A stretch of 64,000 nt of DNA from Neocallimastix lanati (nom. inval.). Taxonomy: Eukaryota > Neocallimastigomycota > Neocallimastigomycetes > Neocallimastigales > Neocallimastigaceae. Made by a program: the position numbers and the translations under genes. Shown here piece after piece: positions 1 to 64,000 of this stretch (its first letter is position 1; every line of letters starts with the position of its first letter). Under the pieces are notes generated by a model. The model did not search any database and was not told where the DNA came from. It worked only from the letters and a program-made list of their open reading frames with translations. Location of the stretch: NCBI GenBank assembly GCA_016946835.1, contig JACVTC010000049.1, positions 1,082,501-1,146,500 of the forward strand, given 5' to 3'.

Positions 1-97
1 TATATTTATTAGAATATATTATTGTGTCATAATTCCCTAGAGAAACGACCAAATAAATAAATAACTAGATATGGAATATTTTAAATGTTCTGTATCA
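1..97 (+). mobile_element. 5' LTR of the gag-only element (3' part only)
   Basis: It ends in GTATCA at 92-97, the inverted partner of the TGATAC that opens the 3' LTR at 2445. All 97 visible positions match 3007-3103. Confidence 0.85.
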
Positions 98-101
98 AAA
101 A

Positions 102-120
102 TGGTGGAGAATCCGGGCGT
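102..120 (+). promoter_or_regulatory. Candidate tRNA primer-binding site
   Basis: A TGG-initiated, GC-richer stretch (TGGTGGAGAATCCGGG) starts four bases after the LTR end. This is the place and form expected for pairing with a tRNA 3' CCA end. A very similar TGGTGGAGA...CGGGG lies next to the 5' LTR of Ty3-2 near 49240. The tRNA was not identified. Confidence 0.5.
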
Positions 121-160
121 TTCTCTAGCATGATAATATGAAAATAATAAAAATTTGAAA

Positions 161-161
<1 letters not shown>

Positions 162-222
<61 letters not shown>
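162..222. repeat. (AAT)n microsatellite
   Basis: An uninterrupted AAT run in the leader between the 5' LTR and gag. The rest of 121-470 is A/T-rich leader ending in a long poly-A stretch just before the gag ATG; no other gene is visible there. Confidence 0.9.
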
Positions 223-226
<4 letters not shown>

Positions 227-425
227 AAAAAAAAATATCGTGTAATAAAATAATAGTTTATTTTAACACGTAAAGATAATATTAATAGTTTTTAATGACA
301 CATAATAAAATAATAGTTTAAAATAGTAAATAATAAAATAATAGTTATTTAAAATGTTATAATATATATTATTTAAAATAACGCGTAATAGAAATAAATA
401 TAAACAAAAAAAAAAAGAAAAAAAA

Positions 426-464
<39 letters not shown>

Positions 465-470
465 ATCAAA

Positions 471-2126
471 ATGAATGTTCAAGGCTTAATAAAAGAACTA
501 CCTTTATTAGTCAATTATGGAAGGGATATTGATGGATGGATTAAGGACTTTGAGGAAGTTATGGAATTATGGGAGATTTACACATTGAGGCAACAATACT
601 TTTGGATAATTAAATGTGTAAATCAAGACATAAATATAGAAATTAAAATATTAAAAGAAAAGTATAAAAGAAATGAATATCCAACATTAAAAGAAATACA
701 ATATGCCATTGAAAAATATTTAAATATTACTCAAAGTGAAAAATGCTGGACTTTAAAGACCATAAAAGTTCCAAATGATACAAAAATTTCAATTTTTAAT
801 GTAACTTATAGAAGACTATTAAAGAATTTGGAGTGCGACTTTAGGAAATTAGTGACAATTGAAGATTATTTAAATTCAATAAAAGTTAGACGTTTCCCAT
901 ATCAACAAGTAATTATAAAAGGATGCAAAACTATAGAAGATGCTATGAAAACTGCTTCTCTCGCTGAAAGAATAGAAAATGAATTAATAGAATCTAATAA
1001 GGAAGAAAGAGAAAGCTTTAATAACCATAAAATAACTTATAATAGGAGAAACAATAGGACTGACCCTTATAACACGCATTTTAGAGAATATGGATTAATA
1101 AATGAAAATATTAATAAAAATTTTAGGAAATTTAATTTTAATTATTACAATAATTATAATAATAAATTAAAAACTAATAATTATTATAATAAAATAAATA
1201 ATTTTACGCCTAGACAAAACAAAATGAATTATTATAAAAGAAATTATAATATTGAACAAAATAAAAATTTTAATTATTTTGATTCGGATTATACTAATGT
1301 TGAATGTGGCAATTCAAATTTTAATGGTAAAGAAAATTATTTAAAATCTATGAATAATTCTAATTGTAATTCTTGCATGAATGTTAATTCAATAAATAAT
1401 TATTATATTAATAAAGAAAATTTGAATTCATATTATTATTATGGTAATATTAATAGTTCTTCAAAAGGTATTTATAAAGAAATAATAAATAGTAATTATG
1501 ATCATAATATTAATAGTAAAGATACTTGCACTATTGAAGAAAATTATAATTTAAATTCCGTGGATGAAAATGTTAATGTTAAGGGCGAATCAGGAAATAA
1601 ACACGTAAATAATGATAATGATAGAATTCAAACTAAAATCACAACTTATAATGATAATATGGATAAACAAATTATTGAAGAAAATATAGAAGGTAATATG
1701 GTAATTAATAAATTGAGTGATACTATTCTCGAAGGTAACGTATATAATCCATCACATAAACTAATTCCAGTAGAAAAGAAAAACGAAAACATATTATTAT
1801 GTAAAGAGGAAAGTAAATTATTAGAAAGTAAACCTATTGATAAATTGAAAATAAATAAAATTAAGATGGAAGGAAATAATTTAAATATTTATAATGAAAT
1901 GATAAATAAAATTAAAATAAATTCTGATAATAAAATAATAATAAAAAAAATACCTACTGTAGAAAATTCCAACCAAAATAATGGTAATAGCAAAAATAAT
2001 TCAAAAAGAAAATTTAAAATTAAATTTAATTATAAAAATACAATTATTAAAAAGTATAATAATAATAGGAAAGATACAAAGTGTATTATCAGGAATTACA
2101 AATATAAAAGAAAAAGAAAAACATAG
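471..2126 (+). CDS. Gag-like protein of a non-autonomous LTR element
   Basis: This 551-residue ORF starts at the first ATG after the poly-A leader and is the only long frame between the two LTRs. Residues 1 to about 180 are a helical, Gag-like core (an N-terminal W-x-K-D-F-E region, later charged helices and a KTASLAERIENE segment). From about residue 200 the protein becomes Asn/Tyr/Lys-rich low complexity, then ends in a very basic tail. No CCHC zinc knuckle, DSG protease motif or YxDD motif is present. The basic tail might replace the knuckle in RNA binding (inference). A second decayed copy at 37415-38242 shares an NNRKDTK...RNYK tail. The Gag call rests mainly on position between LTRs. 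Confidence 0.7.
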   Translation: MNVQGLIKELPLLVNYGRDIDGWIKDFEEVMELWEIYTLRQQYFWIIKCVNQDINIEIKILKEKYKRNEYPTLKEIQYAIEKYLNITQSEKCWTLKTIKVPNDTKISIFNVTYRRLLKNLECDFRKLVTIEDYLNSIKVRRFPYQQVIIKGCKTIEDAMKTASLAERIENELIESNKEERESFNNHKITYNRRNNRTDPYNTHFREYGLINENINKNFRKFNFNYYNNYNNKLKTNNYYNKINNFTPRQNKMNYYKRNYNIEQNKNFNYFDSDYTNVECGNSNFNGKENYLKSMNNSNCNSCMNVNSINNYYINKENLNSYYYYGNINSSSKGIYKEIINSNYDHNINSKDTCTIEENYNLNSVDENVNVKGESGNKHVNNDNDRIQTKITTYNDNMDKQIIEENIEGNMVINKLSDTILEGNVYNPSHKLIPVEKKNENILLCKEESKLLESKPIDKLKINKIKMEGNNLNIYNEMINKIKINSDNKIIIKKIPTVENSNQNNGNSKNNSKRKFKIKFNYKNTIIKKYNNNRKDTKCIIRNYKYKRKRKT

Positions 2127-2231
2127 TTTGAATATAATTCAATTAAATTTTCAAAATTCAAAATTCAAAAATTCAAAATTTAAATTATTAAATTTCAAAT
2201 TTCAAATTTCAAATTTCAAATTTCAAATTTC

Positions 2232-2264
<33 letters not shown>

Positions 2265-2328
2265 ATACATAATATTTTTATGTTTTTACTTTTTTAACAA
2301 AATATATATAAAAATTTAATTATTAAAT

Positions 2329-2391
<63 letters not shown>

Positions 2392-2404
2392 TTTTTTTTC
2401 GCCT
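2127..2404 (+). repeat. Low-complexity 3' region: AAATTTC repeats and poly-A tracts
   Basis: After the gag stop there are degenerate AAATTCAAA units, then AAATTTC tandem copies up to about 2230, then two long A tracts (about 2236-2262 and 2332-2388). A 112-aa ORF overlapping this stretch only translates the repeats, so I do not call it a gene. Confidence 0.8.
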
Positions 2405-2444
2405 GACTTCAAGGGACGAAGTCTTATTTAAAGTGGGGGAATCT
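2405..2444 (+). promoter_or_regulatory. Stem-loop and polypurine tract before the 3' LTR
   Basis: GACTTC (2405-2410) and GAAGTC (2418-2423) form a 6-bp stem with a 7-nt loop. A purine run, AAGTGGGGGA (2431-2440), follows and then ATCT just before the LTR. The purine run is the expected plus-strand primer. The same stem with a 7-nt loop occurs beside the polypurine tract of the related element at 37386-37406. Confidence 0.75.
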
Positions 2445-3103
2445 TGATACGATACCACTATAAAAATAAGATTTAGGTAAGAAATTTAGGTTAGAAATAT
2501 TGTATAAATATTATTGGTTATAATAATTAAAATAATTTATATATAGTTAATTCAAATAATTATTTTTAAAAGCATGGTTAATTCTTTTGTCATAATTAAA
2601 AATAGATAAATTATATTATTAATGATTCTATTATTATGATAATAAATTAATTCATCATTATTATTAATAAGTTTTATTTTATATTTTAAATATTATTTTG
2701 AGAATTATATAGTTTTAGGAATTATATTATAAATATTGATAATTATATTTTATTCAGGAAATATATTTTAAATATTAATAGTTAAATATATTTAATAATG
2801 AAATTGTATTTTTAAATAAAGTTATTAGGAAATTAATAGTTAAAGAGATATGTTTAATAAAAATATAATATTAATTAATTATTTTAACAATTATATAAAA
2901 TTAAGAGAATGTAATAATAAATTATTATGTATGTAAAAATAAAATTATAAAAATAAATAAAGAACAAAATATTATTATAAAACATTATTATTATAAATTA
3001 TTTTCTTATATTTATTAGAATATATTATTGTGTCATAATTCCCTAGAGAAACGACCAAATAAATAAATAACTAGATATGGAATATTTTAAATGTTCTGTA
3101 TCA
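2445..3103 (+). mobile_element. 3' LTR (family A, 659 bp)
   Basis: It begins TGATACG and ends GTATCA, giving 6-bp inverted termini. Its last 97 bp equal window positions 1-97. It is followed by AGAA and then another LTR that starts TGGTACG at 3108. Confidence 0.85.
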
Positions 3104-3107
3104 AGAA

Positions 3108-5534
3108 TGGTACGTTACTCATAGAATAATAGAAAAAAATTGTAAAAAATAGAAAATTGTTAAGATAATAACTGAATTTCAATTCAATTTCAATTTCGAT
3201 AATTCAGTTATTTGAATTTCAATATTAATAAATAATAATAATATAATAATTATTATTAAATTAACTTTGTTAAAATATTTAGGAATTAGTCTAGGCCAAC
3301 TAATTACTAAATATTATTAACATATTGAATTTAATATATATTAAATAATGTAAACACGTGATTGTCATATTAAATTAATTTCTACATATTATATTTTAAT
3401 TATAAATTATAATATTTAGCAATATTTAATTCTTATATTTTATTTATATTAAATATTTATATTATTATCTAACTTTATATTATCAATATCAAACTTATAT
3501 TAATATTATTTACATATTCATATTAATAATTAATATTTTAATAATTAATTATTTTATATAAATACATGTTTAAATTCTTTGATTAATCCTTTGTAGGATT
3601 ATTGTAATTTAAATTATAGTAATAATTATATAAAATAATAATGTAATAAAATATTATTAAGATTAAATAAAATTTATATTTTAGATAAAAACTTAATTAT
3701 AAAATTTACTAATAACAATATGTTTTAAATAAGAATAAAATTTATTTATTAATAAATTACTATAATTTGGCATCTTGACCTAATCGTTAAGACCAAATTA
3801 TCTAAAAACTTTGACAAAAATTATCACGAATACTAGTGGATTTGAGAGTAAAATTCACTATTAGATCAATTGAAGTTTAATTTAGTTATTGACAAAAATT
3901 ATTTTAATTCGATTTTAATTATAAAAATAAATATTAGAAACATTATAGAATTAGAAACCAAAGGGTTTGGACTTATTTATTAAAGATAATTTAATTAATT
4001 TTAACCCTTAAGAGTTTGATAAAAATAACATGAAGAAAAACAACGACATCACGACAAATAATGGAAATAATATATCAATATTCCCGTTAAAATTATATTC
4101 ATTAGAAAGCTACTGACGGGAACTACAACATATGTTAAAATCAACCTTATTGGACAACTAGATAACGAGATATTGGTCTTTAAAGATATTTTAAATATAA
4201 AAAATAATTTAATTATTTAGTTAAGACCCCAAGATTATTAATTAGAAATTTATATTAAATAAATATCTTAACTTGGAAATTATATTATTAATTTTTATTA
4301 TTAATTAAAAAAACAGAATTAGTTATTAGTAATAGTTTTATAACATTTTAAATAAGTTTATAAGTTTTATATATTTTATTATAATATTTTTATTCAATTA
4401 TTTTCTAAAAGATTCTAAGGAATTCTTTATCATTCTAAAGATTTCCGAAAGAGAATTTTTAATTAGTTTTAATATTTTATTTTATTTTATTTTATATTTT
4501 TTCTTAGTATTAAATTAGTTTTAGTATTAAATTGTTTTATGAATAATTATATAGTTATTGTATTAAAAGATTCTTATCAATATTATTTTATTATTATATT
4601 TTATATAGCTTATATACATGTATGAATATGTTAAGATTAGAATGTATTATTTAATTATATTGTTAATTATTATTTTAGTTTAGTATAAAAAGGATTTGAA
4701 ATTCCATATTTTGAATTTTTTGTAAGATTATTAACCTAGTAACTTATAACCTGTTAACATAAAGTTAATGAATTAATTATAACAATAAATAAATCTTTAT
4801 ATTAATCTAGTTAATTTTATTATTAAAATATATATTATGAATAAAGTTCTAATAAAACATAAATCTTATAGATTGAATTCTTAATTATTAAACTCTGTGT
4901 GTATTATTTATTATTTAATTTAATTAAATTGTTATAATTAATAAAAATATCCTGACCTGACCAATTTAACCCAAACTAGGAAAGATTTAGCAAGAATCTA
5001 ATCTACCACTCAATAAGATTTAACTATAATCTTTACCTATACAAAAATTTTTACAAAAATAACAATATTAATATGTGGATTAGTGATAAAGTATATTAAA
5101 TATTTTAATATAATTAAATAATATAATTAAATAATAATTAACTAGCAATAGGAATTGAGAAAACTTAGTATAAAAAGATCAATTATTAAATAATTAGAAA
5201 GGGGAATTCTTAGAGAAAAAGAATTACTCAATAGTTAAAATAAGAGATTTATACTTTACAATTAAGATTAGAAAATAGAGAGAGAAATTTTATAATAAAT
5301 AATAAATATAGAAAATAGATTTTAGAGATAAATACATAAAATTATTAATTTGAAATATAAAAGCAGAGAAAATAATAAAATACTAAAATATTAAATAATA
5401 TTATTATCTTTGTTTAAATAATTTTTTTTATTTGAGTGTTATTTAATTCTAATTATTAGAATATATTATTTTATATTAAGAAAACTTGTTTGTTCCGACC
5501 CTAAAGTGACTTTTTTTTTATAAGTTGTGTATCA
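3108..5534. mobile_element. Solo LTR (family B), split by a nested insertion
   Basis: It starts TGGTACGTTACTC and ends GTATCA at 5529-5534. Its two arms (3108-3157 and 5056-5534) match the reverse complement of the LTR at 23606-30786. Removing the nested unit at 3158-5055 and one copy of its target repeat leaves about 524 bp, close to the 522 bp of the other copy. It has no coding capacity. Confidence 0.75.
3158..5055 (+). mobile_element. Nested LTR-type insertion (family C) inside LTR B
   Basis: It begins TGTTAAGATAATAACTG, ends TTTTTACA, and is flanked by the 5-bp duplication AAAAT (3153-3157 and 5056-5060). It is 1898 bp, longer than a related solo LTR (737 bp at 31758-36835). It contains two promoter-like modules (TATAAATA at 3557 and TATAAAAAG at 4684, each followed 33-35 bp later by TTTGTARGATTATT). 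It may therefore be a small LTR-LTR unit or an LTR with another insertion. No ORF of note. Confidence 0.7.
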
Positions 5535-5538
5535 AAAA

Positions 5539-5588
5539 TTATACGAGACCACTATAAAAATGGTATTTAGGTAGATTCTTTAGGTTAA
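5539..5588 (+). mobile_element. Fragment of a family A-like LTR start
   Basis: The stretch ACCACTATAAAAAT...ATTTAGGTA...TTTAGGTTA closely follows the first 50 bp of LTR A at 2445. It sits four bases (AAAA) after the end of LTR B and is cut at 5589 by the next element. Confidence 0.6.
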
Positions 5589-5996
5589 TGTTAAGATAAT
5601 AACTGAATTTCAATTTAATTCAACTTCAATTCCAATAATTCAGTTATTTGAATTTCAATATTAATAAATAATAATATCTTTTATGTTATTTCAAAGGTTA
5701 TTGTAAAATTACCTTAATAGTAATATTCTATAGATATTTAATTATTAAATAAAAAGAAATTATTATAAATAAAATTAATTAACTTTAATTACTGAAATCA
5801 ATTTTAAATAAATTTATATTGAACTAAATTATTTAAATATATTTATTATTATATATCTATATAGCATATTACTATAATAGACATATTGCCGTAGTAAAAT
5901 TTTTTAAAAAACCATATTATTTTATTTAAATTTAAAACATAAAATATATCAAAATTTTAACAATAACCTTAACCTAGTTTTAGTTGCTACCTTGAT

Positions 5997-6137
5997 ATGT
6001 CTTACTATACGAACGTCTGGGCTAGTGAAGTACCTGACATTGCCCCAATGTTAGAAGTTAATAAGTTATGGTCTGACGCCCAAGTCACTGTATCCAAATT
6101 GGCTTCTTCTGGTAATGATAGTTTTTTAATAAAATAA
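5997..6137 (+). pseudogene. N-terminal fragment of a Ty3 Gag
   Basis: An ATG at 5997 opens 46 codons of normal-looking protein (begins MSYYTNVWASEVPD, later KLWSDAQVTV) before TAA at 6135. It lies where gag should begin, after the leader, and uses more G/C than its surroundings. Further Gag sequence resumes at about 6310, so this looks like the broken start of the same gene. A related fragment occurs at about 10597. Confidence 0.55.
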
Positions 6138-6309
6138 GATTTTAATGAATATAACCAGGACTTACAGAAAAAACTTTATACACTTTACTGAGATAATAAA
6201 AATATTAATAATCAACATTCTAATTTAACTAAAATATTTAATAAATAAATATTAATTATAAAATAAATAAGTATTAATTTATTTATTTTTATTTTCAAGA
6301 AAAAAATTG

Positions 6310-6742
6310 GCTAAGATCCAGTTAGTAAAATTAAAACATTCGTATGGAAAAATAAATGATTATATAGAAAAGTTTAGAAACGTTAACTACTGGTCTGTCT
6401 TGGGATGAAGAAGCTTTAGTCTTATTTTTCTAAAATGGACTTCACCCAAAGTTCCAAGAAGAAATAGATAAAATGGAAGAATTCCCTACAAAGCTTGGTG
6501 ATATTTATACCAAGTGTATCTTATTTGAAAATAATATTAAAAGTAAGGACCATTTAAGAAATAATAATGGTAAAAAAAATTCGAGAAAGAAATATTCAAG
6601 CATATACGTAAACAATAACAATAATTATAATAATAATAATAATAATAATTATTATTATACTAAAAGTAAAACTAGCAATAATTATTTTAATAATAATAAC
6701 AATAATAATAATCAAAATAATAACCGAAAAAACTAATTGATG
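6310..6742 (+). pseudogene. Gag remnant of Ty3-1
   Basis: Read with one frameshift and one internal TAA, this gives a typical Gag core: KIQLVKLKHSYGKINDYIEKF, then SWDEEALVLFF, NGLHPKFQEEID and a KLGDIYTKCILFE helix. It ends in Asn-rich sequence coded by AAT repeats. The pattern L.Q....S...Y...F...F..GL.P..Q is that of retrotransposon Gag capsid domains. No zinc knuckle is recognisable. The only long frame is 6473-6736. Confidence 0.65.
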
Positions 6743-6779
6743 GGCTTCAAAAGGAGTCCAGAACATCAAAAAATTTAAA

Positions 6780-7220
6780 AACAATTTATTATAATTTTCC
6801 TACACTTGATTCAATCAATGAATCAAATTTACCATCTACTTTTCTTTTATTTAAATCTTATTTTCCTATTAAATTTTTAAATAATTTTACAATTAAAAAT
6901 GAAAAAATTCAAAAATTAACATTTGAATCTATGCTAGACTCAGGATCCTTTTGCAATTTTATTACGGAAAAATTAGTAAATAAATTAAAATTAAATATTC
7001 AAACAACAAAAAACAAAATCTTAGTCAAAGGTATTTCAGGAAGAACTACCAAATTAGATCAATTCGTTTGACTGAATTTCCAAATTAAATTTTTTAAAAA
7101 TAAAAAATTTTATTTTCAAGATTTTAAAGAAAAATTCTTAATTTTAAATTGTATTCCTATTGAGTTACTTTTTGGAAATCAGTTTATTAGGAAATTCAAA
7201 ATACATTACAATTATTAAAA
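6780..7220 (+). pseudogene. Retropepsin-like protease remnant of Ty3-1
   Basis: One frame reads LTFESMLDSGSFCNFITEKL, holding the DSG active site of retrotransposon aspartic proteases, then an ILVKGISGRTT segment and an LLFGNQFI segment like the conserved hydrophobic Gly region. A TGA interrupts it near 7070. The stretch 7220-7660 is Lys/Asn-rich sequence with no recognisable domain; its 79-aa ORF at 7396 looks like spacer between protease and RT. Confidence 0.6.
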
Positions 7221-7659
7221 TAACACATTATATTCTTATTTAAATTATAATTATTTAAATAATCATAAAAATAAATCTATAAAAAATAAGGGAAATAATT
7301 TTTATTTAAACTCGTTAAAAAAGAATAATTTTCAAAAATAAATTTTTTAAAAGAAAAATAAAAAATAAATTTTATTATAAAAATTTTTCAGAAAATTGAT
7401 CAAAAATTATTCAAAAAATATCTCCAAAAAATTTAATTTAAAAAATTTTTCAAAATTTTCAAAAAATCCAAAGTTTAATAAATATAAAAATTCAAAGATT
7501 AGTGAATATAAAAATTCTATTAATAAAAATTCTAAAATTTATGTATATTTGAAATATTTAAATAAATCTAAAAGTAAATTTTCTTCCAAAAAATTTAATA
7601 AAAATCATCAAGATTTATATAACAATAAAAAATAATATAGTTATAATTTTTTAGTATAT

Positions 7660-8945
7660 TGTTTTCTTTCAACGAAAGATAAAGTTGAAATTGAAAATGA
7701 GGAACCAAAAATAGAAGAAATTCCTCATCAATATCAAGATTTAGCAATAGTATTTAGCAAAAAAGAAGTAGATAAATTACCTCCTCACCGTTTAACCGAC
7801 TGTAAGATTGTTTAAGAAAAAGACGCTACACTTCATTACGGCCCAATTTATCCATTAACTGAAGAAGAATCACAAGTTTTAAAAGATTATATAAAAGAAA
7901 ATTTAGAAAAAGGATTTATTAGGCCATCAGAATCACTTGCTGGATATCCTGTCCTTATTCAGAAGAAAAAAGATGGTTCCCTTCGGTTATGTGTGGACTA
8001 TAAAAAATTAAATGCAGTAACTATAAGAAATTCATATCCTCTCCCTCTAATAACAGATATAATAGAAAAAGTAAAAGGAGCTAGATATTTTACAAAATTG
8101 GATTTACGTTCTGCTTATAATTTAATTAGAATAAAAGAAGGTGACGAATATAAAACTGCGTTTAGAATTAAATATGACCATTACGAATATTTAGTTATGC
8201 CATTTGGTTTTAAAAAATGTGCCTGCCACTTTCCAATCATTTATTAATTCTATTCTTAGACCATACTTGGAAAAATGTGTGATCTTATATTTAGATGATA
8301 TTTTAATTTATTCCAAAGATTTGCAGGAGCATCATAATCAAGTCAGAAAAGTCCTTCAAACTTTAATTAATAATAATTTATATGTAAAATTAGAAAAATG
8401 TGAATTTGACCAGAATAAAGTTGAATTTTTAGGTTACATTTTATCTGGTAATGGTGTATCTACTGATCCAAAGAAAATTAAATCTATCGAAGAGTGGCCA
8501 AGACCAGAAAATTTAAAAGATGTTCAAAGATTTATTGGCCTATGTAATTACTATAGAAGATTTGTTAAAGATTTTGCAAAAATTGCAAAATCTTTACATA
8601 ATTTAACAAGGAAAAATATTAAATTGTTTGGACAAATGAATATACAAATGCTTTTAAGGAATTAAAGAAAAGATTAATTACTTCTCCAATTCTATTTCAT
8701 TCTGATATTACAAAACCTTTTATAGTAGAATGTGATGCAATTATGCTATTGGTGCTGTTCTATCTTAAAGGGATAAAGATAATAATTTACATCCAGTAAC
8801 ATATTATTCTAGAAGTTTACTAAAAGCCGAAATAAATTATACAATTACTGATAAAGAACTACTCGCTATAAGGGATGCTTTTATTGCTTGGAGACATCTA
8901 CTCCTTGGTGCTAAAAACCAAATTAATGTCTATACGGATCTCCTT
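7660..8945 (+). pseudogene. Reverse transcriptase-RNase H remnant of Ty3-1
   Basis: The pieces read PPHR..DCKI, then YGPIYPLT, then [23 protein letters not shown], then [13 protein letters not shown] and VMPFG. After a frameshift at about 8205 they continue as PATFQSFIN and ILYLDDILIYS (the catalytic YxDD as YLDD), then GLCNYYRRFVKDFAKIA. A further shift at about 8640 leads to RNase H (FIVECDA, then KELLAIRDAFIAWRHLL and VYTD). At least one stop (about 7815) and several frameshifts make it inactive. It is a close relative of the RT of Ty3-4 (52635-57459). Confidence 0.8.
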
Positions 8946-8949
8946 TCCC

Positions 8950-9215
8950 TAAACACCATCCAGTATTCCATATATCCGAGCTCGAGCCTTTCATTCCTAC
9001 CTCTCTAGAATATAGAAAAAGAAGATCTCATGACGAATCTATTAAAGATATTATCGAAATCACTGGATTTAGGACTAACTATAAGAAAAATTATTATGAA
9101 TATCGTGTTAGATATAAATATGAAAATACTAAGTTGAAAACAACCCAAGAAATCAAGACATTTATTTATTATATTTGAAGAATGGAAGAAAGTTTACTTC
9201 AATTGCGTATAATTA
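8950..9215 (+). pseudogene. Chromodomain-containing C-terminal tail of Ty3-1
   Basis: Immediately after the RNase H motif VYTD the sequence jumps to KHHPVFHISELEPFIP, a motif normally found just before the chromodomain at the integrase C-terminus. It continues as IKDIIEITGFR...YYEYRVRYKYEN, chromodomain-like. The HHCC zinc region and the DDE core are absent, so about 1.3 kb was deleted at 8940-8952. Confidence 0.65.
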
Positions 9216-9827
9216 AAAAAAAAAAAAATGAAAAAAAGAAAATTTTTTTGAAAATTTTATTTTTTATTATTAATTTTTTAAGTTTTACTTTATTATTATC
9301 AATTTTTAATTAGGTTTAATATTTCAATATTTCCAACATGAAATTACAAATTCAAAATTTCAAAATTCAAAAAATATAGCTATATTACACTCTTAACAAT
9401 CAATTTATAATTCAATATAATCAAAATTTTATAAATTATTATAATTTTCATTTTTTTAAATTTTAATGCAACAAATTAAAAAGTTAATTGAAATTAAAAT
9501 ATCAAAATTTCAAAATTTCAAAATTTCAATTTCAAAAATTTTAAATCAAATACATTCAAAAATGGTACCATTATATTCCAAATCATCAGTTTTATTAACA
9601 AAATTTTAATTTTACTAAATTTTAGAAATTTCAAAATTTCAATGAAATGATCACTTGAAAAGGGTTTCCTATATAAATTTAAAAGGACTCAAGTGATCTT
9701 CCTCCTTCAAAAATTAAAAAAAAATTTTTTAATTTATGAAATTTTAAAAAATTTTTTTAATAAAAATTTAGACCTCCTTATCATTACATAAAAATCATCT
9801 TGAATCCGATTTTTATAGGAGGGCGTT
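9216..9827 (+). other. Non-coding 3' region of Ty3-1
   Basis: This is A/T-rich with many AAATTTCAAAA-type short repeats and no ORF. It ends in a purine-rich tract (TATAGGAGGGCG) just before the second LTR start, which supports a polypurine tract. Confidence 0.6.
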
Positions 9828-10014
9828 GTTGAAATTATAACTGAATTGAAATCTCAATTTCAGTTATTTACATTTCAATAATTAAAAATATTATTTATTT
9901 AATTATAAATAATATATATATTTAAATAATTAATAATTAATATAAATTCTTGTTTAATATTTAAAGGGTTATCTTAGTCCAGTATTAATCAATATTAAGG
10001 TTTATTATATAAAT

Positions 10015-10470
10015 TTATAATCAGAACTATAGTCAGTAATAAGATTTATAATATAAGAATTATAGTCCTTATTATAGTATTAATAAGAATTAGAATTTAT
10101 GATATAAGAGTTATAATCATAATTATAGCCATTTATAGTCGTAATTATAGTCAGTATTAGTCAATGATAATCAGTATTAGGATTTATGATATTAAAATTA
10201 TAATCAGCATTGATCTGCATGAGTATTTTGATATAAGAATTAAAGTTAGTATTAGTATTGAGACCTATGACATAAAGATTATAGTAAGAATTATAGTCAG
10301 AATTAGTAATAATTAGTATTGGAATTTAAAATATAAAAATTATAGTCAGTATTAATCAGTATTCGGATTTATAATATAAGAATTATAGTCAGTATTAGTT
10401 AGTATTAGAATTTATAATATAAGAATTATAGTCGGTATTAGGAATTTTGATATAGGAATTAGTTAATATA
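10015..10470. repeat. Degenerate minisatellite of about 50-60 bp units
   Basis: Repeated copies of AAGAATTATAGTCAGTATTAG and GGATTTATAATATAAG, separated by variable spacers, fill this part of the right-hand LTR region of Ty3-1. At least seven imperfect copies can be followed. Confidence 0.75.
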
Positions 10471-10579
10471 TATAATAAAGGCCGGAGAAACAGTTTAATT
10501 ATTAGAGACTTAATTATAATTTGGAAGCTCCGTTATAGGTTATTACAATTTTGTCTTTAGCAACTACAAATATTTACAC

Positions 10580-10695
10580 TTAAAGAATTAATATGAACTA
10601 CGTGTGGACCTTCCAGAATATTTAAAGACTATCTATTCTGTCGCTAGTGGGAACTCGGACTTACTAAGTTATCTTATAAGATATTAGATTACTCT
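10580..10695 (+). pseudogene. Possible second Gag N-terminal fragment
   Basis: An ATG at about 10591 gives MNYVWTFQNI, and the next frame gives DLPEYLKTIYSVASGNSDLL. Both resemble the Gag start at 5997 (MSYYTNVW..., KLASSGNDSFL). Its position after an LTR suggests that the LTR at about 9828 also served a second, truncated element. Short match, so tentative. Confidence 0.35.
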
Positions 10696-11799
10696 TTTGA
10701 TGGATTTTATTAGACTGCTTTTCTTTTTTTTTTCTTTTTTCTTGTATTAACATAAATGATTGCATTACAAAAAAAAAAAAAAAAAAGGACATGTGTGGTG
10801 GATATAAATAACGGTTTTAATTAGATGTGAATGTTAAGGAAGTATTAAGTAAGTATCATTCTCTATAAAACAGTTATCAGGTTCTGATCTTTTTTTTTTT
10901 TTTTTGCTGTGATGATCAAGGTAATTTTAAAAACGTGGTTAATTTTTTGAAGGCTCAGAGATTCAAAGTGTATAGATAACTTTTTTCAAAGGAGACTATA
11001 AGTATTATGGTTCAAATAAATATATATTAATAAAGATTAAAAATAACTTTTTTTTTGAATATTGATTATAAACAAAATCATAACATTTTGTAATTCATAA
11101 TTTAAATATTTAAAAATGAAATAAAAATTAAAACATAATCATTAAAATAATTATATTTATGAGTATTTGTTATAATAAAGCTTTTTTTTTCTTTTAAATT
11201 GATTTTATTATAATCTTAACTGGTTTAAATATTTAAGTATTAAGAAAAATTATATATATATATATATATTAATTAAATTAAAATTTATTATAATTTATGA
11301 TTTAACATATTTTATTAAAATCATTTAAATAGAAATAAATATTTTAGTTTAAGAGAATGAATGAATGAATTAAGTTTTATTATATTTTAATAATTTGTTT
11401 AAATAAAACAAATTTTATATAAATTTATATAATATTTTATATATTAATATGGAAAAGAAAGAAAAAAGATAGAAAATATTTATAGAATAATTAATATAAT
11501 GAATAAACAATAATGGTAAGAACTTATCATATTTTTTTAAAATAACTTTTAATAAATTTTTTTAATTTTATTAAATTTTTTATTTATAAATATATTTATA
11601 TATATATATTATATATTATTTTTTTTTTAATATTTGTAATAATATAATTATAGTTTATTTCATTTTTATTTTCATAAATATAATTCATTTTTATGATTTA
11701 TATTTATAAATATTTTTAATTATTGTTATTATTATTTAATAATTACAGCTTTATATATATCTATAAAAAAGAAAGATTATTTACTTTAATATAATGATT
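10696..11799. other. A/T-rich sequence without recognisable genes
   Basis: Homopolymers (for example A17 near 10770 and T tracts near 10720 and 10890), a (TA)n run near 11255, and scattered short ORFs only. I see no conserved domain, RNA gene or element ends. Confidence 0.6.
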
Positions 11800-12494
11800 A
11801 TTTTTGTGATGTTTCAACTTTTTTTTATTTTTAATATATTCAACAAGTCCATAACAACCAGTAACAACAGCAACAAAAATATGAAAAAAATGCTAGTACA
11901 AAAAATATTATCCAATAAATTATTTCTGATTCATATCTATTTGTCTGATTTCCTTATAGATGTGGATTTATACATAATTTATCATCTCCACCTTTTCTAC
12001 TAGCATAATCTTTGTCTTTGTTACATTTTACCCATTAGATAAGGCCCAAACTGTTTTACTACTACAACTAAATAAAATAACATTATAAGAATAATTACCT
12101 GTACACATTGTAACTGGTGACTTTTCGTCAGCAATACAAGTACTATTGATATATTTATTGGAAAAACAATCATTATCTATAGTTCATTTATTTCTAGTAT
12201 CACAATTTGTACTATCTGGTTGACAATGTCAACAATATATTTCTTTGTAGTGTTTCCTTCAGGAAGTTCAATTATATCTTCATTGTCATTAGCACAAACT
12301 TCATTTTTACAATAGAATTTGAAAGAACATCATCAATCTTTATAAACATCATAATCACTATATTTTGGGTAATTACCGTCGTCAAAGCTTTTAACATTAA
12401 TAATTAAGATATATTTTTTATTCATAATAGTATCATGAATATTGTTAACTAAAAATAATAAAAGACAGACTAATAAAGTAATTTTATTGTTCAT
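11800..12494 (-). pseudogene. Decayed cysteine-rich secreted or membrane protein gene
   Basis: On the minus strand an ATG at 12494 opens MNNKITLLVCLLLFLVNNI, a clear signal peptide. Spliced across frames, the sequence then gives CSFKFYCKNEVC, CQPDSTNCDT, DNDCFSNKYINSTC, VTMCTGNYSY and KCNKDKDYASRKGGDDKLC. A hydrophobic segment follows (IIYWIIFFVLAFF) and then a Cys/Trp cluster, as in a single-pass membrane anchor. Lesions include a TGA after about 53 codons, two frameshifts, a second TGA and a TAA. From memory, anaerobic gut fungi carry large families with this C..SDxDC.S.KC.N..C spacing; that family link was not tested. The + strand ORFs at 11794 and 12207 are shadows of it. Confidence 0.65.
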
Positions 12495-12791
12495 TGTAGT
12501 ATTATCTTTATATTAAATTTTTATTTGTATATTTAAAATAATTATTTATTATTTTATATATTTTATATATTTTATAATAATATATATATATATTTTTTAA
12601 ATGTTTTATACGTAAAATAATGTAATACTTTAGAATTAGATTAAAACATTATATTATTTTACATATTTATAGTAATATAATTATTATAACTATTTTATTA
12701 TAATATTGAATGTTAATTTGACAGATTTTAGTTTTAATTTTAATATATATTATTAGTATAATCTTTCAATATATATACGTTCTTTTTAAAT

Positions 12792-12830
<39 letters not shown>

Positions 12831-13221
12831 TATCATTTAATTAATTATATTTTTTTTTCCAATTTTAATAAATATTATAATCTATATGGTAATAACAAAT
12901 GAATAAATGATACAGTTATTATCAACATAATGAAATGTTTTATTTAATAATAAAATAATATTATGAAAAGCACTTTTACATATTATTATCAAAATACATT
13001 TTTAATATTTATCCATTTTTTAGAAGTGGGTAAAAAGTAACACATAATTTTAATCAATATGGTTTAAAATTTATTGGAAAATTCTTTGAAATTTAATCTA
13101 ATTCATAATAGTTTTGGTTTAATGTAATTTTTATATTATAAAATATTATTTTACATGCAAAAAAAAAAAAATTATTTATAAAAATCATTGATAATATATA
13201 ATATAAAATTTATAATTGATC

Positions 13222-13253
<32 letters not shown>

Positions 13254-13504
13254 ATATATATATATATATAAATATCAAAAAAAAAAAAAAAGATGAAAAA
13301 ATTAATTATTAAAATATATAGAAGAAATAATAATATTTAACATATGATATTTATATTTATATTGATAATATATTATTTAAAAAATTTTTTTTTATATATC
13401 AATTATAAGAAAAGACTTTTTATAAATAATTTATCATTGTCAAAAAATAAATAAATAAATAAATATATAAATAAAAATTAAAAAAAAAAAAAAAAAAGAT
13501 AAAA
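12495..13504. other. A/T-rich intergenic sequence with homopolymers
   Basis: Contains T40-type and A25-type tracts (about 12799-12828 and 13223-13250), TA runs and no supported gene. It is upstream of both the pseudogene on its left and the coding fragment on its right. Confidence 0.6.
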
Positions 13505-13670
13505 ATGTCAGTAAACAGAGTTTACAAATACTTAAAATTCAAAAGTCACAGCTTCCTCTGTAACCAAGAAAGATATATTAGACACCCATCCAGATGATTA
13601 TTTGCTGTACACCATTATGGATGATTTTACGAGATACCATACTACTCCTCATAAAGTACAGATTGAATAA
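13505..13670 (+). pseudogene. Unrecognised coding fragment ending in the satellite
   Basis: An ATG at 13505 opens MSVNRVYKYLKFK. After a shift of one frame the sequence reads SSVTKKDILDTHPDDYLLY, then TIMDDFTRYHTTPHKVQIE and TAA at 13668-13670. It has balanced amino-acid content and higher G/C than its flanks, which suggests the end of a real gene. I do not recognise the protein. Its last codons (HKVQIE stop) are the same bases as the repeat unit of the satellite that follows. So either the satellite replaced the true end of the gene, or the satellite grew from it. Confidence 0.5.
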
Positions 13671-14300
13671 AATAAAATAAAATAAAATAAAATAAAATAA
13701 AATAAAATAAAATAAAATAAAATAAAATAAAATAAAATAAAATAAAATAAAATAAAATAAAATAAATAGTAGAAATATGAATATAAAGTACAGATTGAAT
13801 AAAATAAAATAAAATAAAATAAAATAAAATAAAATAAAATAAAATAAAATAAATAGTAGAAATATGAATATAAAGTACAGATTGAATAAAATAAAATAAA
13901 ATAAAATAAAATAAAATAAAATAAAATAAAATAAAATAAAATAAAATAAAATAAAATAAAATAAAATAAATAGTAGAATATGAATATAAAGTACAGATTG
14001 AATAAAATAAAATAAAATAAAATAAAATAAAATAAAATAAAATAAAATAAAATAAAATAAAATAAAATAAAATAAATAGTAGAAATATGAATATAAAGTA
14101 CAGATTAAATAAAATAAAATAAAATAAAATAAAATAAAATAAAATAAAATAAAATAAAATAAATAGTAGAAATATGAATATAAAGTACAGATTGAATAAA
14201 ATAAAATAAAATAAAATAAAATAAAATAAAATAAAGTAAAATAAATAGTAGAAATATAAATATAAAGTACAGATTGAATAAAATAAAATAAAATAAATAT
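13652..14300. repeat. AAAAT-rich satellite array, forward orientation
   Basis: Seven occurrences of AAAGTACAGATTGAAT (one has a G to A change), each followed by 5 to more than 20 copies of AAAAT and then TAGTAGAAATATGAATAT. Unit length varies from about 75 to 130 bp through AAAAT copy number. The same unit occurs in MULE 2 at 32160-33665 and, inverted, at 14605-15520. Confidence 0.95.
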
Positions 14301-14600
14301 CTAATATTTTTTTTTATTAAAGAATATTACAGATCAATGTTTTAGAAATGAAAATTTTTTATATTTTTATTATATTCAATTAATAATGAAATTTAATATA
14401 TAAAACGATATTATTGATTGTTAATAATCTCATTAATTATATATGATTTTTTTGCTTTCTAACATATATAATTAAATAAAACATTTTATTTTTAAAAATA
14501 AATTGTCTTTAATAATCTTTAATAAAAAATAATGATAAATATTTACTTTATTTTATTTTATATACTTGTACTTTTATATTATTACATTCAATATTTATTT
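14301..14600. mobile_element. MULE-family internal segment between the two satellite arrays
   Basis: About 290 bp (AAAGAATATTACAGATCAATG... to ...TTGTACTTTTATATTATTACA) closely match 33670-33960 in MULE 2. This shows that the arrays and spacer belong to the transposon family. Confidence 0.8.
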
Positions 14601-14604
14601 TATT

Positions 14605-15520
14605 TTATTTTATTATATTCAATCTGTACTTTATATTTATATTCTACTATTTATTTTATTTTATTCAATCTGTACTTTATATTTATATTTTACTATTTAT
14701 TTTATTTTATTCAATCTGTACTTTATATTTATATTCTACTATTTATTTTATTTTATTCAATCTGTACTTTATATTTATATTCTACTATTTATTTTATTTT
14801 ATTCAATCTGTACTTTATATTTATATTCTACTATTTATTTTATTTTATTCAATCTGTACTTTATATTTATATTCTACTATTTATTTTATTTTATTCAATC
14901 TGTACTTTATATTTATATTCTACTATTTATTTTATTTTATTCAATCTGTACTTTATATTTATAATTTATATTCTACTATTTATTTTTTTATTTATTTTAT
15001 TTATTTATTTTATTTTATTTTATTTTATTTTATTTTATTTTATTTTATTTTATTTTATTTTATTTTATTTTATTTTATTTTATTTTATTTTATTTTATTT
15101 TATTTTATTTTATTTTATTTTATTTTATTTTATTTTATTTTATTTTATTTTATTTTATTTTATTCAATCTGTACTTTATATTCATATTCTACTATTTATT
15201 TTATTTTATTTTATTTTATTTTATTTTATTTTTTATTTTATTTTATTTTATTTTATTTTATTTTATTTTATTTTATTCAATCTGTACTTTATATTCATAT
15301 TCTACTATTTATTTTATTTTATTTTATTTTATTCAATCTGTACTTTATATTTAATATTCTACTATTTATTTTATTTTATTTTATTTTATTCAATCTGTAC
15401 TTTATATTTAATATTCTACTATTTATTTTATTTTATTTTATTTTATTTTATTTTATTTTATTTTATTTTATTTTAATTTATTTTATTTTATTTTAATTTA
15501 TTTTATTTTATTTTACTTGT
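14605..15520. repeat. Satellite array, inverted orientation
   Basis: Reverse-complement copies of the unit (ATTCAATCTGTACTTTATAT, then ATTCTACTATTTATTTTATT), with a central run of TTTTA repeats (about 15001-15163). Its 314-aa and 132-aa ORFs are translated repeat and are not genes. With the array at 13652-14300 it forms a large imperfect inverted repeat around about 300 bp. Confidence 0.95.
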
Positions 15521-15681
15521 ATTTACTATTGCATTACTATTGCATTCTTTATTTATTTATTTTTTTTTTTTTACAAATAATTGAAAAACTAATTTTTCAA
15601 AATTAGTATTTAGAATAATATTAGATAATTAATATAATAATTTTAATTATATAATTAAAAAATATTTATAAAAATATAGAA

Positions 15682-16702
15682 ATGGAAAAAAATCTTATTA
15701 TTGATATAAGTGAGTCTAACAAAGGAAAGAAATAAATTATTATTAATAAAAGATATAAATTTAATATTTCATATATAAGAAAAGATAATTCAAAAGTTTA
15801 TGTACAGAAATAAATGTAAATCTTTTATTATTTTAAATGATAAGAAAGAAATCTAAAAATATGATAGTTCACATAATCATCCTGAAAAAAAATACGATGT
15901 ATCTCTATCTATAATGAAACATAAAATTAAAGATACAATTGAAAAAAGTTCAATTGTATAAAAATAAAACCCCTATATAATAAAATTTTTAAAGAAATGA
16001 GATTTATATGTCCAGAATATAATTCAATTAAATCCTAAATATCAAGAAATTTAAATAAAAACTACCATCCAATGTAACAACATTTACTGAAATTCCTAAT
16101 GAATCTAAATATTATAAAACAAAGTGAGGTGAAAATTTTATGATATTCAAAAAATATTAATTTAATAATTTTTCAATCTCCTTTTCAAGTAAAATTATTT
16201 AGGGTATATAATGATGATATATTTGTTGATGGTTCATTTTTTATTGCCCTTAAATTTAGTTATCAAATATTTATTATAAGAACTTACACTAAAGAATTAG
16301 ATAGTTTTTACACTACTTCTTTTGCAACATTACAAAATAAAGAACAAGAAACATATAAAATATTTAAAAAATTAAAAAAAAAAATGCTAATACATGTAAC
16401 AATAATATTTTAATTGCAGAATCAATAATTATTTAAATAATTTATTTCCAACAATACCATCTTATTATGAATTAATAGATAAATTAAATAAACTTGAACA
16501 TTTACCATATTATGATTATCAAAGAAAAATAAGAGGAATTTGGAAAATAAAAAAAAGACCAATAAATAAAGCTAATAAAATCAGTGTCTTAATTGAACGC
16601 TACAAAAATATTGAAACCAAGTTAATTGATACTAAATGTGATAGAAATAATACTATTAATTTGTGGTTTGATTGTTTAACTAATTTAAATAATATAATAT
16701 AA
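15682..16702 (+). pseudogene. MULE transposase pseudogene
   Basis: An ATG at 15682 opens MEKNLIIDISESNKGKK, which is then broken by stops and frameshifts. It lines up throughout with the better copy at 34126-35544. The DGSFFIALKFSYQ block keeps the first catalytic Asp. About 390 bp holding the second Asp are deleted near 16423, where the equivalents of 34875 and 35256 are joined. The C-terminal part (ELIDKLNKLEHLPYYDYQRK to the end) is readable again. Confidence 0.8.
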
Positions 16703-17145
16703 ATATTATTTTATAATAAATAATTAAAAAATGAAGAATAACCAAACGAAATAATCAGAATTCTGTCATTCAAAAATTTAATTTATAAAGCTTATTAAAT
16801 TTATACAGTTTAAATAAATATTCAAATACGTCTCTATAATTAATAATTTTATCATTATAATTATTATTTTTTTAATAACATTTAAATAAAAGAATTATTA
16901 TTAATAATATTTATATTTTTAATAACATTTATATTTTTATATAATTTTTTTATTAATAACATTTAAATAAAAGAATTAAAATCATAAAGTCTAACCATTA
17001 TATGATTTATTTAATTATTCACTTAATAATTAATTTAAAATTTGAAATAGCAAATAATACAATAAAATAATATTATGTAGCATAAAATATCTATAGCCAC
17101 AAATTTTTATATATCACGTGAAAATTGGCGTAATGCAACCTCCCC
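16703..17145. mobile_element. 3' subterminal region and right end of MULE 1
   Basis: ATTATTATTAATAACATTTATATTTTTAATAACATTT-type repeats, then TATATATCACGTGAAAATTGGCG and the terminal AACCTCCCC. It corresponds to 35545-36310 of MULE 2. Confidence 0.75.
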
Positions 17146-18220
17146 AAAAAAATAATAACAAATAAATTAAATTATTTAAATTATCCATAAATTTTAATAA
17201 CTTTATGATATTAACAACTCAAAGTTCGAGGCACTTTTGTTGAGATTACATTGATTAAAGTATTATTTATTTATTTATTTATTTAATTTCATTATTAAGA
17301 TTACATATATTTATTTAAGTAAAATAATTATACTTTTACTACACATTTAAAATTTTTAAATTATCTAACAACTTTCTTACACACTTATTTACTTACTTAC
17401 ACTTCTTTTAATTCAGAGAAATGCTTTATTTTTATGTTATTTATTAATAATTAACTATTTAATTAGTTGTTCTTGTGAATAAAATAAACTATTGAATGTT
17501 TAAAGTATTATAAATATTAATAATTATTATTTAAGGAAATATTTAATTACTATATAAATATAAATTTAAAATAATAAGAATATAATTAAAACATTGATTT
17601 ATGCAATAAAATTTATTATTTATAATAAATATAATTAATATATAGAAATCAAGCCACATATTCAAAATATTTTAAAATCATTAGATTTAATACGATTTAT
17701 GACATTAATTTATGTTTGAACAATAAAAACTATTTTATATTAAGGTTTGAATATTTCATTTTATATTATTTGTAACACCAAATAAATCATTCATTATTTA
17801 ATTGGTGTTACAAAGGATTAAAATTATAATTTATTTGTTAGAATCGAATTTTCTTTTAAAAATAATATTGTTTAATTTGAAAATTTTATTGGTTAGACAT
17901 CTGTAAAGAAAAATATTAATATATGGTATTCTAAAATTTTATTAATTATTAATTTGAAAAGATTTCAAATATTAATATATAATAAATATAGCATAGCATA
18001 TGATTATAGATTAATTTTAAGGAGAAAAAATATAAAAGTAATGGAAATTTGCAAAATTTATTGTTTTTTGAAAAATTTGTAATAAACAAATAACGAAACT
18101 AAATAAACAAATAACAAAACCGAATAAATAATTAACAAAAACAAATAACAAAATCAAATAAAAGTATTATTTTAATATTTATAAACTTTATATAACAAAT
18201 TAAAAACAAAAAACTTTAAA
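17146..18220. other. Non-coding region upstream of the 351-aa gene
   Basis: A/T-rich, no ORF of note. A 13-bp perfect inverted repeat (TTTGTAACACCAA at 17769-17781 and TTGGTGTTACAAA at 17802-17814) lies about 410 bp before the gene. A TATA-like ACTTTATATAACA lies about 30 bp before the ATG. Promoter function is inferred only. Confidence 0.5.
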
Positions 18221-19276
18221 ATGGAAACTAATTGCAACTATCAATATCAAATGCCAATGCCAGCAGCTCAAACTGAAACTGTATATCCATCTACTCCAGC
18301 TGCTCCAATAAATCCACCTCCAGTATATACAGCTATGCCAAAAATGCCAGAAATAATATCTGAAAAAAAGAATGTCAAAAATCAAGAAGAAGAAATTAAA
18401 GAAGCTATTGAAGTTATCGACGAAGCTATTTTTCATTTAGATAATGCTATACGTAAAATTAGTAGTGCCTCAAATTGGGGTTTTTATGATGCATTTTTTG
18501 AAGGAGGATGTATTTCATCTTTGGTTAAGCGTGATAGAATGGATGAAGCCAACCGTGAAATGTCCTTAGCCAATGAATGTGTAAAAAAACTTAAAGAAGA
18601 ATTAAAGGATATTGAAAATCTTGAAGCTGTAGAAGTCAGTGAACTCTTGTCCTTTATGGATATCTTCTTTGATAATATATTTTCTGATATTATGGTCCAA
18701 AATAAAATTGCAGAAGTTGAACGTAAATGTAAGAAAGCTCGCCGTCAGTTAGAAACCTTAAAAAAGGATCTCAAAAAACGTTTAGAACCAAAGACCATTT
18801 CAGATACGGAATGCGAAAAGAAAATGGGAATGGATGAAGAAGAAGATATCAAAAAAGCTTTTGATGCTTCCAACAGCGCTATTGAAATACTTAAAAAAAG
18901 TATTCCTAAATTTAACAAAGCCATTGATAGTACTAGTGATGATATATGTATGTACTTTTTTGGATGCCTTGGTTTTATGCTCGTTGAGAATAAAGTCAAT
19001 GCTCTTAAATCACAGTTGAGAGCTTCTAAACAAGCTTTAGATAATCTTAATAAATGTCTTAAGTTAGTTAATATTGACATTTCCAACAGATCCGAATATT
19101 TAAAGTTCATCGAAGAGTCAGAAGATATTCTTTCCTGTGATAATACTTCTTTCGATAGACAAGCCTGTAACGTGTTCAGAGATGCAAAGAAAAGTTGTAT
19201 AAAATCTATTAGTGAAATTGAATCTATCAGAAATGAACTAAAAGATATGTTAGTAAAAAAAAATATTAAATATTAA
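18221..19276 (+). CDS. Helical protein with two copies of a bacterial-like domain
   Basis: This 351-aa ORF has higher G/C and more even codon use than anything around it, and it is the only intact non-transposon gene here. Residues 1-46 are rich in Pro, Ala, Met and Tyr with no signal peptide. Residues 57-188 form a helical domain with SSASNWGFYDAFFEGGCISSL (81-101), KRDRMDEAN (103-111) and MDIFFDNIFSDIMVQNKI (146-163). Residues 207-345 repeat the plan in weaker form (IKKAFDASNSAIEILKKSIP; FFGCLGFMLVENKVNALK; FDRQACNVFRDAKKSC), an internal duplication. I recall W-G-x-x-D...GGG...K...M-x-x-A...FFDxxFxDxxVQ patterns in uncharacterised bacterial proteins. Gut fungi often acquire bacterial genes, so transfer is plausible but untested. 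No enzyme motif or transmembrane segment is visible; cytosolic location is likely. Function unknown. Confidence 0.85.
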   Translation: METNCNYQYQMPMPAAQTETVYPSTPAAPINPPPVYTAMPKMPEIISEKKNVKNQEEEIKEAIEVIDEAIFHLDNAIRKISSASNWGFYDAFFEGGCISSLVKRDRMDEANREMSLANECVKKLKEELKDIENLEAVEVSELLSFMDIFFDNIFSDIMVQNKIAEVERKCKKARRQLETLKKDLKKRLEPKTISDTECEKKMGMDEEEDIKKAFDASNSAIEILKKSIPKFNKAIDSTSDDICMYFFGCLGFMLVENKVNALKSQLRASKQALDNLNKCLKLVNIDISNRSEYLKFIEESEDILSCDNTSFDRQACNVFRDAKKSCIKSISEIESIRNELKDMLVKKNIKY

Positions 19277-19389
19277 GAACAATATCTTATTATTTGATTA
19301 ATAAAATATTGAAAAAAAAAAGAAGTAATAATATAATAAAAAATATAATATTTAAAAAAAATAAAAAATAAAAATGAATAATTATTTTA

Positions 19390-19540
19390 AAAAAAAGTTT
19401 ACAATCTATTAGTGAAATTTAATCTATCAGAAATGAACTAAAAGATATGTAAGTAAAAAAAAGATATTAAATATTAAAAACAATATTTTATTAATAAATC
19501 AATAAAATATTGTAAAAAAAAAGTAATAAAATAAAATGAA
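19390..19540 (+). pseudogene. Decayed duplicate of the 3' end of the 351-aa gene
   Basis: The stretch ATCTATTAGTGAAATT.AATCTATCAGAAATGAACTAAAAGATATG and the following 3' UTR repeat bases 19205-19330 nearly exactly. In-frame TAA codons have arisen (GAA to TAA, TTA to TAA). It is a local tandem duplication of the last about 24 codons and the 3' UTR. Confidence 0.85.
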
Positions 19541-19594
19541 AATTATAATTATATATAAAAAAAATAAAAAAAAAAAAAAAAATAAAATAAAAAA

Positions 19595-19745
19595 ATAATA
19601 ATTATTTAAAAAAAAAAATAATATATTTTTTTTTTAATTATTTTAAATTATTTAAAATAAAAAAAAATAATTATTTAAAAAAAAAAATAATATATTTTTT
19701 TTTTAATTATTTTAAATTATTTAAAATAAAAAATAATAATTATTT
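19595..19745. repeat. Tandem repeat of a 67-bp A/T unit
   Basis: AATAATTATTTAAAAAAAAA followed by a T tract and AATTATTTTAAATTATTTAA occurs twice in full and then starts again. The rest of 19540-20119 is homopolymer-rich, with no gene seen. Confidence 0.8.
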
Positions 19746-20119
19746 AAAAAAAAAAAAACAAAAAAAATTATTCTTAATAATAATTTTTAATTGTAGTGAA
19801 TATAATAGAAAATGATTTAAATTTGAAATATTTTATTTATTTTTTTTTCTTATTTTTAATATTAAATTTAATTATTGATGAATTTTTATTTTTGACATAA
19901 TATGTAAATAATAATTGCATTTTTTTTCCAATAAAAATATTTTGTTAAAAATAATTAAACAAAAGGAAAATAATACAACAATTTTTTATTGTTTTTATTT
20001 TCTAGTTTTCAGTATTGATGTTTTGAAAGTAATTTTTTTTCTTTCTTTCTTTTATTTTAAAAAAATTTAAATGAATAATGACAATTAATGTCATAAACCA
20101 TAAATATAAATATAAATAT

Positions 20120-20781
20120 TGTTGAAGAGAGCGTAAGTTCATACATATTTTCCAAATGTCACTTTTTATTTAACAATTACGAGAATATTTCTTCTATTTC
20201 TTTAAAACTAATATATTATAAAATCTTACCACTAAAAAAGGAATGTTCCTTCTTGGTGGAACTTAATGAGCTACATATTTATAGAAATGAACAAAATCTC
20301 TTAGAAGAACTTTTATATAGTCCTCCTCTTGAGTCTTCTGCTCCATATATATAGGTTTAGCGAAATTCCTTACTAAATCGATGCCTATCATTAGTAGTTC
20401 TTTGGAGCTACTTTTTGAAGGTTTAATAAGACATCTATTATTACCAAGAGCGTCGACGTCGTACTGATAAGGTCATATTCCTTACACAGGGTCTGAAACT
20501 GTGAGTAACGGTTTAGACTCATGGGAGAGTTTAGTGGCTACCACATTAAATACATGTTTTAATATTAACTATATAAAAGAGGCTTATAAAAAAAAATTTT
20601 TTTTAAAACTATATTCATAAACTATAATAAACTATATATTAATATTAATATAATATATCCCATTTATTTATAATAAACTATTTAATATTTAAAATTATAA
20701 TAAAAGTTGTAATAAAATAAAAATATTAATTAAATAAAATGTTAATTAAATTTATAAACTAAAAATACTAATTTTCTAACA
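20120..20781 (-). mobile_element. 3' LTR of a minus-strand gag-only copia-type element (family K)
   Basis: On + it begins TGTTGAAGAG and ends TTCTAACA, giving inverted termini. Read on the minus strand it starts right after the polypurine tract at 20782-20794 and holds two TATATAAAAG TATA-like boxes (near 20315 and 20570). It is 662 bp. No second copy was found on the right side of the element. Confidence 0.7.
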
Positions 20782-20794
20782 TTCCCCCCTAAAC
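20782..20794 (-). promoter_or_regulatory. Polypurine tract
   Basis: Minus-strand TTTAGGGGGGAA directly precedes TGTTAGAAAATTAG of the 3' LTR, as expected for plus-strand priming. Confidence 0.75.
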
Positions 20795-20877
20795 AAAGTA
20801 TTGTAAAAATCTTTGTTTACTAAGAAAAATTTCTATTTTTTAATATTTTTATATCTTTACTAATTTGCTAATAATTC

Positions 20878-21357
20878 TTACTTATCTGTAGTAGTACAAC
20901 CTAAATTTTTCTCAGCTAACGAATCAGATTTAAATTCAAATGTATGTACATTAGAATTAAATTTCAAATTTTGCTCGTTCGTATTAATTTTTGGTTTTTG
21001 ATCATTTTTTGACAAATTTTTATTATTAAAAAATTTTTTTTCTGAAAAAACATTTTTCATCATATATTTATAATTTTCACCAGTTTTTTCGCCTAGACTA
21101 TTTTTGTTCACATTTTTATCAGTTTCATTTCCTAGATTATCCTAATTAACATTTAGATATTGAGTAATTATTTTCATATATTTTTGATAATTTTCATAAT
21201 ATGTATTATCAAAACTCATAATTTGTAAATATTCTTTAATAATTTTCTGGATGTTATTGTTCTTTTTGTCGATTTCATTCAAACATTTCAATAATTTGTT
21301 CAATTTACAATTTGTTTTGTTGATTTTATCTTGAAATGATTCAATTATATATTTATC
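20878..21357 (-). pseudogene. Frameshifted C-terminal extension of the copia-type Gag
   Basis: Minus-strand reading one frame away from the Gag ORF continues as NENEYSVTIDKYIIESFQDK, then KLNKLLKCLNEIDKKNNNI, through a TAG at about 21143 into a 77-aa Lys/Asn-rich frame ending at 20878. The shift falls at an A6 run (CCAAAAAATG), so it may be an indel or a ribosomal slip. The first part looks like a coiled coil. No pol motif is present. Confidence 0.5.
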
Positions 21358-22766
21358 TATCGTAACGGAATATTCATTTTCATTTTTTGGTAATTATTCG
21401 AAATATTATTTTTATTCATACTTGCTATTTCATTATTATGTATATTATTATTTATACTTGCTATTTCATTATTGCGTATGTTACTATTCATACCTAAATT
21501 CTTATAGTTACTGTTATTATATTCATTGCTATTATAAATATCAATAATAAAATAATTATTTAAATCATAATTAATATTATTTTCTTTTTGAAAAATATTT
21601 ATGTTTTCTGTTTTATTCGGTGTGTTATTATTTTTAAATCTGTTGTTTTCACCACTGTTATTACAATAATTTGTATCATAATTGAATTTTCTTGTATCAT
21701 CTATAGTTTTAAATTCTAAATATTGATTATCATTATTATTATTTTCTTCTTCTTCTGAAGTGGTGCTTATTTCACATAAATTTATTTTAACTATACTACT
21801 ATTGTAACATAATTCAATGTCATTTATTTCATCTACTAAAATATTTAATTTTTGGAATTGTTCTGCTTGGTGTTTAATATTGTTATGAGGATTCTTAGGG
21901 TTAAAGGGGCAGTTGTAAACTAAATGGTTTTCACTATCACATAAATAACAACGCTTTTTCTTATTATTTATACTTCTTTTATTATTGAATTTCTCGTAAA
22001 TGTCGTCTTCATCACAACTTTCGAAATTATTGCTTTTGTCTTTATTTTTATTCTTATTTTTTCCTTTAGATATTTGTGATATTTCCTCTTCTTTTTCTTT
22101 ATTTTTTCCTGGGATAAAGATTCTACGATTTCTAATTTGCTTCTTCATATCTTCTAATATTTCATCGACGTCTTCTGAGATACTGTATCTTATTTCCAAG
22201 AAGTTTAATTGTTTCTCTGGTAGTCCTTTAGACAAGTAGTTTGATTTTTCCTTATTGTTAAGTTTATTATTTAATTTTCCTAACTTTTGCGTGATTTCTA
22301 AAAATTCTTCGATGTATTCTAAAGTTTCTTTATCACTTTCGGCCCTCATATTTTCTAATCTTCTGTAGAGTTTTGGTATTTCATTGAATTCTTCTTCGTG
22401 ATATTTCTTCTTGAGTACTTTCAATATTAAGTATGCTGAATTTTTTTCTTCTTCTTCACTTCTAATAAAGGATTTTATTTTTGCATCAACCGATTTTCTT
22501 AAAAAGCTCAAAACTTTGAAGTTGTTCATTCTATGTTCCTTAATTTTGTTTTCACCTTCTTCAGATAAGATATCATTTCCCTTCTTATTTTTAGTTGTAT
22601 ATTTCTTCTCTACTTCTTTTACTATATTATCTATGTTTTTGTCTACGTACTCACTTAATCTAGCGCCTTGGAGTTCGAAGATAAAGTCTTCATACCATTC
22701 ATCGTAGTTATCTTCAGTTAGGATGTATTCCATCCTATTAAGAGCTATTCTAGTTGTTCCGGTCAT
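21357..22766 (-). CDS. Copia-type Gag (UBN2-like) of a gag-only element
   Basis: This 469-aa protein starts at ATG 22766. Residues 1 to about 225 follow the copia Gag plan: MEYILTEDNYDEWYEDF near the N-terminus, VLSFLRKSVDAKIKSFI, then LKVLKKKYHEEEFNEIPKLY and NYLSKGLPEKQLNFLEIRY. A CCHC knuckle CYLCDSENHLVYNC (CX2CX4HX4C) lies at about 275-288 after a Lys-rich stretch. The rest is Asn-rich. With a polypurine tract and LTR downstream and no protease, integrase or RT, it appears to be a non-autonomous element. It is separate in sequence from the copia Gag at 25196, so a different helper may be used. Confidence 0.75.
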   Translation of the reverse strand: MTGTTRIALNRMEYILTEDNYDEWYEDFIFELQGARLSEYVDKNIDNIVKEVEKKYTTKNKKGNDILSEEGENKIKEHRMNNFKVLSFLRKSVDAKIKSFIRSEEEEKNSAYLILKVLKKKYHEEEFNEIPKLYRRLENMRAESDKETLEYIEEFLEITQKLGKLNNKLNNKEKSNYLSKGLPEKQLNFLEIRYSISEDVDEILEDMKKQIRNRRIFIPGKNKEKEEEISQISKGKNKNKNKDKSNNFESCDEDDIYEKFNNKRSINNKKKRCYLCDSENHLVYNCPFNPKNPHNNIKHQAEQFQKLNILVDEINDIELCYNSSIVKINLCEISTTSEEEENNNNDNQYLEFKTIDDTRKFNYDTNYCNNSGENNRFKNNNTPNKTENINIFQKENNINYDLNNYFIIDIYNSNEYNNSNYKNLGMNSNIRNNEIASINNNIHNNEIASMNKNNISNNYQKMKMNIPLR

Positions 22767-22897
22767 TTTACAAATGTATTAATATATTACTAATATTATT
22801 TAATGAATTTGTTTATTAATTACAAATTGCTAATTACTATTTCTAAATACTAATTACTAAATTTATAACAGAATCAATAATTACAATTATTTTATTA

Positions 22898-23551
22898 TGT
22901 CAAGGATTTGATATAAATTAATTTATATTTAATACTACAAAAATAACAATTTAATTATAAATATAATTTGTACTCCTTAAATCCTTGTACCGTTCATAAC
23001 CAAATTAATATTATATTACATATTAATTAATATTATCCCTTTTATACATTATTGAACCCCTAATATATTAATTGATTAATATTGTATTACATATTAATTA
23101 ACATTATCCCTTTTTATATTAATTAATATAGTTGAATATTATTTATAAAAATTGTTTTTTTTATTAATTATATTATTTTATATATTTTTATTATCTTATA
23201 TTATATATGTATTATTCTATTACTTTATATATTAAAATTATATTTTATATTGTTATCTTTAAATTAGTATTTATTAAAATATATTATTAAATATTTTATA
23301 TTGTTTTTCAAAATATAAAAGAACTAAAAAATATTCTTTTTTAAATCTTTGTAAGATTATTATTTACAAATAATCTGATAATTTTATAATAAAACATATT
23401 AAATAAAAATATAGTTAATTAAAAGTTTAATAATAAAATAATATTTTATATTTGAATAAATCAATTTATAAAAATAAAATAATATCAAAAGGTTATTAAT
23501 TTAAAGGCTTCCAACCAAGTTTACCCTTTAATCTAAGTACCAACTTAACAT
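22898..23551 (+). mobile_element. Solo LTR (family L)
   Basis: It begins TGTCAAGG and ends CTTAACA, and is flanked by a perfect 5-bp duplication TATTA (22893-22897 and 23552-23556). It holds TATAAAAG (23314) and, 34 bp on, TTTGTAAGATTATT, the promoter module shared with other C-type LTRs. It sits in the leader of the gag-only element on its left. Confidence 0.8.
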
Positions 23552-24017
23552 ATTATTTTAATATTTAGTATTATTTTTCAATAAAGTTTTAAAACAAATA
23601 ATTAATGATACGCAACTTATAAAAAAGTCACTTTAGGGTCGGGACAAACAAGTTTTCTTAATATAAAATAATATATTCTAATAATAAGAATTAAATAACA
23701 CACAAATAAAAAAAAAAATTTAAACAAAGATAATAATATTATTTAATATTTTAGTATTTTATTATTTTCTCTGTTTTTATATTTCAAATTAATAATTTCA
23801 TATATTTATCTCTAAAATCTATTTTCTATATTTATTATTTATTATAAAATTTCTCTTTCTATTTTCTAATCTTAATTATAAAGTATAAATCTCTTATTTT
23901 AACTATTGAGTAATTCTTTTTCTCTAAGAATTCCCCTTTCTAATTATTTAATGATTGATCTTTTTATACTAAGTTTTCTCAATTCCTATTGGTAGTTAAT
24001 TATTATTTAATTATATT

Positions 24018-25058
24018 TGTTAGAAATAAGTTTAATATAGTTAATATAAAATTAATATATAATTAATAAATATAAATATAGTTAATAATAAATAATTATA
24101 ATATCATAAACATAAAATATATGTATAAATGTTAGTGGCGTATTATATCAGATGATATATATCACACATATTATAAAGTTTTGGTAAAAAAAAAATAGAT
24201 TATAAATCAACACTTCAATAATAACACTAAAACACAAAATAATAGTTTTAAAGAACAAGTTTTATTAATTTTTTAAATATTAAAATCTTTATTTATTTTA
24301 AAGTGTTATTAACAAGAAATCGTTAATAACAATTACATCGATTAAAATACATGAAATTTAATAACTATTTATATTTTTATCTTATTACATTTATAATATA
24401 TAATTCCTATTGAATTATATTATCTAACTATTTATTTAAAAACAATACTAACCTAAACTAATAATAAATAATTAACTATTACTAAATAAAGAGAATTATA
24501 ATTAATAACTAAAATAAATATAATCAATTCTAATTGAGTTCATTTATTATTTATTTATTATTTAAATATTATTAGTAAATTTATTATATATTTTCTATTT
24601 AAAAATAATATAAAAGTTGTCATAATTATTTAATATAAATTTAGCATAAAATGCCGTAAGTTTCAACATGACTAATTGCATAGTTTCATGTTGTTAATTT
24701 ATCTTGTGAAAAACCTTAACTCTTATTATTTAAATTAAATTACATAAAAAGAAATGATTTTCAAATACTAGTTTCACAAGAGAAGTTTTTAATTTATTAG
24801 TATGATTGGGAAAAAATCGAAATTATGTTAAAATTATTTTCAATAATTTTATACACGTGATTTCAAATAAATTTATTTTAATTTTTACTTAAATTTATGA
24901 TTAAATTTAATTAAAATTATTTAAAGATATTAATAATATCTTTACACATATATATATGTAAAATTATTATAAAAATGTATGTTATAAATAATCAACAATG
25001 TAATATTTTAATATACGGAACTTTTAATAATAAATAAATAAAGTGTAATTTTATAACA
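24018..25058 (+). mobile_element. 5' LTR of the copia element, interrupted
   Basis: The arms 24018-24171 and 24952-25058 together match the 3' LTR at 30411-30671 almost base for base. The uninterrupted 3' copy shows the exact pre-insertion sequence (CACACATATATATATGTAA). Confidence 0.95.
24172..24946 (-). mobile_element. Solo LTR (family J) nested in the copia 5' LTR
   Basis: 775 bp matching the LTRs of the chromodomain element Ty3-4 (51825-52597 and 57838-58610), with target duplication CATAT (24167-24171 and 24947-24951). It carries a few differences from them, so it is an older insertion of that family. Confidence 0.95.
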
Positions 25059-25084
25059 GATTAAGAGTCTCAAGACTCTACGTT
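25059..25084 (+). promoter_or_regulatory. Hairpin at the expected primer-binding position
   Basis: Right after the LTR end, AGAGTC (25064-25069) and GACTCT (25074-25079) form a perfect 6-bp stem with loop TCAA. No TGG-type binding site is visible here. It may pair with an internal, anticodon-arm part of a tRNA, as in copia elements of insects, or self-prime. Inference. Confidence 0.4.
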
Positions 25085-25195
25085 AATAATAGTGGATTTA
25101 TATATGTGTTTTTAAATTTTAAAAAGTGTGTGTTTTAAAGTTCTAAATAGTGTATTTTAGAGTGAAATAAATTTTAATAAAATTAAATAAATAAA

Positions 25196-28100
25196 ATGAG
25201 TAATAAGGAGGAGAATGGAACTAAAGATATTTTAGATAGTTCCAACTACAGATTATGGAAGCAACAATTATATTTTCTTCTAAAAGAAAAGAAATTAGAA
25301 CAACATGTTCTAAGAGAATTAATTAAAAAAGTTTCAAGTGATAAACTTAGTGAGGAAAAGAAGAGATCATTAACCTTAGTTGATGGAACAACAGATATTT
25401 ACTACAGTGAAGATACTTCAGAAAAATCTATCACTGATGATGCTACCGCTAAGAAATTTCTCATGAATAGTATTTCAAATGATTTAGCAAGTAAAATAGA
25501 TTTTATATCATCAACTGCATATGAAATTTTCAAATTAATAGCTACATTAAATCAACGTAGTAGAAGTGAAAGAATAGAAGAAATTAAAGAGGAACTAATA
25601 AAGTTAAAATATGATCCAGATAATGATGGAGCCTTATCTATATTCATATCTGATATGAATTTAAAATTCAAGGAATTAGAAAATCTTAAAGAAAAATTAG
25701 AATATCAAGATAAATTTAATTATTTATATAGTGCTATTCCAGAAGATTTAGCTATAAAATCAAATATCTTGAGTTGTGAACCTAATTGGGAAGAAACAAC
25801 TTCACATCTAATTAAAGTTTCTCAACAATTAAAGAGCATACAAGAAATTATTATTAAAAAGGAAGAAAGAGCCTCTACTTCACTAAATGTTGAAACAAAA
25901 ATTAAATCTAATTATATTCGTGATAATCAAAATAATAATAATAAAACTCGTAATAATTATAATCAAAATCAAAAAGGTTATAATTACAGTCAAAATCAGA
26001 AAAGAAATACCTATTATGATAATAATAATAATAAATCAAGAAATTATAATAATAATAACCAACAAAATAAATTAAATAAAAATAATATTAAATGTTGGAA
26101 TTGTGGAAGGTTTGGTCATTTTTCTGATGAATGCAGATTTAAAGATAATAGTTACAAAAATAATAATAAAAGAAATAAGAATCAACAAAAACGAAATAAC
26201 TATAATAGAGGGAAGCACCATATAAACAAAATACAATGCAAAAATGCCGAAGTAAATAATATAAATAAAAATTATATTGATAAACACGAAGAATATTTCT
26301 TCGAAGATTATAATGATTCATATAATTTTGAATCAAATAATATTTTTTGCAATTATTCAAAAAACCTTTTGCCAATGCAAAAATTAAAATATTACACATG
26401 CAGTAATTCATCAGAAGATAAGAAAAACAATAAAAATGATAAAAACAAATTGAACGCGTGGACACTTGATTCCGGAACTACCTACCATATGACCGGAGAT
26501 TTAGAATGTCTATCCAATATAACAAAGTTTAATAAAAGAATATATTTCGCCAATGGAGAAAATGTAAAATCAAAATTTATAGGAACATATAAAGGATACA
26601 TTAATGATAATAAAATAAATTTAAAAAATGTTTTATATGTACCTGTATTCAAGAGAAATTTAATATCAATAGACTGTCTTAGTGATCAATATTTTAAAAC
26701 AATTTTTCAAAAGATTAATAATAAAAATAATGTAACTATTTACAACAAAAACAATAATAAAATATACAGTACCAATGCTAATGAATCCAGAACTTACACT
26801 ATATGGACCTCTAAAAGAAAAATTGAATTTACAAATAACTCACTTTGTATCAATATTTCTTCTGAATCTGAAAAAGATGATAATATGAATACATGGCATC
26901 GGAGATTAGGTCACTTTAATATTAATAGTTTAAAAAATATTTTATCAAAAATTGAAAATAAAAATAAATGTAAAATATGTGCTCACTCCAAATTAAGAAA
27001 TTTTCCGTTCCATACTAATGAAAGAAGGGCTTCTGAACCATTTGAAAGAGTCCATATGGATACAGTCTCCTTGAAACAAAGTTCACTTTATGGAAATAAA
27101 TGTTTTTTAACTATTCTGGATGACTATTCTAGATACGGATGGGTCATCTTTTGTAAATCTAAGAGTGAAGTTTTTAATATTTTTCTAATTTGGTATAATA
27201 GAGTTAAAAATATTTTTAATAAAACTATAAAATATTTACATTCGGATAATGGTACCGAATTTATAAATAATAAATTTAATGAATTTTGTAATATGAACGG
27301 TATTATTTTTGAACATACTATTCCTAACAACCCGCAACAAAATGGTAGAGTTGAACGTCTTCATGGAACTTTATTACCTAGTGCTAGAGCAATGTTAGAA
27401 GACGCTCATTTAAATCATGTATTTTGGGAGGACGCTATTACTACAGCTAATTATATACATAATAGAATCCCTCATAAAGGTAATAATAATAATATTCCTT
27501 ACGAACTTTTATATAATGAAAAAGTGGACTTTAAAAAATTTAAAGTTTTTGGATGTCAGGTTTTCTATTACGTTCCTAAACAATTCCGTAAAAAATTGTC
27601 AAACTCTGCTCTTCCAGGTATTTTTATCGGTTATGATCAAAATCCCTCTGCTTACAAAATATACGATATTACTAATAATAAAGTTATCCTTTCCCGTTCG
27701 GTTGTCTTTTTTGAGGAGACTCCAGGTAATTGTAATTCTCCTTCTTCTATTCCTGAATTTATAAATTTTACTCCATATTATGAAATCGGGGGAGACAATA
27801 ATGATGATGACTTTGACTTTCATTTAAATACTGATAATACTGATAATAACATTAATAATAACATTAATAATGACAATAATAATATTAATAACGATAATGA
27901 TACTAATAATTATAATAATAATAATAATATGAATACTAATAATAATAATAATGATTTAAGTAACACAAATAATAATATAAATAATTTTATAAATGAAAAT
28001 AATAATAATAATATAAATAATTTAAATAATTTACCATATTACTATAATAGTAATATAAATTATTATGATCCTTCTATTTATGGTAAAAATTTTTATGGCC

Positions 28101-30382
28101 AATATAATTATAATACTCCAAATTATTATCAGCCATATTATAATTACAATAATTTAAAACAAAATTTTTCTTCTCCTGTTTTAAATTATCCTCATTTAAA
28201 TTTTCAAAGTGGCCATTTAAATAATTTAAATGTAAATTTTGAAAATGATAATAATTTAAAGGATTATAATAATAATAATTTATTTTCTGAAAATGATAAA
28301 ATTAAAAATATTAATTTAATTAATAATAATAATTTAAATAACAATAATAATAATTCTAATTTAAACATAAACAATGAAAATTTAAATTCAAATTTAAAAT
28401 TTAAGAATAATCAAAATAAAATTCAAGAACATACAATAAACAATTCAGGAAATAATACCAATTTAAATAATAATCAGGAAATATTAAATAACATTGATAA
28501 TAATAATAATATTAATAATAAAGGTAATTATTTTGAATTAAAAAATTTAATTAAAGATAATTTAAATATAAATAAAGTAAATAATAATTTAAGAAATGTA
28601 AACAAAGAATTAAATTTAAATAACAAAAATGTAAGTAAAGAATTAAATTTTAATAATAATGTGAATAATAATATCAATAATAATAATGGTAAAAATGGCG
28701 AAATTGTAAGTAAAAATACAAATTTACATAATGAAATTAACTCTGTAAATGAACAATTAAATTCAAAATTAAAAAATAATTTAAATTCAAATAAACAATT
28801 AAATGTAAACAAACATTTAAATTCAAAAATTGAAAATTCCGAAAACAAAAATTTTAATAAACTTAATGCTGCTAAAAGAAAATTCAAAGGAGAAATTGAA
28901 AATGATATTAATAAAAAAATAAAAAATTTAGCTAATTTTGAATTATTTTCATGTAATAATGAAGTATTAAAACCTCCTTTAAGTTTTAAAGAAATTTATG
29001 GACGACCTGATGAAGAATTATGGCTAAAGGCTGTGGAGAACGAATTAAATAATATGAAAAATAAAAGGGTATATAAATATGTTCCTTATATTCCAAAAGA
29101 TAAGAATGTAATATCCTGTAGATGGGTATTTACATATAAAAAGGACGATAAAGGTAAAATAAATAAATATAAAGCTAGATTAGTTGCAAGAGGTTTTTCA
29201 CAAATACTAGGTATAGATTATAGAGAAACCTTTTCGCCAACTTTAAAACAAGACTCATTAAGAATAATAACAGCTTTAGCTGTTTATTACAATTTTAATA
29301 TTTATCAATTAGATATAAAGGCAGCTTACTTAAATGCCGACTTAGAAGAAGAACTATACATGGATATTCCACAAGGTGATAAAAATTATAATAATGGATT
29401 CTGGAAATTAAATAAAGCTATATATGGACTTAAACAGGCAGGTAGAATGTGGAATTTTAAAATTAATGATACATTACTAGAATTAGGATTTAATAGATGT
29501 AAAAGTGAGCCTTGTGTATATATAAAAAAGGATAGAAATAATAATATTATATGTATTTTAGCTATTTATGTAGATGATATTTTAATAGCTGGTAAAAATA
29601 AAGAAATAAATAAAATTAGAGAAGAAATTAAAAGTAAATTTGAATTAAGTGACATTGGTGAAATAGATTTCATAATAGGAATAAAATTTGTTAAATGTAA
29701 TGATGGTTATATATTACATCAATCACAATATGTAGATAAAATATTAGATGAATTTAAAATTGATAAATATGATGAAATATCAAACATGATGTATTATAAA
29801 AATGAAAAACTTAGTAAGAAAAAATTCAACCAAAAATTATATATGAAGGCTGTTGGATGTTTATTATATTTGGCTATAGGAACAAGACAAGATATAATGT
29901 TTGCTACTAGTAAAGCTTCAAGAAAAAATCAGGATCCCACTTACGAAGATTGGTTCAACGTTTTAAAAATTTTTAGATATTTAAATGGAACCAAATATTA
30001 TGGATTAAAATTTACTAACAATATTGACTTAAATATTTTTGTTGATGCTGATTTAGGTGGAGACGAAAGATCAAAAAGGTCAACTACTGGTTTTCTAATT
30101 TTAATGGGTTCTACACCAGTCTCATGGTATTCCAAGCTTCAACAATGTGTGGCTGTGTCAACAGCTGAAAGCGAATATTATAGTTTAAATGAATGTGCTC
30201 TTAAATGCTTATGGATAAAGAATTTCTTGGATGAATTAAATATTAATACAGGATGTATGACAATTAAAATAGATAATAAAGCTGCGATATATAACAGTAA
30301 AAACGAAACAATTAATCCCAAGTCAAGACATATAGATTTAAAGTATCACAAAATTAGAGAATTGAAATACTTTACTATATAA
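25196..30382 (+). CDS. Copia Gag-Pol polyprotein
   Basis: This single 1728-aa frame has the domain order of Ty1/copia. Gag is 1 to about 230; the CCHC knuckle CWNCGRFGHFSDEC is C300-C313; protease WTLDSGTTYHMTG has D425-S-G. The integrase zinc region WHRRLGH starts at H568 with KCKIC; catalytic D622, D684 and E720 leave exactly 35 residues between the last two (DD35E). A very Asn-rich insert fills about 880-1255. RT follows (CRWVFTYKKDDKG, RLVARGFSQ, QLDIKAAYLNADL, YVDD at 1458-1461), then RNase H (VDADLGG...STTGFLI, AVSTAESEYYSL, RHIDLKYHKIRE). The protein stops soon after this last motif and lacks the usual xADxxTKPL-type end, so the RNase H C-terminus looks truncated. Start chosen at the first ATG after the leader. 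Confidence 0.95.
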   Translation: MSNKEENGTKDILDSSNYRLWKQQLYFLLKEKKLEQHVLRELIKKVSSDKLSEEKKRSLTLVDGTTDIYYSEDTSEKSITDDATAKKFLMNSISNDLASKIDFISSTAYEIFKLIATLNQRSRSERIEEIKEELIKLKYDPDNDGALSIFISDMNLKFKELENLKEKLEYQDKFNYLYSAIPEDLAIKSNILSCEPNWEETTSHLIKVSQQLKSIQEIIIKKEERASTSLNVETKIKSNYIRDNQNNNNKTRNNYNQNQKGYNYSQNQKRNTYYDNNNNKSRNYNNNNQQNKLNKNNIKCWNCGRFGHFSDECRFKDNSYKNNNKRNKNQQKRNNYNRGKHHINKIQCKNAEVNNINKNYIDKHEEYFFEDYNDSYNFESNNIFCNYSKNLLPMQKLKYYTCSNSSEDKKNNKNDKNKLNAWTLDSGTTYHMTGDLECLSNITKFNKRIYFANGENVKSKFIGTYKGYINDNKINLKNVLYVPVFKRNLISIDCLSDQYFKTIFQKINNKNNVTIYNKNNNKIYSTNANESRTYTIWTSKRKIEFTNNSLCINISSESEKDDNMNTWHRRLGHFNINSLKNILSKIENKNKCKICAHSKLRNFPFHTNERRASEPFERVHMDTVSLKQSSLYGNKCFLTILDDYSRYGWVIFCKSKSEVFNIFLIWYNRVKNIFNKTIKYLHSDNGTEFINNKFNEFCNMNGIIFEHTIPNNPQQNGRVERLHGTLLPSARAMLEDAHLNHVFWEDAITTANYIHNRIPHKGNNNNIPYELLYNEKVDFKKFKVFGCQVFYYVPKQFRKKLSNSALPGIFIGYDQNPSAYKIYDITNNKVILSRSVVFFEETPGNCNSPSSIPEFINFTPYYEIGGDNNDDDFDFHLNTDNTDNNINNNINNDNNNINNDNDTNNYNNNNNMNTNNNNNDLSNTNNNINNFINENNNNNINNLNNLPYYYNSNINYYDPSIYGKNFYGQYNYNTPNYYQPYYNYNNLKQNFSSPVLNYPHLNFQSGHLNNLNVNFENDNNLKDYNNNNLFSENDKIKNINLINNNNLNNNNNNSNLNINNENLNSNLKFKNNQNKIQEHTINNSGNNTNLNNNQEILNNIDNNNNINNKGNYFELKNLIKDNLNINKVNNNLRNVNKELNLNNKNVSKELNFNNNVNNNINNNNGKNGEIVSKNTNLHNEINSVNEQLNSKLKNNLNSNKQLNVNKHLNSKIENSENKNFNKLNAAKRKFKGEIENDINKKIKNLANFELFSCNNEVLKPPLSFKEIYGRPDEELWLKAVENELNNMKNKRVYKYVPYIPKDKNVISCRWVFTYKKDDKGKINKYKARLVARGFSQILGIDYRETFSPTLKQDSLRIITALAVYYNFNIYQLDIKAAYLNADLEEELYMDIPQGDKNYNNGFWKLNKAIYGLKQAGRMWNFKINDTLLELGFNRCKSEPCVYIKKDRNNNIICILAIYVDDILIAGKNKEINKIREEIKSKFELSDIGEIDFIIGIKFVKCNDGYILHQSQYVDKILDEFKIDKYDEISNMMYYKNEKLSKKKFNQKLYMKAVGCLLYLAIGTRQDIMFATSKASRKNQDPTYEDWFNVLKIFRYLNGTKYYGLKFTNNIDLNIFVDADLGGDERSKRSTTGFLILMGSTPVSWYSKLQQCVAVSTAESEYYSLNECALKCLWIKNFLDELNINTGCMTIKIDNKAAIYNSKNETINPKSRHIDLKYHKIRELKYFTI

Positions 30383-30410
30383 AATTTAGTATATTAAACT
30401 TACGAGGGAG

Positions 30411-30671
30411 TGTTAGAAATAAGTTTAATATAGTTAATATAAAATTAATATATAATTAATAAATATAAATATAGTTAATAATAAATAATTATAATATCAT
30501 AAACATAAAATATATGTATAAATGTTAGTGGCGTATTATATCAGATGATATATATCACACATATATATATGTAAAATTATTATAAAAATGTATGTTATAA
30601 ATAATCAACAATGTAATATTTTAATATACGGAACTTTTAATAATAAATAAATAAAGTGTAATTTTATAACA
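30411..30671 (+). mobile_element. 3' LTR of the copia element (261 bp)
   Basis: Begins TGTTAGAAATAAG just after GAGGGAG and ends TTATAACA. It matches the two arms of the 5' LTR. Confidence 0.95.
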
Positions 30672-30820
30672 ATATTATTTAATTATATTAAAATATTTAA
30701 TATTCTTTATCACTAATCCACATATTAATATTGTTATTTTCTAATTTTTTACAATTATTTTCTATTATTGTATGAGTAACGTATCATTAATGGTAGACTC
30801 GGGGTGATTCTTATTGATTT

Positions 30821-30863
30821 AAAATCAAGCAGGGGGGGACGGGTATTACCCTGCTTTGATTTT
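30821..30863. promoter_or_regulatory. Stem-loop near the LTR H terminus
   Basis: AAAATCAAGCAGGG pairs with CCCTGCTTTGATTTT (one bulge), enclosing a G-run and GGGTATTACCC. It is kept in the other copy at 58777-58820 with one change. Role unknown; in the LTR's own direction it lies in the downstream part, so a 3'-end or terminator role is possible. Confidence 0.6.
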
Positions 30864-32159
30864 AACAAAGAAAAAAAATTTTTTTTATTAAAAAGTGTTT
30901 ATTATTTATTAATATAAAATTTTATTATTTAAAGTACACATATTTAATTTTTAAGAAATATTTACAATATTTATAATTTTTTTTTGAATTTAAGGTATAA
31001 TTATTTGTTTATAATTTAAGTAATTTTATAGAATTATTGAATTAATTTTATATCAATAATTCATTTTTGTTTTAATTTTTATAAATATAATAATATAATA
31101 TTCAAATATAATTTAATTAAAAATAATTATAAAATAAATATATAGAAAATAGTTTTTACTATTTTCTTTGATATTTTTAAGTTAAATAAATTGTTTTTAA
31201 AGATTAATATAATAAATTTAATAATCTTTAATTATTTTAAATAATACTTGTAATTATTTTCAAAATAAAATAAAATTTTTATAATACTTAATTAATAAAT
31301 TTGATAATATTTAAATAATAATTTTTATAATAAGTAATAATTTTTAATAATAATTTTTAATAATAAATTTAATTAATAATCTTAATAATTTTATAATAAT
31401 ATTTAATAGTTATAATAAATAAATTTTTATAATAATATTTAATAATTTTAATAATTTTATAATATTAATAATTTATAATAATTTTTAGAATAATATTTAA
31501 TTAATAATTTTAATAATTTTATAATAATTTTTATAATAATATTTAATTAATAATTTTAATAATTTAGTATCTTAAAAGTATAATTTTAATATTTACAATT
31601 GTATTTTAATATACATATATTTAATAATATAACAATAAAGTAATTAATTAAAATTTATTTACATTATTTACAAGTTAAAATTAATTTATATCAAAATAAA
31701 TTAAATTTTATTATTAAGTTTAGGTTATCAAGAATATAGGAAAGTACAATTTAGTAAAGTTGAAATTACAACTGAATTAAATTTCAATTTCAATTAATTT
31801 CAATTAAATTATTAAAAACAAAATAATTAATAAAAATTTATAATTCATTAATTATTCTTTAAATTTTATTTATTTTATAATATTATAAGTTATTTGATCA
31901 TCTTAGGACCAGCTTAGGCCTACTGATTCTAATGATATCATATTAAACTTAAATATTATTAATAAATAAAATATTTATGAATGTGGTTCATTTCGCCAAT
32001 TTTTAAAATACAAATTTTCAATACGCCATTTATTTTTAATGGCTTGTAAAATTTTTTGTTAACGCCATAAAAAATTATAATACAATTAATTTTAAAATAA
32101 ATAAATGTATAAATTAATAAATAAATAGATAAATAAATAAAGAATATAATAATAAAAAT

Positions 32160-33665
32160 ATATAAAATAAAATAAAATAAAATAAATAGTAGAATATGAA
32201 TATAAAGTACAGATTGAATAAAATAAAATAATATAAAATAAAATAAAATAAATAGTAGAATATGAATATAAAGTACATATTTAATAAAATAAAATAAAAT
32301 AAATAGTAGAATATGAATATAAAGTACATATTTAATAAAATAAAATAAAATAAATAGTAGAATATGAATATAAAGTACATATTTAATAAAATAAAATAAA
32401 ATAAATAGTAGAATATGAATATAAAGTACATATTTAATAAAATAAAATAAATAGTAGAATATGAATATAAAGTACATATTTAATAAAATAAAATAAATAG
32501 TAGAATGTGAATATAAAGTATATATTTAATAAAATAAAATAAATAGTAGAATGTGAATATAAAGTACATATTTAATAAAATAAAATAAATAGTAGAATGT
32601 GAATATAAAGTACATATTTAATAAAATAAAATAAAATAAATAGTAGAATGTGAATATAAAGTACATATTTAATAAAATAAAATAAAATAAATAGTAGAAT
32701 ATGAATATAAATTACAGATTGAATAAAATAAAATAAAATAAAATAAAATAAAATAAAATAAATAGTGAAGTAATATAAAAGAATAAAGTATTAATAAAAA
32801 TAAAATAAAATAAAATAAAATAAAATAAATAGTGAAGTAATATAAAAGAATAAAGTATTAATAAAAATAAAATAAAATAAAATAAAATAAAATAAATAGT
32901 GAAGTAATATAAAAGAATAAAGTATTAATAAAAATAAAATAAAATAAAATAAAATAAATAGTGAAGTAATATAAAAGAATAAAGTATTAATAAAAATAAA
33001 ATAAAATAAAATAAAATAAAATAAATAGTGAAGTAATATAAAAGAATAAAGTATTAATAAAAATAAAATAAAATAAAATAAAATAAAATAAATAGTGAAG
33101 TAATATAAAAGAATAAAGTATTAATAAAAATAAAATAAAATAAAATAAAATAAAATAAAATAAAATAAATAGTAGAATATTAAATATAAAGTACAGATTG
33201 AATAAAATAAAATAAAATAAATAAATTAAAATAAAATAAAATAAAATAAAATAAAATAAAATAAAATTAAATAAAATAAAATAAATAGTGAAGTAATATA
33301 AAAGAATAAAGTATTAATAAAAATAAAATAAAATAAAATAAAATAAATAGTAGAATATTAAATATAAAGTACAGATTGAATAAAATAAAATAAAATAAAA
33401 TAAAATAAAATAAAATAAAATAAAATAAAATAAAATAAAATAAAATAAAATAAAATAAAATAAAATAAAATAAAATAAAATAAAATAAAATAAAATAAAA
33501 TAAAATTAAATAAAATAAAATAAATAGTGAAGTAATATAAAAGAATAAAGTATTAATAAAAATAAAATAAAATAAAATAAAATAAAATAAAATAAAATAA
33601 AATAAATAGTAGAATATTAAATATAAAGTACAGATTGAATAAAATAAAATAAAATAAAATAAAAT
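32160..33665. repeat. Satellite array inside MULE 2
   Basis: Three unit types are visible: TAGTAGAATATGAATATAAA with GTACATATTTAAT (about 32240-32700); TAGTGAAGTAATATAAAAGA with ATAAAGTATTAAT (about 32760-33140, 33290 and 33530); and TAGTAGAATATTAAATATAA with AGTACAGATTGAAT. All are joined by AAAAT runs of variable length. The minus-strand ORFs at 31959 and 32114 are translated repeat. Confidence 0.95.
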
Positions 33666-34125
33666 AAATATCTATTATTAATTTTTATTAAAGAATATTA
33701 AAGATCAATGTTTTCGAAATGAAAATTTTTTACATTTTTATTATATTCAATTAATGATGTAGTTTAATATTATTGGTAGTTAATAATCTCATTAAATATA
33801 AATGATTTTTTGCTTTCTAACATATATAATTAAATAAAACATTTTATTTTTAAAAATAAATTGTCTTTAATAATCTTTAATAAAAAATAATAATAAATAT
33901 TTACTTTATTTTATTTTATATACTTGTACTTTTATATTATTACATTCAATATTTATTTTATTTTATATACTTGTACTTATATTATTACATTCTTTATTTA
34001 TTTATTTATTTATTTTACAAATAATTGAAAAACTAATTTTTTAAAATTAATATTACGAATAATATTGGATAATTAATATAATAATTATAATTATATAATT
34101 AAAAAATATTTATAAAAATATAGAA

Positions 34126-35544
34126 ATGGAAGAAAATTTAATTATTGATATAAGTGAATCCAACAAAGGAAAAGAACAAATTATTATTAATAAAAAATAT
34201 AAATTTAATTTTTCATATAAAAGAAAACTCCAAAGTGTATAAATGTACAGAATATAAAAAAATAAATAAATGTAAATCTTTTATTATTTTAAATGATAAG
34301 AAAGAAATTTTAAAGTATAATAGTTCACATAATCATCCTGAAAATGAATACGATGTATCCCTATCTATAATGAAACATAAAATTAAAGATGGAATTGAAA
34401 AAAGTTCAATTCCTTTTGGTATAAAAATAAAACCCCTATATAATAAAATTCTAAAGAAATGGGACTTATATGTCCAGAATATAATTCAATTAAATCCCAA
34501 ATATCAAGAAATTTAAATAAAAAACTACCATCCAATGTAACAACATTTGCTGAAATTCCAAGTGAATCTGAATATTATAGAACAAAGCGAGGTGAAAATT
34601 TTATGATATTCAAAAATTCTAATTTAATAATTTTTCAATCCCCTTTTCAAGCAAAATTATTTAGTGAATATAATGATGATATATTTGTTGATGGTACATT
34701 TTTTATTGCCCCTAAATTTAGTTATCAAGTATTTATTACAAGAACTTATGCTAAAGAATTAGATAGTTTTTACACTACTTCTTTTGCAATATTAAAAAAT
34801 AAAGAACAAGAAACATATAAAATGTTATTTGAAAAATTGAAAAAAAATGCTAATACATGTAACAATAATATTAGAATTGAACCAAAAAATTTGCATTGTG
34901 ATTTTGAAAGGGCCATATCTAAAGCAGCAAAAACAATATTTCCTAATACAAATATTAAATATTGCATTTGGCATTATAAAAAATCACTAGAAATTAAAAA
35001 AAATAAATTATGCTATAATGAAGTAAAAAATAATAATAATATATTTATTTATTATAAAGCTATTTCAAATTTACCATTTATAAATCCTGAATATATATTT
35101 GATATTTATGTTATAATTAAAATTAAATCCATTAAAAATAATTATTGTCAATTTTTAAAATTTTTAGAATATTTTTATAAAACATATTTAATTGATTATG
35201 ATATGAAAATTTGGAATTATTATAATAATATAGAACATATAACAAACAATGCCTCAGAATCACTCAATAATTATTTAAATAATTTATTTCCAACAAAACC
35301 ATCTTTTTATGAATTAATAGATAAATTAAATGAACTTGAACATTTATCATATTATGATTATCAAAGAAAAATAAGAGGAATTTGGAAAATAAAAAAAAGA
35401 GCAATAAATAAAGCTAATGAAATCAGTGTCTTAATTGAACGCTTCAAAAGTATTGAAGCCAAGTTAATTGATGCTAAATGTGATAGAAATAAAATTATTA
35501 ATTTTTGGTTTGATTGTTTAACTAATTTAAATAATATAATATAA
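34126..35544 (+). pseudogene. MULE transposase with FLYWCH-like finger, two frameshifts
   Basis: The ATG at 34126 opens MEENLIIDISESNKG. A shift at about 34222 leads into a frame with YKCTEYKKINKCKSFII...SSHNHPE, the C..C..H.H pattern of an FLYWCH/WRKY-like DNA-binding finger. A second shift at about 34455 leads into the 361-aa catalytic part (34459-35544). That part has FVDGTFFIAPKFSYQ (D at 34690), LHCDFERAISKA (D at 34900), a CIWHYKKS motif and NNASESLNNYLN (E at 35257), the MULE DDE set. It would cut and paste DNA between the terminal repeats. The two shifts suggest inactivity unless they are sequencing errors in A runs. MULE 1 at 15682 is a more decayed copy. Confidence 0.85.
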
Positions 35545-35729
35545 ATATTACTTTATAATAAATAATTAAGAAATGAGGAATGACCAAATGAAATAATCAG
35601 AATTCTGTCATTCAATAATTTAATTTATAAAGCATATTAAATTTATACAGTTTTAATAAATATTCAAATACAATGTATAATTTATAGTTTTACCATTATA
35701 ATTATTATTTCGCTTAATAATTTTTAAAA

Positions 35730-36135
35730 GAAAAGAATTATTATTAATAAAATTTATATTTTTAATAACATTTGTAATTTTATATAATTTTTTATTAATA
35801 AAATTTAAATAAAAAAATTATTATTATTAGTTTTATATTTTTAATAACATTTAAGTAAAAGAATTATTATTAATAACATTTATATTTTTATGTGTTTTTT
35901 TTTATTAATAACATTTAAGTAAAATAATTAATAATATTTATATTTTTAATAACATTTAAATAAAAGAATTATTATTAATAACATTTATATTTTTAATAGC
36001 ATTTAAATAAAAGAAGAATTATTATTAATAACATTTATATTTTTATGTGTTTTTTTTATTAATAACATTTAAGTAAAATAATTAATAATATTTATATTTT
36101 TAATAACATTTAAATAAAAGAATTATTATTAAAAA
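35730..36135. repeat. Subterminal tandem repeat of MULE 2
   Basis: Units ATTATTATTAATAACATTTA with TATTTTTAATAACATTTAAA in imperfect tandem, with a higher-order period of about 130 bp (two copies of TTTTTATGTGTTTTTTT...). MULE 1 has a shorter version at 16870-16985. Confidence 0.8.
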
Positions 36136-36890
36136 AAAGAATTAAAATCAAAAAATCTAACCATTATATGATTTATTTAATTATTCACTTAATAATTAAT
36201 TTAAAAATTGAAATAACAAAATAATACAATAATATTATGTAGTATAATATAGCTATAGCCACAAATTTATATATATCACGTGAAAAAAATTGGCGTAATG
36301 CAACTTCCCCAATATTTATTCAACATGAATCATTTGGTCATGTCATCCTTGATTCATAAATTAATGTTTATGTATTAATTTATGTTATATCGATTTAATT
36401 AATTATTAATTATTAATTACTATATTAAATATTTAAATTTAATATTATATTATATATATTAGCTAATATATTAGATTAAAAAATATAATTTATTTATATT
36501 AAACATATTCTTATACTAAATATTATTATTATCAACTTTATATTATTATTATCAATATTCTCAAACCTACAAAGTATAAAAAGAAAATTCAAATTTATCT
36601 TTTTGTTCTTTGTAAGGTTATAGTTAACCTATTATAATATAACTATATATTTTTATTAATAAATAAAAATTTTTTATCATATCAAACCAATTATTAGTTT
36701 TAATTAAGTGTTAAATTAACAAATTTAACTTTATAACTCTTTTATTTTAGTAATTTATTTATATCTATATAGTTATATTATATAGATATATCAACCTGAT
36801 TCCGTTGTTAACTTCAATCTGTCTACTTTTTAACAAGTAAAGAATTATTAATAATAAAATAAAGGTTATTAATTCATTCTTTACCAAAAC

Positions 36891-37366
36891 TGGTACGTGT
36901 TATTGTACCTTGGGCTTTTTTGACACTACTCTAGTTAAGATAAATTATTCTAAATTGAATAAACACAATAATTAATAATTTGTATTTCTTCTTATTATTA
37001 AGATATTTTATTTATTCTTTTTTTTTTTTTTTTTATTTTTATTAATATTCTTTATTTATTATATTATTATTTTATACATTATTTTAATTACTACATTTTT
37101 ATTATAATCTAACTAACTATATATTTTTTATGTCTTAGTATATCTCTATTCTACAACTACATTTTTATATCTTTTTCCTTTCATATTCTTTTCTTTCTGA
37201 TCTCTTCCTCCCTTTATAATTATTTTCTTATTTACATCTTTTTATATTCTTTTTTATCTAATTTAAGATTATAATTGTTTATTTCTTAAAAATTTAAATA
37301 TTTAATCTTATAACTTTATTCTCAAATTTATTGCTTATTTCATAGTTATCAGGGTGTCCCGTACCA
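36891..37366 (-). mobile_element. 3' LTR (family F, 476 bp) of a decayed gag-only element
   Basis: On + it starts TGGTACGTG and ends CCCGTACCA, with 7-bp inverted termini. Minus-strand TAGGGGGGAAGTCA immediately precedes it, as a polypurine tract should. AAAC separates it from LTR H on its left. Confidence 0.75.
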
Positions 37367-37406
37367 TGACTTCCCCCCTAAATTTAGACTTCATCCTTTG
37401 AAGTCT
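37367..37406 (-). promoter_or_regulatory. Polypurine tract and conserved stem-loop
   Basis: AGACTTC (37386-37392) and GAAGTCT (37400-37406) form a 7-bp stem with a 7-nt loop, next to the G-rich tract at 37371-37380. Same layout as 2405-2444 in the first gag-only element. Confidence 0.75.
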
Positions 37407-37414
37407 CAATTTAC

Positions 37415-38242
37415 TTAAATATGGGTCTTTTTCTTCTTTCTAATTTTATAATTACGTTCTAAAGTTTTAGTATCCTTTCTATTATTACAAATTTTACTCA
37501 AAATTTCCTTTAGAACAATAATTTTAATACTCTTTGCTTTATTTTTATTAAGAATTATATTATTATGTTTCTAAGAATTAATTTTTATTTTTTTTATTCT
37601 TGACTTAATCAAAGTTGAATTAGTATTTTCTTCTTTTATTTCTTTATTAACAGGTTTAATCTTCATCACTATTAATTTTTCTTTCTTAACATTATCGCTT
37701 TTCTTTTCTTCTTCTCCACAAACTCTTTGTAGACTCTCATTTCTATGACTTGGTTCTTGCTCCTTAATTTCGTTATCGCCCTGTATATAAGATGTTTTTT
37801 TATCAACTACACTTGGTTTATTCTCGACTTCTTTCACACAAATAATATTTTCCTTTCTTTTATTATTATTAATATTATCTTCCGAATTGCAATAACTTTT
37901 GAATCTTTTAAGTAGGAAAAAATTACTATTATTTCTATTAATTATAATTTGTTCCTCTTGTATGGAGATTTTATTTTTGGTTTGTATCTTATTAAATTTT
38001 AAGTATTTTTCTAATCTTCCAACATCTCTACAATTCTCAACATAATAAATTTTAAAAATTTTATTATTATTTCGGATTACAGATTTCGAATATTTAGGAG
38101 GTTTTATTTCTGATATATAATTTTTATACAAATTAATAGTTATAATATCATTAGATAAATTCTTTTATAATGGTTTTATTGAGGTCGTTACACTTTTTGC
38201 ACAATTGATTTAATTTCTTATTTAAATTCTCAGATAATTCCA
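37415..38242 (-). pseudogene. Decayed Gag-like gene, relative of the one at 471-2126
   Basis: On the minus strand an ATG at 38242 reads MELSENLNKKLNQLCKKCND before a stop. A 186-aa frame (37571-38131) follows, rich in Lys, Asn and Glu. The last part, in another frame, reads NNRKDTKTLERNYKIRKKK and stops at 37415. That tail matches NNNRKDTKCIIRNYKYKRK at the end of the first gag-only ORF. With the shared stem-loop and tract, this marks a second gag-only element. The N-terminal Gag core is not recognisable, so it is partly deleted. Confidence 0.6.
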
Positions 38243-39627
38243 TTTTGATTATTCATTCAAATTTTTATTCACTTGTAATTAGTTATATTTTTAGTTAGTA
38301 ATTTTTAATAATGATATATAATTTTATAATGTCTTGTAATTATTTAATTATTATAAATTTAATATAATAAATATATATAAATACTAATCAAGTAATTCTA
38401 TTATTAATATAATTTAATTCCTATTATAATTGATTAAATATTATTATTTAGTTTTATTTTTTTTTTAATTACTAATTTTTTTTTTTTTTTTTTTTTTGTT
38501 ATTTTTATATATATATACATATCCACCGAATTATAGTATTTTATTTTATATAATATTTGTATATAATTTTATATTTGAATATAATTTGAAAAATTCCTTT
38601 CTAATCAATATATAATTTTATTATAATCTATTAATTATTATTAGCTTATCTCTATAAGCCTATAATATAGTAATTATACCTAAAATTTATATTCTCTTAA
38701 AATTTTATTTTTTTTATTTTATACCTTTCCTATTAAATATATATAATTAATTAATTATTATTATTATTATTATTATTATTTCCTATATAAATTTAGTACT
38801 AAAATATTATTTGAATAATTTCTTTTTAATCAATATACAATTTTATTATAATCTAATATTTATTATAGCTTATACTCCCTATAAGCCTATAATATAATAA
38901 TTATACCTAAAATTTATATTCTCTTAAAATTTTATTTACTCAATAATATATCTTTACTATTAAATCTATATAACTAATTATTATTATTATTTATATATTT
39001 TTTTAAGTATTAATGAATACCAACAATTAATTTTTTTTTTTTTTTTTTTTAATTATGATAATTATATCTATCTATATATTTTTTTATTATAATTTTTTTT
39101 TTTTTTTTTTTTTTTAATTATTTTAAATTATTATTTCTATTCTTAATTATATTATCTAAAATTATTATTATTATTCTATACTATTAATTCTAAATTATTA
39201 AAATAATACTAATCTATTATATATTTATTCTAAAATTATTTTAATTAAATTATTATAATCTAAAACTATTCTAGAATATTAATGTATTATTCTATTATTA
39301 ACTATAAAAAAAAATTTTTTTTTTTTTGCGCCACTCTAGCTATATATTATTATTGTATTCTAATATATATAATTTCAATAGGCTAATTCACTAATAAAAT
39401 TTCCAATGTTACACTATTCTAAAAATTTTTCACATTTTATCTAACCCTAAGCTAATCTAAGAAGAGTTATTATTGTAATAATTCTATTAAGAACTAACTC
39501 AAAATAGAATTATTAACTACAACTTAACGACTAATTCATTAAGTTGAGAAAATAAAATAAAATAAATTTTTTTTTTTACCTTTAATGTAGAGTTTATTAT
39601 AAAATTAATTATAATAATAACACAAAA
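38243..39627. other. Non-coding A/T region, probable leader or 5' LTR remains of the gag-only element
   Basis: Holds T-tracts and an internal duplication at about 38570-38995. A TGCGCCAC-type GC-richer spot occurs at 39327-39336. I could not find a second copy of LTR F here. Confidence 0.5.
38570..38995. repeat. Two tandem copies of a 190-bp segment
   Basis: CAATATATAATTTTATTATA...GCCTATAATATAGTAATTAT...AATTTATATTCTCTTAAAATTTT recurs about 240 bp later with small changes. Confidence 0.8.
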
Positions 39628-40348
39628 TGTAAGAGAAGAATTGTTTGTATAAATTGATCTTAAAAATATGTTTTTGAATAAAATATTTTTATTAATTTAT
39701 TAAAGTTAAAAATATAAAAATGTTACTATTATAACTATGTTTTTTATAATAATAACTCTTGATTTCTCAAAGAGAACTCAAGAGCCTTATTTATATTTTT
39801 TATGAAAATAAGGTTAAATAAGAAAGGGTTTTCTAATCTTAACAAATCTCTTATCTAGGAAAAGATTAGATAGAAAAACCTAGATAAGTTTTCGATCGAT
39901 ATTCTATCCATATCGATCATCGCATTAATTAAGTAAAACCGATTACTTCTAAAAAGTAATTGGAAAAAATCTTAATTAACCGATTTTCCAATCTAATGAT
40001 CGAAAATAAAAGAATAAAATAATAAAAGATATTTCGATCATATAATTTATCCTTATATTAAAAATATAAAATTAAATAGTTAATAAAATACAGAATACAT
40101 TATAAAATACAGAATACATTATAAAATACAGAATACAATACAAAATACATTAGTTACAGTAGAGAATTTAGCATATTGTAAATATATTATTTAAAATTAA
40201 TTAAATAAATTTTGTTAAATTAATGAATATTTAAAATTAATTTAAATAAATTTAATAAATATTATATGTAATTAAATAAAGTTATAGTTATAATAACTTA
40301 ACTAAGAAAATATAATTATTTGCTAACAAATAATTATAGATTCTTACA
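39628..40348 (-). mobile_element. Solo LTR (family I)
   Basis: It begins TGTAAGAGAAG and ends TTCTTACA, with target duplication CAAAA (39623-39627 and 40349-40353). A minus-strand TATAAATAAGG TATA box near 39793 gives its direction. 721 bp. Confidence 0.8.
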
Positions 40349-40354
40349 CAAAAC

Positions 40355-41169
40355 TGTTAAGGTTTTAGAGAATTAAATAAAAATAAAGTAAGAAACACAA
40401 ATTTTATTTATTTGTTTATTATTTTTTTATTTATTTATTTTATTAATTTTACTTTTTTTTTGATGATTTTTAAAAATTGGTAGCAAAATTTACAACTATT
40501 TATACTTTTTTCAAGGCATAAAAGTTGTTCTTGCCACTAAATTACATTTTATTTATTTTTTTTTTTTAAAAAAAACTATTAAATTTAAATTGAATTTTAT
40601 AATCAATTATATAAAATTTAATTATAACAATATAAATAAAATACATTTATAATATTAATAAAACATTTTTTTTTTTTTTTTAAAAAATATCTAAAATATT
40701 ACTAATAAGAATTTATTTAATTGGCTATAATTTTTATTACAATCTGTTAAAATATTCAAATAAAAATAAAAATACTATTCTAATATAAAGGTTTTTAATA
40801 AAATAAAATATTTTTCAATATAAAATAAAACATTTCGATATAAAATTTTATAATAAAAGTTAAAATATAATATATAAATTTTTAATTATCAATATATAAA
40901 AATATTATTAATACAAATTTTCATTATTAATATAAAAAAAAATAAGATTTATTATTAATATTGCTAATATAAGTTTTAAATATATAAAAATATTACTATT
41001 AGTATAAGATTTAATATAAAAATATAAAGTTTAATATAATTTTTGATTTAATTTTTGATCTTTGGATTTAAAAATTTATTAAAGTACAAAAAATAATAAT
41101 GTACACATAATGTATTAGAAATAAATCGTAGATTTAATTAAGAATGCATTATTTAGTACATTCTTATCA
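40355..41169 (-). mobile_element. Solo LTR, diverged copy of the Ty3-2 LTR family (E3)
   Basis: Begins TGTTAAGG, ends CTTATCA and is flanked by AAAC on both sides (40351-40354 and 41170-41173). Minus-strand TATAAATAGTTGT at about 40500. It is diverged from E but has the same layout. Confidence 0.65.
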
Positions 41170-41173
41170 AAAC

Positions 41174-42142
41174 TGTTAAGGTTCGGAGAGAGGGAAAAAT
41201 AAAAATAAGTATTAATATAAACAACAAAAAAATAAACAAACAAGAAAATTAATAAACAAAATAAATTTTTGTTTTTATAAATCTTTTATTAAATTTTTTT
41301 TATTTAAAAATTACAATATTAAAATTACCATATAAAAAATACAATTTTTTTACTGTTATTTATATTTTTTTTTCTTAAAATAATAGAAATGGTAAAGCCA
41401 TTTCTTTGTATAATAAAAATTAATTATTAAATATTTTATATTAATTTTTTATTATTAATATAATTATTCTTTAACTTATAATAAATAATACTTATATATT
41501 AATCTATTACTAATTATTTATTACTAATCTACTTAATTATATATTTTAAAAGACAAATTTTTTATTTTACAGAAGTTAATTCTGTGGTTTAGTAATATTT
41601 ATTTAATCCTAAAGTTTAATTTTACTAAGTTTAGAAAAATAATATTATTTAAATTATTAATATAAAATTTATAATCATTTCATCAAATTTATAATATAAT
41701 ATTTATAATAAAACATATAATAATAATATAATTATTTCCTTTTATGTTTAATCTTTTATTAGTAATCATTAATACAATTTTTTAATTTGGAATTTTCCAA
41801 AGAAATAATTGATATTGATAAGTTTAATATTAATAAAAGAAATATTGATAAGATTTTGATAAACTATAAAGAAAATTGATAAAATAAACTATATAATATT
41901 GATAAGGATTTTAATAATAATAAAATATAGATAAGAATAATAAAGGTAGCATAGATAAGGAATTAATATTAAATATACTTTTTTAAATAGTATAATTTAA
42001 TTTGTACTAATTAGGAATATAGATTAATTTATTAGAATATAGAAAGTTCCAAAAGAATAAAGAATCAAATAATTTGTTCAAGGGTTAAATGAATCATTTA
42101 AGATGCATAACCAAAAGAACATTATTTGGGCATTCTTTATCG
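41174..42142 (-). mobile_element. Solo LTR, diverged copy of the Ty3-2 LTR family (E1)
   Basis: Begins TGTTAAGGTTCGGAGAG (TGTTGAGGTTCGGGACAG in Ty3-2), shares GAAATGGTAAAGCCATTTCTT with GAAATGGTCAAGCCATTTCTT, and ends TTTATCG. AAAC lies on both sides (41170-41173 and 42143-42146). Confidence 0.7.
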
Positions 42143-42146
42143 AAAC

Positions 42147-43064
42147 TGTTGAGGTTCGGGACAGAATAATAATAAATATAGAAATAAACACTAAAATAAA
42201 AAAAATTAAAATATATCTTTTTTTTAAAATATTTTATTTATTTATTTAATAAAAATTATTCAATTAAAAACTAAAAATAAATTAATTTCTTTAATAAGAT
42301 TATATTTTTTTTTCTTCAGATTATTTTTCTAAAATACAATTTTCTCATCTATTTATATTTTTTTTTATCGTTAGAAATGGTCAAGCCATTTCTTTAGAAT
42401 ATCTTAGAGTTACATGTTTGAATTGTATTTAAATTATAAATTCATAATCTATTCTATTATAATAAATAATTATTACATATTATTAAATTCTAAACTATTT
42501 ATTATTAATTGTAGTAATAATATATTTTAAAAATAATTTTATTACTTTTACAAAACTATTAGTAATAGAGTATTATTTAATTTTATACTATTTTTAAATA
42601 AAAGTATTTTAGATTATTATCTATTATTAATCTTATTATAAATAGGGTGTATTTTGGAAGGAAGTATTACTAATTTTAATGACAAAGATCAGGGATTTAA
42701 GTAAAATATTTTTAAATCATTATTAATTATATTAATTTTTATTAATAATAAATAATTTGTATTAGTAATATTTGTAAAATAAAATTTTCTTTAATAATAA
42801 AATATTGATAGAATAAATCATATTAATGAAACTAGATATTGATAATAATATTGATATTAATAATATAGTATTAATTTTAATAATAAAGTATTGATATTAA
42901 TAAAGAATTTATATTAATAATAATAAATTTAATATTAGTAATAATTTGGCAGTAATAGAACATAAGAAAGTTCCCCAAGTAAGGAAATAAATAATTTAAT
43001 TTTAGTGGTTAAGTTATTTTTATGAAAAATAATAAAATTAACATTATTTGTTCATTCCTTAACA
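42147..43064 (-). mobile_element. 3' LTR of Ty3-2
   Basis: TGTTGAGG to CCTTAACA on +. Minus-strand GCGAGGGCATCT at 43065-43076 precedes it as a polypurine tract. Minus TATAAATAGATGAG is the likely TATA box. Confidence 0.9.
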
Positions 43065-43087
43065 AGATGCCCTCGCTAAGACTCAAG

Positions 43088-46000
43088 CTATACAGAAGCT
43101 GAGTTAAACTTGATTATGTTCTTTAAGTGAACATTGCGGTTCATTTGTATACCCGACTTAGGATCGGCCAATGTTACTGTGTTGAATTGTTTCTTAATTA
43201 CTTGGAGTGGTCCAACAAAATATGGTTCTAACTTGGTTCGAGTAAAATTCCTTACTAAGACTAAATCACCAGGTTTTATTCTTTTAGCCTGATTCATACT
43301 ATTCTTTTGTTCTCTACGAGTAGCCCAGTATTTATTTGCATTTTTGATATTGGCCGCAGCTTCCATAGTCCATAAATAGTGATTGACAAATTTTTCCAAT
43401 AGGATTTCATCCGAAGATTTGTTTACACTTTTAGTTGGTCTAGCAGCTATGTCAAAGGGTTGTTGGTCTTCTCGTCCATAAACAAGTTCAAAGCTAGAGT
43501 GATTAGTAACCGAATTTTTGGTTGTACGAAGAGCCCATAAAGCGGAAGGTAAGACTTCGTCCCATTCTTTTTGTTTATTTCCTAAAAGTCTAAGTAGTTT
43601 TCCAATTTCTTTATTTCGGTTTTCTGTAAGACCGTTCGTTTCTGGATGATAAGTTGTACTGAACCTCACATACACATCATAAAGATCTAGGAACATTTTT
43701 GTCATATCCGAATTGAATTGAACACCATTATCAGTTGTAATTGTTTGAGGCACACCATGACGAGAGAATACATTAATTAAAAATTTTATTACATCTTTTG
43801 AAGTTACATTTTCAGTTGGCTCGGCCTCTACCCATTTAGTAAAATAGTCCACGATTACCAAAATATATTTATTATTGTTTGATGTTTTCTCTAGAGGTCC
43901 AATTATATCTAAACCTAAATGTGTGAAAGGTCCTTCAACTTCTGTAGGAATATCTTCTGTTGGTTCTGGGTATGCTTTGGGTCTATTTAATTGACATTGT
44001 TCGCATTTTGAAATAATTCTTTTAATATCATTTACCATGTTGTTCCAATAGTAACTTTTTCGTAATCGTTGGTAAGTTTTATTATATCCTTCATGTCCTA
44101 TGCCATGAGCTTCAAGAATGAGTTTGACCTTTTCATTAGTATCAGTGATTAATTTCCTATAAGTATTTCCATCTATAAAGTATTCAATTCCATCAATTGT
44201 TGTAAATTTTTCTTCCATAAATTCTTTTACAACTTTAGATAATAAAGATTCATCAACTTTTGAAGAGAGTTTTGTTGCCAATATTTTCTTATCATTTATA
44301 CTTTTCATTCGAGAAAGAGCATCAGCTACAACATTCTTTTTGCCAGGTTCATATCGAATTTCTACACCTAAAAGATTTACAGCTAAACACCATCTGGTTT
44401 GTCGAGCACTTGTTGGTTCTTTCTTGTTGAATAATCCTACTAAGGGTTTATGGTCAGTATAGATTATTGTTTTAATGGGATTTCCCATAATATAAGGTTT
44501 AAATTTTGTTAAGCAATAAAATAGAGCAGTTCCTTCTAGATCTGTAATTCTGTAATTTCTTTCATGTTTAGTTAATGTTCTACTTATATAGTGTACAGGA
44601 TGCTCTTTTTTCATTTCATCATCTTTTTGTAATAGGACACCACCAATGCCATCATACGATGCATCCGTTCGAATAATAAATTCTTTCTCGAAACATGGAA
44701 ATTTTAAAATTGGTGCATTCATTAATTTTTCTTTAAGTATATTAAAGCTATCATTTTACTCTTTATTCCATCGGAATTCAACATCTTTTCTTAACAATTT
44801 GCAAAGAGGAGCTGTTATTCGAGCATATTTATCGATGAAGTCTCGATAATATCCTATCGCCCCTAGGAAAGACCGTAATTCATGGAGGTTTGAAGGAGGT
44901 TTCCAATTTTTAATTGATTCAATCTTGCTATCAAGAGGGCTCAGACCTTGTGCAGATACTTTGTGACTGAGGTGACTGAGGACTTCAACTTCTGTTTGCA
45001 TAAACGAACATTTTTCAATATTGATTTTAAGTTTGTGTTCTTTGAAAACAGCGAGTACTTTAGCAATATGTTCGAAGTGTTCTTCTAAAGATTTTGAGTA
45101 TATAAGGATATCGTCAATGAAATTGAAAACAAAATCACCAATGAAAGGAAAGAGAATTTTGTTCATCTCACGTTGGAAAGTTGCTGGAGCGTTAGTAAGT
45201 CTGAAAGGCATGACTTTGAATTGATAATTTCCGAATTTTGTGGTAAAACTGGTAACTTCAACGCTTTCTTCATCCATAAGTATTTGATGATATCCGGAGT
45301 AAAGGTCCATTGTAGTAAATATTATAGCACCATCTAAACTATCGAATATTTCATCAATATTTGGAAGAGAATATGAATCTTTTATAGTAGCATCATTGAC
45401 TTTTCTATAGTCAACACACATTCTCCATTTACCATTTGGTTTAGGAACAAGAACAACAGGCGAAGACCATTCTGAATATGATGGTTCAATAAGTCTTTTA
45501 TTTATTAATTTAGTAAGTTCTTCTTTAAGAATATCTGTTTTTAGTTTTGAGATTCTATAAAATTTTTGTTTAATTGGCCTAGCACCAGGTTTAAGGTGAA
45601 TTTTATGTGGAGATAAGTTCGAAGGTGTTAATTCTTCAGAAGAGGTCGCAATTATAACTATATTATCTTCTAAAAGTTTAATTATTTGATCTCGATACTT
45701 TTTATTAAGAGTATTGATAAATTTTTCGTTATGAATAAATTCTCGAGGAGGAAGACCTTCCATTTTCTTAAGTTCTTTCTTAATAGATTCATTAGAAATA
45801 GCTTTTACAAAACAAACTAATTTTTCTTCATTTTCATATTGATTGTTTATAGGAGCAATTTCTTCAACCGATCCATTATCATTGAATTGGCAAAGACTAT
45901 AAAGAATAGGATGAATAAACAATTTATGATCTATTTGAGTTTTCAAGTTAATAAGAATATCAAAGAAAGGATCTTCTTTATCTATAACTCTACATGTAGC

Positions 46001-47209
46001 AACCATATGAAAATTATTAATTTGTACAGGAATATTGATTAAATAGTCTTCCGAATAATCATCATTAATAGTTGCTAGTCGGATTCTTCCACGACTGATT
46101 CCAATAGGCTCATATACAGAAGGTAACTTTCTAAGGAATTGATTAGTAATAATATTTAAATTACTACAAGAATCAATCAATGCTTTTCCTTTGACTCCTT
46201 CAACAGTAACGTCGACCATGGCTATATCATCTTCTTTGGGTTCTTTGTTTTTACTTTTATAAGTGTGATCAAGATTATTAACTATAGTAGTAGTAGCACA
46301 AATGTTGTCAACGGCACCGGCTATCTTAATAGAATCTTTTTCTAACTTTAAACCTTTTGCAACTTAAGATCTGATTTTTGGTGATACTTCAAATAATTCT
46401 CCAAAGGTAATATTACATTTAGTAGTATTTAAGTCTTTAATAACATTGTAAGGTAGATGATCAGCTATCATTTGGATCTTTCTTGGAACTCTAGGAATTT
46501 TGTTTCCAGGAAGTTTATTTACTTTTAGTTTCTCATTAATGAGTTTATTTAATGTATTATTTGGAATACTATTTTCATCATTATTAGAAATAATATGATC
46601 AGTTTCATCAATATCAACAATTTCAATGGGCGAGGTGGAAGTAGATGCAAGTTCTGTATCACTAACCTCTTTTCCTTTTTCTTTTTCTTTTCTGCGATTA
46701 GATAAATCTATATCAGTAATTTCCATAGGTGATTGAGAAGTACTAGCACGTTCTTTATCACGAATTTCTTTTTCTTTTTGTTTTTCGAGATTGATTAAGG
46801 GCTGTGACATTATCGAAGGATGTATCTGACTTGATGTTTGTTTTGGAGTTGGATTAACTTTCAATTCATTTTCTTTCTTCTTTCGCAAAGCTGGAGTAAC
46901 AATTGGTCGAGGATTATCTCTAAGACTTTTGTGAATTTTCTTTTCTTGATTACCTTTATGATCTTTACTAATGTTATCACGCTTTCTTTTAAAAGCAGCA
47001 ACCAAGTAGTCGTTTTCATCTTGAATTAAGTCAATATCTTCTAAATCATTGATGTCTTCTTCTTCGATTTCATCCTCAGATAATTCATAACTTTTTTTTT
47101 GATCTTCTATTTCTTCATGGAAGTAGTCATTAGCTGAAGATTGTTGATATTTAACGGAAGCTATTTTATTGACAATGGGAGTGCTTCTTCTCCCTTTTAG
47201 TGATTTAAA
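43088..47209 (-). pseudogene. Ty3-2 Pol (protease-RT-RNase H-integrase) with two nonsense codons
   Basis: One minus-strand frame, entered by a -1 shift at 47203-47209, is cut by TAA at 46364-46366 and at 44756-44758; both lie in frame and replace residues coded in Ty3-3. In order: a charged linker (SVKYQQSS to RSTP), protease KALIDSCSNLNII, RT (CVDYRKVNDATIKDSYSLP, TMDLYSGYHQILM, FNFIDDILIYS) and RNase H (FIIRTDASYDGIGG, YTDHKPLVG). Then integrase (GHEGYNKTYQRLRKSYYW with CEQCQ; HLGLDIIGPL; TTDNGVQF; ETNGLTENRN). The protease has Cys where Gly is usual after Asp-Ser. No chromodomain. Very close relative of Ty3-3. Confidence 0.9.
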
Positions 47210-48147
47210 CGTTTGTTTTCGAAGTATTCCTGACGATTCTTTTTGATAATAGCATTAAGTTTTGGACATTCGGTTTGAAAATGACCTTCTTCACTACAAA
47301 AGAAACAGGTACTAACAGTTAAACCTTTTATTCTTTTAGTTAAGTTATCAACAGTTGAATCTTTTTCCTTTATTTTTGAATCATTAAATACTTTTCCTTT
47401 AGATTGATTGTTATTAAAATTTGATGATTTATAAGAATTGTTGAAATTTGTTCTAAAATTTTCGTTTATTTCTTGGTTAAAGGTAGGCATCAATCTATCT
47501 ACTTTTTCAGCTATTGCAAATGCTTTCTTTAAAGAAATGTCATCCTTGAGTGAAACCTTTTTCCAGGCTTCTTTATTATTTTTCAAAGAATCAGCATAAT
47601 CCAATACACTAATTCTTCTTTTCCTCTTTTTATCGAGTTTTAAATAGAGTGATCGATAGCGAATGTTAAAATCTTTAACTTTTTCATACTTTTTAATTTT
47701 TAAGGAGCGAAGTTCCTTAAGCAAGACGTTTTGATCTTCTTTTTTTCCATAAAATGTTTCTAACTCATTAATAATTTCATCAAGACTTGGATAATGATTA
47801 TCTTCTTCATCATCGCTATCATCTTCATCATCGTCATCATCATCATCGTCATCGTCATCACTAAAGTTTTTGCCATATTCCATATTTTGAATTACTTCTC
47901 TTGGTTCACCAGTCGAAGTTAAGATACATGCCGTAAAAATAGTTTCTGGATCATCTACATGCTGATATCTGATCCAAAATTTTAAATCTGAAGCCCAAGA
48001 TCTAATATCGAGATGTTCTTTGCTTAGTTTTTCTATGTCTTTTAATTCTTTCTTGAGTTCTCTAAAGCTAATAGCGTGATTTTTGTTTATAACAGTTGGA
48101 ATTGGAACTGAAGGATTTGAAGTTGATGGAGAAGATCCTGAACTCAT
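47197..48147 (-). CDS. Ty3-2 Gag
   Basis: I take the start at 48147 (MSSGSSPSTSNPSVPIP), because the 62 codons before it are hydrophobic leader and minisatellite sequence. The 316-aa product has a helical core (FRELKKELKDIEKLSKEHLD, SWASDLKFWIRY), a run of Asp/Glu (DDDDDDDDDDDEDD), then Gag-like ELETFYGKKEDQNVLLKELR and KVKDFNIRYRSLYLKLDKK. A CCHC knuckle CFFCSEEGHFQTEC (CX2CX4HX4C) is near the C-terminus. It ends at a stop six bases after the slippery site, so most ribosomes would make Gag only. Confidence 0.85.
   Translation of the reverse strand: MSSGSSPSTSNPSVPIPTVINKNHAISFRELKKELKDIEKLSKEHLDIRSWASDLKFWIRYQHVDDPETIFTACILTSTGEPREVIQNMEYGKNFSDDDDDDDDDDDEDDSDDEEDNHYPSLDEIINELETFYGKKEDQNVLLKELRSLKIKKYEKVKDFNIRYRSLYLKLDKKRKRRISVLDYADSLKNNKEAWKKVSLKDDISLKKAFAIAEKVDRLMPTFNQEINENFRTNFNNSYKSSNFNNNQSKGKVFNDSKIKEKDSTVDNLTKRIKGLTVSTCFFCSEEGHFQTECPKLNAIIKKNRQEYFENKRLNH
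47203..47209 (-). promoter_or_regulatory. -1 ribosomal frameshift heptamer between gag and pol
   Basis: Minus-strand T TTA AAT in the gag frame (codons CGT TTA AAT CAC TAA). A slip back of one base puts TTT AAA TCA in the pol frame, which is open from there. The same heptamer in the same context occurs in Ty3-3 at 63840-63846. Confidence 0.75.
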
Positions 48148-48289
48148 TTTAACTAATATTGAAAGTAACAGAATAGAATTGAGCAAAATGAATGTTTGAA
48201 AATAATTAATAAATAATATTGACTGAAGTAATATCAGATTTTTCTTGAAGTTAATAATTCTAGTATAAACTAAAGTCCAATGACAACCA

Positions 48290-48560
48290 AATATACTATT
48301 GAAGATATAAACTAGTGTTACACTGACCCCCAAATATATCTGAAAAGAATAATATATAGATATAAACTAGTGTAGTGATAACCCCTAAATATATCGGAAT
48401 AATAAACAGTATAGATATAAACTAGTGTTACACTGACCCCCAAATATATCTGAAAAGAATAATATATAGATATAAACTAGTGTAGTGATAACCCCTAAAT
48501 ATATCGGAATAATAAATAATATAGATATAAACTAGTGCTTTGTCTTGCCCCTAAATATAT
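48290..48560. repeat. Minisatellite of alternating 58-bp units in the Ty3-2 leader
   Basis: Five units share TATAGATATAAACTAGTG and CCCC.AAATATATC. The middle alternates: GTTACACTGACCCCC (units 1 and 3) and GTAGTGATAACCCCT (units 2 and 4), with a variant GCTTTGTCTTGCCCC in unit 5. This gives a higher-order period of about 117 bp. Confidence 0.9.
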
Positions 48561-49248
48561 CTTGATAATTGTATTGTTCTTTACTTTCAAAAAAAAATTT
48601 TAATGTAATGGAATCTTCGAATTAATGGTGTTGTTGTGTGCTTTTGTTATTATCAATTGGCAATGTGGTAGGAAACTTTTTCTGAGTTGATCGTAAGACG
48701 ACTTTGATATAACTCAATTAAAATTTAAAAATAAAAATATTATTTGTAAACAACTAAAAAAAATAAAATATGATTTATTAGAACAAAAAAAAAATTTTAT
48801 GGAATAATATACATATAAAAAGAGCATTTCCTGGAATTTTCCATATCCAGTACTAAAAAGTAGGTATGTAGTGCTTGAATTACCACAGCTTGCCTATTAC
48901 GGTGTCATGTAGTAATCAAACCAGACGCTTCTGCTTTCAAATAAACAGAACGACCAGAGCTCAAGAATGACCTTTCAATTCTTGAGATAAATTAATCCGG
49001 AAACTACCTATTGTTGGAATTTTAGTACTAGGTACTAGGTATGCTTCTAAACCGTACTAAATCCCTTTTTATATGTTTCCAATAAATTTTATTTTATTAA
49101 AGCTTCACCGGTAATTGCTTACCTATCACTTTAATATTAAAAAAATTTAACAAAAAAAAAAATTGTTTTATTAGAAATATTATTATCCTATTATTGTTTA
49201 CTCTATATTTACGATTATTAACTTCCCCGATATCTCCACCACTTTTTA
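48561..49248 (-). other. Untranslated leader of Ty3-2 with primer-binding site
   Basis: No ORF. Minus-strand TGGTGGAGATATCGGGG (about 49226-49242) lies seven bases after the 5' LTR end and fits a tRNA 3' end. The rest has some GC-richer stretches but no recognisable gene. Confidence 0.7.
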
Positions 49249-50173
49249 TGTTGAGGTTCGGGACAGAATAATAATAAATATAGAAATAAACACTAAAATA
49301 AAAAAAATTAAAAATTAAAATATATCTTTTTTTTAAAATATTTTATTTATTTATTTAATAAAAATTATTCAATTAAAAACTAAAAAATAAATTAATTTCT
49401 TTAATAAGATTATATTTTTTTTTTTCAGATTATTTTTCTAAAATACAATTTTCTCATCTATTTATATTTTTTTTTATCGTTAGAAATGGTCAAGCCATTT
49501 CTTTAGAATATCTTAGAGTTACATGTTTGAATTGTATTTAAATTATAAATTCATAATCTATTCTATTATAATAAATAATTATTACATATTATTAAATTCT
49601 AAACTATTTATTATTAATTGTAGTAATAATATATTTTAAAAATAATTTTATTACTTTTACAAAACTATTAGTAATAGAGTATTATTTAATTTTATACTAT
49701 TTTTAAATAAAAGTATTTTAGATTATTATCTATTATTAATCTTATTATAAATAGGGTGTATTTTGGAAGGAAGTATTACTAATTTTAATGACAAGGATCA
49801 GGGATTTAAGTAAAATATTTTTAAATCATTATTAATTATATTAATTTTTATTAATAATAAATAATTTGTATTAGTAATATTTGTAAAATAAAATTTTCTT
49901 TAATAATAAAATATTGATAGAATAAATCATATTAATGAAACTAGATATTGATAATAATATTGATATTAATAATATAGTATTAATTTTAATAATAAAGTAT
50001 TGATATTAATAAAGAATTTATATTAATAATAATAAATTTAATATTAGTAATAATTTGGCAGTAATAGAACATAAGAAAGTTCCCCAAGTAAGGAAATAAA
50101 TAATTTAATTTTAGTGGTTAAGTTATTTTTATGAAAAATAATAAAATTAACATTATTTATTCATACCTTAACA
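49249..50173 (-). mobile_element. 5' LTR of Ty3-2
   Basis: TGTTGAGGTTCGGGACAG to CCTTAACA on +, matching 42147-43064 apart from a 7-bp indel and scattered changes. Confidence 0.9.
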
Positions 50174-50177
50174 ACAA

Positions 50178-51282
50178 TGATTTATACCTAATATTCTTAA
50201 TCTACAAAAATTAAATTTTGTAGAAGTGAATAAAAGGATAAATACTGAATAAAATTGATTTAAGAAATTTAAAAAAATAAATATGTTTTATTATTAAACA
50301 CAAAAATGTTTTATTAAAAAAAATTACTTTTATTTTAATATTAATCTTTATTTATTTAATAATTAATTTTGTTTAAATTAATAAAATAATTGTTAAAACT
50401 AATAAAATAATAAAATGAAATATTTATTATTTATATTAATTTATTTTAAATTTTAATAATAAAATTGATTATTAATAACTAATAAAATATATAATAATTT
50501 ATCAAAAATAATTAATAATCATAAAAATTGATTATTAAAAACTAATAAATATCTATAATAATTTATTAAATAATTAATAATCATAAAAAATTGATTATTA
50601 AAACTAATAAAATATTTATAATAATTTATTAACTAATTAATAATAAAGAATAATTTATAAGAAATATTTACATGTTTTTATATTTTTCTTTGATTTTAAA
50701 CTATTTACATTAAAAATAATAAAATTAATAAAAGAGAAATAAAGAATAATTTATTATTAAATTAAACAATATTTACAATTAAAATGTTGATAAAGATGAG
50801 TTTTAAAATGTTATTTTAATTACAATTTGTTTATAAAAGTTGAGTTATAAAATAAATAAAATAATCATTATTTTAAATAAAAGTAACTTAAAAAATTATT
50901 TAACTATCTAATTTTAATTTTGCGATGTTTATAAGTTTGTTTATTTGTTATTTATAATTTATTAAATTTGTTTATTATTTTGTTTATTTGTTGTTTTAGA
51001 AAAATATTATTTATTAATTTATTTTAGTTTTTAATTAAAATTATTAATGATTAATTAATTTATTATTATTTTATTTTAATTATCTTTATTTAATTAATTT
51101 TTCTTAAATATGGATTTATTTTTTTTTAGAATGGATTAATTTTTGGGTTAAGCTAGAAAACTTTAACATGAATTTGTTTTTTATTATTTATTTTAATTTA
51201 ATAATTTTGTTATTTATCAACATGATACGATATATTTTAAACATTCGTATTTATAATAGTTTTGGGCGCTACACTGGGGAAT
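50178..51282. other. Non-coding internal remnant of another LTR element
   Basis: It starts TGATTTATACC four bases after the Ty3-2 LTR and ends with a purine tract (CACTGGGGAAT, about 51272-51282) before LTR G. No ORF. It may be the internal part of a stripped, non-autonomous element. Confidence 0.45.
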
Positions 51283-51824
51283 TGTACTAAATTATATATT
51301 CTAATAATAATATTAATTATTTTATTTAATTATTTAAAATTTTTATTTTAGGATATTTGTTTTGTAATATTTTATTTTTATTTTATTTTATTTTATTTTA
51401 TTTTATTTTATTTTATTTTATTTTATTTTTATCATATTAATTAACTATTAATAATTATAATTTAATTATAATATTCTATAATTAATTACTTAAACAACTA
51501 ATTTTATTAAAACTAATAACTAAACTACTATCTTAACTAATTAAAACATTTTTCTTATATTAAATCAACTATTACTAATTAACATATATCAATAATTTTT
51601 TAACATTAAATCAACTATTACTAATTAACATATATCAATAATTTTTTTTTAACAAAAACATTTTTTTTTTTTTTATAATATTTTTATATATTTTTTTTTA
51701 TAATTATTATCTCTATATTAAATCATAATTGTTATATTTTATATAAACATTAATATAAAAGTTTATATTATAATAATTAAATTTTATACTATAATAATAT
51801 TATTTTATATGATTTATAAATAAT

Positions 51825-52597
51825 TATAAAGTTTTGATTTAAAAAATAGATTATAAGTCAAAAATTATAATAACACTAAATAACACAAAAATGTTTTATA
51901 AACAAATAAGTTTTGTTATATTTAGATTTTAAAATAATCTTTATTAATTATTAGTGTTATTAACAATAAATCGTTAATAACAATTACATCGATTAAAATA
52001 CATGAAATTTGGTTAACTATTTATATTTTTATCTTATTACATTTAGAATATATAATTCCTATTGAATTATATTATCTAACTATTTATTTAAAAACAATAC
52101 TAACCTAAACTAATAATAAATAATTAACTATTACTAAATAAAGAGAATTATAATTAATAACTAAAATAAATATAATCAATTCTAATTGAGTTCATTTATT
52201 ATTTATTTATTATTTAAATATTATTAGTAAATTTATTATATATTTTCTATTTTAAAATAATATAAAAGTTGTCATAATTATTTAATATGATTTTAGCATA
52301 AAATGCCGCAAGTTTCAACATGACTAATTGCATAGTTTCATGTTGTTAATTTATCTTGTAAAAAACCTTAACTCTTATTATTTAAATTAAATTACATAAA
52401 AAGAAATGATTTTCAATTACTAGTTTCACAAGAGAAATTTTTAATTTATTAATATGATTGGGAAGAAGTCGAAGTTTTGTTTAAAATTATTTGCAATAAT
52501 TTTATACACGTGATTTTTAATAGATTTATTTCAATTTTACTTAAATTTATGATTAAATTTAATTAAAATTTATAAAGATATTAATAATATCTTTACA
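51825..52597 (-). mobile_element. 3' LTR of Ty3-4
   Basis: TATAAAG to CTTTACA on +. Minus-strand TATAAATAGTTAACC is a likely TATA box. Confidence 0.95.
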
Positions 52598-52634
52598 ATC
52601 TCGCCCCTTAAGTCGAGCTCCTGCGAGATTAACT
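52598..52634 (-). promoter_or_regulatory. Polypurine tract within a short hairpin
   Basis: Minus-strand AAGGGGCGAGAT abuts the 3' LTR. ATCTCGC and GCGAGAT at the two ends of this stretch can pair, bringing the tract into a stem. Confidence 0.7.
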
Positions 52635-55411
52635 TTAAGAAGGAAGATCAATTACAAAAGGTTGATATTTATGTCTAACATAGTACTCGTTTGCATCATC
52701 AGGTGGTTGACAGAATTCGTTGTTAACATTCGAAGATTTGTTCTTCTTTTCTTTTCTGTAATATTCTTGTATTAATTGTCTATCAAGAATTTGATCTTCA
52801 TCAATCCAAGTATTTTCACTAAAATCGCATCCTTTCCATTTAATCAAGTAACGATTCTTATTGTTAAAGGTTTTCATTTTAATTATTCTTTCAGGAGTTC
52901 TATCAATTGTATCCGTATTAAGATTAATATTTCTTCTACGAGTATTTCTTCTGTTTGAAAATTCATTTTCATGGTAAGGTTCGAGAAGTGAAACATGAAA
53001 TACAGGGTGACAACGCATATTATTAGGAAGTTTAAGTTCGTACGCTAAGTCACTAACTTTTCTTATTATTTCAAAAGGTCCTATTAGTTGATCAGATAAT
53101 TTTCTATTTTTCTTTGTTGTATTACCCTTTAAAAGATAAACTTTATTTCCTACTTTAAAATCTGGAGAATCCATTCTTTTCAGATCTGCATATTTCTTAT
53201 AAGTCTTTTTTGCTTGCTTTAAGTTTTCTTTTAAAAATTTAATGTTTTCATTAATATTTAATATTCTTTTCTCAGCTCTATGCGGATTCTCATTTGAAGG
53301 AATTTCAGGATTAAATTTCGGATTAAAACCATAATTTGCAAAAAATGGTGATTGATTTATTGATTGTTGTAAAGTATTGTTATAAGAAAATTCTGCAAAA
53401 GGTAATAAATCAAACCAATTATTTTGTTTTTCGTTAATGAAACAACGAAGATATTGTTCCAATATCGAGTTCACCCTCTCCGTTTGACCATCAGTCTGCG
53501 GGTGATTAGCAGTAGAAAAAGAATGCTTAATATTTAAAAGAGAGCAAAGACGATTCCAAAAATCAGAGGTAAATTGAGAACCACGATCAGAAATAATAGA
53601 ATCGGGGAAACCATGAAGTTTAAAAATATTAGCAATGAAAGAATCAGCAGCAATAGAAGCAGTAGGAAGACATCTAAATGGTATAAAATGAGCCATTTTA
53701 GTTAAGCGATCCACAACAACCATTATAGTGGTCATATCTTTGGATTTCGGAAGTTCAACAATAAAATCCATAGAGATAGCAGACCAGGCTCTATTTGGTG
53801 TAGAAAGTGGAGAAAGTAAACCATATGGCTTATGTCTTGGGATTTTGGATTTTGAACAAATTTCACAAGATTTAATAAACATTTTAACATCTTTTTGTAA
53901 TTTAGGCCACCAGAAATTACGAGAAATAAGTTCAATAGTTTTATTAATTCCAAAATGACCAGCAGAAATAGAGTCATGATGGAGTTCTAAAACTCTTATT
54001 CTAATTTTATTGGGAACATAAATTAAATTTTCAAAAAGTAAATAACCATTTTTGTCAAGAGAAAATTTATCGATTTTACTAAAAGGGGGATCTTTTGATT
54101 TATCATTTTTAAGAAATTCAGTTATTTTGCAATAGAATTCATCATTAGCTAGAGAATCATGAATAGAGGAGATTAAAGAATCATTCTTAAAACTACATGA
54201 ATTAATAACGCATGAAATAGGACGAACACTAGCAAATAAATGATCACTACGTCTTGATAAAATATCTGGTTTACCTGACTTTTTACCAGCTCTGTAAATT
54301 AGTTTAAAATCAAATCTAGATAAGAATTCATACCAACGAATTTGGCGTTGGGAAAGAAGTTCAGGTTTTCGAGGGAAAGTTAAATTCTTATGATCAGTAT
54401 AAATAATAAACTGATGGCGAGCTCCTTCTAAGTAATGTCTCCATCCTTCCAATGCAACTTTAATAGCAAGAAGTTCTTTGTCATAGATAGGGTAATTTCT
54501 TTGGGATTTAGTTAAGCTAGTAGAAATAAAAGCAATTGGATGCAAATGCCCATCAAATTCCTGAGAAAGAATTGCACCAACAGCAAAATTACTAGCATCA
54601 GTTTCAACAATGAATTGTTTGTTGCTATCAGGATGTTTCAAAATAGGAGCAGTAGTAAATAATTCTTTTAAAGTATCAAACGCTTTTTGTTGTTCAGAAC
54701 TCCAATTAAAAGGAACATTTTTTCTAGTTAATTTGTGGAGAGGATTTGCAATTTTCGCAAAGTCTTTAATAAAAATTCTGTAATAATTACAAAGTCCAAT
54801 AAACGATTGAATTTCTTTAACGTTTGTTGGAACAGGCCAATCTAAAATTGCTTTAACTTTTTCTTTATCCATTTTAATTCCATCTCTTGATAAAACATAA
54901 CCAATAAAGGTAGTTTCAGTTACATCAAATTCACACTTTTCTAATTTAACAACTAAATGATTCTCTAACAATTTTCTTAAAACTTTCTTAACATGTACAT
55001 GATGTTCTTCTAAAGTATTAGAATAAATTAAAATGTCATCAATGTAAGAGATTACAAAATCATCTAAGTAATCACTGAGAACATCATTTATAAAATGTTG
55101 GAATGTAGCAGGGGCATTCTTAAGCCCAAAAGGCATAACGAGATATTCAAAGTGCCCGTATCTTGTACGAAAGGCAGTTTTGTACTCGTCACCTTCTTTA
55201 ATTCTTACTAAGTTATAAGCAGATTTTAAATCTAACTTAGTAAAATATTTAGCACCTTTAACTCTATCCAACAATTCACTAATTAAAGGAAGTGGATAAG
55301 AGTTACGGATGGTCATTTCGTTCAATTTTCTATAATCAATAACTAGTCTATAAGTACCATCCTTTTTTCTAACAAATAAAATAGGTGCACCAGCAGGAGA
55401 AGAAGATTTCC
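52635..55411 (-). CDS. Ty3-4 Pol: RT, RNase H, integrase, chromodomain (downstream of a frameshift)
   Basis: The open frame reads from about 55411 (RKSSSPAGAPILFVRKKDG) though its first ATG is 55325, so it is really the continuation of the upstream ORF. RT has KLDLKSAYNLVRI, PFGLKNAPATFQ and YIDD (D96-D97 counted from 55325). RNase H has FIVETDASNFAVGAILS and YTDHKNL. Integrase has HHCC (HHDSISAGHFG...CEIC) and D520, D580, E616 with 35 residues between the last two. The tail GPFEIIRKV...HPVFHVSLLEPY leads to a chromodomain at about 808-850 (PERIIKMKTF...RYLIKWKGCDFSENTW). Chromodomains direct integration to marked chromatin in fungal elements. Intact apart from the single shift. Confidence 0.93.
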
Positions 55412-57459
55412 TAATAAAACCCTTTTTTTAAATTCTCTTCTAAATATTTCTTTAATTCTTCTCTCTCCGTTTCAGTTAAAGGGTACAACGGACCATAAAA
55501 TAGACTACAATTATCTTTTAATTTAATTTCACAATCATAATTACGATGCGGAGGTAACACATTACAATTATTTTCATTAAACACTTCTTTAAACATCAAA
55601 TAGATTTCAGGTACTTCGACCTTTTCATCATCTTTATTTAAATTATTATTTTCATTATTACATTTTTCAATTACATTTAATTTCTTACATTTACTTGATT
55701 CACAAATTTTCTTTAAGATCTTTAAACTATTTTTACTAGTTTTACTATCACAATTCATAACAATAATATCATCACTATCACTAAAATTATCGCTATCACT
55801 AATGCTATCACTAAAATTATCTAACATAAAAGTATCATTAATATCACTATCGCTATCACTATTAATAAATTCAGTACAAGTTCTAATACGAGTTCGGCGG
55901 CCACGAATAGAAATTTCTTCTTCAGAATCAGATTCGGAATCGGAGTCAAAGAAAGATTTTCTTTTTCTTGAGTCTTCAATAATTTTATTTTCTTCCAAGT
56001 CGGTAGCAGATTCTTTTCCTTTGTTCTTTTTCTTGTTCTTGATCTTGTTCTTTCTTTTTCTTTTACCGTTATTACAGTGTCTAGCGCAAAATCCTGAGCC
56101 AAAGGAGATCTTCTTTGCGTCGTGGTAATTATAAGGCGAATGCTTCTCAATCCAAGGTAGGCCTAAAATAATATCAACATCAGGAATTCTGAGTACATAC
56201 AATTGAATGGTTTCTAAGTGATTTTTTAAACGTAAAATGCACTTCTCCGTTTCCTTTTTAACTGTTGATATTCCGTAACCAAGACCAGTAACACGGAATG
56301 GTTCTTCAATTTGTTGGGTTTTGATTCCAAAAGCCTTCGCAAATTCTGGGTGAATAAAGTTAAGATCTGATCCAGAATCAATCAAAACTCTTGCTTTTAC
56401 TTCTTCTGTATCGTTTGTTTTAATATAGAAATCAATGATATTACTTTTCTTTGTCAAAAGTGAGTTTTGTTCTTCCACGATTTTTCTAACTTTGACAATA
56501 TCTTCTTGGCTGTTGATTCTTCTAATTCTTCTTAAACTACTTGAGGGTGTGGTAGCGGTGTTTTCTTGTTTACTGATAATCTTGACTCCGGCAGGTTTCT
56601 TCTTATTTGGACAGTTAAAATAGCGATGACCTGGTTTTTTACAATAATAGCACAATCCTTTCCTTCTTTCTTCATCTCTTGAATTCGAGTTTTCTTGATA
56701 TAATTTCTGGTTAGAAGGGAAGTAACTTGTATTCGTTTGTCCTCTCTTAATTCTGTATAAATCTATTTCCATTGGGTCACTAGTAGACGCATGATTATTA
56801 TTATTTATTTCCTTACGATGGTAATAATTATGATAGAAAAATTCATTTATTTCATGTCTCTTAGTTAAGCTTTCGATACTAAGGACATCAGTGAAAAGTC
56901 TTCTTAAGTTGTTGGGATTTGGATTTACCACTGCAAGGTGCTCCCTCATCTTGTAGTGAAGTCCTTTTACAAACATATAAATCTTAGCAGAATCGTTAAA
57001 ATCTGAATGTCTGCTGATTTTATTAAATTCATTTATATACTCACTAACATGACCAAATTTATGTTGTCGGATGCTGCATAATTTACCGTTTGCGACAACT
57101 GTGCTCATGTCCTGCTCTCCAAATTGATTTCTTAATTCTTGAATAAAATCTTCATAAACATTGAGCAGGGGATCATTATTTCTTCGCAAGTTTGAGGCCC
57201 ATATCAAGGGATCACCGACAAGATAAGAAATTATAAATCTGACCTTTGTATGGTCGTTATTGAAACCTTGTGGATTGGCTTCCATAGCTATTTCAGCTCT
57301 TGTAAGGAAGCCATCAAAGTCCTTCTTGATTCCAGAAAATAGCGGTGGTTCGTTAACAATCTTTTGATTGTTACGGGGCAGAACTTGATGATTCTCTTGA
57401 TTCATTTCTTGCAGGTTAAGGTCTTCGAATCTTCTTATTAGGTTGTTAAATCCCTCCAA
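55411..57459 (-). CDS. Ty3-4 Gag-protease
   Basis: 682 aa from ATG 57459. The Gag core has FLTRAEIAMEANP, KVRFIISYLVGDPLIWASNL and IYMFVKGLHYKMREHL; the knuckle CYYCKKPGHRYFNC is C270-C283. The protease has ARVLIDSGSDLNFIHPEF with D361-S-G and ILGLPWIEKH. A Ser/Asp-rich low-complexity stretch (about 490-570) follows, then the RT N-terminus YGPLYPLTETEREELKKYLE. It ends prematurely at LKKGFY, where relatives read GFIR. An extra T in GGGTTTTATTAGG (about 55405-55411) explains this. Gag, protease and Pol were therefore probably one frame. Confidence 0.9.
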   Translation of the reverse strand: MEGFNNLIRRFEDLNLQEMNQENHQVLPRNNQKIVNEPPLFSGIKKDFDGFLTRAEIAMEANPQGFNNDHTKVRFIISYLVGDPLIWASNLRRNNDPLLNVYEDFIQELRNQFGEQDMSTVVANGKLCSIRQHKFGHVSEYINEFNKISRHSDFNDSAKIYMFVKGLHYKMREHLAVVNPNPNNLRRLFTDVLSIESLTKRHEINEFFYHNYYHRKEINNNNHASTSDPMEIDLYRIKRGQTNTSYFPSNQKLYQENSNSRDEERRKGLCYYCKKPGHRYFNCPNKKKPAGVKIISKQENTATTPSSSLRRIRRINSQEDIVKVRKIVEEQNSLLTKKSNIIDFYIKTNDTEEVKARVLIDSGSDLNFIHPEFAKAFGIKTQQIEEPFRVTGLGYGISTVKKETEKCILRLKNHLETIQLYVLRIPDVDIILGLPWIEKHSPYNYHDAKKISFGSGFCARHCNNGKRKRKNKIKNKKKNKGKESATDLEENKIIEDSRKRKSFFDSDSESDSEEEISIRGRRTRIRTCTEFINSDSDSDINDTFMLDNFSDSISDSDNFSDSDDIIVMNCDSKTSKNSLKILKKICESSKCKKLNVIEKCNNENNNLNKDDEKVEVPEIYLMFKEVFNENNCNVLPPHRNYDCEIKLKDNCSLFYGPLYPLTETEREELKKYLEENLKKGFY

Positions 57460-57837
57460 TTTGATTATTTTAAATTGACTTAAATTTTTGCAATTTCTTT
57501 AACAAAAATATCAAACAAATAAATATTTCAAACTATAACGTTTTTTCATCTAGTCGATCTAGCTCTATCCTTTGAAGCGGTGCTGTCGAGTAAACGTAAC
57601 GTTATAAATTAAAATATTAAAGGTTTATGGTTTTTCGAATCTTGTTCTAAGACGTGTAATTGTAATTTCGGTAGCAATATTATAGAGCTGGTGGCAATAT
57701 TCTGAAACTGGTAGCAATAATCTAAAACTGGTAAAAAAATATTTTGAATCAAGCCACACACAAGCCACTGTTAACGTATCACGTGTTATAATCTTGACTT
57801 ATAACGTATTTTATTGAGAGAAAAAGGTAATTGTTAT
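57460..57837 (-). other. Leader of Ty3-4
   Basis: No ORF. Three imperfect copies of CTGGTAGCAATA.TCTGAAA lie at about 57688-57733. No TGG-type primer site adjoins the 5' LTR; the first minus-strand bases are ATAACAATTACC. Confidence 0.6.
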
Positions 57838-58610
57838 TATAAAGTTTTGATTTAAAAAATAGATTATAAGTCAAAAATTATAATAACACTAAATAACACA
57901 AAAATGTTTTATAAACAAATAAGTTTTGTTATATTTAGATTTTAAAATAATCTTTATTAATTATTAGTGTTATTAACAATAAATCGTTAATAACAATTAC
58001 ATCGATTAAAATACATGAAATTTGGTTAACTATTTATATTTTTATCTTATTACATTTAGAATATATAATTCCTATTGAATTATATTATCTAACTATTTAT
58101 TTAAAAACAATACTAACCTAAACTAATAATAAATAATTAACTATTACTAAATAAAGAGAATTATAATTAATAACTAAAATAAATATAATCAATTCTAATT
58201 GAGTTCATTTATTATTTATTTATTATTTAAATATTATTAGTAAATTTATTATATATTTTCTATTTTAAAATAATATAAAAGTTGTCATAATTATTTAATA
58301 TGATTTTAGCATAAAATGCCGCAAGTTTCAACATGACTAATTGCATAGTTTCATGTTGTTAATTTATCTTGTAAAAAACCTTAACTCTTATTATTTAAAT
58401 TAAATTACATAAAAAGAAATGATTTTCAATTACTAGTTTCACAAGAGAAATTTTTAATTTATTAATATGATTGGGAAGAAGTCGAAGTTTTGTTTAAAAT
58501 TATTTGCAATAATTTTATACACGTGATTTTTAATAGATTTATTTCAATTTTACTTAAATTTATGATTAAATTTAATTAAAATTTATAAAGATATTAATAA
58601 TATCTTTACA
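57838..58610 (-). mobile_element. 5' LTR of Ty3-4
   Basis: Same length and sequence as 51825-52597 as far as I could compare. Confidence 0.95.
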
Positions 58611-58745
58611 ATAATATAATTCATCATTTTTATATAATTAATTTTAATTTTATAATAATATATATTTTACAAACTTTATATAATTAATATAATTTAATAA
58701 TAATTTTAAAATATCATTATTTTTCTTTTCATCTTGTATCAAACA

Positions 58746-59767
58746 TGGTAGACTCGGGGTTGACACTTAGATATTTAAAATCAAGCATGGGGGGACGGGT
58801 ATTACCCTGCTTTGATTTTAAATAAAAAAAAAAAAAAAATAATTCTTTATTAAAAATTATTTATTTTTTTTATTAATATAAAAGTTTTTTATTTAAAGTA
58901 CACATATTTAATTTTTAAGAAATTGTTACAATATTTATATTTTTTTATAAATTTAAAGTATAATTAATTGTTTATAATTTAAGTAATTTTATAGAATTAT
59001 TGAATTAATTTTATATCAATAATTCATTTTTGTTTTAATTTTTATAAATATAATAATATAATATTCAAATATAATTTAATTAAAAATAATTATAAAATAA
59101 ATATATAGAAAATAGTTTTTACTATTTTCTTTAATATTTTTAAGTTAAATAAATTGTTTTTAAAGATTAATATAATAAATTTAATAATCTTTAATTATTT
59201 TAAATAATACTTGTAATTATTTTCAAAATAAAATAAAATTTTTATAATATTTAATTAATAAATTTGATAATATTTAAATAATAATTTTTATAATAAGTAA
59301 TAATTTTTAATAATAATTTTTAATAATAAATTTAATTAATAATCTTAATAATTTTATAATAATATTTAATAGTTATAATAAATAAATTTTTATAATAATA
59401 TTTAATAATTTTAATAATTTTATAATATTAATAATTTATAATAATTTTTAGAATAATATTTAATTAATAATTTTAATAATTTTATAATAATTTTTATAAT
59501 AATATTTAATTAATAGTTTTAATAATTTAGTATCTTAAAAGTATAATTTTAATATTTACAATTGTATTTTAATATATACATATATTTAATAATATAACAA
59601 TAAAGTGATTAATTAAAATTTATTTACATTATTTACAAATTAAAATTAATTTATATCAAAATAAATTAAATTTACAATGAGGTTTAGGTTATGAAGAATA
59701 TAGGAAAGTACAATTTAGTAAAGAATTATTAATAATAAAATAAAGGTTATTAATTCATTCTTTACCA
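58746..59767 (-). mobile_element. 3' LTR of Ty3-3 (family H)
   Basis: TGGTAGACTCGGGG to TTTACCA on +, 1022 bp. Minus-strand GAGGGGGCATCA (59768-59779) is the polypurine tract. It is the uninterrupted counterpart of 30791-36886. Confidence 0.9.
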
Positions 59768-59790
59768 TGATGCCCCCTCTAAAACTCAAG

Positions 59791-62700
59791 CTACATCGAA
59801 GCTGAGTTATACTTGACTATATTCTTCAAATGAACATTCCTATTCATTTGAATTCCAGAATTTGGATCAGCCAAGGTAACCGTATTAAATTGTTTTTTTA
59901 TAACTTTAAGAGGACCAACAAAATAAGGTTCTAGTTTAGTTCTTGAAAAATTTCTAACTAGAACTAAATCACCTTCCCTAATTCTTTTTCCCTCATTCAA
60001 ACTATTCTTTTCCTCTCTTCTAGCAGCCCAATACTTACTTGCATTTTTAACATTTTCGGCTGCTTCTAAAGTCCATCGGTAATGATTTATAAATTTTTCT
60101 AACAACACTTCATCCGATGACTTATTAATATCCTTGGTAGGTCTAGCAGCAATATCAAAAGGCTGCTGATCCTCCCTACCATAAACTAACTCAAAACTTG
60201 AATGTTTTGTTACCTTATTTTTGGTAGTTCTAAGAGCCCATAAGGCGGATGGTAAAACTTCATCCCAATCCTTATTCTTAGAACCCAACAACCTCAATAA
60301 CTTGCCGATCTCTTTATTACGGTTTTCCGTAAGTCCATTACTTTCAGGATGATATATGGAAATAAACTTCACATATACATCATAGAGATCTAAAAATATT
60401 TTCGTCATGTCCGAGGTGAACTGAACACCATTGTCAGTTGTTATTACCTGTGGAACACCATGACGAGCAAACACATTAATTAAGAACTTAATCACATCCT
60501 GTGATGTTATATTTTCCGTGGGTTCTGCTTCAACCCATTTGGTGAAGTAATCCACCACAACCATAATATATTGATTATTATTCTTCGTTTTAATCAAAGG
60601 TCCAATAATATCTAAACCCAAATGTATAAAAGGACCTTCTACTTTAGTTGGAATATTTTCTGTAGGTTCTGGATATGGTTGTGACCTGTTCAACTGACAC
60701 TTGTCACAACTTTGCACCACTCTTTTAATATCCATCACCATATTATTCCAATAAAAACTTTTACGAAGCCTTTGATAAGTCTTATAATATCCCTCATGAC
60801 CTATCTTATGGGCTTCTAAAATAAGTTTTACTCTTTCCGTTTGATCCGTAATTAATTTACGATAGTCATTACCATCAACGAAATAATCTTCACCATCTAT
60901 CGTAACAAATTTTTCATTTATAAAGTCTTTAATAGTTTTAGAAAGCAACTCTTCTTCTTCCTTTGAAGTTAACTTAGTTGCCAATACCACAGAATCATCT
61001 CTTTTCTTCATCCTAGATAATGCATCGGCTAACACATTTTTCTTACCCATTTGATATTGAATTTCAACACCAAGGGTACTAACAGTTAAGCACCACCTTG
61101 CTTGCCTAGCATTATTAGGTTCCTTATTTTTAAAGAAACTGATTAAAGGTTTATGATCTGTTATTACTACTGTTTTATTAGGATTTCCTAATATATAAGA
61201 TTTCAACTTAGTAATACAATAAATTAATGCAGCTCCTTCCAAGTCAGTAATGCCATAATTTTTCTCGGCTTTACTTAAACTTCTACTTATATAATGAACT
61301 GGATGTTCCTTTTTGGTTTCTAAATCTTCTTGGAGTAATACTCCTCCAATACCTTCATAGGAAGCATCCGTTCTAATTATAAACCTTTGATTAAAACTTG
61401 GATATTTTAAAATTGGAGCATTTATTAATTTTTCTTTTAACAGATCAAAACTTTGTTGATGTTCATTATTCCATTTATATTTAACATTCTTTCTTAATAA
61501 TTTACATAAAGGAGCAGAGATTTGAGCATATTTATCAATAAAGTTTCTATAATATCCTACTGCTCCATGAAAAGATCGTAATTCATGAACATCAACAGGT
61601 GCTACCCACTCCTTGATAGCCTTAATTTTGCTATCCTGGGGACTTAAACCTTTCACTGATGCCTTATGACCTAAGACTTCTACTTCAGTCTGCATAAAGG
61701 CACATTTTTCAATGTTAATTTTCAATTTGTGTTGGCGAAATACTTCCAACACTTGCCTAATATGGCTTATGTGTTCTTTTATACTCTTAGAGTATATTAA
61801 AATATCATCTATAAAGTTAAAAACAAACTTTCCTATAAATGGGAAAAGAATCCTATTCATTTCCCTTTGAAATGTAGCTGGGGCTCCGGTTAAACCAAAA
61901 GGCATAACCTTGAATTGGTAGTTACCAAATTTTGTGGTGAAGGTGGTAATTTCTACGCTTTCCTCATCCATCAAAATTTGATGATAACCAGAGTAAAGAT
62001 CCATTGTTGTAAAAATCTGTGCCCCATCTAAACTATCAAATATCTCATCAATGTAAGGTAATGAATAAGAATCTTTAACTGTTAAATCATTAACCTTACG
62101 ATAATCAATACATAATCGCCATTTACCGTTCTTCTTCGGTACTAACACTATTGGCGATGACCATTCGGAACAAGAAGGTTCAATTAATTTCTTATTAATT
62201 AATTTAATTAATTCCTCCTTAAGTATATCCGACTTAAATTTAACTAATCTATAGCACCTTTGCTTAACTGGTTTCGCACCAGGAATTAAATTAATCTTAT
62301 ATGGAGGAAGATCAGAAGGTGTTAATTCTTCTGAAGAAGTAGCAACTATTTCTAAGTTCTCCTCCAGAATTTTAATTATTTCATCTTTATATTTTTCGTT
62401 TAAAGTATTTAGGAAAATTTCATGATGAATATATTGCTTTGGGGATAATCCTTCAATTTTCTTTAAATCATTCTTTTTGGAATCCTCATCCAAAGCCTTA
62501 ATCATACACAACAACTTTTCTTCATCTTCATAATCATTATTAATAGGTGCAATAACGTCAATTACTCCCTCAGGAGTAATTTGACACAAACTATATAAAA
62601 TGGGGTGGATAAACAAATTATAATCAATTTGGGTTTTTAAGTTAATTAGAATATCGTAAAAAGGATCCTCCTTTTCTACTATTCTACAATTAACCATTAA

Positions 62701-63846
62701 TACAAGATTATTAATCTTTACTGGCACCCGAATGATATAACCTTCCGAGTAATCATCATTCTTAGTTGCCAACCTAATTCTGCCACGACTAATATCAATA
62801 GGTTCATATTCGGACGGAAGCTTATCTAAAAATTGTTGAGTAATTATACTTAAATTACTACATGAATCAATTAAAGCCTTCCCCGAAACACCTTCAACTG
62901 TAACATCAACCATGGCAATATCCTCTTCACATGGTTCGTTACCTTTACTTTTATAAGTGTGGTCTATGTTATTAACGACCACAGTCGTGGCTGACACATT
63001 ATCCAACACCCCAGAGATATTAGATTGGTCCCTATCCAATTTAATACCCTGTGACACCTTATATCTTAATTTTGGAGCAGCATCCAATAACTGTCCAAAA
63101 GTAATATTGCAATGGGCAGAATTTAAATCTTTAAGAATATCATATTCTTCTTCCCCCGATTGCATCTTAATTTTCCTAGATACTCTAGAACTTTTATTTT
63201 CTTTTTGAGTATCTTTATCTTTACTAATTAACACCTTTGTTAAATCAATTACTTTATTATTCTCCTTCACAATACTTTTATTATTATCATTATTTTCTTT
63301 CATTAAATTTTTATTCTTTCTTTTATCATTATTTACATTATTTATAATAACTTCATCATTCACTAATGAATTATTATTAATATTATCATTACTATTATCA
63401 TTACTATGATTATTACTATAATTAGTATTACTATTACTAGCTCTTTCATTATCACGAATTTGTCTTTCAATCTCTTTTTCTTTTTCAATTCGTGGTTGAG
63501 CTAGAATAGATGGTTTAATTTGTTTAACAATTTTATTACTTATATTATTTTCTTTTACTTCTCGTTCTTTCTGTTTTCGTAATGCAGGAGTTATTATAGG
63601 TTTAAGATTCTCCTTCAACGACTTATGAATCCTTTTCTCTGCACTACCTTCATCATTATTAACATCATAAATTTTACGTTTAGATGCTCCTACTAAATAA
63701 TCAACTTTCTTTTTATTAACCACCCTTTTATTAGCAGGAGTTTCTTCAATATTAGAAAGACGAGAATTTTTAATTTCTTTTTGATATTTAAGTGAAGCTG
63801 CTTTATTAAGTATGGGAGAGCTTCTTATCCCATTACTCAATTTAAA
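59791..63846 (-). CDS. Ty3-3 Pol polyprotein, intact
   Basis: About 1350 codons are open from the frameshift site. There is no true ATG at its start (TTG at 63840), so it should be made as Gag-Pol by -1 slipping. Numbering from 63840: a charged linker 1-300; protease KALIDSCSNLSII with D325-S326-C327; RT with CIDYRKVNDLTVKDSYSLP, TMDLYSGYHQILM and FIDD (D678-D679); RNase H with FIIRTDASYEGIGG. Then integrase with GHEGYYKTYQRLRKSFYW and CDKCQ, and D1077, D1136, E1172 (DD35E). It ends PYFVGPLKVIKKQFNTVTL without a chromodomain. The linker has an Asn-rich stretch coded by AAT. The Cys after Asp-Ser departs from the usual DSG or DTG. Confidence 0.95.
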   Translation of the reverse strand, partial: FKLSNGIRSSPILNKAASLKYQKEIKNSRLSNIEETPANKRVVNKKKVDYLVGASKRKIYDVNNDEGSAEKRIHKSLKENLKPIITPALRKQKEREVKENNISNKIVKQIKPSILAQPRIEKEKEIERQIRDNERASNSNTNYSNNHSNDNSNDNINNNSLVNDEVIINNVNNDKRKNKNLMKENNDNNKSIVKENNKVIDLTKVLISKDKDTQKENKSSRVSRKIKMQSGEEEYDILKDLNSAHCNITFGQLLDAAPKLRYKVSQGIKLDRDQSNISGVLDNVSATTVVVNNIDHTYKSKGNEPCEEDIAMVDVTVEGVSGKALIDSCSNLSIITQQFLDKLPSEYEPIDISRGRIRLATKNDDYSEGYIIRVPVKINNLVLMVNCRIVEKEDPFYDILINLKTQIDYNLFIHPILYSLCQITPEGVIDVIAPINNDYEDEEKLLCMIKALDEDSKKNDLKKIEGLSPKQYIHHEIFLNTLNEKYKDEIIKILEENLEIVATSSEELTPSDLPPYKINLIPGAKPVKQRCYRLVKFKSDILKEELIKLINKKLIEPSCSEWSSPIVLVPKKNGKWRLCIDYRKVNDLTVKDSYSLPYIDEIFDSLDGAQIFTTMDLYSGYHQILMDEESVEITTFTTKFGNYQFKVMPFGLTGAPATFQREMNRILFPFIGKFVFNFIDDILIYSKSIKEHISHIRQVLEVFRQHKLKINIEKCAFMQTEVEVLGHKASVKGLSPQDSKIKAIKEWVAPVDVHELRSFHGAVGYYRNFIDKYAQISAPLCKLLRKNVKYKWNNEHQQSFDLLKEKLINAPILKYPSFNQRFIIRTDASYEGIGGVLLQEDLETKKEHPVHYISRSLSKAEKNYGITDLEGAALIYCITKLKSYILGNPNKTVVITDHKPLISFFKNKEPNNARQARWCLTVSTLGVEIQYQMGKKNVLADALSRMKKRDDSVVLATKLTSKEEEELLSKTIKDFINEKFVTIDGEDYFVDGNDYRKLITDQTERVKLILEAHKIGHEGYYKTYQRLRKSFYWNNMVMDIKRVVQSCDKCQLNRSQPYPEPTENIPTKVEGPFIHLGLDIIGPLIKTKNNNQYIMVVVDYFTKWVEAEPTENITSQDVIKFLINVFARHGVPQVITTDNGVQFTSDMTKIFLDLYDVYVKFISIYHPESNGLTENRNKEIGKLLRLLGSKNKDWDEVLPSALWALRTTKNKVTKHSSFELVYGREDQQPFDIAARPTKDINKSSDEVLLEKFINHYRWTLEAAENVKNASKYWAARREEKNSLNEGKRIREGDLVLVRNFSRTKLEPYFVGPLKVIKKQFNTVTLADPNSGIQMNRNVHLKNIVKYNSASM

Positions 63847-64000
63847 CGTTTATTGTTTCTAATTTCCTTCCTATTTTTCTCAACAATTGCTCTCAACTTT
63901 GGGCAATTGTTTTGATAATGACCTGGTTCTTTACAGAAATAACAAGCCTTTATTGTTAAACTTCTCATTTTTCTTGTTAATTCCTCTATGTCATTATCTT
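63837..64000 (-). CDS. Ty3-3 Gag, C-terminal part
   Basis: Minus-strand frame DNDIEELTRKMRSLTIKA, then the knuckle CYFCKEPGHYQNNC (CX2CX4HX4C), ending KRLN and TGA at 63837-63839. It matches the Gag end of Ty3-2 (LTKRIKGLTVSTCFFCSEEG...KRLNH). The rest is outside the window. Confidence 0.9.
   Translation of the reverse strand, partial: DNDIEELTRKMRSLTIKACYFCKEPGHYQNNCPKLRAIVEKNRKEIRNNKRLN
63840..63846 (-). promoter_or_regulatory. -1 ribosomal frameshift heptamer of Ty3-3
   Basis: Minus-strand T TTA AAT right before the gag TGA; slipping back gives TTT AAA TTG and the open pol frame. Conserved with Ty3-2 at 47203-47209. Confidence 0.75.

Follow-up and report, generated by a model that had tools for sequence, protein, structure and literature searches.

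The closest described parallels to the locus analysed here are retrotransposons that settle beside tRNA genes. DGLT-A of Dictyostelium is a Ty3/gypsy element whose integrase lacks a C-terminal extension or chromodomain, and is described as inserting upstream of tRNA genes at a mean distance of 15 bp (13-33) (PMC5006619). Ty3 of Saccharomyces generates a 5-bp target-site duplication (TSD), and the chromodomain of its integrase is reported to contact TFIIIB (PMC8632968). Tj1 of Schizosaccharomyces japonicus is described as inserting 5-11 bp upstream of the mature tRNA in one orientation, also with a 5-bp TSD (PMC4600332). Helenus and TRIMp3 carry tRNA-like sequence themselves, and the fungal hosts named in the account that we cite are Pucciniales and some Agaricomycetes (PMC10886601). 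According to a survey of 12 plant genomes, LTRs and the integrase domain have the lowest frequency of nesting (PMC6911290).

The window, by which we mean the whole stretch of 64,000 nucleotides analysed, contains one large chain of nine units, and a smaller chain of opposite polarity with LTR F as its left member. As in nested plant elements, LTR elements lie within LTR elements. An earlier note on this DNA had reported nine places at which an LTR end is followed by exactly four bases and a new LTR start; all nine are present in the sequence as written, and two further spacers that it had overlooked lie at 51220-51222 and at 23602-23605. The features are as follows, with the strand where one is assigned; the spacers were read in the sequence.

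2445..3103, plus strand: LTR F, a 3' LTR with internal DNA on its left, the left member of the smaller chain; homologous copies begin at 2445 and its terminus is GTATCA.
3104..3107: spacer AGAA, separating LTR F from LTR E'.
3108..5534, minus strand: LTR E' (LTR E reversed), with other DNA nested within; 5092-5542 matches 24048-23598 at 94%.
5535..5538: spacer AAAA; the following LTR begins at 5539 with a mutated TT.
23602..23605: TTAA, the left flank of LTR E and the left end of the large chain.
23606..30786: LTR E, TSD TTAA/TTAA, split by copia element D (24018-30671, TSD ATATT/ATATT).
30787..30790: spacer TTAA.
30791..36886, minus strand: LTR C1 (solo), split by a MULE-type insertion at about 31760-36834; 30781-31759 matches 58736-59723 at 95%.
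36887..36890: spacer AAAC.
36891..40350: unit U, starting TGGTACG and ending TTACACA; L011 and L012 share its right end.
40351..40354: spacer AAAC.
40355..41169, minus strand: LTR I (solo), with homologous copies; L090 and L091 have tRNA-Arg 15 nt downstream of its end.
41170..41173: spacer AAAC.
41174..42142, minus strand: LTR II (solo), of the same terminal type as A; homologues stop at about 42142.
42143..42146: spacer AAAC.
42147..50173, minus strand: element A, a full Ty3/gypsy element with LTRs at 42147-43064 and 49249-50173 (98.7% identical) and pol and gag on the minus strand.
50174..50177: spacer ACAA.
50178..51219: LTR K; its start recurs in L021 and L074, and L085 has tRNA-Arg 15 nt downstream of its end.
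51220..51222: spacer ACA (3 nt; AACA if the final A of K is included).
51223..58741: LTR M, split by chromovirus B (51825-58610, TSD ATAAT/ATAAT, identical LTRs); L086 has tRNA-Arg 16 nt downstream of its end.
58742..58745: spacer AACA.
58746..64000, minus strand: element C2, Ty3/gypsy (LTR 58746-59766, pol 59794-63849), continuing past the window; paired C starts are separated by 7.0-7.9 kb, from which the end of C2 would be expected close to window coordinate 67,500.

The boundaries of these junctions are backed by copies elsewhere, in which homology breaks at about 41171, 42142 and 42147 (window coordinates). The end of LTR I (41169) precedes CAAT, TGAG, AAAA, AACA, TAAA and TTAC at other loci. 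The LTR starting at 50178, previously judged weak, is a real one (K), as the copies listed above attest, and the degenerate TT start at 5539 corresponds, in reverse, to the terminus of a known LTR family. The tetramer AAAC occurs four times in the large chain, but the chain as a whole passes through TTAA, AAAC, ACAA and AACA, with three switches. Because the tetramers vary in this way, C1, A and K have no matching flanks, and the earlier observation that the unlike tetramers beside these LTRs are not plain target duplications is correct. The window yielded neither a tRNA gene nor an Rfam RNA, so the promoter of this particular chain is unseen. Recombination between LTRs probably accounts for the switches and may also have removed the tRNA gene.

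We examined the spacing across the AT-rich, 199-Mb genome by searching for TATCA followed, after 0 to 30 nucleotides, by the family A start. The 65 matches, in which three sites are counted double, fall at spacings of 3 (11 matches), 4 (38), 5 (5), 6 (3) and 19-29 nt (8), with none genome-wide at 0-2 or 7-18 nt; the reversed control pattern has no match in the genome. For family C, the 100 matches listed of 115 are distributed as 7 at 0-2 nt, 18 at 3, 57 at 4, 5 at 5, 1 at 6 and 12 at 8 or more. A sharp peak at 4 nt between differing families, which the earlier note had proposed to look for among all LTR termini, is thus found in spirit, by pattern search, for two families (A and C). The pattern is family-specific: copia D gives one match (28 nt) among 85 starts, about 12 of which are possibly chance occurrences, and chromovirus B gives 17 matches as a raw count rather than per B start, one of them at 4 nt, with no peak in either case. 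The 38 four-nucleotide junctions of family A contain 21 different tetramers and are spread over many contigs. Some junctions are identical in form on at least two contigs, perhaps as alternative haplotypes. Copies of A or II away from junctions lie within LTR C (L033), within the end of LTR I (L023) and in the start of an A-like LTR (L016).

In family A the four-base spacer is the TSD. Among 18 copies with both ends visible, 12 have identical 4-mers at the two flanks, 6 have 4-mers that differ at one position, and none has matching 5-mer flanks; the duplication is thus 4 bp, in contrast to the 5 bp of Ty3 and Tj1. Tetramers also repeat along individual chains: ATTG occurs three times along the L027 chain, AACA lies at LTR II and again before tRNA-Cys in L024, and AAAA lies at one side of A and again before tRNA-Met in L026.

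LTR ends also stand at a set distance from tRNA genes. We sampled tRNA-Arg genes, the only isotype so treated, blind to LTRs, retrieving 20 of 63 matches. Half of the 20 are the second member of a tRNA pair with a linker of 14-16 nt, and each of the other ten has an LTR end 11-21 nt upstream. Nine of these ten ends, including those of K, M and I from the window, have homologues elsewhere that are followed by different letters; for the end in L094 no homologue was found. The presence of an LTR at the start site of all ten unpaired genes suggests saturation. In loci picked for family A, an LTR-like end precedes four other tRNA genes by 13-18 nt, with weak homology only for the ends in L024 and L026; the tRNA-Gly that follows tRNA-Cys in L024 lacks a separate LTR. 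The placement resembles that of DGLT-A and Tj1, each just upstream of the tRNA. However, A or II is oriented against the tRNA gene in all four loci seen, whereas Tj1 is oriented with it, and, as distinct from DGLT-A, I, K and M directly precede tRNA-Arg while A, II and C are stacked with them through 4-nt spacers.

A second kind of neighbour is LTR G, of which there are 47 uninterrupted copies. It carries the tRNA-like boxes TGGCATAGTGG and GGGTTCGA in L010, with similar ones in L072 and L021, and an LTR end lies 22-27 nt before GGTTCAATGG in 27 matches. In direct orientation, starts of G recur at distances of 5.4 or 6.7 kb, which suggests a long element; on this spacing and its ends G is probably an LTR. 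We dropped a SINE reading because of the same spacing, which is also long for a TRIM such as Helenus or TRIMp3, although these share the A-box and B-box-like tRNA sequence. At eight retrieved loci C adjoins a G-type 16-mer, a sequence of which some copies were traced to an A box. In four of the eight (L067, L070, L072 and L074) C lies within G with matching TSDs; L073 is mismatched, and the far flank of L068, L069 and L071 is outside the view. The left flank of the G LTRs split by C is the G start, not an LTR end. A Sap1-like host factor reading TGTAACGAA, on the precedent of the Sap1 model for Tf1 (PMC5371812), was rejected, since the G unit begins with TGTAACGAA. Reading the TGTAACGAA 16-mers as gene-coding sequence had no outcome.

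The pol frames of A and C match the Pfam families RVT_1, RT_RNaseH, H2C2 and rve, in the order reverse transcriptase, RNase H and then integrase. The closest PDB match of the A integrase is Ty3 (7q5b, E 6.4e-41), with which the elements would also share targeting of pol III start sites. Unlike in Ty3, no Pfam Chromo domain was found in the integrase frames of A or C, which stop shortly past the C-terminal domain; chromovirus B does match. This absence is a likeness to DGLT-A, as is membership of Ty3/gypsy. Judged by such features rather than by a tree, A, C and their relatives are putatively Ty3/DGLT-A-like elements.

From the LTR ends near tRNA genes and tRNA-like A boxes we infer that the elements integrate at RNA polymerase III (pol III) start sites. 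Very probably, the Ty3/gypsy group of A, C and relatives, to which most of the LTRs would belong, integrates at the start region of pol III genes, and reuse of the site builds the 4-nt-spaced stacks. Integrase would insert there with a 4-bp TSD, the target tetramer lying about 20 nt upstream of the A box, such that the LTR end would fall 11-21 nt before the mature tRNA. Because the internal promoter would fix the insertion point, a later element would take the same four bases, which by then separate the first LTR from the gene. With every round the chain would gain an LTR and a further tetramer copy, producing LTR-NNNN-LTR-NNNN-tRNA, with a tetramer that repeats inside one chain and differs among chains. 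LTR G, with its A and B boxes at a similar distance, would provide a second landing site. Tethering may involve TFIIIB or another pol III factor, and chains would presumably grow on the tRNA side. Among three causes put forward in the earlier note, the best fit is the repeated use of a single 4-bp target, although a pol III promoter as the agent fixing the target had not been considered.

Another of those causes, an integrase that prefers LTR termini, would recognise the shared TG..TA(T/C/A)CA ends and insert at the boundary between LTR and flank, every junction remaking the target. It would suit the many families joined at junctions and the many A ends near another LTR end: a CA end lies exactly 4 nt away in 21 of 53 outer ends that belong to family A or to II, a near relative of A (54 minus one internal row dropped by hand; flanks unselected for neighbours). 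However, the ends of the same families stand at a set distance before tRNA genes and tRNA-like A boxes, which makes such a preference unnecessary, the G LTRs split by C offer no LTR end on their left, and the copia and chromovirus families of this genome have no such neighbours. We consider this explanation unlikely, and LTR-end targeting as such is probably not the cause. Our initial model, a self-regenerating CA-NNNN-TG target, was set aside, the non-LTR flanks being G LTR starts, A boxes and tRNA genes. The junctions shared between contigs might be read as an assembly error or as a single chance arrangement copied by segmental duplication, but the variety of tetramers in family A, on many contigs and with differing LTR families, makes this highly improbable. 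The end-to-end joining of cDNAs before integration, as in 2-LTR circle junctions, would leave a short constant spacer between LTRs of different families, but it has practically no likelihood and is refuted for the 18 family A copies, since a copy of the spacer flanks the inserted LTR on each side. In L024 and L026 the tetramer is found again ahead of the tRNA gene.

The sequence features described point to pol III targeting with a 4-bp TSD, no chromodomain and multi-family chains, a variation on the known systems; among the open-access PMC titles and abstract openings listed, none described LTRs of several families chained at tRNA genes with spacers the length of a TSD. Any one LTR-4nt-LTR step probably records a single insertion at one pol III promoter, and chains could therefore yield relative insertion histories for entire families. 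More tentatively, and with the balance somewhat against it, the tRNA-mimicking LTR promoter of G could serve as a landing pad for competing tRNA-targeting retrotransposons, with self-extending LTR chains at tRNA genes and at decoys, and such decoys may spare the tRNA genes. The findings point to retrotransposons settling on a tRNA-like promoter within another retrotransposon.

All nine junctions described in the earlier note, at which an LTR end is followed by four bases and another LTR start, are present in the window sequence precisely as claimed, and copies elsewhere in the genome set the LTR boundaries to identical bases. Homologues of the 40-43 kb stretch break off at ~41171, 42142 and 42147, and the end of LTR I (41169) is also present in other loci, where CAAT, TGAG, AAAA, AACA, TAAA or TTAC comes next and the sequence beyond differs. 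The degenerate start at 5539 is upheld as a mutated LTR start, and 50178, thought to be of weak LTR status, is the start of a real LTR (K). Additional to the nine are a junction at 51220 with a 3-nt spacer and a TTAA at 23602, left of LTR E. The observation of LTR chains with short spacers is sound and strong, and the sequence from 23602 to the right window edge is a single chain:

23602 to right window edge: TTAA-E-TTAA-C1-AAAC-U-AAAC-I-AAAC-II-AAAC-A-ACAA-K-ACA-M-AACA-C2 (A and C, Ty3/gypsy families; II, a near relative of A; U, unit 36891..40350; E, I, K and M, further LTR units); A, C1, C2, I and II in a common orientation, probably shared by U
Within E: copia element D, a later insertion with its own target-site duplication (TSD), ATATT
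51825-58610, within M: chromovirus B, a later, recent insertion with identical LTRs and its own 5-bp TSD, ATAAT
Within C1: a MULE-type insertion
15447-17147 and 33900-36312: two stretches related to each other, of which the latter has a MULE transposase domain; long tandem arrays of 10 nt and 46 nt lie nearby (13.6-15.4 kb, 32.1-33.6 kb)

We searched the genome (199 Mb in 762 contigs, including the window) for TATCA followed by 0-30 free bases and a family A LTR start, a pattern that also fits II. Of 65 matches, 38 have a spacing of 4 nt, 11 of 3, 5 of 5 and 3 of 6, with none at 0-2 or 7-18 nt and eight at 19-29; three sites are counted twice because each has two TATCA. A/II-type starts total 232 genome-wide, inner LTR copies counted. 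The same pattern for family C (411 LTR starts) gave 115 matches and, among the 100 matches listed, 57 are at 4 nt and 18 at 3. As controls, copia D (85 starts; reversed pattern, 12) has a single TATCA match, at 28 nt, and chromovirus B has 17, with no peak and one at 4 nt. The genome-wide 4-nt peak proposed as a check is therefore found for particular families, A and C, and not for D or B. Among 53 outer ends of A/II type chosen blind to their neighbours, by LTR similarity (one internal row was removed by hand from 54), a choice that may rank loci holding several similar LTRs higher, a CA end is precisely 4 nt off for 21; LTR-like ends are found at 3, 4, 5 and 6 nt for 8, 18, 5 and 6, respectively.

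The spacer is a 4-bp TSD. Both outer ends are in view for 18 copies of family A: the 4-mers at the two flanks are identical in 12 of these and differ at one base in six, and no copy has matching flanking 5-mers. Tetramers also recur along chains: the window has four AAAC, and another locus, L027, has three ATTG. End-joining of cDNAs, one suggested origin of the spacer, is ruled out for these 18 copies, since the spacer is duplicated on both flanks and tetramers recur. Repeated use of one 4-bp target, also suggested, forms part of the best-supported cause, which is pol III start-site targeting combined with reuse of a 4-bp site. A minority of A or II insertions lie off the usual site, inside other LTRs: by eye, the insertion in L033 is ~50 bp and that in L023 ~7 bp from an end, and one such insertion has a palindromic TSD, GTAC.

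In each of four loci chosen for family A, an LTR-like end lies 13-18 nt upstream of a tRNA gene (tRNA-Val, -Glu, -Cys and -Met); the tRNA-Gly that follows tRNA-Cys after 11 nt has none. In L024 and L026, a II or A copy of the same locus is flanked by the tetramer that also precedes the tRNA. We also sampled tRNA genes independently of LTRs, examining 20 of 63 hits from an Rfam search. Ten are the second gene of a tRNA pair, with a linker of 14-16 nt; each of the other ten is preceded by an LTR end at 11-21 nt, although apparent duplicates (L087/L088, L090/L091) leave eight distinct loci. Nine of these LTR ends have homologues elsewhere with differing letters past the end; that in L094 has none. 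They include window-chain LTRs K (L085), M (L086) and I (L090). In the pairs (L075-L078, L080-L082, L089, L092, L093), tRNA-Arg stands directly behind tRNA-Asn (GTT anticodon by eye), with no LTR between the two genes. Thirty-four of the 63 top hits, of near-uniform score, lie on one contig (C555:170732-399007, ~230 kb), with a period near 540 nt in part, and form a large array of a single tRNA gene, which is tRNA-Arg in those copies that were read.

A genome-wide search for TAACG before family C starts gave 60 matches, sorted by hand from the listed strings into 9 LTR ends, 2 that lie right against the LTR and 49 in 16-mers such as TGTAACGAAATCTTCA, TGTAACGAATCGTAGA and TGTAACGAAACTCATA. All but one of the 49 lie 8-11 nt from the family C start (55 matches when LTR ends are included), and the eight loci examined have different DNA to the left of the 16-mer. 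The tetramer is repeated beyond the far side of C in four of the eight (L067 and L074, TTCA; L070, TAGA; L072, CATA) and not in L073; in L068, L069 and L071 that flank is outside the view. Past C, the sequence of L072 continues with tRNA-like A and B boxes, and in L010 and L021 LTR I stands before similar boxes. The uninterrupted unit, G, is TGTAACGAAACT-CATA-19 nt-A box (47 copies, 44 of equal length). On contigs C15, C43, C744 and C99, copies on the same strand are spaced by 5.4 or 6.7 kb, so G is probably an LTR. Its A and B boxes lie ~35 nt from its start, and it has a TATA-like box (L010, L021, L072). TATCA precedes a G-type A box 58 times: 27 matches lie 22-27 nt from GGTTCAATGG, and 31 share a nearly fixed string (TATCAATGCATGGAAGA..GGTTCAATGGTA) that is spread over many contigs and marks a further repeated element with a tRNA-like box.

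A or II starts on the tRNA strand in all four loci with a tRNA gene, and the pol III gene of the window chain should therefore lie to its right; none was found within the 64-kb window. The chain tetramer changes at C1, A and K, likely because LTRs of neighbouring chains have recombined, a process that would remove tRNA genes as well.

Families A and C are 78% identical across RNase H and integrase, and the best match of the A integrase among solved structures is Ty3 (7q5b). In the literature, Ty3 duplicates 5 bp of its target, 2-3 bp upstream of the start, and has a chromodomain that acts on TFIIIB (PMC8632968); DGLT-A, which is without the extension, inserts ~15 bp upstream of tRNA genes (PMC5006619), and Tj1 inserts 5-11 bp upstream (PMC4600332). 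A review tabulates more Ty3-like cases (PMC5911963). In their mode of action the elements here resemble DGLT-A and Ty3, and they may be tethered via TFIIIB. They differ from Ty3 in the 4-bp TSD of family A and in that no chromodomain was found in the A and C frames, unlike chromovirus B. The LTR-chain pattern is not general, since in 12 plant genomes LTRs rank among the sites where nesting is rarest (PMC6911290). Earlier reports of such chains were not found in the open-access literature searched. What is new lies in the detail: a 4-bp TSD, long chains in which several families use the same site, and a second landing site in the form of a tRNA-like LTR.
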